NCBI GenBank assembly: GCA_029266415.1
Contig: JAQSWW010000064.1
Coordinates: 1-32,796 of the forward strand
DNA: 32,796 nucleotides
Reading direction: 5' to 3'
Origin: Actinomycetospora sp.
Lineage (GTDB): Bacteria; Actinomycetota; Actinomycetes; Mycobacteriales; Pseudonocardiaceae
The position numbers and the translations under genes were made by a program. Every line of letters starts with the position of its first letter. Position 1 is the first letter of the stretch. Below the pieces are notes generated by a model, which ran no database searches, was not told the DNA's origin, and worked only from the letters and a program-made list of their open reading frames with translations. Below, piece after piece: positions 1-32,796 of the stretch.

Positions 1-11
1 GACGGGTCTTG

Positions 12-872
12 ATGGCAGTCGTCCCGGCGCCCATGCTGCGAGCCGTGTCCACACCCCCTCCGACGGCCGCGGACGACCTCGCCGCGCTGGAGGCGCTGAT
101 CGCCGGGGTCCCCGGCGCGGTGATCGCCTTCTCGGGCGGGGTCGACTCCTCGGTCGTGGCCGCTGCCGCGGCGCGGGTGCTGGGGGAGCGCGCGCTCGCG
201 GTCACGGCCGTCTCGCCGGCGCTGGCGTCGGGCGAGGTCGACGCCGCGGCCGCGGTGGCCGCCGCCGTCCCCGTCGCGCACCGTGTCGTGTCCGGCACCG
301 AGCTCGACCGCGAGGAGTACCGGCGCAACGGCCGCGACCGCTGCTACCACTGCAAGACCGACCTCTACGAGCGGCTGGCGGCCACGGCGCGCGCGGCCGG
401 CCACGGGGTGGTGCTCTCGGGCGCGAACGCCGACGACCTCGGGGACTGGCGGCCGGGCCTCGTCGCCGCTGCGGAGCACGGCGTCCGGCACCCGCTGGTC
501 GAGGCCGGGATGGGCAAGGCGCGCATCCGGGCGGTCGCCGCGCTCCTCGGTCTGCCCAGCGCGGCGAAGCCGGCGTCGCCCTGCCTCGCCTCCCGCATCC
601 CCTACGGCACCGCGGTCTCGGCGCCCGTCCTGGCGCAGGTCGACCGGGCCGAGGCCGCCCTGCACGCGCTCGGGTGGGCCGTCCTGCGGGTGCGCCACCA
701 CGGCGACCGGGGGCGGGTCCAGATCGCCGGCGACGAGCTCGGCCGCCTCGAGCTGCCGGGGGAGCGCGACGCCGTCGTCGCCGCGGTGCGGTCGGCGGGC
801 TACCGCGAGGTCGAGATCGACCCCCACCCGTTCCGCTCGGGCTCGCTGAACCTGGAGATCACGCCGGCGTGA
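12..872 (+). CDS. larE: LarE, ATP-dependent sacrificial sulfur transferase
   Basis: LarE AMPylates the carboxylates of the LarB product and inserts sulfur, giving the dithiolate ligand of the nickel-pincer nucleotide (NPN) cofactor. The PP-loop signature SGGVDSS lies at about residues 41-47, a CYHC pair at about 111-114 (NGRDRCYHCK), and the motif ASPCLASRIPYG places a cysteine at about 191, the position of the sulfur-donating Cys in the classical sacrificial enzyme. Length (286 aa) is normal for the family. The ATG at 12 is the first in-frame ATG, but the frame is open to the left edge and a TTG at 9 or a later GTG could be used, so the true start is not fixed. Its stop overlaps the larB GTG by 4 bp (GTGA), implying translational coupling. 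Family assignment is firm. Confidence 0.93.
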   Translation: MAVVPAPMLRAVSTPPPTAADDLAALEALIAGVPGAVIAFSGGVDSSVVAAAAARVLGERALAVTAVSPALASGEVDAAAAVAAAVPVAHRVVSGTELDREEYRRNGRDRCYHCKTDLYERLAATARAAGHGVVLSGANADDLGDWRPGLVAAAEHGVRHPLVEAGMGKARIRAVAALLGLPSAAKPASPCLASRIPYGTAVSAPVLAQVDRAEAALHALGWAVLRVRHHGDRGRVQIAGDELGRLELPGERDAVVAAVRSAGYREVEIDPHPFRSGSLNLEITPA

Positions 873-1540
873 GCGAGCCGCTCCCCGACGCCCTGCCCGA
901 CGGCGGGCGCCGCGCCCGCACCGGGATTCCCGAGATCGTGTTCGCCGAGGGCAAGCCGGCCGAGCGCACCCTGTCGCTGCTCGCCGACCTCCGTCGGCTC
1001 GACCCCGACGGCCCGGCCCTCGCCACCCGGTGCCCCGTGTCGGTCCTCGACGCCGCGCCGGACGCGTTCCCCGGCGAGGACGTGGCCGTCGACCGGGTCG
1101 GGCGCACCGTGACCGTCGGCGGCCTCCCGCCGGGCGACGGCGACGTCGTCGTCCTCACCGCCGGCACCACCGACCTGCCGGTCGCCCGCGAGTGCGCCGC
1201 GACCCTCGCGGCGCTCGGCGTCGGGGCGCGCCTGCTGCCCGACGTCGGCGTCGCCGGGCTGCACCGCCTCCTCTCCCGCCTCGAGGACGTCCGCCGCGCC
1301 GACGTCGTGGTGGTCGTCGCCGGCATGGACGGCGCGCTCCCCGGGGTCGTGGCCGGGCTCGTGTCCGCGCCGGTGATCGGGGTGCCGAGCAGCGTGGGCT
1401 ACGGCGTCGCCGCCGAGGGCCGCGCGGCGCTCACGACGATGCTCGCCGCCTGCAGCCCCGGCGTGGTCGTGGTCAACATCGACAACGGGGTCGGCGCCGC
1501 CGCGCACGCGGCGAAGGTGCTCGGGGTGCGTCGTGGCTGA
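869..1540 (+). CDS. larB: LarB, NaAD carboxylase/hydrolase of NPN cofactor synthesis
   Basis: LarB carboxylates the pyridinium ring of nicotinic acid adenine dinucleotide and hydrolyses the phosphoanhydride, giving the dicarboxylated mononucleotide used by LarE. The 223-aa protein has the expected PurE-like (AIR carboxylase) C-terminal half, with VVVLTAGTTDLPVA, VVVAGMDGALPGVVAG and APVIGVPSSVGYG blocks in order. The N-terminal part (GIPEIVFAEGKPAERT) also matches the family. The GTG at 869 was chosen because it sits in a 4-bp GTGA overlap with the larE stop; upstream frame extension is a shadow inside larE. The gene overlaps larC by 8 bp, so larE-larB-larC form one tightly coupled operon. 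Confidence 0.93.
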   Translation: MSEPLPDALPDGGRRARTGIPEIVFAEGKPAERTLSLLADLRRLDPDGPALATRCPVSVLDAAPDAFPGEDVAVDRVGRTVTVGGLPPGDGDVVVLTAGTTDLPVARECAATLAALGVGARLLPDVGVAGLHRLLSRLEDVRRADVVVVVAGMDGALPGVVAGLVSAPVIGVPSSVGYGVAAEGRAALTTMLAACSPGVVVVNIDNGVGAAAHAAKVLGVRRG

Positions 1541-2759
1541 GCTCGCACCGGTCGCCTACGTCGACGCCACCGGGGGCGTCGCCGGCGACATGCTCCTCGG
1601 CGCCCTGCTCGACGCGGGCGCGGACCTCGACCGGGTGCGCGACGCCGTCGCCTCGCTGGGCGTCCCCGGCCTGACGGTCGACGTGCACCGGGAGCGGCGC
1701 GGGGGCTTCGCCTGCCTGCGCGTCGTCGTGGGGACGCCGGCCGCGGCGGACCGCGAGCGCCGGCTCGCCGACGTCCTCGAGCGCGTCGGGGCCGCGCGCC
1801 TGGACCCCGCCGCGCGCCGGTTCGCCGCCGATGTGTTCGCGCTGCTGGCTCGGGCCGAGGCCGCGGTCCACGGCACGACGCCCGAGGAGGTCCACTTCCA
1901 CGAGGTGGGGGCGTTCGACGCGCTGGCCGACGTGGTCGGCGTCGCCGCCGCGGCCGCGTCGGTGGGCCTCCTCGACCCGGGCGCCGCGACGTGGTGCTCG
2001 CCGCTCGCCGTCGGTCACGGGACGGTCCGCAGCGCCCACGGGCGCCTGCCGGTCCCGGCGCCGGCCGTGCTGCGGATCGCGGCCGACGCCGGCCTGGAGC
2101 TCGCGGGCGGCCACCTCGAGGGCGAGCGCACGACGCCCACCGGTGCCGCGCTGCTCGCCGTCCTCGCGAGGTCCGGGGTGCTGCCGGACATGCGGGCCAC
2201 CGGCGTCGGCGTCGGCGGTGGCCGGCGCGACCCGGCCGACCGCCCCAACACCACCCGGGTCGTGCTCGGACGGGCGGCGGGCGCTGCGGACCACCGGGGT
2301 CGCGACGAGGTCCTGGTCGTCGAGGCCACCGTCGACGACCTCGACCCGCGGCTGTGGCCCTCGGTCCTGGCCGCCGTCCGCGCCGCGGGTGCATGGGACT
2401 GCTGGACGACGTCCGTGGTCGGCCGGCACGGCCGTCCCGGTCAGGTGCTCTCGGCGCTCTGCCCCGACGCCGCCCGGGACGCCGTGGTCCAGGCGGTGTT
2501 CCGGCACACCAGCACCTTCGGCGTCCGGTGGTCGCGCTGGGAGCGGGCGACCGCGCGCCGCCGGTCGGTCCGCGTCGAGGTCGGGCCCCCCGGCTCGACC
2601 CGGGAGGTGACGGTGAAGGTCGCCGACGACCCGGACGCGCCCGGGGACCTGCCCGTCGCGACCCCCGAGCTGGTCGAGGCCGAGGCGGCGGCGGCCGCGC
2701 TCGGGTGGCCGGTCCGCGCGGTGTGCGAGGCGGCGCTGGCGGCGTTCAGGAGCTCCTGA
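1533..2759 (+). CDS. larC: LarC, nickel insertase for NPN cofactor
   Basis: LarC is the CTP-dependent nickel insertase (cyclometallase) completing the NPN cofactor used by lactate racemase and other LarA-family racemases. The N-terminus YVDATGGVAGDMLLGALLDAG (starting near residue 9) and the later HEVGAFDALADVVG and TPTGAALLAVL blocks are family hallmarks. The 408-aa ORF is continuous, unlike Lactiplantibacillus plantarum where larC1/larC2 are joined by a programmed frameshift. The gene ends ...AFRSS-stop inside a 22-bp palindrome shared with the convergent OsmC-like gene. No larA is visible downstream, so the client enzyme must be elsewhere or the cofactor serves something in the neighbouring cluster (inference only). 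Confidence 0.93.
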   Translation: MAELAPVAYVDATGGVAGDMLLGALLDAGADLDRVRDAVASLGVPGLTVDVHRERRGGFACLRVVVGTPAAADRERRLADVLERVGAARLDPAARRFAADVFALLARAEAAVHGTTPEEVHFHEVGAFDALADVVGVAAAAASVGLLDPGAATWCSPLAVGHGTVRSAHGRLPVPAPAVLRIAADAGLELAGGHLEGERTTPTGAALLAVLARSGVLPDMRATGVGVGGGRRDPADRPNTTRVVLGRAAGAADHRGRDEVLVVEATVDDLDPRLWPSVLAAVRAAGAWDCWTTSVVGRHGRPGQVLSALCPDAARDAVVQAVFRHTSTFGVRWSRWERATARRRSVRVEVGPPGSTREVTVKVADDPDAPGDLPVATPELVEAEAAAAALGWPVRAVCEAALAAFRSS

Positions 2760-2763
2760 ACGC
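2742..2763. terminator. 22-bp perfect palindrome at convergent gene ends
   Basis: Arms GCGTTCAGGAG and CTCCTGAACGC abut to give a perfect 22-bp palindrome spanning the stop codons of larC (2757-2759) and of the OsmC-like gene on the other strand (2746-2748). As RNA it can fold into a hairpin of about 9 bp with a 4-nt loop from either strand. There is no U-tract, so a bidirectional terminator or RNA 3'-end stabiliser is plausible but unproven; a protein-binding site is the alternative. Because of the symmetry both proteins end in the same peptide AFRSS. Confidence 0.5.
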
Positions 2764-3138
2764 GATCTCCGGGCCCTGCCGGAGGGTGTTGGTGACGTAG
2801 CAGACCCGCTCCGCGACGGTGATCAGCCGCTCGAGCTCCTCGCCGCGGGGCGCGTCGGCGTGCACGGTGACCCGCAGCGCCGCGAACCGCGGCCCGTCGT
2901 AGGTGCCCGTCGCGTCGACCCGCAGGCCGCGCAGCTCGATGCCGCGCTTGGTGGCGCTGTGCGACAGCGCGAGCGTGAAGCACGAGGCGATCGAGGCCAG
3001 GAAGAGCTCGGTGGGCTGAGGGCCCTGGTCGGTGCCGCCGGCCGAGACCGGTTCGTCGACGGTGATGGGGAACCCGCCGGCGTCGACGGTGCAGCGCATC
3101 GCCTCCTCCCACACGGCCGACACGGTGCGCTCAGCCAC
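2746..3138 (-). CDS. OsmC/Ohr-family thiol peroxidase-like protein
   Basis: The 130-aa protein has the OsmC fold signature with the two conserved cysteines: ASIASCFTLALSHSATKRGI (Cys at about 53) and AERVCYVTNTL (Cys at about 113), as in OsmC/YhfA proteins that reduce organic hydroperoxides or other activated sulfur/oxygen species in the cytoplasm. The GTG at 3138 is preferred over an ATG 30 bp upstream: GGAG stands 6 nt before it, whereas the upstream start adds an odd Cys-rich leader (MLQRCC). It converges on larC through a palindrome and is divergent from the 135-aa gene at 3221. A specific substrate cannot be named. Confidence 0.85.
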   Translation of the reverse strand: MAERTVSAVWEEAMRCTVDAGGFPITVDEPVSAGGTDQGPQPTELFLASIASCFTLALSHSATKRGIELRGLRVDATGTYDGPRFAALRVTVHADAPRGEELERLITVAERVCYVTNTLRQGPEIAFRSS

Positions 3139-3149
3139 GGGACGCTCCG

Positions 3150-3167
3150 TGCAACACCGCTGCAACA
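3150..3167. promoter_or_regulatory. Direct repeat in divergent promoter region
   Basis: TGCAACA occurs at 3150-3156 and again at 3161-3167, an 11-bp period (one helical turn), between the start of the OsmC-like gene (3138) and the 135-aa gene (3221). The spacing fits a regulator binding one DNA face, but with only two copies and no known regulator this is weak. The regulon element of the central cluster is absent here. Confidence 0.25.
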
Positions 3168-3220
3168 TCGTCGGGAACAGTGGTCGCCGTCACGTTGGCC
3201 CCGACGAGGTGGAGCAGCCG

Positions 3221-3628
3221 ATGAGCATCGACAGCACGGTGCACCCGGTGGTCGTCCCGCTGGCGGGCCGGCCGCCCGCCGGGCCCGACGGGTGCCGGCC
3301 GGAACGCCGCCTGCGCGTCCACCACGATCGGCTGCTGCGGATCGAGGACGACCCCGACGAGCTCGTCGAGCTCCTCGAGCTGGCCGTCACCTGGGGCGAG
3401 CTCGACTGGTCGGAGGCCGGGGTGGTCCCGCCGGAGGCGTGGATCGACTTCGCCGCCGGCCACCGCTGGCGGTGCCCCGAGCGCGTGCAGCGGCTGTTCT
3501 CGCTGGCCGCGGACATCGCGCTGCGCGGGCCGCACCGCCTGCCCGCCCCTGGCCCGGCGCCGTGCTCCGCGACGGCCGCGGCCCGCCTCGGGCTCGCCGA
3601 CGCCGACCTGTTCGCGGGTGAGCTCTGA
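3221..3628 (+). CDS. Hypothetical protein, 135 aa
   Basis: I do not recognise the family. The ATG at 3221 is preceded by GAGGTGGAG and begins MSIDSTVHPV; longer in-frame readings run into the OsmC promoter region. The middle (RIEDDPDELVELLELAVTWGELDWSEAG) is acidic and looks helical, followed by PPEAWIDFAAGHRWRCPERVQRLFSLAADIAL. There is no signal peptide, membrane segment or metal motif (three scattered Cys). It lies between the divergent OsmC-like gene and the convergent AIR-synthase-like gene, so it may be a single-gene unit. Codon use and amphipathic pattern support a real gene, but function is unknown. Confidence 0.6.
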   Translation: MSIDSTVHPVVVPLAGRPPAGPDGCRPERRLRVHHDRLLRIEDDPDELVELLELAVTWGELDWSEAGVVPPEAWIDFAAGHRWRCPERVQRLFSLAADIALRGPHRLPAPGPAPCSATAAARLGLADADLFAGEL

Positions 3629-3669
3629 GTCGGCTCCCCGTCCGTCGCCCGGGCCGCCGTCCCGCGCCC

Positions 3670-4641
3670 TCACCGCGCGGTCCGCGGCAGGCGCGTGACC
3701 GCACGGTGGGTCAGGTCGTAGGCGGTCGCCGTCGCCCCGCCGCGGCGCAGCCCGATGCGCCCGGTGTCGTCGATCCGCCCGACGACGGCGGCCTCGAGGT
3801 CGCGCTCGCGGAACGCCGCGAGCACCTCGTCCTCGCGGCCGTCCGGGACGCACAGCAGGAAGCCGAAGCTGGGGAAGCACGTGAGCCACGCGGCCGGCGC
3901 CACGTCGCGGGGTGTCGGCAGGATGTCGAGGTCCACCTCCACGCCGAACGTGCCCCATTCCAGGAGCATCGCCAGCGACCCGACCAGGCCGGCCATGCTG
4001 ATGTCCTTCGCCGCGACGCATGCGCCGGTGCGCGCGAGCGCGGGGAGCACCCGGACGTCGTCCGCGCACCGGGTGCCGCGCTGCTCGAAGGCGGGGAAGA
4101 ACGGGAAGTCCGCGCGCATCGCGCCGTCGGTGGCCGCGGCGACGACGAGGCTCTGACCCGCCGCCACGCGCGTCATCGACAGCGGCGCGTCGACCTCGCC
4201 GAGGCCGAACGCGGAGATCGAGGGCTCACCGTCGTGGCGGGTGAGGTGGCCGCCGACGATCGGCACCCGGTACAGCCGGGAGGCGTGGCGCATCCCCTCG
4301 AGGGCGGCCCGCGCGGTGGCCTCGGAGGCCGCCACGGTGTTGACGATCCCGAGCGGCAGCGCGCCCATCGCCACGACGTCGTTGACGTTGGCGAGCACGG
4401 CGGCGAAGCCCGCGCCCCACGGGTCGCGGGCGACGAACGGCGGCCACAGCGCCTCCCCGCACGCCACCACGGCGCCGGTCGAGGTGGTGACGACGGCGCC
4501 GTCGTCGCCGGGCCCGCTGGTCCAGTCGGTGTCCCCGAGGACCTCGCCGACCAGCCCGATGTCCGTCTTCGCCAGCAGCCCGGGGTGGGCTACGACGGCC
4601 CGGACGATCTCCTCCAGCTCGCTCGTCACGACTCCGCCCAC
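3670..4641 (-). CDS. AIR synthase-like protein of the Nit1C cluster (Sll0787 type)
   Basis: A PurM/ThiL-superfamily ATP-binding protein of 323 aa: GPGDDGAVV near residue 45, NVNDVVAMGALPLG near 90, VGGHLTRHDGEP near 150 and KDISMAGLVGSLAMLLEWG further on are the usual blocks. Such proteins phosphorylate or ATP-activate small substrates; the AIR-synthase-like subgroup is a standing member of Nit1C nitrilase clusters with the radical SAM, GNAT and MSMEG_0572 genes, all found in this window. The GTG at 4641 is chosen because AGGAGG (4648-4653 on the plus strand as CCTCCT) lies 6 nt upstream; an ATG at 4680 would sit inside the promoter element. It is divergent from the ComA-like operon and shares its regulatory element. 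Substrate unknown. Confidence 0.82.
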   Translation of the reverse strand: MGGVVTSELEEIVRAVVAHPGLLAKTDIGLVGEVLGDTDWTSGPGDDGAVVTTSTGAVVACGEALWPPFVARDPWGAGFAAVLANVNDVVAMGALPLGIVNTVAASEATARAALEGMRHASRLYRVPIVGGHLTRHDGEPSISAFGLGEVDAPLSMTRVAAGQSLVVAAATDGAMRADFPFFPAFEQRGTRCADDVRVLPALARTGACVAAKDISMAGLVGSLAMLLEWGTFGVEVDLDILPTPRDVAPAAWLTCFPSFGFLLCVPDGREDEVLAAFRERDLEAAVVGRIDDTGRIGLRRGGATATAYDLTHRAVTRLPRTAR

Positions 4642-4665
4642 GCGGGACCTCCTCTGTCGTCTCGC

Positions 4666-4687
4666 ATCGTAGGCGTACATCTACTAT
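4666..4687. promoter_or_regulatory. Shared regulon element, copy 1 (AIR synthase / ComA promoter)
   Basis: Read on the minus strand the element is ATAGTAGATG (4687-4678), 6 nt, then TACGAT (4671-4666). The 10-mer is identical to the copy at 20765 and the whole pattern recurs at 13059. It lies in an AT-rich island in otherwise very GC-rich DNA, between the divergent starts 4641 and 4707. TACGAT may be the -10 of the leftward gene, and TACTAT (4682-4687, plus strand) that of the rightward operon. The outer bases also make ACAT-N5-ATGT (4677-4689), so an operator overlapping two -10 boxes is plausible. Confidence 0.65.
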
Positions 4688-4706
4688 GTGATCTAGCATC
4701 GGTGCC

Positions 4707-5495
4707 ATGGGTCCCGCGAGCTTCCTGACGCTGCCGCCCCGGCCGTCCAAGCCCCGCTCGACCGGGCTCACACACGTCCTCGACCCGGGCGTGACGCCCG
4801 CGCAGGCCGCCGACGTCCTGGACGGGGCGGCCCCGCACGTCGACATCTGGAAGACCGGGTGGGGCACCGCCTACGTGGACCCGCGGATCGGGGAGAAGCT
4901 GGCGGTGCTCGCGGCCCACGACGTGGCGTCCTGCCTCGGGGGCACCCTGCTCGAGATCGCGTGGGCGCAGGGTGCGGCCGAGGCGTGCCTGGCGTGGGCG
5001 CACGCGACGGGCTTCACCCACGTCGAGGTGTCGCGGGGCACCGTGCCGATGTCCCTCGACGCGAAGCACGAGCTGGTCCGGCGTGCCGCCGACCGCTTCG
5101 TCGTGCTCACCGAGGTGGGCGCCAAGGACCCGGACCAGCGGTACACGCTCGCGCAGTGGGGCGACGAGGCGGGGCGGGACCGCGCGGCGGGCGCCGCCTT
5201 CGTGGTCGCCGAGGGCCGGCAGAGCGGCACCGTCGGCATCTACGACGCCGACGGGTCGGTGCGCGAGGACGTGGTGGGCGCGGTCGTGGACGCCGTGGGG
5301 CTCCACCGCGTCGTGTTCGAGGCGCCCCGGGCCGGGCAGCAGGCGTTCTTCGTCCGACGGTTCGGTCCCGACGTGAACCTGGGCAACGTCGCCCTCGACG
5401 AGGTCCTGTCGGTCGAGACGCTGCGTCTGGGCCTGCGCTCGGACACCGCCGGCGTGACCGTCCCCGACGTCGACGCCGTCGAGTCCGTCCGGTGA
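4707..5495 (+). CDS. ComA-like phosphosulfolactate synthase
   Basis: Members add sulfite to phosphoenolpyruvate to form (R)-phosphosulfolactate, first step of coenzyme M synthesis in methanogens (ComA) and in bacteria (XcbB). The 262-aa TIM-barrel protein keeps the family blocks: DIWKTGWGTAYVD with the active-site Lys at 49, GGTLLEIA at 78-85, HVEVSRGTVPM at 105-115, LTEVGAKDPD at 134-143 and FEAPRAGQQAFFVRRFG followed by VNLGNVALDEV. There is no Shine-Dalgarno sequence before the ATG, which lies only 20 nt from the putative -10, so a very short or leaderless transcript is likely. First gene of a seven-gene operon; its stop overlaps the next GTG by 4 bp. Family is firm; whether the end product is CoM itself is inferred. 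Confidence 0.87.
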   Translation: MGPASFLTLPPRPSKPRSTGLTHVLDPGVTPAQAADVLDGAAPHVDIWKTGWGTAYVDPRIGEKLAVLAAHDVASCLGGTLLEIAWAQGAAEACLAWAHATGFTHVEVSRGTVPMSLDAKHELVRRAADRFVVLTEVGAKDPDQRYTLAQWGDEAGRDRAAGAAFVVAEGRQSGTVGIYDADGSVREDVVGAVVDAVGLHRVVFEAPRAGQQAFFVRRFGPDVNLGNVALDEVLSVETLRLGLRSDTAGVTVPDVDAVESVR

Positions 5496-6439
5496 CCCGC
5501 CGTGCCGGCCCCTGGGCCAACCGCATCCCCGGGCGGTACCGCGGTGTCGCCGTGGCGCGGTACGACGGGGCCCGGGACGAGGACTGGGACGAGGCGTCGC
5601 TGCGCGCGCACTTCCTCGGGCGCGAGGCGTACTGGAAGACGCGGTTCCTCGTGGTGCGCCCGCACGACGACGCCGACGCCCGCACGGCGCTGCTCGCCGT
5701 GGCGCGCGATCCCGGCGACGCGCTGTTCAGCCCGATCACGGACGTGGAGCTGCTCGCGGGCCCGGACGCGTGCGCGTTCGTGCACCGGCCCGAGGTCGAC
5801 ACCGCGATCCCGTCGGCGCTCGCCGCGGTCGCGGTCGGGGTCCCGGTGCGCGCGGTCGTCGTGCAGGGCCGCTACGAGCACGTCAACTTCGTCGTCGACG
5901 CCGACCCGCTGCGCGTCGTGGTGCGCGAGGTCGTGCCGCCGCACCCGGCGAAGCTCGTCGACCAGGCCCGGCGCGTCGTGGACGTCACCGAGGAGCTGCG
6001 CCCGCTGCACCTCCAGAGCGAGGTCGTCGACCTCGCCGACCTGGCCCGCCGCGCGCCCGCGTCCCACTACCTGCTGCCGTGCCGCGGCGGGGGCAGTGAG
6101 GTCCCCGGAGCCGCCGTGTCCTACCTCGACGAGCGGCCGGAGCCGGCCGACTGGACCTTGCTGGGCTGCGAGCGCTCGCGGCAGATCCACCGCTGGTTCT
6201 ACGGCCACGACGCACCGCGGGTCGACCTCTGCCCCAAGGTCGACCCCGCCGCCGCCGGGCCGGGGGCGCTGCTGACGAAGTGCTGTCTGCAGCAGGAGGA
6301 GCTCGACGAGGGCGTCGCGACGGGACCGGACGGCGAGACGACGTGGGTGTCGGTGCCCTGGGGTGCCTCGCTGGACCACGTCCGCGAGGCGCTGCGCCGC
6401 CTCGCCGAGCGGGGGGCGCCGCCGTGGTCACCCGCCTGA
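5492..6439 (+). CDS. Unrecognised Cys-containing protein in CoM-like operon
   Basis: A 315-aa cytoplasmic protein I cannot assign with confidence. The N-terminal two thirds (PGRYRGVAVARYDG..., VPVRAVVVQGRYEHVNFVVD, VREVVPPHPAKLVDQARRV) look like a compact alpha/beta domain. The C-terminal third carries a regular cysteine series: HYLLPCRGGG (Cys197), LLGCERSRQIH (226), DLCPKVD (247) and LTKCCLQQEE (264-265), plus His at 192 and 233, suggesting a metal or Fe-S site or redox-active thiols. The GTG at 5492 forms a GTGA overlap with the ComA stop, and the end overlaps the next gene by 16 bp. Position inside the biosynthetic operon makes it a candidate for the sulfur-transfer or reduction step, but that is inference. 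Confidence 0.8.
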   Translation: MTRRAGPWANRIPGRYRGVAVARYDGARDEDWDEASLRAHFLGREAYWKTRFLVVRPHDDADARTALLAVARDPGDALFSPITDVELLAGPDACAFVHRPEVDTAIPSALAAVAVGVPVRAVVVQGRYEHVNFVVDADPLRVVVREVVPPHPAKLVDQARRVVDVTEELRPLHLQSEVVDLADLARRAPASHYLLPCRGGGSEVPGAAVSYLDERPEPADWTLLGCERSRQIHRWFYGHDAPRVDLCPKVDPAAAGPGALLTKCCLQQEELDEGVATGPDGETTWVSVPWGASLDHVREALRRLAERGAPPWSPA

Positions 6440-7752
6440 CCGACTCCCCGGTCTACGCCCACCTGTGGTCGACCCCGGAGCTGGAGGGGGTGTTCTCCGA
6501 GACCGCGCGCTGGCAGGCCTGGCTCGACGTGCTGGTCGCGCTGGCCCGGGTGCAGGCCCGCCACGGCCTCGTCCCGCCCGCGGCCGCCGAGCAGATCGCC
6601 GGTGCCGCGCGCGCCGAGCACCTCGACCTCGACCGGGTCGCGGCCGGCACCCGCTCGACCTCGCACTCGACGCTCGGCCTCATCCGCGAGCTCCAGCGGA
6701 TCCTGCCGGAGTCGGCGCGCGAGCACGTCTACGTCGGCGCGACCGTGCAGGACGTCAGCGACACCTGGTTCGGCCTGGTGATGCGCGACGTCGGGGCGCT
6801 GGTGCGCCACGAGGTGCGGGCGCTCGAGGCGGCCGCGCTGACCCTCGCGGCGACCCACCGCGACACGCTCATGGTCGGGCGCACCCACGGCCAGCCGGGC
6901 GCCCCGATCACCTTCGGGCTCAAGGCGGCGTCGTGGGCCGACGAGTTGGGCCGCCACGTCGACCGCCTGCGCGAGGGCGCCCCGCGCTGGGCGGTCGGCC
7001 AGCTGGCCGGCGCGGTGGGCGCCCTCGCGTTCCACGACACCGCCGTCGATCCCCTGGCCCTGCGGCGGGACTTCTGCGCCGAGCTCGGGCTGGGCGACCC
7101 CGGCGCCTCCTGGCTGACCAGCCGCGACCGGGTCGCCGAGTTCGGCCACGTCCTGGCGCTGGTCGGCGGGACGCTCGCCCGCATCGGCGGCGAGGTCTAC
7201 GAGCTCGCCCGCCCCGAGATCGGCGAGCTGGCCGAGCCGACCACGGCCACAGCGGTCGGCAGCATCACGATGCCGCACAAGCGCAACCCCGAGGTCAGCG
7301 AGCACCTCGACACCCTGGCGCGGCTGGCCCGCTCGTCGGCGGGCGTGCTGCTCGAGGGCACGGTCGTCAGCCACGAGCGCGACGGCCGTGGCTGGAAGGC
7401 CGAGTGGGTCGCCCTGCCCGAGGTCTGCCTGCTCACCGGGACGGCGCTGCGGCTGGCGCGGGGGCTGCTCGACGGGCTCGAGGTCCACGTCGACGCGATG
7501 GCGGCGAACCTCGACCGCTTCGGCGACCGGCTCGCCTCCGAACGGGTGCTCGCGGGCCTGTCCGGACGCCTCGGCAAGCACGCCGCGCAGGCCCTGTTGC
7601 AGGAGGTGCTCGCCGCCGGGGAGGACGTGGCCACCGCACTCGCGGCGCGGGGGGTGGCGACACCCGACGAGGTGCGCGGGTGGACGGCGCGGGACGCCGT
7701 GGCCACCGCGGGACGGATGGTCGACGACGTGCTCGCCCGGGCCCGGCCGTGA
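6424..7752 (+). CDS. Aspartase/fumarase-superfamily lyase, adenylosuccinate lyase-like
   Basis: A 442-aa enzyme of the aspartase/fumarase superfamily, closest in motif pattern to adenylosuccinate lyase and 3-carboxymuconate cycloisomerase. Seen: RSTSHSTLGL (His81), VGATVQDVSDT, GRTHGQPGAPITFG with the catalytic-type His155, and the signature loop GSITMPHKRNPEVSEHL at 279-295, retaining the first Ser (280) but with Ile instead of the second Ser of the usual GSS. In the established bacterial coenzyme M pathway a superfamily member eliminates phosphate from phosphosulfolactate to give sulfoacrylate; this gene is a good candidate for that role beside the ComA-like gene. A true purB is unlikely given the operon context. 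GTG at 6424 is the only suitable start. Confidence 0.85.
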   Translation: MVTRLTDSPVYAHLWSTPELEGVFSETARWQAWLDVLVALARVQARHGLVPPAAAEQIAGAARAEHLDLDRVAAGTRSTSHSTLGLIRELQRILPESAREHVYVGATVQDVSDTWFGLVMRDVGALVRHEVRALEAAALTLAATHRDTLMVGRTHGQPGAPITFGLKAASWADELGRHVDRLREGAPRWAVGQLAGAVGALAFHDTAVDPLALRRDFCAELGLGDPGASWLTSRDRVAEFGHVLALVGGTLARIGGEVYELARPEIGELAEPTTATAVGSITMPHKRNPEVSEHLDTLARLARSSAGVLLEGTVVSHERDGRGWKAEWVALPEVCLLTGTALRLARGLLDGLEVHVDAMAANLDRFGDRLASERVLAGLSGRLGKHAAQALLQEVLAAGEDVATALAARGVATPDEVRGWTARDAVATAGRMVDDVLARARP

Positions 7753-8753
7753 CGTCCCCGGCGATCCCGCCGCGCCTGCCGCTCGGGGTGCTCCCGACCC
7801 CGCTGGTCCCCGCCCCGCGCCTGCGCGCCGCGCTCGGGTGCGGGCCGCTGTGGATCAAGCGCGACGACCTCGCCGGGTTCGGCGTGGCCGGGAACAAGAC
7901 GCGTCCCCTCGAGCACCTGCTCGGCGACGCCCTCGCCCGCGGCGCGGACGTGCTGGTCACCGGCGGCGGGCCGGACTCGAACTTCGTGGCGGCCGCGGCG
8001 CTGGCGGCGCGGGTCGCGGGGATCGACTGCGAACTGGTGGTCTGGGGTGCCGGGACCCTCGACCCGACCCCGAACCTGGCCCTCGCCGCCGCCGCGGGCG
8101 CCACCGTCGTGCCCCTGGACGACGTGGGCGTGGACGGCCGGGAGCGCGTCGACGTCGTCGTCGCCGAGCGCGCCACCGCCCTGCGGGCCGCGGGCCGGCA
8201 CCCGGTCGCGGTCCCGCGCGGCGGGTCGACGCCCGTCGGCGCCGCCGGCTTCGCCGTGGCCGCCGCCGAGCTGCTCGACCAGGGCCCGGCGCCGGACACC
8301 GTGGTGCTCCCGCTCGGCTCCGGCGGCAGCACGGCGGGGCTGCTCGCCGGGTTGGCCGCGGCCGGCGCCGGCACCCGCGTGCTCGCCGTGTCGGTGAGCC
8401 GCCCGCCCGCCGAGATCACCGAGAAGGTGCTGGACCTGGCCCGCGCGTGCGCCGACCTCCTGGGCACGCCCGCGCCGCGCGCCGACCGGCTCGAGGTCGT
8501 CGACCACCGCGGGCCCGGGTTCGGCGTCGCCGCGCCCGGCGACCGCGCGGCGGCGGCGACGGCCCTGCGCACCGAGGGCCTGCTGCTCGACGACACCTAC
8601 GGCGCGAAGGCGTTCGCCATTGCCCTCGACCGGCTGAGCGGCGGCGACCTGCCCGGCCCGGTCGTCCTCTGGCACACCGGCGGCGTCGCGTCCGCCCTGG
8701 CCCACCTCGGCCCCCGCCCCAGCGACCACCCCGCCCTGACAGGAGCACCATGA
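7749..8753 (+). CDS. PLP-dependent enzyme, D-cysteine desulfhydrase/ACC deaminase family
   Basis: A 334-aa fold-type II PLP protein: LWIKRDDLAGFGVAGNKTRPLEHLL gives the PLP-binding Lys at 50, and TGGGPDSNFVAAAAL, LPLGSGGSTAGLLAGL and the C-terminal VVLWHTGGVAS follow in family order. The usual QSNH of ACC deaminase/D-cysteine desulfhydrase is DSNF here (76-79), so the active-site His is lost and the substrate probably differs. The bacterial coenzyme M operon of Xanthobacter (xcbE) carries a member of this family, assigned to the thiol-forming end of the pathway. Here it lies between two aspartase/fumarase-superfamily genes with 4-bp overlaps on both sides (GTGA and ATGA), supporting an equivalent role. 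The exact reaction is not proven by sequence. Confidence 0.83.
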   Translation: MTSPAIPPRLPLGVLPTPLVPAPRLRAALGCGPLWIKRDDLAGFGVAGNKTRPLEHLLGDALARGADVLVTGGGPDSNFVAAAALAARVAGIDCELVVWGAGTLDPTPNLALAAAAGATVVPLDDVGVDGRERVDVVVAERATALRAAGRHPVAVPRGGSTPVGAAGFAVAAAELLDQGPAPDTVVLPLGSGGSTAGLLAGLAAAGAGTRVLAVSVSRPPAEITEKVLDLARACADLLGTPAPRADRLEVVDHRGPGFGVAAPGDRAAAATALRTEGLLLDDTYGAKAFAIALDRLSGGDLPGPVVLWHTGGVASALAHLGPRPSDHPALTGAP

Positions 8754-10297
8754 CCGTCCGCCGACGCGAGGAGGGCCCGCCGCGCGCCGCCGCCGCGCGC
8801 GAGCTCGTCGACTCCGGCTTCACGCTGGAGAACGCCGACGCCCCGTTCCTGCACCGCGGGCTGAACCTGGCCGACATGGGCCACGTGCTCGACCTCTCGC
8901 GCCGCGGGCTGGTCCCCGACGACGCGCGCCGCACCCTGCTGGGCCTGCTCCTCGAGGCCGACGCCACGCCGCCCGAGGAGTTCCCCTACGACCCCGAGCT
9001 GGGCGAGCCGTACAACTCGCGCGAGGCCTACTTCGTCTCGCGGGTCGGCGACGTCGCGGGCTGGCTGCACGCCGGGCGCCCGCGCCGAGAGGCCGTGCGG
9101 ATCGCCCTGCGCCTGCACGTGCGCCGCCAGATCACGGAGCTGGTGGCGGAGGCCGCCCGGTTCGGGCTGGCCGCGGTGGCGCGCGCCGAGGAGCACGCCG
9201 AGACGGTGATGCCCGACCAGACCTACCTCCAGCACGCGCAGCCCTCGACGTTCGCGCACTACCTGCTCTCGTTCGTCTACTCCACCCTGCGCGACGGCCG
9301 CCGGCTGCTCGAGGAGCTCGACTGGGTCGACGCCAGCCCCGGCGGGGCGGGCTGCGTGAACGGCACGCGGCTGCTGTCCGACCGCGAGTTCATCGCGGAG
9401 ACGCTCGGTTTCGCCGACGTCATCGAGCACACCCGCGACGCGATGTGGCAGGTCGACGGGCTGATCGCGGTGCTGGCGACCTCCGCGAGCCTGCTGACGA
9501 ACCTCTGCAAGCTGGCCGAGGACCTCGAGATCTGGTCGTCGAGCGAGTTCGACTTCGTCGACCTCGACGACGGCTACACGCGCGCCAGCGTGCTCATGCC
9601 GCAGAAGCGCAACCCGTACGCCCTGTCGATCATCCGCGGGGCGTCGGGGGTGCTCATCGGCCGCCTGTCGGGCTTCCTCGCGGTCACCAAGAGCCCGTCG
9701 GCGCGCAGTGACAACCTGATCTACGCCTACGGCGAGGTCCCCCGGGCCCTCGACCTCACCCTGCGCATCGTCCGGCTCGCGACGGGGGTCGTGCGCACGC
9801 TGCGGGTCAACGGTGAGCGGCTCGCCGAGGAGGTCCGGGGTGGGTACACGCAGGCCACGGACCTCGCCGAGTACCTCGTGCAGGCCTGCGACGTCGACTA
9901 CCGCACCGCGTACGTCATCGTCGGGCGCACGGTCCGGGCCGCGAGCCTCGCCGGTGTGCCGGGCATCGCCGTCACCGGCGAGATGATCGACCGGGCCGCC
10001 GTGGAGCACCGTGGTGCCCCGCTCGGGATGGCCGGCCGGGACCTGTCCGCGGTGCTCGACCCTTGGCAGATCGTGCTCTCGCGCGGCGCCCGCGGCGGGG
10101 CGTCCCCGGAGGCGCTCGGCCGGATGACGACGGCCCTGCACGCTGACCTGACGGCCCTCGCCACGGCCGCCGCCGACCGCCTCGAAGGCTACGAGACCGC
10201 CGAGGGCGCGCTGCTCGACGCGGCTCGGCGCGACGCCGTGACCCCGCCCCGCCAGACCGACCCGCCCGTCCCCACCGACCGTGGAGGAGCCCCGTGA
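8750..10297 (+). CDS. Aspartase/fumarase-superfamily enzyme, argininosuccinate lyase-like with altered active site
   Basis: A 515-aa protein with argininosuccinate-lyase architecture: EDLEIWSSSEFDFVDLDD, then the signature loop RASVLMPQKRNPY at 278-290, which retains one Ser (280) of the usual GSS. The block that in argininosuccinate lyase reads THLQ, with the catalytic His, is TYLQHAQPSTF here (158-168): Tyr159 replaces the His. An ordinary argininosuccinate lyase is therefore unlikely. In the bacterial CoM pathway a second superfamily member occurs (XcbD), so a decarboxylation or addition step on a sulfonated acrylate is a reasonable inference. AGGAG precedes the ATG by 4-5 nt; the ATG overlaps the PLP gene stop (ATGA), and the end overlaps the DUF1116 GTG by 4 bp. 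Confidence 0.84.
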   Translation: MTVRRREEGPPRAAAARELVDSGFTLENADAPFLHRGLNLADMGHVLDLSRRGLVPDDARRTLLGLLLEADATPPEEFPYDPELGEPYNSREAYFVSRVGDVAGWLHAGRPRREAVRIALRLHVRRQITELVAEAARFGLAAVARAEEHAETVMPDQTYLQHAQPSTFAHYLLSFVYSTLRDGRRLLEELDWVDASPGGAGCVNGTRLLSDREFIAETLGFADVIEHTRDAMWQVDGLIAVLATSASLLTNLCKLAEDLEIWSSSEFDFVDLDDGYTRASVLMPQKRNPYALSIIRGASGVLIGRLSGFLAVTKSPSARSDNLIYAYGEVPRALDLTLRIVRLATGVVRTLRVNGERLAEEVRGGYTQATDLAEYLVQACDVDYRTAYVIVGRTVRAASLAGVPGIAVTGEMIDRAAVEHRGAPLGMAGRDLSAVLDPWQIVLSRGARGGASPEALGRMTTALHADLTALATAAADRLEGYETAEGALLDAARRDAVTPPRQTDPPVPTDRGGAP

Positions 10298-11721
10298 GCA
10301 CCGCCGAGACCGCCCTCCCGACCGTCGTCCTGCCCGACGCGGTCGAGGTCGTGAACGTCGGCCTGCCGATGTTCGCCGACGCCGTGCGCGCCCAGGGGCG
10401 GCCCGTCGAGCACGTCGACTGGCGACCGCCGGCCGGCGGGCACCCGGAGGCGATCCGGGCCCTGACCCGTCTGCACGCGCAGCGCGGGGCGGCGATCGAC
10501 GCGGCCAACGCCGAGGTCCTGCGCCGGCTCGACACCGGCGTGCCGTTCCTCGTCGGGGTCGTCCCGGCCGGGGAGGTCGTCCCCGGAGTCGAGGGGCGGG
10601 TGCTCCTGCACTGCGGACCGGCGATCGGGTGGGACCGGGCCGCCGACCCGCTGCGCCGGTCGATGCGCGCGGCCGCGGTGGCCGAGGGGTGGGCGGCCGA
10701 CACCGGCGAGGCCGACCGGCTGCTGGCGTCGGATGCCGTGCGCCTGGAGCCGGCGAACCTCCACGACACCGTCGTGCCGATGGCCAGTGCCGTCGGCCCG
10801 TCCGCGCCCGTCCTCGTCGTCGAGATGAGCACCCCGGACGGGACCGTGCGCACCTTCGCGCCGATCAACCAGGGCCCCGGGGAGGCACCCTGGTTCGGCC
10901 GCGACACCCCCGCCGCCGTCGAGCGCCTGCTCCTGCTGCGCGACGTCGCCGGGCCCGCGATCGCCGCGGTGCTGGAGCGGACGGGCCCGCTCGACGTCCT
11001 GGCCGTCGCCGCGCAGGGGATCGCGATGGGTGACGACCTGCACATGCGCACGCAGGCCGCGACCAACCTGCTGGCCCGCACCTGGCTCCCGCACATCGCG
11101 GCGCTGCCCGACCACCTGCGGGAGCGCTTCGCGGCGTTCCTCGGTGGCAACCACCTCTTCTTCCTCACCGTCGCGATGGCGGCCGCGCGCGCCCTGACGG
11201 CGTGGGCCGGCCGCGTGGAGGGGTCGAGCATCGTCACCACGATGTCGCGCAACGGCACGACGTTCGGCGTCCGCCTCGCCGGCTCGGAGCAGTGGCACGT
11301 CACGGAGGCGCCGCCGGTCGGCGAGGCCCTCTACCACTCCGGGTACGGGCCGGAGGACGCCGCGCCCGACATCGGCGACAGCGCCGTGCTCGAGCTCGTT
11401 GGTCTGGGCGGGCCCGCCGCGGCGAACTCGCCGGCCGTGGCCGCGTTCCTCGGCGGCACCATGGCCGACGCCGCCCGCGCCACCGAGGTCTTCCGCCGGA
11501 TCTGCGTGGGCGCCAGCAGCCGCTTCACGCTGCCCGCCCTCGGGTTCACCGGGTCCCCGGTGGGCGTCGACGTCCGCGCGGTGGTGGAGCTCGGCATCAC
11601 CCCGAAGGTCACCACCGGGATCCTGGCGGCCCACTCGGGCGCGGGGCAGGTCGGCGCCGGCGTGGCCACCGCGCCGCTCGACTGCTTCGTCGCGGCCCTG
11701 CTCGAGCTCGCCGGGGACTGA
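10294..11721 (+). CDS. DUF1116 protein, AllG/YlbE-like carbamoyltransferase subunit
   Basis: A 475-aa DUF1116 protein. In E. coli the FdrA (AllF), YlbE (AllG) and YlbF (AllH) proteins together act as oxamate carbamoyltransferase of allantoin breakdown, passing the product carbamoyl phosphate to carbamate kinase. Family blocks visible are GDDLHMRTQAATNLL near residue 246, GGNHLFFLTVAMAAA near 283, MSRNGTTFGVRLAG near 317 and GITPKVTTGILAAHSGAGQVGAG near 434-456. GGAGGAG lies at 10283-10289 just before the GTG at 10294, which overlaps the upstream stop by 4 bp. The partner FdrA and carbamate kinase are 8 kb away on the other strand, but share the same promoter element. Substrate need not be oxalurate: no allantoin genes are present. 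Confidence 0.88.
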   Translation: MSTAETALPTVVLPDAVEVVNVGLPMFADAVRAQGRPVEHVDWRPPAGGHPEAIRALTRLHAQRGAAIDAANAEVLRRLDTGVPFLVGVVPAGEVVPGVEGRVLLHCGPAIGWDRAADPLRRSMRAAAVAEGWAADTGEADRLLASDAVRLEPANLHDTVVPMASAVGPSAPVLVVEMSTPDGTVRTFAPINQGPGEAPWFGRDTPAAVERLLLLRDVAGPAIAAVLERTGPLDVLAVAAQGIAMGDDLHMRTQAATNLLARTWLPHIAALPDHLRERFAAFLGGNHLFFLTVAMAAARALTAWAGRVEGSSIVTTMSRNGTTFGVRLAGSEQWHVTEAPPVGEALYHSGYGPEDAAPDIGDSAVLELVGLGGPAAANSPAVAAFLGGTMADAARATEVFRRICVGASSRFTLPALGFTGSPVGVDVRAVVELGITPKVTTGILAAHSGAGQVGAGVATAPLDCFVAALLELAGD

Positions 11722-11722
11722 C

Positions 11723-12514
11723 GTGCGGGTCGTCGACGTGGGGGAGGGGGCGCACGCCGTCCTCGCCCGCCCGGGTCGGGGACGGGTGGTCGCGGTCTAC
11801 CGGCGCGCCGCCTACCTGGGTCTCGACGGCGAGGTCGTCGCCCTCGCCGATCCGTCCGTCCCGGCCGGCCCGCTGCACGTGCGGTGCGCCCCGCTGCCGC
11901 CTCTGCGCGAGGGGCTCGCCGTGACCTCCGACGGCGTGCGCCTCGCCGGCCCCGGCTGGGCGCTGCGCATCGACGGCCCGGTGTGGCGCGGCGCCCTGCC
12001 GGACCCGGACGCCCTCGACGGCGACCTCGACGTCGGCGCGCCCGCCGTGACGGTCGGACCGGACCTGGCGGACCTCGTGCGGGCCGGCCGGATCGAGGCC
12101 CTCGCCGCGGCCGTCGGCGGTCGCGGACCCGGGCTCACGCCCGCCGGCGACGACCTGCTCGCCGGGGTCCTCGTCGTCGCCCGGACGTGCTGGGGGCCGG
12201 AGGCGGAGCCGCGTCTCGACGCGGTCGCCCGGGACGTGGCGACCACCGGGGTCGCGCGCGCGTTCCTCGCCCAGGCCGCGCGGGGCCGGTGTGTCGCCCC
12301 GGTCCACGACTGGCTCGTGGCGGTGGCGGCGGGCCGGTCCGACGACGCGGAGCGGGCGCGGGCGCGCCTGCTGGCGGTGGGCGCGAGCTCGGGGGCCCAC
12401 CTCGCGGCGGGCCTGGCGCTGGCGGTGTCTCAGCTCCCGCGCAGGACGAGCCAGATCGCGCGGGCGGGGCCGGCGCCGGTGTTGCGCCAGACCGACGGGC
12501 GGTCTCCCGGGTAG
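11723..12514 (+). CDS. DUF2877 protein, AllH/YlbF-like carbamoyltransferase subunit
   Basis: A 263-aa DUF2877 protein, third subunit type of the oxamate-carbamoyltransferase-like complex. The family signature GPGLTPAGDDLLAGVLV sits near residues 133-150. The GTG at 11723 lies 1 nt past the DUF1116 stop and gives VRVVDVGEGAHAVLARPG, an expected N-terminus; in-frame sequence upstream belongs to DUF1116 in another frame. The 3' end overlaps the convergent XRE-cupin gene by 85 bp, so the last residues (about 28) are read on both strands; the family length fits either the full ORF or a slightly shorter one. Last gene of the ComA operon, which ties carbamoyl chemistry to the CoM-like biosynthesis genes. 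Confidence 0.85.
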   Translation: MRVVDVGEGAHAVLARPGRGRVVAVYRRAAYLGLDGEVVALADPSVPAGPLHVRCAPLPPLREGLAVTSDGVRLAGPGWALRIDGPVWRGALPDPDALDGDLDVGAPAVTVGPDLADLVRAGRIEALAAAVGGRGPGLTPAGDDLLAGVLVVARTCWGPEAEPRLDAVARDVATTGVARAFLAQAARGRCVAPVHDWLVAVAAGRSDDAERARARLLAVGASSGAHLAAGLALAVSQLPRRTSQIARAGPAPVLRQTDGRSPG

Positions 12515-13026
12515 TGCAGCGTGTCGCCCGGGCCCACGACGTGGCGCTCGCCGGCCAGCTCGAACGCGAGCTCGCCGTCGAGGACGTGCACCAGGACCTC
12601 GCCGCTGCGCGGGCCGTCGTCGGCGCCGGCCGCGCCCTCGGCGATCTCGGTCACGGTGCCCTGCAGGCGGAACCGCGCCCCGGGGCCCGTGATGCCCGCC
12701 CGGTGGACCGTGGGCTCGGAGGACGGGACCTCGGGACGCCCGCCGGCGACGACGAGGCTCGCGACCGGCTCGGGCTCGCGGTCGTCGACGAAGTGCCCGA
12801 TCGGGCGCTCGAGCGCCGCCGCGAGCTTGAGCAGCGTCGTGATCGTCGGGACCATGTCGCCCCGCTCGACCTTGTGCACCGACGCGGCCGAGACGTCGGC
12901 GCGCCGCGCCAGCTGCTGCAGGGACAGGCCGGCCTGCTGGCGCAGGTCGCGCACCTTCGGCCCGATCGCGTCGACGACCGACGCCCAGCCGGGGATCGGC
13001 TCGGGCGCGGCCTCGGGCTCCGCCAT
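12430..13026 (-). CDS. XRE-family regulator with C-terminal cupin
   Basis: A 198-aa transcription factor: N-terminal helix-turn-helix (KVRDLRQQAGLSLQQLARRADVSAASVHKVERG, about 24-57) and a C-terminal small-molecule-binding cupin (GEVLVHVLDGELAFELAGERHVVGPGDTLHYPGD, about 140-175). Such proteins sense a metabolite through the cupin and usually repress their own and nearby promoters. AGGAGG lies 4 nt before the ATG at 13026. Its divergent promoter contains one of the three copies of the shared element, making it the natural candidate controller of the whole 3670-23143 cluster. The ligand could be a pathway intermediate (inference). Confidence 0.9.
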   Translation of the reverse strand: MAEPEAAPEPIPGWASVVDAIGPKVRDLRQQAGLSLQQLARRADVSAASVHKVERGDMVPTITTLLKLAAALERPIGHFVDDREPEPVASLVVAGGRPEVPSSEPTVHRAGITGPGARFRLQGTVTEIAEGAAGADDGPRSGEVLVHVLDGELAFELAGERHVVGPGDTLHYPGDRPSVWRNTGAGPARAIWLVLRGS

Positions 13027-13035
13027 CGGGCCTCC

Positions 13036-13080
13036 TTGACACGGTTCGCGCGGTTAGTATCGTAAATGACCATCACCTAT
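13036..13080. promoter_or_regulatory. Divergent promoter with shared regulon element, copy 3
   Basis: On the minus strand ATAGGTGATG (13080-13071), 6 nt, TACGAT (13064-13059) matches copies at 4666-4687 and 20765-20786 in sequence and spacing. ACCAT-N5-ATGGT (13069-13083) forms an inverted repeat centred on it. For the rightward operon TTGACA (13036-13041) is a consensus -35 and TATCGT (13058-13063) a candidate -10 at 16-bp spacing; TACGAT is the candidate -10 for the leftward regulator gene. The layout supports autoregulation. Confidence 0.6.
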
Positions 13081-13159
13081 GGTGGCCATCTCGGAGCAGG
13101 CGGCGTCCCGTCGCCCGGCGTCCGACGCCGCATCGTACGAGTCCGACGAGGGGTTCCGT

Positions 13160-14506
13160 GTGCCGCACAAGACCGTGATCATCGGTGGTGGGGCCGCCGG
13201 TCTGGGCGCCGCCGGCGGCGTCAAGGCCGCTCGTCCCGACGCCGAGGTGGTCGTCTACACCGAGTACGAGGACGTCGCCTACAGCCCTTGCGGCATCCCC
13301 TACGTACACGGCAAGGAGATCTCGGACTTCGACAAGCTGTTCCTCGCGACCAAGGAGCAGTACGTCAGCGCCGGGATCGACGTGCACTACGAGACCACGG
13401 TGACCCGGGTCGACACCGCGGCGCGCAAGGTGCACGTCGAGGGCGAGGGTGCGGTCGAGTACGACACCCTGATCTTCGCCACCGGCTTCGAGTACGCCGA
13501 CCCCGGCGTCCCGGGCGGCGACCTGGAGGGCCTGTACTACGTCAAGAACATCCGCCGGGCCATGGAGTGGGACCGGGTCCTCGACTCGGTGAAGAAGGCC
13601 GTCGTCGTCGAGGCCACGCCGCTCGGAGTCGAGATGACCACCTCGCTGGCCCACCGCGGCATCGAGACGCACGTGATCGACCCGCACCCGTGGCCGCTGG
13701 CCGAGATGGCCGACCCGGACATCATGGCGCCGGTCGAGGAGTCCTGGCGCGAGCTCGGGATCACCACCCACTTCAACACCGAGCTGCGGGGCTTCGTCGG
13801 CCAGGGCCGGGTCAACGCGGTGCGGACGTCGGACGGAGAGATCGACTGCGACCTCGTGGTGGTCGCGACGCACAAGGTGGCCAACGCGCGCCTCGCCGCC
13901 GAGGCGGGGGTGAAGATCGGCACCACCGGCGGTGTGATCGTCGACGAGCGGATGGCGACGTCCGTGCCGGGCGTGTTCGCCGCGGGTGACTGCACCGAGA
14001 TCCCGCACGGACTGACCCGCGTGCCGCTGCAGGGCCTGACCGGCAGTCACGCGTACGCGCAGGGCAAGACCGCGGGCGTCAACGCCGGCGGCGGGTCGCG
14101 GCAGTACAAGGCGGTCTACGTGCCCTGGGGCACCCCCGCCGGAAAGTGGATCATCGGTGGGGCGTCGTTCGGCGAGACGACGGCCACCGCGCTCGGCATC
14201 CCGTACGTGCTCGGCCAGGCGCAGGGCATCTCCCGCGCCCGCTACTACCCCGGCGTCAAACCGGTGAAGGTCAAGCTGCTCGCCGAGCCGGGGTCGCTGC
14301 GGCTCATCGGCGCCCAGATCGTCGGCGGCGAGGGCATCAAGGAACGCGCGGACTTCCTCGCGATGGCCGTCAAGCACGGCTTCACGTTCCACGACCTCTC
14401 GACCATGGAGAACGTCTACTCCCCGGCCATCGGGGCGCTCAACGAGCCGATCGTCGTGGCCGCGACGAACGGGCTCGACGAGCTCCGGAAGGCGGGGAAG
14501 CTCTAG
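13160..14506 (+). CDS. FAD-dependent pyridine nucleotide-disulfide oxidoreductase, CoA-disulfide reductase-like
   Basis: A flavoprotein of 448 aa with an N-terminal FAD-binding GGGAAGLGAAGG, then YSPCGIPYV with a single Cys at 44, the position of the redox Cys of CoA-disulfide reductases (SFxxCGLPY type), a second nucleotide-binding half (degenerate: VVVEATPLGVEM in place of GxGxxG), a GVFAAGDC FAD motif and a C-terminal dimerisation domain. The GTG at 13160 with GAGGGG 6 nt upstream is preferred to the ATG at 13079, which lies inside the regulatory element. Members reduce low-molecular-weight disulfides or persulfides with NAD(P)H; a CoM-type disulfide is the attractive candidate here. It is not the MSMEG_0569-type flavoprotein of usual Nit1C clusters. 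First gene of the nitrile hydratase operon. Confidence 0.85.
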   Translation: MPHKTVIIGGGAAGLGAAGGVKAARPDAEVVVYTEYEDVAYSPCGIPYVHGKEISDFDKLFLATKEQYVSAGIDVHYETTVTRVDTAARKVHVEGEGAVEYDTLIFATGFEYADPGVPGGDLEGLYYVKNIRRAMEWDRVLDSVKKAVVVEATPLGVEMTTSLAHRGIETHVIDPHPWPLAEMADPDIMAPVEESWRELGITTHFNTELRGFVGQGRVNAVRTSDGEIDCDLVVVATHKVANARLAAEAGVKIGTTGGVIVDERMATSVPGVFAAGDCTEIPHGLTRVPLQGLTGSHAYAQGKTAGVNAGGGSRQYKAVYVPWGTPAGKWIIGGASFGETTATALGIPYVLGQAQGISRARYYPGVKPVKVKLLAEPGSLRLIGAQIVGGEGIKERADFLAMAVKHGFTFHDLSTMENVYSPAIGALNEPIVVAATNGLDELRKAGKL

Positions 14507-14776
14507 ATGGGCAGGCGCTCCTTCTCGCGCTGGTTGCGGGAGAACTCCGAGCACTACCTGATGATCGACGCCCACGAGCGGCTGGCCCGGCGCTACTCCG
14601 GCACACGCCCGCCCCAGCGCCCCCACGGGTTGGTCGAGCTGTTCTGGCGGCGCGTCTTCGCGCCGACCTACCGGGCGCTGCCGTGGCCCCTGCGCCACCG
14701 CGTAATGCGCGCGATGCCCGGCAGCCACCGCCAGACCTGGTCACCGCCGCCCGAGCGCCGGGAACCGGCCGTGTGA
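14507..14776 (+). CDS. Small basic hypothetical protein, 89 aa
   Basis: The ATG follows the flavoprotein TAG stop directly (TAGATG), with GGCGGGGAAG upstream as a possible ribosome site. The product is Arg-rich (MGRRSFSRWLRENSEHYLM... ending ERREPAV) and contains WRRVFAPTYRALPWPLRHRVMRAMPGSHR, a positively charged, partly amphipathic stretch with no clear membrane helix or metal motif. I do not recognise it; it does not resemble the MSMEG_0570-type small protein as I know it. Its tight coupling between the flavoprotein and the MSMEG_0572-type gene suggests an accessory role in the same operon. Confidence 0.65.
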   Translation: MGRRSFSRWLRENSEHYLMIDAHERLARRYSGTRPPQRPHGLVELFWRRVFAPTYRALPWPLRHRVMRAMPGSHRQTWSPPPERREPAV

Positions 14777-14781
14777 GGACA

Positions 14782-14803
14782 CCGGCGGGCGCCCGCCCGC
14801 CGG
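14782..14803 (+). other. GC-rich hairpin upstream of MSMEG_0572-type gene
   Basis: Arms CCGGCGGGCG (14782-14791) and CGCCCGCCGG (14794-14803) are perfectly complementary around CC, folding into a strong stem of 9-10 bp. It occupies the 58-bp gap before the gene at 14835. No U-tract follows, so it is more likely an RNA-processing, stability or attenuation element than a classical terminator. Confidence 0.5.
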
Positions 14804-14834
14804 ACCGAGTGTTGAACCCCGAACGAAGGAAGAG

Positions 14835-15329
14835 GTGGCCGAGGTGGCTCAGATCGTGGGCGAGCGGGTCCAGAAGGGCGACGCGATCGTCGACTACGAG
14901 GACAAGGTCTTCGACGACATCCAGGCCGAGCAGGGCGAGAAGGCGTACATCTTCATGCACACCGTGCCCTTCGAGGGCTCGGTCGGTCTGGTCAACATGC
15001 TCACCGCCACCCGGGTCAACCGGAAGGGCTTCGACACGAGCATCGTGCTGTTCGGCCCCGGCTCGCTCATGGCGTCGGCCACCCGCGGCTACCCGCGCGT
15101 CGGCGACGAGGCGTTCCCGGGCGGGCTGGGCTACAACAACCAGCTCACCACCTTCATGGGCGAGGGCGGCCACGTCTACGCCTGCCGCTTCTCGGCCGCC
15201 ATGCTGTACGGGATGCGCGAGGTGGACATGCTCGAGGGCGTGAAGCCGATCAACCCCCTCGACGTCCTCGACGCGCAGCTCACCGCCCGGCGCGAAGGCG
15301 CGCTGGTCATGCAGACCTGGACCGTCTGA
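14835..15329 (+). CDS. MSMEG_0572/Sll0783-family nitrogen-starvation protein
   Basis: A 164-aa protein matching the family defined by MSMEG_0572 and Sll0783, found almost only in Nit1C nitrilase clusters and induced by nitrogen starvation. Recognisable stretches are [47 protein letters not shown] and [14 protein letters not shown]. Its biochemical role is not established. GTG at 14835 follows GAAGGAAGAG; a second GTG at 14844 is a possible alternative start. Here it directly precedes the nitrile hydratase genes rather than a nitrilase, separated from them by a 74-bp gap with a strong hairpin. Confidence 0.88.
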
Positions 15330-15342
15330 CCCGGTCCCGTGG

Positions 15343-15374
15343 GTGCTCGTCCGTGCCGGAGCACGGACGAGCAC
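15343..15374 (+). other. 14-bp perfect stem-loop within nitrile hydratase operon
   Basis: GTGCTCGTCCGTGC (15343-15356) pairs perfectly with GCACGGACGAGCAC (15361-15374) around a CGGA tetraloop. It starts 13 nt after the MSMEG_0572-type stop and ends 29 nt before the nitrile hydratase beta start. There is no U-run after it. It could be a partial terminator setting subunit stoichiometry, an RNase III/RNase E processing site, or a 3'-end stabiliser of the upstream mRNA. Confidence 0.65.
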
Positions 15375-15403
15375 TCACCGGCGCGCAGTGCAGAGGAGGA
15401 ACC

Positions 15404-16069
15404 GTGGACTCGATCGCCGACATGGGCGGCACGCACGGGTGGGGCCCCGCGCAGGTCCCCACCGACGAGCCGCCCTTCGCCGAGCCCTGGGAGGGCCGCA
15501 GCTTCGCGATCACGGTGCTGACGATGGGTCGGATCTCGGGACGCAACCTCGACGCGTTCCGGCACGCCCTCGGGCGGCTGCACCCCGTCGACTACCTCGT
15601 CGACGGCTACTACGGCCGGTGGCTCAACGCCGCCGAGCTGATGCTCACCGACTCCGGCATCCTGGCGCCCGGCGCCGTCGACGCCCGCGCCCGGCGCAAC
15701 CTCGGCGAGGACGTCACCGAGCCGCCGTTCCCCGAACCGGACCGTCCCGACTACAAGCCCACCGCCGGCGGGTCGCTGCGCGAGGTCGACCGCGACCCGG
15801 CGTTCGCCGTCGGCGACGGGGTGCGCACGAAGGACCTGCACCCCGAGGGCCCGACCAAGCTGCCGGGCTACGTGCGCCGGCGCTCGGGCACCGTCACGGC
15901 CATCCGGCCCCCGCACGTCCTGCCCGACACCCACGCCGTGTTCGAGGGCGAGAACCCCCAACACGTCTACACCGTCGGCTTCGCCTCCACGGAGCTGTGG
16001 GGCCCCGACGCCGAGCCGTTCACCCTGCACGTGGACCTGTTCGAGAGCTACCTGGAGGCCGACCAGTGA
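15404..16069 (+). CDS. Nitrile hydratase beta subunit
   Basis: Nitrile hydratase adds water to nitriles giving amides; relatives hydrolyse thiocyanate. The 221-aa beta subunit begins [15 protein letters not shown] (family form MDGIxDxGG), has [34 protein letters not shown] and a C-terminal SH3-like barrel with [29 protein letters not shown] and [14 protein letters not shown]. It is of normal length and not fused or split as in three-subunit thiocyanate hydrolases. GTG at 15404 has AGAGGAGGA just upstream. The stop overlaps the alpha-subunit GTG by 4 bp. Order beta-alpha-activator is typical of cobalt enzymes. Confidence 0.94.
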
Positions 16070-16659
16070 GCGCCGCCCCCGCCGACCGCCTGTCGCCGGT
16101 CCTGCGCACCGAGGCGCTCGAGCAGCTCCTCGTCGAGCGCGAGCTGATCGACCCCGCGGTGATGGACACGTTCATCAAGACCTACGAGCAGGACGTGGGC
16201 CCGCTCAACGGCGCCAAGGTCGTCGCCCGCGCGTGGACCGACCCGGAGTACCGCGCGTGGCTGCTGCGCGACGGCACCGCGGCGATCAGGGACATGGGCT
16301 TCGGCGGGCCGCAGGGCGAGCACATGGTCGTGCTCGAGCAGACCGACGAGGTCCACCACGTCGTCGTCTGCACCCTGTGCTCCTGCTACCCGTGGCCGGT
16401 CCTCGGGCTGCCGCCGAGTTGGTACAAGGACCCGGCCTACCGGGCGGGCATGGTGCGCACACCGCGCCGGGTCCTGCGCGAGATGGGCCTCGACGTGCCC
16501 GAGGGCAAGAACATCCAGGTGTGGGACTCCAGCTCCGAGGTGCGCTACCTCGTGCTGCCCCGGCGTCCCGCCGGCACCGAGGACCTCGACGCCGAGGCGC
16601 TCGCGGCGCTGGTCACGCGCGACGCGATGGTCGGGGTGGCGGAGGTGGCGGCCCCGTGA
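16066..16659 (+). CDS. Nitrile hydratase alpha subunit, cobalt type
   Basis: The catalytic subunit, 197 aa. The metal-binding claw VCTLCSC gives Cys102, Cys105 and Cys107; Thr (not Ser) at the third position marks the cobalt(III) class. In the family the second and third cysteines are oxidised to sulfinic and sulfenic acids. [30 protein letters not shown] and the C-terminal [14 protein letters not shown] are family blocks. Upstream and downstream genes overlap by 4 bp each, giving coupled beta, alpha and activator. Natural substrate not shown; the regulon suggests a small nitrile or a thiocyanate-type adduct. Confidence 0.95.
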
Positions 16660-17036
16660 CGGCGGTGCTCGCGATCGACGGGGCGGCGGCGCCGCCGCGC
16701 GCCAACGGCGAGCTGGTCTTCGCCGAGCCGTGGGAGAGCCGCGCGTTCGGGATGGCGGTGACCCTCGCCGAGGCGGGCCTGTTCACCTGGGACGAGTTCC
16801 GCGACAGCCTCGTCGCGCGCATCGCCGCCTGGGAGGCCGACCACGCCCCGGGCGAGGAGTACCGCTACTACCGCTGCTGGCTCGCGGCCCTCGAGGACCG
16901 GGTGGTGGCCGCCGGCGCGCTCGACGCGGTGGCGGTGGCCGCGCGCTCCGCCCAGCTGGCCGAGCGCCCCGCGGGCCACGACCACGCCGACGGTGACGAC
17001 CACGGGCACGGTCACGGTCACGGCCACGGTCACTGA
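16656..17036 (+). CDS. Nitrile hydratase activator with His-rich tail
   Basis: A 126-aa protein of the nitrile hydratase accessory (P14K/NhlE-like) family, which delivers cobalt to alpha by subunit swapping. Its [14 protein letters not shown] (22-35) mirrors [14 protein letters not shown] of the beta subunit in this operon, showing the known homology with the beta N-terminal domain. The last 19 residues hold eight histidines in a GH-repeat (residues 108-126), an apparent metal store or cobalt-acquisition tail. GTG start overlaps the alpha stop by 4 bp. The 3' end overlaps the convergent glycosyltransferase by 7 bp. Confidence 0.9.
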
Positions 17037-18223
17037 CGCAGCGCGCCCCGGGTGGCCGCCTGTACCTCGTCGTAGATCGCGGCGTGGCGCTGCGCGCTGC
17101 GCGACCACCGGAAGCGCCGCGCCGTCGTGCGCCCGCCGGCGACGAGCCGGCGCCGCAGGGCGGTGTCGGCGTACATCTCGCGCATCGACGCGGCCAGCGC
17201 GGCGCTGTCGCCCGAGCGCGGCAGCAGCGCGTCGTGGTGGTCGAGCAGGTACTCGCGGAACACCGGCAGGTCCCCGGCCAGGACGGGCAGGTCGGCGGCC
17301 ATCGCCTCCAGCACGGCGAGGCCCCAGCCCTCCTTGAGCGACGGGAAGCACAGGGCGTCGGCGCTGCGGTACCAGGCGCCGAGCTCGTCGTCGGGCAGCG
17401 TGCCGAGCAGCACGACGTCGGTCCCGAGGGTCAGCCCGAGACCGGGCAGCGAGGCCAGCGCAGCCTCGCGGTAGGGCGCGTAGTCCTGGAACGAGTGCCC
17501 GCCGACCACGGCGAGCATCGGCGGCCGGCGCATCCCGCGCACCAGCTCGCCCAGGGCCTCGAACGCGTGATGGGTGCCCTTGCGCGGTTCCACCCCGCCC
17601 ACGGCGAGGAAGAGGAAGCGCTCGCCCTGGTCCGACGAGGCGCCGATCGACGCCCGCAGCGCGGCCCGGCGTGCGGCGGTGATCGGTGGGAAGCGGCCGG
17701 GGTCGACGCCGTTGGGCACGACCGTGGCCTCGGTGGCGTAGTGGTCGTGGAGAATGCGCCGCCAGTGCTCGCTGACGACGAGCACCCGGTCCGGCTCGAT
17801 GATCGCCTCCCGCTGACAGGTGATCAGGGCCCGGGTGGTGAAGTCGTCCACGTGGTGCACCGTGCGCACCACCGGGACCGGCGCGCCGGCGTCGCGCACA
17901 CGGGCCGCGGCGCGGGCGGCGATGCAGTCCTGGGCGTGCAGCACGGTGCCGCCGCCGTCGCCGGCCACCATCGCCGCGAGGGCGTCGGTCAGCGCGTCGA
18001 TGGAGGCGAACACGCGGTCGGTCAGCGTCCCGGCCCTCGACGGTGCGGGTAGCACGGTGTGCGGGACGTCGGTGGGGCGGAAGAGCCCCACGCTCGGGTC
18101 GCCCTGGGTGACCAGGTGGACCGGGCGGCCGAGCGCGTGCAGCGCCTCGGCCAGCGCGAGCGTGTGCACCATGCCGCCGCGGGGCGACGTGGAGTGGGTG
18201 ACGAGGACGATCTGCCCGCTCAC
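17030..18223 (-). CDS. Glycosyltransferase of the MSMEG_0565 type (GT4)
   Basis: A 397-aa GT-B glycosyltransferase, family 4: N-terminal LVTHSTSPRGGMVHTLALAEAL, middle VVPNGVDPGRF and GGVEPRKGTHHAFEAL, and the C-terminal donor-binding CFPSLKEGWGLAVLEAMAADLPVLAGD. One such enzyme (MSMEG_0565 family) is a usual companion of Nit1C clusters; its acceptor is unknown. The GTG at 18223 overlaps the fdrA stop by 4 bp (GTGA); the longer in-frame reading upstream lies inside fdrA in another frame and is a shadow. Last gene of the arcC-fdrA operon, convergent with the nitrile hydratase operon. No signal peptide, so it acts in the cytoplasm. Confidence 0.87.
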   Translation of the reverse strand: MSGQIVLVTHSTSPRGGMVHTLALAEALHALGRPVHLVTQGDPSVGLFRPTDVPHTVLPAPSRAGTLTDRVFASIDALTDALAAMVAGDGGGTVLHAQDCIAARAAARVRDAGAPVPVVRTVHHVDDFTTRALITCQREAIIEPDRVLVVSEHWRRILHDHYATEATVVPNGVDPGRFPPITAARRAALRASIGASSDQGERFLFLAVGGVEPRKGTHHAFEALGELVRGMRRPPMLAVVGGHSFQDYAPYREAALASLPGLGLTLGTDVVLLGTLPDDELGAWYRSADALCFPSLKEGWGLAVLEAMAADLPVLAGDLPVFREYLLDHHDALLPRSGDSAALAASMREMYADTALRRRLVAGGRTTARRFRWSRSAQRHAAIYDEVQAATRGALRQ

Positions 18224-19770
18224 AGGACGGCCTCCGCGAGCGCCGGTTCGCGGCGGGCGATCGCCGCGGCGGCCAGCGACGCGCGCGCGGCGGTCTCGGT
18301 GACGACGCACCCCGCGTCGCGGAAGGCCCGGCGCTGGCGCTCGAAGCCCTGGGGGTCCTGCTCGGTGCCCAGGACGTAGACCACGACGCGGGGCCCGCCG
18401 GCGGCGAGGATCTCCGCGCACACCGGCGCCAGCTCGCCCGCGGGGTCGGGGTGCGCCCCGTACCCGAGGACGACGTCGAGCACGATCACGGCCACCTCGG
18501 GGTCGCGGCCCTGCTCGCGCAGGTGCTCGAGGCGCGCCTCCGGATCGATCATCGGGTGCGGCCGCCCGCGGGTGTACTCCTCCTCGCCGAGGTCCAGGCA
18601 CACGTGGGCCGAGTCCGGGGCCGGCAGTCGGAGCGTCTTGTCGACGGGCGTGTTCGAGTACACCGGCCCGAGCACGCGCCCCAGGACGACCAGCGACTCG
18701 TAGCAGAGGGTCCCGCCCGAGAAGAGGCCCCGCACCAGCGTCCGGTCGGCGCCGACCTCGGAGATCGCGTCCTCCACCTGCGCCCGCAGGCCGGCGGTGA
18801 CGTCGGGGCGGGGTCGGCCGAGGCGGTCGAGCGTGGCGAGCACGCCGGTCTCGAGCGTCGTCGCGCTGTCGGACCCTTCCTGGCCGGGCTCGTCCAGCCC
18901 GATGAGCGCGGCCACGAGGGGGGTGTCGCCCGCCTGGGCGGTCACGGAGGCCGCGACGCGCGCGTCTGGCGGCTTGGAGACGAGCAGGATCGCCTCGGTC
19001 GCGGGGTCGGCCGCGAGCGCGCGGACGGCGGCGCGGCCCATGGTGCCGCCGACGTCGGCGCCCAGGTCGCGGCCGCCGAGTCCGACCACGTGGGTCACGC
19101 CGACGCCCGCGCGGTCGAGCAGCACGGCCGCCTCCTGGGCGCCGGTGCCCGCGGCGGCGACCACCGCCACCGCGCCGGTGCGCTCGGCGAGCGGCGCGAC
19201 GACGTTGGCGAAGCCGAGGCAGGTCCGGCCCAGCATCGCCGTGCCCGCGCCCGGGCCCATGACGAGCAGGCCCAGCGCCTCGGCGCGGGTCTTCAGCTCG
19301 ACCTCGGTGGCGATCGGGACGTTGTCGCTGAACAGCAGCACGTGCAGGCCGGCGCTGAGGGCCTTGTGCGTCTCGAGCGCCGCGTGCTCGCCAGGCACCG
19401 AGATCACCGCGACGTTGCCGCCGGGGAGGCGGGCGAGCGCGTCGGACAGGGTGCGGGCCGGGCTCTCGGCGGCAGCGGGGCCGGTCTCGTCGGCGCGCGC
19501 GGAGAACATCGCGTCCCGGCCGGCCTCCTGCGCCGCCTCCGCCGCGTCGTCGGACGCCGCGCGGACCGCCAGGACGAGGTCGCCGGGGCCCGCGCCGGCC
19601 AGGTCGTCACCGCTGAACCCCTCGTCGGCGAGGGTCCCGAGGTTCGCCGGGGTCGCCATCGCTGCGGTCGCCCAGTCGACGCCCTCGACCGCGCGCATCG
19701 CCCGGGTGCCGGAGAGCTGGACGACCGAGTCCAGGTAGGTGTCCTTGACGACCCGGACGAGGGTGGTCAC
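18220..19770 (-). CDS. FdrA-family protein, AllF-like carbamoyltransferase subunit
   Basis: A 516-aa FdrA homologue, related to succinyl-CoA ligase: VRVVKDTYLDSVVQLSGTRAM at the N-terminus, then GPGAGTAMLGRTCLGFANVV and VVAAAGTGAQEAAVLLDRAGVGVTHVVGLGGRDLGADVGG in the ligase-like fold, LVRGLFSGGTLCYESLVVLG and VIVLDVVLGYGAHPDPAGEL in the C-terminal half. In E. coli FdrA (AllF) works with AllG and AllH in oxamate carbamoyltransferase; the matching DUF1116 and DUF2877 genes are in the operon at 10294-12514. GTG at 19770 overlaps the carbamate kinase stop by 4 bp. An 847-aa reading through arcC is an out-of-frame artefact. Confidence 0.88.
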   Translation of the reverse strand: MTTLVRVVKDTYLDSVVQLSGTRAMRAVEGVDWATAAMATPANLGTLADEGFSGDDLAGAGPGDLVLAVRAASDDAAEAAQEAGRDAMFSARADETGPAAAESPARTLSDALARLPGGNVAVISVPGEHAALETHKALSAGLHVLLFSDNVPIATEVELKTRAEALGLLVMGPGAGTAMLGRTCLGFANVVAPLAERTGAVAVVAAAGTGAQEAAVLLDRAGVGVTHVVGLGGRDLGADVGGTMGRAAVRALAADPATEAILLVSKPPDARVAASVTAQAGDTPLVAALIGLDEPGQEGSDSATTLETGVLATLDRLGRPRPDVTAGLRAQVEDAISEVGADRTLVRGLFSGGTLCYESLVVLGRVLGPVYSNTPVDKTLRLPAPDSAHVCLDLGEEEYTRGRPHPMIDPEARLEHLREQGRDPEVAVIVLDVVLGYGAHPDPAGELAPVCAEILAAGGPRVVVYVLGTEQDPQGFERQRRAFRDAGCVVTETAARASLAAAAIARREPALAEAVL

Positions 19771-20717
19771 GCCCGCACCCCCACGATCCGGGTCCCGGTG
19801 CGGTCGTCGGCGTGCGTGCCGGCGGCGTCGAGGGAGGGGCCCGCACGGTCGGCGGTGGTGATGACGGCCGTGCGACCGCCCTCCTTGATGAAGCGCACGG
19901 CCGCCCGGACCTTCGGTCCCAGGAACTGGCCCTCGTCGAGGTGCTTCGTGGCGTCGTCGACGCTCATCTCGTCGATCGCGCGCTGCTGCGGGGTCCCGAA
20001 GTCGAGGTGGACCTTGGCGGTGTCGGTGACCAGGACGAGCGCGTCGGCGTTGACCGACGCCGCCAGCCGCTGCGCGGTGAAGTCCTTGTCGATGACGGCG
20101 TCGATGCCCTCGAGCCCCCGGTCGCCGGCCATCACCGGGATGCCGCCGCCCCCCGCCGCCACCACGATCATGTGCTGCTCGATGAGGGCGCGGATCGCGT
20201 CGACCTCGACGATGCCGACCGGCTTCGGCGACGCCACCACCCGCCGGTAGCCGCGGTCGCCGTCCCGGACGATGTCCCACCCGCGGTTCTCGGCGAGCTC
20301 GCGCGCCTGCGCCTCGGTGAAGAAGGGCCCGACCGGCTTCGTCGGCCGCTGGAACGCGGGGTCGGCCGGGTCCACCATCACGTGCGTCACCACGGACACG
20401 ACACCGGGCAGGCGTCCCCGCCCCTCCGCCAGCAGGGCCAGGCTGAGCAGGCTCCCGAGCTGGCCCTGCGTCATCGAGTTCACGCAGAACAGCGGCAGGG
20501 CGGGCACGATCGACGCCGCCTCGTCCTGCTGGATGGCGAGGTTGCCGACCTGCGGCCCGTTGCCGTGGACGAGGACGACGTTCCACCCGGCGTCGCGCAG
20601 CGCGCACACGGCGGCGGCCATCGCGTGGGCGTTGCGCGACTGCTCCTCGTAGGTCCCGGACTGGCCGTTGCGGGTGATGGCGTTGCCGCCGAGCGCGACC
20701 ACTGCGGTCCTGGGCAC
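19767..20717 (-). CDS. arcC: Carbamate kinase
   Basis: Carbamate kinase converts carbamoyl phosphate plus ADP to carbamate plus ATP, the ATP-yielding last step after a catabolic carbamoyltransferase; carbamate decays to ammonia and CO2. The 316-aa protein has ALGGNAITRNGQSGTYEEQ at the N-terminus, LVHGNGPQVGNLAIQQDE, AAGGGGIPV, VIDKDFTAQRLAASVNADALVLVTD and GQFLGPKVRAAVRFIKEGG, all family motifs in order. GTG at 20717 is preceded by GGAGGAGG. First gene of a three-gene operon with fdrA and the glycosyltransferase, divergent from the radical SAM operon. No arginine deiminase or ornithine carbamoyltransferase is nearby, so it serves the FdrA-type system. Confidence 0.93.
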   Translation of the reverse strand: MPRTAVVALGGNAITRNGQSGTYEEQSRNAHAMAAAVCALRDAGWNVVLVHGNGPQVGNLAIQQDEAASIVPALPLFCVNSMTQGQLGSLLSLALLAEGRGRLPGVVSVVTHVMVDPADPAFQRPTKPVGPFFTEAQARELAENRGWDIVRDGDRGYRRVVASPKPVGIVEVDAIRALIEQHMIVVAAGGGGIPVMAGDRGLEGIDAVIDKDFTAQRLAASVNADALVLVTDTAKVHLDFGTPQQRAIDEMSVDDATKHLDEGQFLGPKVRAAVRFIKEGGRTAVITTADRAGPSLDAAGTHADDRTGTRIVGVRA

Positions 20718-20761
20718 GAGCCCTCCTCCTCCGCGGACGGACGGGGGTGCCGTCCACGTCC

Positions 20762-20786
20762 ATTATAGTAGATGATCAGACCTGAT
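20762..20786. promoter_or_regulatory. Divergent promoter with shared regulon element, copy 2
   Basis: ATAGTAGATG (20765-20774), 6 nt, CCTGAT (20781-20786) on the plus strand repeats the pattern seen at 4666-4687 and 13059-13080; the 10-mer is identical to copy 1. On the minus strand it overlaps a perfect TATAAT (20767-20762), the likely -10 of arcC, giving a leader of about 40 nt. Binding here would block arcC and the rightward gene at once. Confidence 0.65.
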
Positions 20787-20813
20787 AAGAGGTACGGCAT
20801 CGGGAGGTTCGGC

Positions 20814-21446
20814 ATGGCCGAGCAGGTCGGTCTCGACCCGGGCTGGGGCGCCGCCCGGACCCGGTGGCGGTCCGCCGCCGACCGGCTGTGGTCGGTCGCG
20901 CTGGTCGACGACGAGGGCTATCGCCGGGCCGCCGGCGGCGTCGGCGCCGTGCTCGACGCGATGCGGCGCAGGGTGACCACGCGGACCGAGTTGCTCGTCG
21001 TCGACGCCGATCCCGACGGCTTCCTCGCCGGGCTCGACGGGCCGGGTCGCGAGGCGTCCCCGCTGGTCCTGGCGGCCGCGTGCGCGGTGCGCGCGGACGA
21101 GATCGAGGCCGACCGCGCGCGGGACCGGCGGATCGCCCGCGTGGCCGCGGCCCGGGCCGAGGGCCGGACCTGGGTGCTGCTCGAGGAGGGCGTCACGCGC
21201 TCGGTGTCGATGCATCTGCCCACGGGTCTCGCGCTCGTCGTGATCGACGACCCGTACCGCGACCGGGAGCTGCACGGGCTCGGCGAGGTGGTCCTCGCGA
21301 CCGACACCGGCGATCCCCTCGCGGGGCACGGGACCGCCGAGGAGTGGTTCGGCGTGCGCGCGGACCGCGACGCCGCCCTGGCCCGGCGCCGCGCGGACAT
21401 CGGCGCCCTTGACGGCGGCGGGCCCATGGTTTCCGATGAGCAATGA
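20814..21446 (+). CDS. Hypothetical protein, 210 aa, first gene of radical SAM operon
   Basis: Not recognised. The ATG at 20814 has GGGAGG (20802-20807) 6 nt upstream; an earlier in-frame ATG at 20772 lies within the regulatory element and is rejected. The protein is soluble and rich in Arg/Asp/Ala. A helical N-terminal part (RTRWRSAADRLWSVALVDDEGYRRAAGGVGAVLDAMRRR) is followed by RTWVLLEEGVTRSVSMHLPTGLALVVIDDPYRDRELHGLGEVVLATDTG, which reads as a small beta-rich domain. No Cys, no metal motif. It may be a Nit1C-associated protein specific to this cluster; its position under a shared promoter with carbamate kinase suggests a pathway role. Confidence 0.7.
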   Translation: MAEQVGLDPGWGAARTRWRSAADRLWSVALVDDEGYRRAAGGVGAVLDAMRRRVTTRTELLVVDADPDGFLAGLDGPGREASPLVLAAACAVRADEIEADRARDRRIARVAAARAEGRTWVLLEEGVTRSVSMHLPTGLALVVIDDPYRDRELHGLGEVVLATDTGDPLAGHGTAEEWFGVRADRDAALARRRADIGALDGGGPMVSDEQ

Positions 21447-21486
21447 ACGTTTCTTGTAGTCAACGAGGGGCGAGGGTGGATCACGG

Positions 21487-22647
21487 ATGACGGGCGTCCT
21501 GGGCCATGAGACCGCGCCGCACGAGGGGCCCGACCCCGCCTCCGTCGCCGCCCTGATCGTGGAGCTGCAGAGCGTCGGCCTGCGCACCGACGCCGAGGTC
21601 GAGACCCGCGTCGGCGGCGCCGGACCCACCGACGCCGGCATGTTGTGGATCGAGGGTTTCCCGGTGACGGTCCCGGTCCGCACCGAGGACGCCCGGCGCT
21701 CGCCCTACGTGCTGCGCCACGAGGACGACGGCGGCCGGGCCATCTACCGCGACGGCAGGCGGCTCGCCTCGGTCGCGGACACGCGGCGGCCCCGGTACTA
21801 CGACCGCACCACCGCCGACGGCGTCCCGTACTGGAAGATCGCCCTGCTGCACCTGGACTCGATGGCCAGCACCGTCGTCCAGACCTGCAACTACTGGAAC
21901 ACCGCGGACCAGTGCCGGTTCTGCGGCATCGGCGTCTCGCTCGCCGCGGGCAGCACCATCGTCAAGAAGACCCCTGAGCAGCTCGCCGAGGTGTCGGTCG
22001 CGGCCAAGGAGCTCGACGGCGCCGTCGACGCCACCCTCACCACGGGCAGCTCCACCGCGCCGGACCGCGGTGCGCGCTACGTCGCCCGGTGCGGGCGGGC
22101 GGTCAAGGACGCGTCCGGGCTGCCCGTGGAGATCCAGTTCGAGCCGCCGCGGGACCTCGCGATCCTCGACGAGGTGCACGCCACGGGTGGCGCCGACGCG
22201 GTCGGCATCCACGTCGAGACGTTCGACCCGCAGGTGCTGGCGCACGTGGCCCCGGGCAAGGCGCGTACGGGCATCGAGACCTACTTCCGCACCTGGGAGC
22301 GGGCGGTCGCGCTGTGGGGCGAGGGCCGGGTGTCGACCTACGTCATCCTCGGCATGGGGGAGGACCCCGACCTCACCGTGGCGGCGTGCCGGCGCGCGGT
22401 GGACATCGGCGTCTACCCGTTCATCGTCCCGCTCCGGCCCGTCGCGGGCAGCCTGATGGAGGACTGGGCGCCGCCGCCCGGCCCCTACAGCAACCGCGTC
22501 TACCGGCAGGTCGCCGCCTACATGAGCCGGCGGGGGATGAGCGCCGAGAACGCGGTCGCCGGGTGCGCGCGGTGCCAGGCCTGCTCCGCGCTCAACGCGG
22601 TGCAGCCGTTGCTGCAGATCGGCCGGCGCCCGGGCGCCGGCGCGTGA
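21487..22647 (+). CDS. Radical SAM protein of the MSMEG_0568 type
   Basis: A 386-aa radical SAM enzyme typical of Nit1C clusters. The cluster-binding motif is spaced unusually: TCNYWNTADQCRFCGIG puts cysteines at 134, 143 and 146 (C-x8-C-x2-C) instead of the classical C-x3-C-x2-C. A second motif GCARCQACSAL near the C-terminus (Cys360, 363, 366; C-x2-C-x2-C) may hold an auxiliary Fe-S cluster. ILGMGEDPDLTVAACRRAVDIGVYPFIVPLRPVAGS matches the barrel end of the family. The reaction is unknown. GAGGG stands shortly before the ATG at 21487. Followed by the GNAT gene after 19 bp. Confidence 0.88.
   Translation: MTGVLGHETAPHEGPDPASVAALIVELQSVGLRTDAEVETRVGGAGPTDAGMLWIEGFPVTVPVRTEDARRSPYVLRHEDDGGRAIYRDGRRLASVADTRRPRYYDRTTADGVPYWKIALLHLDSMASTVVQTCNYWNTADQCRFCGIGVSLAAGSTIVKKTPEQLAEVSVAAKELDGAVDATLTTGSSTAPDRGARYVARCGRAVKDASGLPVEIQFEPPRDLAILDEVHATGGADAVGIHVETFDPQVLAHVAPGKARTGIETYFRTWERAVALWGEGRVSTYVILGMGEDPDLTVAACRRAVDIGVYPFIVPLRPVAGSLMEDWAPPPGPYSNRVYRQVAAYMSRRGMSAENAVAGCARCQACSALNAVQPLLQIGRRPGAGA
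22622..22641 (+). other. 20-bp GC palindrome at radical SAM gene end
   Basis: GCCGGCGCCC (22622-22631) abuts its exact complement GGGCGCCGGC (22632-22641) within the last codons of the radical SAM gene, ending 4 bp before its stop. It could form a hairpin between the radical SAM and GNAT genes. In DNA this GC-rich such palindromes arise easily by chance, so function is uncertain. Confidence 0.3.
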
Positions 22648-22666
22648 CGGCCGTGGGGCACGACCG

Positions 22667-23143
22667 GTGACCGGGATGCGGGTGGCGCCGGCGCGGGCGG
22701 ACTGCCGGGTGGTCGCCGACGCGGCGGAGGCGGCGGAGCACCACCGCATCCGCCACGCGGTGTTCGTGGACGAGCAGGCGGTGTTCGCGGCGAGCGACCT
22801 CGACGCCCACGACGCCCGTCCCGACGTCCTGCACGTCGTCGCCTGGGTGGACGGCCGGGCGGCCGGCGTGGTGCGGCTCTTCCCGCTCGCGGCCGCGGCC
22901 GACGGGCCGGGCGACTGGCAGGGCGACCGGCTCGCGGTCCTCCCCGGGTTCCGCACCGCCCGCGTGGGCGCGCCGCTGGTGCGCTTCGCCGTGGCCACGG
23001 CGGCGGCGCGCGGCGGCACCCGCATGGTCGCGCACGTCCAGCAGGACAACCGGCGCTTCTTCGAGCACCTCGGCTGGACCGCGCGGGCCTCCGAGATCTA
23101 CGTCGGGCGGCCGCACGTCGTCATGGACATCGCCCTGCGCTGA
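22667..23143 (+). CDS. GNAT acetyltransferase of the MSMEG_0567/Sll0786 type
   Basis: A 158-aa N-acetyltransferase-fold protein. HHRIRHAVFVDEQAVF near residue 25-40 is the N-terminal GNAT helix pair with the FxEQ pattern, GVVRLFP the central strand, and RLAVLPGFRTARVGAPLVRFAVATAAARGGTRMVAHVQQDNRRFFEHLGW the acetyl-CoA-binding region and C-terminal strand. This subgroup always accompanies the MSMEG_0568 radical SAM gene in Nit1C clusters; acceptor unknown. GTG at 22667 (or ATG at 22676) is the start; neither has a strong ribosome site, so coupling to the upstream gene is likely. Last rightward gene, convergent with the SARP regulator after a 7-bp gap. Confidence 0.85.
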   Translation: MTGMRVAPARADCRVVADAAEAAEHHRIRHAVFVDEQAVFAASDLDAHDARPDVLHVVAWVDGRAAGVVRLFPLAAAADGPGDWQGDRLAVLPGFRTARVGAPLVRFAVATAAARGGTRMVAHVQQDNRRFFEHLGWTARASEIYVGRPHVVMDIALR

Positions 23144-23150
23144 GAGCCGG

Positions 23151-26100
23151 TCAGCGCGTGGTCGGCGCCGGCACCGCCAGCCGACCGCGGGCGACGAACC
23201 GGGTGCGCAGCTCGGGCGGCAGCGCCGCCGCGATGCGGTCGCGCGCCGCGACGCGCTGCGCGGGCGGACCGCTCTGCGCGACGACCAGGTCCGAGCGGGT
23301 GCGCGCGCCGACGCTGGCCGCCTCCTCGTCGCGGCCCAGGTGCCCCAGGGCGAGGGCCTCGTACTTCGCCGAGCGGTAGGTCCGGGCGTACTCGAGCAGG
23401 GCCTCGGCCCGGTCCGGCTCCCAGCGGGCCTGCATCTCCAGCAACCGCATCGTCGCCCGCGGTCGGAAGGGCAGGGGGCGGTCCAGCAGCGGGGCGGCGG
23501 CCTCGACGCGGGCACCGGCATCGTCGTCGCGGCCCTCGCGCAGGTCGCAGTCGGCGAGGGCGAGCAGGGCGTGCAGCCCCTGTTCCAGCTCGAGCGCCCC
23601 ACCACCCCGGCTCGCGAGGTCGACGGCCAGCTCGGCGTGCTCGCGGGCGCGGCCCAGGTCGCCCAGTTCCTGCCACAGCCAGGACGTCGTGGTCTCGATC
23701 CCGGCGCGGTAGTAGCCGACGCCCGCCTCGTCGATGAGGCGGCGGGCGCGGTCGAGGGAGCGCAGGGCCCCCGCGAGGTCGCCGACGTCGCCCCGCGCCA
23801 GCCCGCAGAAGAAGAGGCTCTGCAGCAGGGTGCGGAACTCCCCGGTGCGGGTGCACAGGGCGACGGCGCGCTCCAGCACGGCGCGGGCCTCGGCGAACCG
23901 GTCCATGTGCTGCAGCAGCGCGCCGCGGTAGGCCATGGCGACGGCGGTGGTGGCGTCGTCGGCCTCGACGGCGAGCACCTGCTGGTAGGCGCGGGTGGCC
24001 CCGGTGTAGTCGCCGTCCCAGTGGCGCACGCGGCCGAGCAGGAGCAGCGAGCTCCGGCGGGCGCCCGGCGCCGCCGCGGCGGACTCCGCGAGGTGACCGG
24101 CGCGCTCGGCGAGGTCGACCGCGCCCAGCGCGTCGCGTGCCCACAGCGCCGTCCAGCCCAGGCCCTCCAGCGCACGGGCCTCCAGCTCCTCGTCGGCCAG
24201 CTCGCGGGCCACGGCGAGGGCCTCGTCGTGGTCGTCGCGGGCGGCCTCGTGGTGCCCGAGGTCGCAGCGGACCGCACCGCGCCGGAGCAGCACCCCGGCC
24301 TGCAGCGACGGGTCCCCGGCGCTGCGCGCGCTGCCGAGCGCCGCGGTGAGCAGCTTCTCGGCCTCGACGTGCGCGAAGACCAGGTGCGCGGCGTCCGCGG
24401 CGGCCATCCACGACCGGCAGGCGGCCGCGTGGTCGCCCGCGGCGGCGTGGTGGGGGGCCGCGGCCTCGGGCCGGTCGGCGAGCAGGGCCGCGACGCGGCG
24501 GTGCCGGCTGGTCCGCACCGGCAGCGGCGCCGACCCGTACGCGATCCGGCGCACGATGTCGTTGGCGAACCGGTAGCTCGGGCCGTCGGTGACGAGGAAG
24601 CCGGCCCGCGTGGCACGTCCGGCCCGGTGGGCGCACTCCTCCACGTCCAGCTTCGACAGAGCGGCGACGTCGTCGAGCCGGAACGAGGTCCCCCACACCG
24701 CGGCCTGCGCCAGGAGCAGGGTGACGTCCTCGGCCGTCGCGGCCAGCCGGCGCGACAGCGCCTCCTGCAGGGTGCGGGGGATGGCCGGCTCCGCCCCGTC
24801 CCCGTCGGGGGCCACGCTCTCGGGGTGCCGGAGCAGCTCGCTGACCAGCAGCGGCGAGCCCCCGGTCCACGCCACGAACCGCTCGAGGTCGTGCTCGCGC
24901 CCGGCCCGGGCGAGCAGGGACCGCACGGCGTCGCGCGACAGGGCCCCGATCTCGAGGTGCGTCGCCACGTCGCGCAGGGTCGCCGTGGCGCCGGGGGCCT
25001 CGGACGTCCGTTCGGTGGCGACGACGAGGACCCGCCGCTCGGCCATCCGCGTGGCCAGGAAGTGCAGCGCCTCGATCGTCTGCTGCCCGGCGTGCTCCAG
25101 GTCCTCCACCGCGAGCAGCACCGGGCGCGACGTCGCCACCCGGCCGAACAGCTCCGCCATCGCCTCCAGGGTCCGTCGCCGCCGGAGCTCCGACGGCGGC
25201 GACGTCACCGGTCCGCGCGGCGGGGCGACCTCGGGCACGAGGTCGGCCAGGGCCGCCCGCTCGCGCTCGGGGAGCAGGTCACGGGCGTCGGGGGCCTGGC
25301 GCAGCACGATCCCGCGCACGGCCTCGGCGAGGGGCTGCAGGTACAGCGAGCGCTCCGCCTCGGAGCACCGGACGACCTCGACGAGGCCGCCGCTCCGGCG
25401 GGCCTCGGTGCGCAGGACCGCGCTGAGGGCGCTCTTGCCGATACCGGCCTCGCCGGTGATCAGCACGAGCCCGCCCTGTCCGCGGGCCGCGGCGTCCCAG
25501 GCACGCGACAGGACCGCGAGCTCGTCCTCCCGCCCCGGCAGCGCGGCGGGGCCCGGGGGACGGACCGGCCGCGGGGCCGGCCCGACCGGGTCGTGGTCCG
25601 GGCGGAGCAGCGCCAGGAAGGCGTCCTGGGTGGCCGGGGACGGGTCGGTGCCGAACGCGTCGGCCAGGGCCCGGCGCAGCTGCTCGTACGCGGCGAGGGC
25701 AGCGGCGTCGGCTCCCCGCCGCTGGTGGGCCCGCATCAGGGCGCGGCACGCGGGCTCGTCGAGCGGGTTCGCGGCCAGCGCCCGGGACGCCTCGTCGGCG
25801 GCGGTCTCGAGGTCGCCGAGCTCGAGGGCCGCGGTCCAGCGGACCGCGCGGGCGCGGGCGAGGGTGGTGACCACCTGGTCGCGCACCTCCTCGGCCCACT
25901 CGGTGTCCGGCTCGGCGGCCAGCGGCGTGCCGTCGGCCAGCAGGCTCTCGGCGACCTCGGCGCTCATCGCGGCCAGGGCGTGGCGGTCCCGGGCGAGCTC
26001 GCGCTCGGCGGTGGCGACGAGGTCGGTCGCCTCGGTGACGTCGACCGTCGTGGCGGCGTCGCGCACGAGGCGGTACGCCCGCGGGTCGCCCTCGATGCGC

Positions 26101-26339
26101 TCGCGGCCGAGCGTCCGTCGCAGGCGGCTGACGAGGGCGGCCAGGTTCCGTTCGGGCTCCGCGGGCCGGCGGTCGGGCCACAGGAGATCGGTGAGCGCGC
26201 CCGTGGGCAGGAAGCGGCCGTGGTGAGCGGCGAGGATGCTCAGCAGGCGTTCGGCCTGCCCGCTCGGGACCGGGCCGTGGACCGCGCCCTCCACCCGGAA
26301 ACGGCCGATCAGCCGCAGCCGGAGGGTGTCCTGGGTCAC
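23151..26339 (-). CDS. SARP-family regulator with AAA ATPase and TPR-like C-terminus
   Basis: A 1062-aa multidomain regulator. Residues about 1-95 form an OmpR-like winged-helix DNA-binding domain (LRLRLIGRFRVEGAVHGPVPSGQAERLLSILAAH...), about 96-248 the bacterial transcriptional activator domain of SARP proteins, and about 268 onward a STAND/AAA-type ATPase with Walker A GEAGIGKS at 296-303 and VLLAVEDLEHAGQQT as Walker B. The remaining C-terminal half is alpha-helical TPR-like repeat sequence. Proteins of this AfsR/MalT-like build integrate a signal through the ATPase and activate transcription. GTG at 26339 gives VTQDTLRLRLIG. It lacks the shared element upstream, so a link to the central cluster is not shown. 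Confidence 0.9.
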   Translation of the reverse strand: MTQDTLRLRLIGRFRVEGAVHGPVPSGQAERLLSILAAHHGRFLPTGALTDLLWPDRRPAEPERNLAALVSRLRRTLGRERIEGDPRAYRLVRDAATTVDVTEATDLVATAERELARDRHALAAMSAEVAESLLADGTPLAAEPDTEWAEEVRDQVVTTLARARAVRWTAALELGDLETAADEASRALAANPLDEPACRALMRAHQRRGADAAALAAYEQLRRALADAFGTDPSPATQDAFLALLRPDHDPVGPAPRPVRPPGPAALPGREDELAVLSRAWDAAARGQGGLVLITGEAGIGKSALSAVLRTEARRSGGLVEVVRCSEAERSLYLQPLAEAVRGIVLRQAPDARDLLPERERAALADLVPEVAPPRGPVTSPPSELRRRRTLEAMAELFGRVATSRPVLLAVEDLEHAGQQTIEALHFLATRMAERRVLVVATERTSEAPGATATLRDVATHLEIGALSRDAVRSLLARAGREHDLERFVAWTGGSPLLVSELLRHPESVAPDGDGAEPAIPRTLQEALSRRLAATAEDVTLLLAQAAVWGTSFRLDDVAALSKLDVEECAHRAGRATRAGFLVTDGPSYRFANDIVRRIAYGSAPLPVRTSRHRRVAALLADRPEAAAPHHAAAGDHAAACRSWMAAADAAHLVFAHVEAEKLLTAALGSARSAGDPSLQAGVLLRRGAVRCDLGHHEAARDDHDEALAVARELADEELEARALEGLGWTALWARDALGAVDLAERAGHLAESAAAAPGARRSSLLLLGRVRHWDGDYTGATRAYQQVLAVEADDATTAVAMAYRGALLQHMDRFAEARAVLERAVALCTRTGEFRTLLQSLFFCGLARGDVGDLAGALRSLDRARRLIDEAGVGYYRAGIETTTSWLWQELGDLGRAREHAELAVDLASRGGGALELEQGLHALLALADCDLREGRDDDAGARVEAAAPLLDRPLPFRPRATMRLLEMQARWEPDRAEALLEYARTYRSAKYEALALGHLGRDEEAASVGARTRSDLVVAQSGPPAQRVAARDRIAAALPPELRTRFVARGRLAVPAPTTR

Positions 26340-26404
26340 CCGGAGGATCGTACGGCGCCCGCCGGACGGCGTCGTCCCGTCCGAGGGTCCGCGTCGGGGT
26401 CAGC

Positions 26405-26803
26405 TCACCGTCGAGGGTCGCGCCCGCTCGGGATCCGCGGCTCCAGCGCGTCGCTCAGGGTGGGGTACACGGTGGTCTCGGAGTGGTCGATCGACATCCA
26501 GGCGTCCACGGCGCGAGGGTCGATCACCAGGCTCACCAGCGGCCGCGGGGTGATGTCGCGCAGCGCGGACGCGATCAGGAGCTCGTCGCCCGGCGCCCGC
26601 CCGAGATCGACCACGATCGGGCGGCAGTTCCACCGCGCCAGCGTCCGGACTCCGTCACGGAACCGTCGCGCCACCTCGCGGTCCACGGGACCGACGACCG
26701 TGACCACCCGGGCGCCGGTCACCGCCTCGGTCACCGTGAGGTCCCGCTCGGCCGGCTCCGGACGATTCCCGAGCGCGGGCTCGGCACGGGATCCGTCAGC
26801 CAT
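26405..26803 (-). CDS. STAS-like domain protein
   Basis: A 132-aa protein resembling anti-sigma-factor antagonists: LTVTEAVTGARVVTVVGPVDREVARRFRDGVRTLARWNCRPIVVDLGRAPGDELLIASAL has the strand-helix order of a STAS domain, but the conserved phosphorylatable Ser of the DLS motif is not evident (DLGRAPGDE). A role in sigma-factor partner switching or a diverged sensor version is possible. ATG at 26803 is used; a longer in-frame reading upstream lies inside the next gene. Overlaps the 3' end of the zinc-ribbon gene by 8 bp, so the two are co-transcribed. Confidence 0.65.
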   Translation of the reverse strand: MADGSRAEPALGNRPEPAERDLTVTEAVTGARVVTVVGPVDREVARRFRDGVRTLARWNCRPIVVDLGRAPGDELLIASALRDITPRPLVSLVIDPRAVDAWMSIDHSETTVYPTLSDALEPRIPSGRDPRR

Positions 26804-27071
26804 CGGCGGCACCGGACAGGCGCGCGTCGGCCGGGCGCCGGGCGGTCGCCGGTCGATCGCGCGCCGACCCGGCGAGGTAGAACGCGGGCGCCGTGACGGC
26901 GGCACCGCACTCGGGACACGAGCGACGTTCGCCCCGGCCCCCGTCGACGAGGACGCCGGGCGGGAACACCCGGACGCGCCCACGGCACGACGCGCCGGGA
27001 CAGATGAGCTCCTGGTGCCACACCAGGTGCTCGTGGCCCCTCGCGCGTGACGATGCTGTCGGATGATCCAT
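26796..27071 (-). CDS. Small zinc-ribbon-like protein
   Basis: A 91-aa protein with four cysteines arranged as two knuckles, LICPGASCRGRVRV (C-x4-C) and RRSCPECGAAV (C-x2-C), about 20 residues apart, which suggests a structural zinc site. The C-terminus is Arg/Ala-rich and probably disordered. The ATG at 27071 begins MDHPTASSRARGHEHLVWHQEL. The stop overlaps the STAS-like gene. Possibly a small regulatory or adaptor protein; function unknown. Confidence 0.65.
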   Translation of the reverse strand: MDHPTASSRARGHEHLVWHQELICPGASCRGRVRVFPPGVLVDGGRGERRSCPECGAAVTAPAFYLAGSARDRPATARRPADARLSGAADG

Positions 27072-27262
27072 GTGCGCCCCCGTCGACCGGTCCGTCGCAG
27101 GTGATCGGCGGGACGCGCGCAGCCGTTATCGCTCCGGGAGAAGACGCGCAGGCTGCACCACGCGGCTGCTCCACGTGCTCCGTGCCGCCCGGCCGATCGG
27201 CGTCACCGGAGCAGTGCGGTACGCGCCGCGCCCGCCGGCGCCGCGAGGTCTACGGGCGGGCC

Positions 27263-28585
27263 TCACGGGAGCGACCCGCCCTTGCGCAGCGCGGCCAGGT
27301 ACGGGTCCGGCGAGAACAGCGCCGCGACGATCGTGATCAGAACCATCGCCGACATGTAGACCGCGATCCAGCCCCAGCCGCCGGTCGCGTCCAGCAGCGC
27401 GGTGGCGATGACCGGGGCCAGCCCGCCCGCGAACACGCTCGCGCCCTGCGCCCCGATCGACGCCCCGCTGTAGCGCACCTCGGGCTCGAACAGCTCGGAG
27501 AAGTAGGCGGGCTGCGGCGCATAGACGGCCGAGTTGCCGATGTTCACCGCCACCACCGTCGCCAGCACGATCCAGGGCAGCGACCGGCTGTCCAGGGCCC
27601 AGAAGTACGGCCAGCTCATCGCGAGCAGTACCAGCGAGCCCCACAGCACGACCGGACGTCGCCCGAACCGGTCGCAGGCCCAGCCGTAGAACGGGATGCT
27701 GATCAACCCGAGCGCCGAGGACACGATGACCGCGAGCAGGAGGTCGTTGCGGGCCAGCCCGAGCACGACCGTGCCGTAGGTCAGGACGAACGTGGTGTGG
27801 ATGTAGAACGTGCTGTTCTCGGCGAACCGCAGGCCCGCGGCCCGCAGGACGTTCAGCGGCTGGCGGCGCAGCACCGCCACCACCGGCTGCCGCTCGATCT
27901 TCCCGGCGCTCTTGGCCGCCTCGAAGACCGGGGACTCGGCCACCCGCAGTCGGATCACGATGCCCACGACGACCAGCACGATCGAGGCCAGGAACGGCAG
28001 CCGCCAGCCCCAGGAGAGGAACGCCTCGTCGGACAGTACGGCGGACACGATGAGCAGCGAGAGGTTCGCGGTGAGCATGCCGGCCGGCACCCCGGTCTGC
28101 GGGAAGCTCCCGAAGAACCCTCGGCGGCGGGGCGGCGCGTACTCGACCGCCATCACCGCGGCCGCACCCCACTCGCCGCCCAGGCCGATGCCCTGCACGA
28201 TCCGCAGCAGCACGAGCAGGATCGGGGCGGCGATCCCGATCGTCGCGTAGGTCGGCAGCAGCCCGACCAGGAACGTGCCGCCGCCCATCATCACCACGGA
28301 CAGGACGAGCATCGACTTGCGGCCGATCCGGTCCCCGAAGTGCGCGAAGATCACGCCGCCGAACGGGCGGGCGACGAAGCCGACACCGAACGTCGACAGC
28401 GCCAGCAGGGTGCCCGTGAGGGGGTTCGCCGAGGGGAAGAAGAGCTTGCCGAACACCAGCGCGGCGGCCGCGCCGTAGACGAAGAAGTCGAACCACTCGA
28501 TCGACGTGCCGATCAGCGTGGCACCCGCGACGCGCCGGGTCTCCTTCGCCGTCGGGGCGGGACGCGTGCTCGTCGCAGGTTGCAT
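27263..28585 (-). CDS. MFS transporter, metabolite:H+ symporter (MHS) family
   Basis: A 440-aa inner-membrane carrier with 12 predicted helices. ATLIGTSIEWFDFFVYGAAAALVFGKLFFP at helix 1, GFVARPFGGVIFAHFGDRIGRKSMLV (MFS signature loop 2-3) and GLGGEWGAAAVMAVEYAPPRRRGFFGSFPQTGVPAG mark the ShiA/KgtP/ProP (MHS) subgroup, which imports organic acids or compatible solutes with protons. The N-terminal 20 residues are a short cytoplasmic tail. A TATGAT box (28645-28640, minus strand) about 55 nt before the start is a possible -10. The substrate cannot be read from sequence; it is outside the shared-element regulon. Confidence 0.9.
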   Translation of the reverse strand: MQPATSTRPAPTAKETRRVAGATLIGTSIEWFDFFVYGAAAALVFGKLFFPSANPLTGTLLALSTFGVGFVARPFGGVIFAHFGDRIGRKSMLVLSVVMMGGGTFLVGLLPTYATIGIAAPILLVLLRIVQGIGLGGEWGAAAVMAVEYAPPRRRGFFGSFPQTGVPAGMLTANLSLLIVSAVLSDEAFLSWGWRLPFLASIVLVVVGIVIRLRVAESPVFEAAKSAGKIERQPVVAVLRRQPLNVLRAAGLRFAENSTFYIHTTFVLTYGTVVLGLARNDLLLAVIVSSALGLISIPFYGWACDRFGRRPVVLWGSLVLLAMSWPYFWALDSRSLPWIVLATVVAVNIGNSAVYAPQPAYFSELFEPEVRYSGASIGAQGASVFAGGLAPVIATALLDATGGWGWIAVYMSAMVLITIVAALFSPDPYLAALRKGGSLP

Positions 28586-28697
28586 CGTGGAACCCCCCGG
28601 CCGTCGCAGTGCGATGATCGGCTTCCGCCTGTGACGCGCATCATACGAAGCGGCGCGACCGATCCACCAGGGTCGCCGTCGGCGCAGACTCCGGGGA

Positions 28698-29690
28698 TCA
28701 GGACGCCCGAGCGGAGGACCCCGCCTCGGCGACGGCGCGCGCGAGCTCGTCGCGGTTCATCGTCGATCGGCCGGCGATGTCCAGCTCGCGCGCCCGGCGG
28801 GACAGTTCGGCCTTGCTCAGGGTGGCCAGCGCGTCGGCGTCGTCGCCGCGGTCGTCCTCCCCGCCGCTCCCGTCGTCGTCGGATCCGTCACCCTCGCCCG
28901 ACCGCCCCCGCCCCCCGGCGGCCTCGACGCTGCGGCGCAGGGCGTCGAGCAGGCCGCCGACGTCGGTGGCCTCGGCCGGCGCCTCCGCGGGCACGACCTC
29001 GCGGCCCTCGCGCTTGTCGGCGATGAGCTGCTCGACGCGCGCGGTGTAGGTGTCCTCGTACTGGTCGGGCTTCCAGGTCGTGGTCATGGCGGCGACGAGC
29101 TGGATCGCCGTGTCGAGCTCCTGCTGCTTCGGCTCGTCGTCCACCGGGAGCGAGGAGAGCTGCTCGGCGGGGTCCCGGACCTCGTCGGCCCAGAACAGCG
29201 TCTGCAGCACCAGCACGTCGCCGTCGGCGCGCAGCGCGGTGAGGTGCTCGCGGCCGTGCATGGTGACGGTGGCGATGCCGGCGCGGTTGCTCTGCGCCAG
29301 CGCCCGGCACAGCAGCCCGTAGGAGTGCGTGTACCGGTCGTCGCTCGGCGCCACCCAGTACGTGCGGTCGAAGTACACCGGGTCGATCTCGGCGAGGTCG
29401 ACGAACTCGACCACGTCGATGGCCCGGGAGCGGCCGGGGGCGATCTCGCGGAGCTCGTCGGGCTCCACGACGACGATCTCGTCCTCGACCTCACGTCCCT
29501 TGACGATGTCGTCGTTCGGCACCACGTCGCCGGTGCGCTCGTTCACCCGCTGCACCCGGACGCGGTCGGAGGTGCCGCGGACGTACTGGTGGAAGTGGAT
29601 CGTGTGGTCCTCGGTCGCGCTGTAGAGCCCGACCGGGATCGTCACGAGACCGAACGTGATCGCCCCGCTCCAGACCGCCCGTGGTGCCAT
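28698..29690 (-). CDS. ku: Ku protein, NHEJ end-binding
   Basis: Bacterial Ku forms a homodimeric ring that loads on double-strand DNA ends and recruits LigD. The 330-aa protein begins MAPRAVWSGAITFGLVTIPVGLYSATEDHTIHFHQ, the invariant family N-terminus, and continues through the core to LQTLFWADEVRDP and the DQYEDTYTARVEQLIADKREG region. The C-terminal extension has an acidic low-complexity linker (GSDDDGSGGEDDRGDD) and a SAP/Rho-N-like segment LSKAELSRRARELDIAGRSTMNRDELARAVAEA. ATG at 29690 is clear; the longer ORF upstream is not family sequence. No ligD is visible in the window. Confidence 0.95.
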   Translation of the reverse strand: MAPRAVWSGAITFGLVTIPVGLYSATEDHTIHFHQYVRGTSDRVRVQRVNERTGDVVPNDDIVKGREVEDEIVVVEPDELREIAPGRSRAIDVVEFVDLAEIDPVYFDRTYWVAPSDDRYTHSYGLLCRALAQSNRAGIATVTMHGREHLTALRADGDVLVLQTLFWADEVRDPAEQLSSLPVDDEPKQQELDTAIQLVAAMTTTWKPDQYEDTYTARVEQLIADKREGREVVPAEAPAEATDVGGLLDALRRSVEAAGGRGRSGEGDGSDDDGSGGEDDRGDDADALATLSKAELSRRARELDIAGRSTMNRDELARAVAEAGSSARAS

Positions 29691-29764
29691 CGCCGTCTCC
29701 CGTCTCCGTCCGTCCCACCAGGTGATACCCAGCCGGGCAGCGGGAACGGCGGTGGTGAGACCGA

Positions 29765-29793
29765 TTGGTCCCGCGAGGACTCGCTGCGACAAT
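29765..29793 (+). promoter_or_regulatory. Candidate promoter of rsbQ-rsbP, leaderless start
   Basis: TTGGTC (29765-29770) and GACAAT (29788-29793) are separated by 17 bp, a fair sigma-A-type pair. Transcription would start about 7 nt later, on the GTG at 29800, and no ribosome-binding site is visible before that GTG. A leaderless mRNA is therefore likely, as is common in actinobacteria. Confidence 0.45.
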
Positions 29794-29799
29794 CGCCCG

Positions 29800-30609
29800 G
29801 TGGATGTGAGGACCCGGAACCGGGTGTCCGTCGCCGGGAGCGCGGGTGGCCCCACGCTCCTGTTCGCCCACGGATTCGGGTGCGATCAGTCGATGTGGCG
29901 ACTGGTCGCTCCCGCGTTCGAGCGCGACCACCAGGTGGTCCTCTTCGACCACGTCGGCGCCGGTGGCTCGGACCTCTCGGCCTGGAGCCCCACGCGTTAC
30001 GCCTCGCTCGACGGGTACGCCCGCGACGTCCTGGAGATCTGCGAGGAGCTCGACCTGCGCGACGTCGTGTTCGTCGGGCACTCGGTGAGCGCGATGATCG
30101 GGGTGCTGGCCGCCGCCCGGGAACCGGACCGCTTCGCCGGGCTGGTCCTCGTCGGCCCGTCGCCCCGCTACGTGGACGACCCGCCGTACCGGGGCGGCTT
30201 CGAGGCCGCGGACATCGAGGAGCTCCTCGAGTCGCTGGACAGCAACTACCTGGGCTGGTCGGCGGCGATGGCGCCCGCGATCATCGGCAACCCCGACCGG
30301 CCCGAGCTCGGCGAGGAGCTGACCAACAGCTTCTGCCGCACGGACCCCTCGATCGCACGCCACTTCGCCCGGGTCACCTTCACCTCCGACAACCGCGACG
30401 ACCTCGCCCGCGTGGGGGTGCCCTGCCTGGTCCTGCAGTCCCGCGAGGACGTCATCGCCCCGCTCGAGGTGGGCGAGTTCGTGCACTCCCGGATCCCCGA
30501 CAGCACCCTGGTCGTCCTCGACGCCACGGGCCACTGCCCGAACCTCAGCGCGCCGGACCAGGTCGTCGCGGCGATCCAGGACTGGCTCCCGGCTCTCGCG
30601 GTCGCCTGA
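29800..30609 (+). CDS. rsbQ: RsbQ-like alpha/beta hydrolase
   Basis: A 269-aa alpha/beta hydrolase of the RsbQ/KAI2-like group. FAHGFGCDQSMWRLVAPAFERDHQVVLFDHVGAGGSD is diagnostic; the nucleophile Ser95 is in GHSVSAMIG, the acid is in LQSREDVIAP, and the His is in DATGHCPNLS. In Bacillus, RsbQ supplies a small ligand needed by the PAS phosphatase RsbP to activate the stress sigma factor. The downstream gene starts 1 nt after the stop and encodes exactly that RsbP architecture, so the pair is intact. The GTG at 29800 is taken as a leaderless start; GTG at 29806 is an alternative. Confidence 0.9.
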   Translation: MDVRTRNRVSVAGSAGGPTLLFAHGFGCDQSMWRLVAPAFERDHQVVLFDHVGAGGSDLSAWSPTRYASLDGYARDVLEICEELDLRDVVFVGHSVSAMIGVLAAAREPDRFAGLVLVGPSPRYVDDPPYRGGFEAADIEELLESLDSNYLGWSAAMAPAIIGNPDRPELGEELTNSFCRTDPSIARHFARVTFTSDNRDDLARVGVPCLVLQSREDVIAPLEVGEFVHSRIPDSTLVVLDATGHCPNLSAPDQVVAAIQDWLPALAVA

Positions 30610-30610
30610 C

Positions 30611-31816
30611 GTGGGTCCGGCCGACGACACCGACGCCGTGCGCGAGGCACGCCTGCACCACGCCGAGCTGACCGAGACCGCCGAGGACCTCTACGACAAC
30701 GCCCCGTGCGGTTACCTCTCGACCACGCCCGACGGCCACATCGTGCGGATCAACGCCACGCTGCTGCGGTGGCTCGGCTACGAGCACGACCAGGTGGTCG
30801 GCCACATGCGGTTCGCGGATCTGCTCACCGTGGGCGGCAGGATGTACCACGAGACCCATCTCGCGCCCCTGCTGCTGCTCCAGGGCTCCGTGCACTCGGT
30901 GGCGCTCGAGGTCCGGACCGCGGATCGACGGCGTCTGCCGGTGCTGGTCGACGCCGTGGTGAAGGAGGCGTCCGACGCCGGGCCGTCGCTGGTGCGGATC
31001 ATGGTCGTCGACGCCGCCGACCGCCGCGCGTACGAGGTCGAACTGTTGCGTGCCCGTCGGCAGGCGGACCTCGAGAGGGACCGCCTGCAGGAGCTGGCCA
31101 CCACGCTGCAGCGCACGCTGCTGCCGCCGGCGCTGCCCGGCGTGCCGGGGCTCGAGATCGCCGCGTACTACCACAGCGCCTCGGTGGAGGAGATCGGCGG
31201 AGACTTCTACGACCTCTTCCCGCTGGCCCACGACCGGTGGGGGTTCTTCCTCGGCGACGTCTGCGGCAAGGGACCCGGTGCGGCCGTCCTCACCTCGCTG
31301 ATCCGCTACACGCTGCGGGCCGCCGCGGTCTACGACAGCGATCCCGTCTCGGTGCTGACCACCCTGAACACCAGCCTGCGGCAGGAGCGCGGCACGACGT
31401 CCACGAGCTGGTGCACGCTGATCTACGGCGTCCTCGTCCCGGCGGACCCCGGGTTCACCGTGACGCTGGCCAGCGGGGGGCACCCGCCCGCGCTGGTCGT
31501 TCCCCGGGACGCCGCCGTCGAGGCCGTCGACACCGTGGGCGGGCAGCCCGTCGGGCTCCTGTCCCGGCCCCGTTTCCGCACCGTCACGACGACCCTGCGG
31601 CCGGGCGACGGACTGCTGCTCCACACCGACGGACTGACCGAGGCCCGCCGGCCGGACGGCACCATGCTCGACGAGGACCTCCCCGCGCTGGTCGCCGAGC
31701 TGCCCCGAGGGACGGCCCGGGACGTCGTCGACGGCTTGGCCGACGTCCTGTCCTCGCTCGGGCCCGGTCTGGTCGACGACACCGCGATCATGGTGTTCAC
31801 CGCCAGCGACCGGTGA
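30611..31816 (+). CDS. rsbP: RsbP-like PAS-PP2C phosphatase
   Basis: A 401-aa serine phosphatase. The PAS domain covers about 20-135 (LYDNAPCGYLSTTPDGHIVRINATLLRWLGYE), a short coiled linker (ELLRARRQADLERDRLQELATTLQRTLLPP) follows, then a SpoIIE/PP2C catalytic domain with EEIGGDFYDLF, LGDVCGKGPGAAVLT, LASGGHPPALVV, LLHTDGLTEARRP and DDTAIMVF, which hold the metal-binding aspartates. It would dephosphorylate an RsbV-type STAS antagonist; the STAS-like protein at 26405 is not an obvious target because its phosphorylatable Ser is not evident. GTG at 30611 is 1 nt after rsbQ, so the two are coupled. Confidence 0.92.
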   Translation: MGPADDTDAVREARLHHAELTETAEDLYDNAPCGYLSTTPDGHIVRINATLLRWLGYEHDQVVGHMRFADLLTVGGRMYHETHLAPLLLLQGSVHSVALEVRTADRRRLPVLVDAVVKEASDAGPSLVRIMVVDAADRRAYEVELLRARRQADLERDRLQELATTLQRTLLPPALPGVPGLEIAAYYHSASVEEIGGDFYDLFPLAHDRWGFFLGDVCGKGPGAAVLTSLIRYTLRAAAVYDSDPVSVLTTLNTSLRQERGTTSTSWCTLIYGVLVPADPGFTVTLASGGHPPALVVPRDAAVEAVDTVGGQPVGLLSRPRFRTVTTTLRPGDGLLLHTDGLTEARRPDGTMLDEDLPALVAELPRGTARDVVDGLADVLSSLGPGLVDDTAIMVFTASDR

Positions 31817-31903
31817 AGGCGGGCGCCGACGCCGACCGCGCACCGATGAGGTCTCCGTGCCCCGCCCGTCTGCATGTGGGGATCGACTCACGGGAGGCGC
31901 ACG

Positions 31904-32470
31904 ATGCGGAAACTGATCTTCGGCATGAACGTCACACTGGACGGCTACATCAGCGCGACCGGCGACGACATCGGCTGGGGCGGACCGCCGAGCGACGAAC
32001 TGTTCCGGTGGTGGCTCGACCAGGAGCAGGCGAGCGAGATGTCGCTGTACGGGCGCAAGCTGTGGGAGACGATGAGCTCCTACTGGCCGACCGGCGACCA
32101 GCAGCCCGACGCCACCCCGGACCAGATCGCGTTCGCGCGGAACTGGCGGGACACGCCGAAGGTGGTGTTCTCGTCGACGATCGACGAGGTCGGTGGGAAC
32201 ACCCGCCTGGTCACCGGCGACGCGGTCGCCGAGATCGCCCGGCTCAAGGCCGAGGACGGCGGCCCGATGCGCATCGGCGGCGCCACGCTCGCCGGGGCGG
32301 CCATGCGGGCCGGGCTGATCGACGAGTACGCCCTGGCCACCTACCCGGTCCTGGTGGGCGGCGGCACGCCGTTCTCCGGGGCGCTGGACAGTTGGGTGGC
32401 CCTGGACCTGGTGGAGACGCGCACGTTCCCCGGCGGCGTGGTGCTGACCCGGTACGAGGCGAGGCGATGA
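31904..32470 (+). CDS. Dihydrofolate reductase-fold protein (RibD C-terminal family)
   Basis: A 188-aa protein of the DHFR/RibD C-terminal superfamily: MRKLIFGMNVTLDGYISATGDDIGWGG at the start, LYGRKLWETMSSYWP, and MRIGGATLAGAAMRAGLIDEYALATYPVLVGGGTPFS at the NADPH-binding end. These standalone proteins are common in actinobacteria; most have no known substrate. GGGAGG lies 7 nt before the ATG at 31904, which excludes the 10-residue longer reading. Downstream it converges on the sigma-factor gene. Confidence 0.9.
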   Translation: MRKLIFGMNVTLDGYISATGDDIGWGGPPSDELFRWWLDQEQASEMSLYGRKLWETMSSYWPTGDQQPDATPDQIAFARNWRDTPKVVFSSTIDEVGGNTRLVTGDAVAEIARLKAEDGGPMRIGGATLAGAAMRAGLIDEYALATYPVLVGGGTPFSGALDSWVALDLVETRTFPGGVVLTRYEARR

Positions 32471-32489
32471 GCACGGGCCCGCGCTCTGA

Positions 32490-32796
32490 TCACCGTGTCG
32501 GGGGCAGGCCCAGCCAGGGTTTGTCGGTGGCGTCGAAACCGGTGAGCTCGGCGACCTCCCCGTCGACGATGTGCAGGACCGCGATGGTGAAGAGCCGGTG
32601 CTCCGGGTCGCCGGGGGTGCGGAGGTACAGCGCGGCGGCCGGCATGCGGTTGAGCGTCGTGGCGACACCGCGCCAGTCGTCGTAGCCGCGCCGGAAGAGT
32701 CCGGCGGAGACCCAGCCGTCCACCGCGTCCTCGGCCGTCGTGCTCACGGTGCCCGGCACGGGCAGCATCGCGAAGCGCAGGTCGTCGCGCAGCAGG
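32490..32796 (-). CDS. ECF sigma factor C-terminal (SnoaL-like) domain, partial
   Basis: The gene runs off the right edge; only about 101 C-terminal residues are present. The edge codons read LLRDDLRFAMLPVPG on the minus strand, continuing in frame into AEDAVDGWVSAGLF and LFTIAVLHIVDGEVAELTGFDATDKPWLGLPPTR. This is the SnoaL/NTF2-like domain found at the C-terminus of some ECF sigma-70 factors (SigJ/ECF41-like and the TIGR02960 type), where it controls sigma activity. The sigma-2 and sigma-4 regions would lie outside the window, so a standalone SnoaL protein cannot be fully excluded. Confidence 0.7.
   Translation of the reverse strand, partial: LLRDDLRFAMLPVPGTVSTTAEDAVDGWVSAGLFRRGYDDWRGVATTLNRMPAAALYLRTPGDPEHRLFTIAVLHIVDGEVAELTGFDATDKPWLGLPPTR

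What the first reader, a model, noticed from the sequence alone, without database searches (positions are those of the whole stretch)
3670..23143. One regulon joining CoM-type biosynthesis, nitrile hydratase, Nit1C accessory genes and FdrA-type carbamoyltransferase
Four modules normally met apart are interleaved here and lie under a common promoter element: ComA-like plus two aspartase/fumarase-superfamily enzymes plus D-cysteine-desulfhydrase-like PLP enzyme (4707-10297); DUF1116, DUF2877, FdrA and carbamate kinase (10294-12514, 18220-20717); cobalt nitrile hydratase (15404-17036); and Nit1C-type AIR synthase, MSMEG_0572, glycosyltransferase, radical SAM and GNAT. I know of no described pathway containing all of them. 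The families are read from sequence; that they form one pathway is inferred.
Basis: partly seen in the sequence, partly recalled or inferred. Interest (0 to 1): 0.92.

Follow-up and report, generated by a model that had tools for sequence, protein, structure and literature searches.

The report
Coenzyme M-linked Nit1C nitrogen cluster
A set of genes for making the sulfur cofactor coenzyme M sits, in one conserved and probably co-regulated block, with genes tied to nitrile, cyanide and carbamoyl nitrogen use, which points to a role for coenzyme M in bacteria outside alkene metabolism.

Summary
It is no chance island. The combination recurs, reordered, in Actinomycetospora, Pseudonocardia, Actinophytocola, Terrabacter, Acidimicrobiia and a Methylocystis plasmid. 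Of 396 Actinomycetota genomes 10 have XcbA; AllG lies within 7.1 kb in 8, MSMEG_0572 occurs in 9. A palindrome (TCTACTATAGTAGA) marks its promoters: 11 sites against 0.1 expected in seven held-out named loci, none in ordinary Nit1C or alkene CoM loci. Nitrile hydratase is exchangeable with an amidohydrolase or, in Methylocystis, a nitrilase. Epoxyalkane:CoM transferase was not found (E<=1e-60) in 26 of 27 cluster genomes, so their CoM has no known user. Against a simple story: five cluster genomes lack a recognisable XcbE, and three clusters have the carbamoyl genes without xcb genes. Best reading: a CoM-using variant of Nit1C cyanide/nitrile assimilation ending in carbamoyl phosphate and ATP. 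Linkage is shown; chemistry is inferred. A redox-thiol role for CoM is the main rival.

The parts
2746..3168 (-). OsmC-family protein; cysteines C63 and C123 conserved
   Evidence: orthologues in 26 loci; C63 27/27 and C123 26/27 rows
3221..3628 (+). g4b, unnamed 135-aa protein, found with the cluster mainly in Pseudonocardiaceae
   Evidence: no Pfam/NCBIfam match; orthologues
3670..4680 (-). sll0787-type AIR-synthase-like protein (Nit1C)
   Evidence: TIGR04049 254.9 bits, cut-off 321.3
4680..4693 (.). degenerate copy of the palindrome between the AIR synthase and ComA (5 mismatches, not above chance by itself)
   Evidence: stronger in several orthologous regions
4707..5495 (+). XcbB/ComA, phosphosulfolactate synthase
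   Evidence: PF02679 262.8 bits; TIGR03849 232 of 280
5492..6439 (+).
   Evidence: NF052538 296 bits, cut-off 150
6424..7752 (+). XcbD, aspartase/fumarase superfamily
   Evidence: NF052536 573 of 600 bits
7749..8753 (+). XcbE, PLP enzyme
   Evidence: NF052537 234 of 450, still the best model
8750..10297 (+). XcbC, aspartase/fumarase superfamily
   Evidence: NF052535 405 of 575; an alkene-type yardstick scores 332
10294..11721 (+). AllG, carbamoyltransferase subunit, with an N-terminal segment that is C-terminal in E. coli-type FdrA
   Evidence: PF06545 201 bits; residues 11-60 match NF004760 505-554 and 12-62 match 3dmy 425-475
11723..12514 (+). AllH, carbamoyltransferase subunit
   Evidence: PF11392 72.8 bits
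12430..13026 (-). XRE-cupin regulator, candidate binder of the palindrome
   Evidence: PF01381, PF07883; orthologues in 25 loci
13053..13066 (.). degenerate copy of the palindrome between regulator and flavoprotein (5 mismatches, not above chance by itself)
13079..14506 (+). CoA-disulfide-reductase-like flavoprotein, single invariant cysteine C71
   Evidence: PF07992; TIGR03385 254 of 579; C71 28/28
14507..14776 (+). conserved 89-aa basic protein of unknown function
   Evidence: orthologues in 27 loci, Methylocystis included (L064 and L021 are one genome)
14835..15329 (+). MSMEG_0572 (NitB-like), DsrE fold, invariant C117
   Evidence: TIGR04044 222.9 bits; fold and Cys
15404..16069 (+). nitrile hydratase beta subunit
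   Evidence: TIGR03888 168.6 bits
16066..16659 (+). nitrile hydratase alpha subunit, CTLCSC metal claw
   Evidence: TIGR01323 290.6 bits; best solved relatives Co-type
16656..17036 (+). nitrile hydratase accessory protein with His-rich tail
   Evidence: TIGR03889 78.9 bits
17030..18223 (-). MSMEG_0565-family glycosyltransferase (Nit1C)
   Evidence: TIGR04047 332 bits
18220..19770 (-). FdrA/AllF, carbamoyltransferase subunit, related to succinyl-CoA synthetase alpha
   Evidence: NF004760 384 of 433; 3dmy E=5e-67
19767..20717 (-). carbamate kinase
   Evidence: TIGR00746 326 of 358; NF009007 283, cut-off 266
20759..20772 (.). best palindrome copy in the window (2 mismatches)
20772..21446 (+). g20, conserved protein of unknown function and no fold match (start may be 20814)
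   Evidence: orthologues in 21 loci; Methylocystis relative 27% identical; fold search
21487..22647 (+). MSMEG_0568-family radical SAM enzyme (Nit1C)
   Evidence: TIGR04043 382 bits
22667..23143 (+). MSMEG_0567-family GNAT (Nit1C)
   Evidence: TIGR04045 102.4 bits
23151..26339 (-). BTAD/AAA/TPR regulator, also beside the cluster in three Pseudonocardia loci
   Evidence: PF03704, PF13191; L025-L027

Best explanation
This is one regulated gene cluster: a coenzyme-M-using variant of the Nit1C cyanide/nitrile assimilation cluster. Shown here: the window has all five families of the bacterial CoM pathway (XcbB-A-D-E-C), and CoM genes, Nit1C core, AllF/AllG carbamoyltransferase, carbamate kinase, single-cysteine flavoprotein, OsmC and a small protein travel together, with a shared operator-like palindrome. 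Inferred: Nit1C proteins capture a C-N unit at nitrile oxidation level (cyanide or a cyano adduct), CoM being the thiol that carries it or keeps the system reduced; nitrile hydratase hydrates it to a carbamoyl/amide form (amidohydrolase or nitrilase in other loci); AllFGH moves the carbamoyl group to phosphate; carbamate kinase turns carbamoyl phosphate into ATP, ammonia and CO2. The flavoprotein would recycle CoM disulfide through Cys71.
For: Family identity of all parts. Linkage kept through reordering in five named actinobacterial groups and an alphaproteobacterial plasmid. In 396 Actinomycetota: XcbA in 10; MSMEG_0572 in 19, 9 shared (Fisher p=1.5e-12, kinship not corrected); AllG in 49, 8 shared and all 8 within 7.1 kb. 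Palindrome enriched in held-out loci. EaCoMT found at E<=1e-60 in 1 of 27 cluster genomes and in 2 of 2 controls. G108 lacks xcbA, D and E at the cluster but has them on another contig, without an EaCoMT match; G211 and G308 lack comA at the cluster and have it elsewhere. The nitrile-acting gene varies between loci while CoM and carbamoyl genes stay. Methylocystis has the Nit1C nitrilase in the cluster and cytochrome bd-type oxidase genes beside it. Nit1C is needed for cyanide growth in Pseudomonas, and AllFGH is an oxalurate/carbamoyl phosphate enzyme (PMC11049912, PMC11326118; passages).
Against: No substrate, activity or expression is known for any member. XcbE has no match (E<=1e-15) in five cluster genomes, G117, G211, G243, G286 and G308, with G000 and G505 as positives: there the last CoM step needs another enzyme, or the product is not CoM. 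AllG, carbamate kinase, amidohydrolase and Nit1C core occur without xcb genes in L074-L076 (FdrA seen in two of the three), and those genomes (G262, G197, G448) have no XcbA match, so CoM is not needed for the carbamoyl step there. Methylocystis has AllG and FdrA but no carbamate kinase match on that plasmid. AllH was not detected in L030, L033, L036, L053, L060. NHase is linked in only 2 of 8 phylum-sample contexts. The palindrome was not found in Methylocystis, L074-L079, or in 4 of the 21 named loci. M. smegmatis Nit1C (gpr) was linked to peroxide resistance and NADPH, not cyanide (PMC6039565 passages).
Confidence: 0.42

Rival explanations
1. CoM serves as a redox thiol. The flavoprotein is a CoM-disulfide reductase, OsmC a CoM-dependent thiol peroxidase and MSMEG_0572 a sulfur-relay partner; the nitrile and carbamoyl genes are separate nitrogen-scavenging functions induced by the same nitrogen-starvation signal.
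For: Flavoprotein with one invariant Cys, OsmC with both Cys kept, DsrE-fold protein with invariant Cys. The Nit1C-type operon of M. smegmatis gives peroxide resistance, and the sll0783 mutant lacks reducing equivalents (PMC6039565, PMC3901256 passages).
Against: Does not explain why carbamoyltransferase and CoM genes are interleaved across lineages, or why the nitrile-acting gene is exchanged. Actinomycetes already make mycothiol (recalled).
Confidence: 0.25
2. The cluster makes a CoM-containing or sulfonated small molecule, using the glycosyltransferase, GNAT, radical SAM and AIR-synthase-like enzymes; nitrile hydratase and AllFGH act in its tailoring.
For: Glycosyltransferase, GNAT and radical SAM are biosynthetic families; a Pnap_2097-family protein lies in the Methylocystis locus.
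Against: Nit1C is experimentally tied to cyanide assimilation (PMC11049912); carbamate kinase suggests catabolism; no NRPS or PKS among the genes identified in the window.
Confidence: 0.1
3. The thiol made by the cluster is not CoM but an earlier or different product of ComA-XcbC-XcbD-XcbA, used in the same place.
For: XcbE not found in five cluster genomes; the XcbD model is named for a sulfopropionyl-cysteine product.
Against: XcbE is in the window, in 15 of 21 named loci and in Methylocystis; the PLP step could be taken by another enzyme.
Confidence: 0.09
4. Detoxification of electrophilic nitriles (acrylonitrile-like) by CoM conjugation, followed by nitrile hydration.
For: CoM is the conjugating thiol for epoxides in alkene users (PMC11507031 passages); nitrile hydratase acts on such nitriles (recalled).
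Against: No EaCoMT match in 26 of 27 genomes; no role for AllFGH or carbamate kinase; NHase is often absent.
Confidence: 0.05
5. Nitrogen and sulfur modules that merely share an island and a regulator, with no common pathway.
For: Each module occurs apart elsewhere.
Against: The same combination is kept through many rearrangements, two classes and two phyla, and missing CoM genes are found elsewhere in G108, G211 and G308.
Confidence: 0.1

Closest known systems
Nit1C cluster (nitBCDEFGH; gpr in M. smegmatis; sll0783-0787 region of Synechocystis)
   Same: MSMEG_0572, MSMEG_0568 radical SAM, MSMEG_0567 GNAT, sll0787-type AIR synthase, MSMEG_0565 glycosyltransferase
   Different: No nitrilase, MSMEG_0569 or MSMEG_0570 matched among the window's genes; instead nitrile hydratase, CoM synthesis, AllFGH, carbamate kinase, CoA-disulfide-reductase-like flavoprotein and OsmC
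Bacterial CoM synthesis locus of alkene users (xcb genes with etn genes; Nocardioides JS614, M. chubuense NBB4)
   Same: All five xcb families, similar gene order
   Different: No alkene monooxygenase or EaCoMT matched in the window; alkene-type XcbD forms one clade (100/100) apart from the cluster type
Oxamate carbamoyltransferase AllFGH with carbamate kinase of E. coli
   Same: All three subunit families and a carbamate kinase
   Different: No allantoin or ureidoglycolate genes matched in the window; about 50 residues are N-terminal in AllG here but C-terminal in E. coli-type FdrA
Cobalt nitrile hydratase
   Same: Alpha, beta and accessory genes; CTLCSC claw; best solved relatives are Co-type
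   Different: No amidase matched among the window's genes; linked to a carbamoyltransferase. Own genome has a second NHase with 47% alpha and 37% beta identity

Membership tests
Nit1C cluster | MSMEG_0572, 0568 rSAM, 0567 GNAT, 0565 GT above NCBIfam cut-offs | tested here: met
   all four above cut-off
Nit1C cluster | sll0787-type AIR synthase | tested here: inconclusive
   best NCBIfam model but 254.9 of 321.3 bits
Nit1C cluster | Nit1C nitrilase, MSMEG_0569 flavoprotein, MSMEG_0570 | tested here: not met
   none matched among the window's genes, nor by tblastn in L015-L035 and L048-L067; nitrilase present in Methylocystis; rest of own genome not searched
Bacterial CoM synthesis (Xcb) | XcbA-E all present in the window | tested here: met
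   best Pfam or NCBIfam match for each; ComA, XcbC, XcbE below NCBIfam cut-offs as in the alkene-type yardstick L038; XcbD 573 of 600
Bacterial CoM synthesis (Xcb) | All five genes in every genome with the cluster | tested here: not met
   XcbE not found in G117, G211, G243, G286, G308
Bacterial CoM synthesis (Xcb) | Product is CoM | not testable with these tools
   needs metabolite analysis
Oxamate carbamoyltransferase AllFGH | AllF, AllG, AllH families present | tested here: met
   AllF 384 of 433 bits
Oxamate carbamoyltransferase AllFGH | Uses oxalurate/oxamate | not testable with these tools
   assay needed
Cobalt nitrile hydratase | Alpha/beta families and CTLCSC claw | tested here: met
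   (C102, C105, C107 19/19)
CoA-disulfide reductase | Family score and single redox Cys | tested here: inconclusive
   C71 28/28 but 254 of 579 bits; substrate unknown
DsrE family (MSMEG_0572) | DsrE fold and conserved Cys | tested here: met
   10 of the first 12 Foldseek matches are titled DsrE, DsrEFH, TusBCD or YchN; Cys 38/38; Pfam DsrE 15.9 bits in the window, 26.5 in L036, cut-off 22.7
Alkene-type CoM pathway | EaCoMT in the genome | tested here: not met
   no match at E<=1e-60 in G000, which is 84.5% complete

The most novel reading that the evidence does not exclude
CoM is the carrier of the nitrogen unit. Cyanide attacks a CoM mixed disulfide on Cys71 of the flavoprotein (or a persulfide on the DsrE-type protein) giving S-cyano-CoM; the cobalt nitrile hydratase, a relative of thiocyanate hydrolase, hydrates it to S-carbamoyl-CoM; AllFGH, whose AllF is related to succinyl-CoA synthetase, splits the carbamoyl thioester with phosphate to carbamoyl phosphate and free CoM; carbamate kinase harvests ATP. 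Every step is inferred from family chemistry.
Probability: 0.13. Interest if true: 0.93.

Novelty: new variant of a known kind. Interest (0 to 1): 0.82.

Why it matters
The bacterial CoM use described in the papers read here is alkene and epoxide metabolism (PMC11507031, PMC8727900; passages). In the phylum-wide sample all 8 readable XcbA loci (own included) lie instead in this nitrogen cluster, though in the family-level sample 2 of 4 were alkene loci, and EaCoMT was not found in nearly all cluster genomes; so bacterial CoM, or a close relative of it, probably has a second and perhaps commoner role. It also offers a handle on the unsolved chemistry of Nit1C: a version in which the hydrolytic enzyme is replaced and a carbamoyltransferase hints at the product. 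Several named culture-collection strains carry the cluster, so the question can be tested directly.

Tried and rejected
Rejected or left open: (1) An A/T-rich inverted pattern guessed from a first look gave 0 matches. (2) LarE-LarB-LarC (3-2759) as part of the cluster: seen near it only in Pseudonocardiaceae loci, not in the Acidimicrobiia, Terrabacter or Methylocystis stretches; treated as a neighbour. (3) g20: model good (pLDDT 88.7) but best structural match E 0.3. (4) MSMEG_0572 as DsrE is not new: stated in PMC6039565 and PMC3901256 (passages). (5) A weak EaCoMT-like tblastn hit at L036:5662 (41%) falls where the record lists no gene; not followed up, so EaCoMT in Methylocystis is untested here. 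(6) In the window alone the promoter element at 5 mismatches is at chance. (7) A sample of Pseudomonadota could not be drawn. (8) The papers on the bacterial CoM pathway (Wu 2022, Partovi 2018) are not held; what I say of single Xcb steps rests on NCBIfam names and PMC8727900 passages. (9) Literature searches for the combination: in the held open-access library only; no paper with CoM, nitrilase and carbamate kinase together.

Limits of the counts: Fisher tests treat genomes as independent. Loci L015-L035 were drawn by a query from this cluster and hold at most 10 kb on each side of AllG, so genes further off are often outside (radical SAM seen in 10, GNAT in 4 of 21); only the XcbA, MSMEG_0572, AllG and NHase samples are free of that choice. 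Of the 9 other XcbA genomes flanks were fetched for 8; G189 is a 3.4-kb contig and uninformative; the XcbA contig of G372 was not fetched, only its MSMEG_0572 contig, its AllG linkage coming from coordinates. In the family sample flanks of 4 of 5 others were fetched: 2 this cluster, 2 alkene type; the fifth (G071, short locus L012) looks alkene type. G037 of that sample is the genome of L021 (L064 and L021 are 100% identical). Of the 5 palindrome hits in the XcbA-sample loci one (L064) is therefore not held out. The consensus was chosen by eye from 14 loci. In the XcbD tree I labelled L082 and L083 'alkene' by similarity, although L082 shows no alkene gene; L033 and L036 are flagged for composition and L033 for a long branch; there is no Xanthobacter row. 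Odds for the best and novel readings were lowered slightly (0.45 to 0.42, 0.15 to 0.13).

Full report
What is in the window. The window is a whole contig (C80) of an 84.5%-complete assembly, G000. Nearest named relatives of the cluster are Actinomycetospora species. Further genes that recur with the cluster are a CoA-disulfide-reductase-like flavoprotein, an 89-aa protein, OsmC, an XRE-cupin regulator and the g20 protein.

How sure are the names. ComA, XcbD, XcbC and XcbE score below NCBIfam cut-offs, but ComA, XcbC and XcbE of the Nocardioides JS614 alkene locus do too (205 of 280, 332 of 575, 313 of 450), so those cut-offs are narrow. XcbA is well above its cut-off. Carbamate kinase passes one subfamily cut-off. 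FdrA is at 384 of 433. About 50 residues that end E. coli-type FdrA begin AllG here, a swap that fits a physical AllF-AllG complex (inference).

Linkage among relatives. An AllG query found 21 loci, by their titles in 20 genomes: Actinomycetospora, Pseudonocardia, Pseudonocardiaceae MAGs, Actinophytocola, Terrabacter and two Acidimicrobiia MAGs. By tblastn with cluster proteins, of 21 loci: XcbC in 19, ComA in 18, XcbA and XcbD in 16 each, XcbE in 15, flavoprotein 18, AIR synthase 18, OsmC 17, MSMEG_0572 16, carbamate kinase 16, AllH 15, NHase alpha 15, FdrA 14, glycosyltransferase 14, radical SAM 10, GNAT 4; each stretch ends at most 10 kb from AllG or at the contig end, so many misses are cuts. 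XcbD is present somewhere in all 20 genomes (51-88% identity). Of the six loci without NHase, L026 and L030 carry an amidohydrolase (family PF04909 by its L060 homologue), three are contigs under 12 kb (L020, L025, L032), and L031 shows neither. L017 and L019 have both. Order is shuffled in L025-L027, L029-L031 and L033. The plasmid of Methylocystis iwaonis, an alphaproteobacterium, carries in one stretch the flavoprotein, small protein, MSMEG_0572, AllG, glycosyltransferase, FdrA (listed as oxidoreductase), a g20 relative (27%), AIR synthase, GNAT, radical SAM, Nit6803 nitrilase, OsmC, ComA, an XcbA relative (45%), XcbD, XcbE and XcbC, with cytochrome bd-type oxidase genes beside it.

Unbiased samples. 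In 396 Actinomycetota genomes: XcbA 10, MSMEG_0572 19, AllG 49, NHase alpha 52, own genome included. XcbA and MSMEG_0572 share 9 genomes (Fisher p=1.5e-12); XcbA and AllG share 8 (p=1.2e-6), all 8 on one contig and within 7.1 kb by the coordinates; XcbA and NHase share 5 (p=0.005), linked in 2 (own and G286), unresolved in G243 (short contig). Flanks of 8 of the 9 other XcbA genomes were fetched: 7 show this cluster (G161, G243, G308, G147, G286, G211, G505), with XcbC, XcbD, flavoprotein, small protein, MSMEG_0572, FdrA and radical SAM in 7 of 7, AllG in 6 (not found in G243), ComA in 5, XcbE in 3, NHase in 1 and the amidohydrolase in 5; G189 is a 3.4-kb contig, and G372 shows AllG linkage by coordinates only. 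None of the seven shows the alkene genes used as queries. In the family-level sample 2 of the 4 fetched are this cluster and 2 are alkene loci. The ten MSMEG_0572 genomes without XcbA are five with MSMEG_0569 or a nitrilase (L068-L072), one cut short (L073), three of a third kind (L074-L076) that have AllG, carbamate kinase, amidohydrolase and Nit1C core but no xcb genes, and G222, which has flavoprotein, small protein, MSMEG_0572, radical SAM (L077) and NHase 2 kb from AllG. The third kind tells against CoM being needed for the carbamoyl step.

A gap in the CoM pathway. XcbE has no match at E<=1e-15 anywhere in G117, G211, G243, G286 and G308, while G000 and G505 match. ComA, missing at the cluster of G211 and G308, is found twice elsewhere in each (43-44% identity). 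So four xcb families are the steady part; the last step may be done by another PLP enzyme, or the product may differ in those lineages.

Co-regulation. Reading three divergent promoters in 14 loci suggested the palindrome TCTACTATAGTAGA. With up to 3 mismatches there are 27 sites in L015-L035 against 0.33 expected; 4 of 21 loci have none. In seven named loci not used to choose it there are 11 against 0.1. In the XcbA-sample loci there are 5 against 0.7: one upstream of comA (L050), two upstream of xcbA where comA has left the locus (L051, L057), one upstream of the amidohydrolase (L048), and one in L064, which is not held out. In 8 ordinary Nit1C loci, 4 alkene CoM loci, Methylocystis, L074-L076 and L077-L079 there are none. 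In the window only the 20759 site stands out. The XRE-cupin protein kept with the cluster is the natural candidate regulator (inference).

What CoM is for. The bacterial use of CoM described in the papers read here is epoxide conjugation by EaCoMT (PMC11507031, PMC8727900; passages). With EaCoMT of JS614 as query at E<=1e-60, 1 of 27 cluster genomes matched (G107, which also has an alkene locus, L084), against 2 of 2 alkene controls; weaker relatives would be missed. In G107 and G108 the cluster keeps comA and xcbC but lacks xcbA and xcbD (L022 keeps a fragment of xcbE), and separate xcbA, D, E sets are found elsewhere; G108 has no EaCoMT match. An XcbD tree puts six alkene-type sequences in one clade (100/100), apart from the cluster type; Methylocystis pairs with an acidimicrobial cluster (100/99), as expected after horizontal transfer, but both rows are flagged for composition and one for a long branch (41 rows, 33 different, unrooted).

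Mechanism. Established elsewhere: Nit1C is required for cyanide growth in Pseudomonas, with a nitrilase releasing ammonia (PMC11049912, passages); AllFGH interconverts oxalurate plus phosphate with oxamate plus carbamoyl phosphate (PMC11326118, passages). Inference from these and from the swaps at the nitrile step: a cyano compound is hydrated to a carbamoyl or amide compound, AllFGH moves the carbamoyl to phosphate, and carbamate kinase recovers ATP and ammonia. CoM either carries the unit (novel reading) or serves as the redox thiol (rival). The DsrE-type MSMEG_0572 with an invariant cysteine, the single-cysteine flavoprotein and the two-cysteine OsmC suggest that thiol chemistry is built into the cluster, but do not decide between the two.

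Verdict. It is a new variant of Nit1C that brings in CoM synthesis and a carbamoyltransferase; the reaction sequence is still to be shown.

Noticed in passing
3-2759: larE, larB and larC (nickel-pincer cofactor genes) lie just upstream; similar genes lie near the cluster in several Pseudonocardiaceae loci, sometimes rearranged, but were not seen in the stretches from other families.
   Followed up: partly
L074, L075, L076: A third Nit1C kind with AllG, carbamate kinase and an amidohydrolase but no xcb genes; by eye all three stretches also hold a luciferase-like monooxygenase, and L074 and L075 a PLP decarboxylase-like protein.
   Followed up: partly
L050, L051, L055, L057, L033: Cluster versions with xcbC, xcbD and xcbA but no xcbE; no XcbE match elsewhere in those five genomes.
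   Followed up: partly
14507-14776: An 89-aa basic protein kept beside the flavoprotein in 27 loci including Methylocystis; no convincing family match.
   Followed up: partly
10294-10500 and 18220-19770: A segment of about 50 residues is N-terminal in AllG here and C-terminal in E. coli-type FdrA.
   Followed up: no
L036 7911-10489: Cytochrome bd-type oxidase genes with a DUF2474 gene directly beside the Methylocystis cluster, as might be expected if cyanide is handled.
   Followed up: no
G000:C138:9313-9899: A second nitrile hydratase in the same genome, 47% (alpha) and 37% (beta) identical to the one in the cluster.
   Followed up: no
L017 and L019, first 700 bases: Two Pseudonocardia loci have both nitrile hydratase and a nearby amidohydrolase of the kind that replaces it elsewhere.
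   Followed up: no
L020 and L032: One Pseudonocardia MAG (53_S67) holds two versions of the locus, 75-80% identical, one without xcbA, D and E; perhaps two strains in one bin.
   Followed up: no
27263-31816: Downstream genes (MFS transporter, Ku protein, alpha/beta hydrolase, PAS-SpoIIE phosphatase) look unrelated to the cluster.
   Followed up: no
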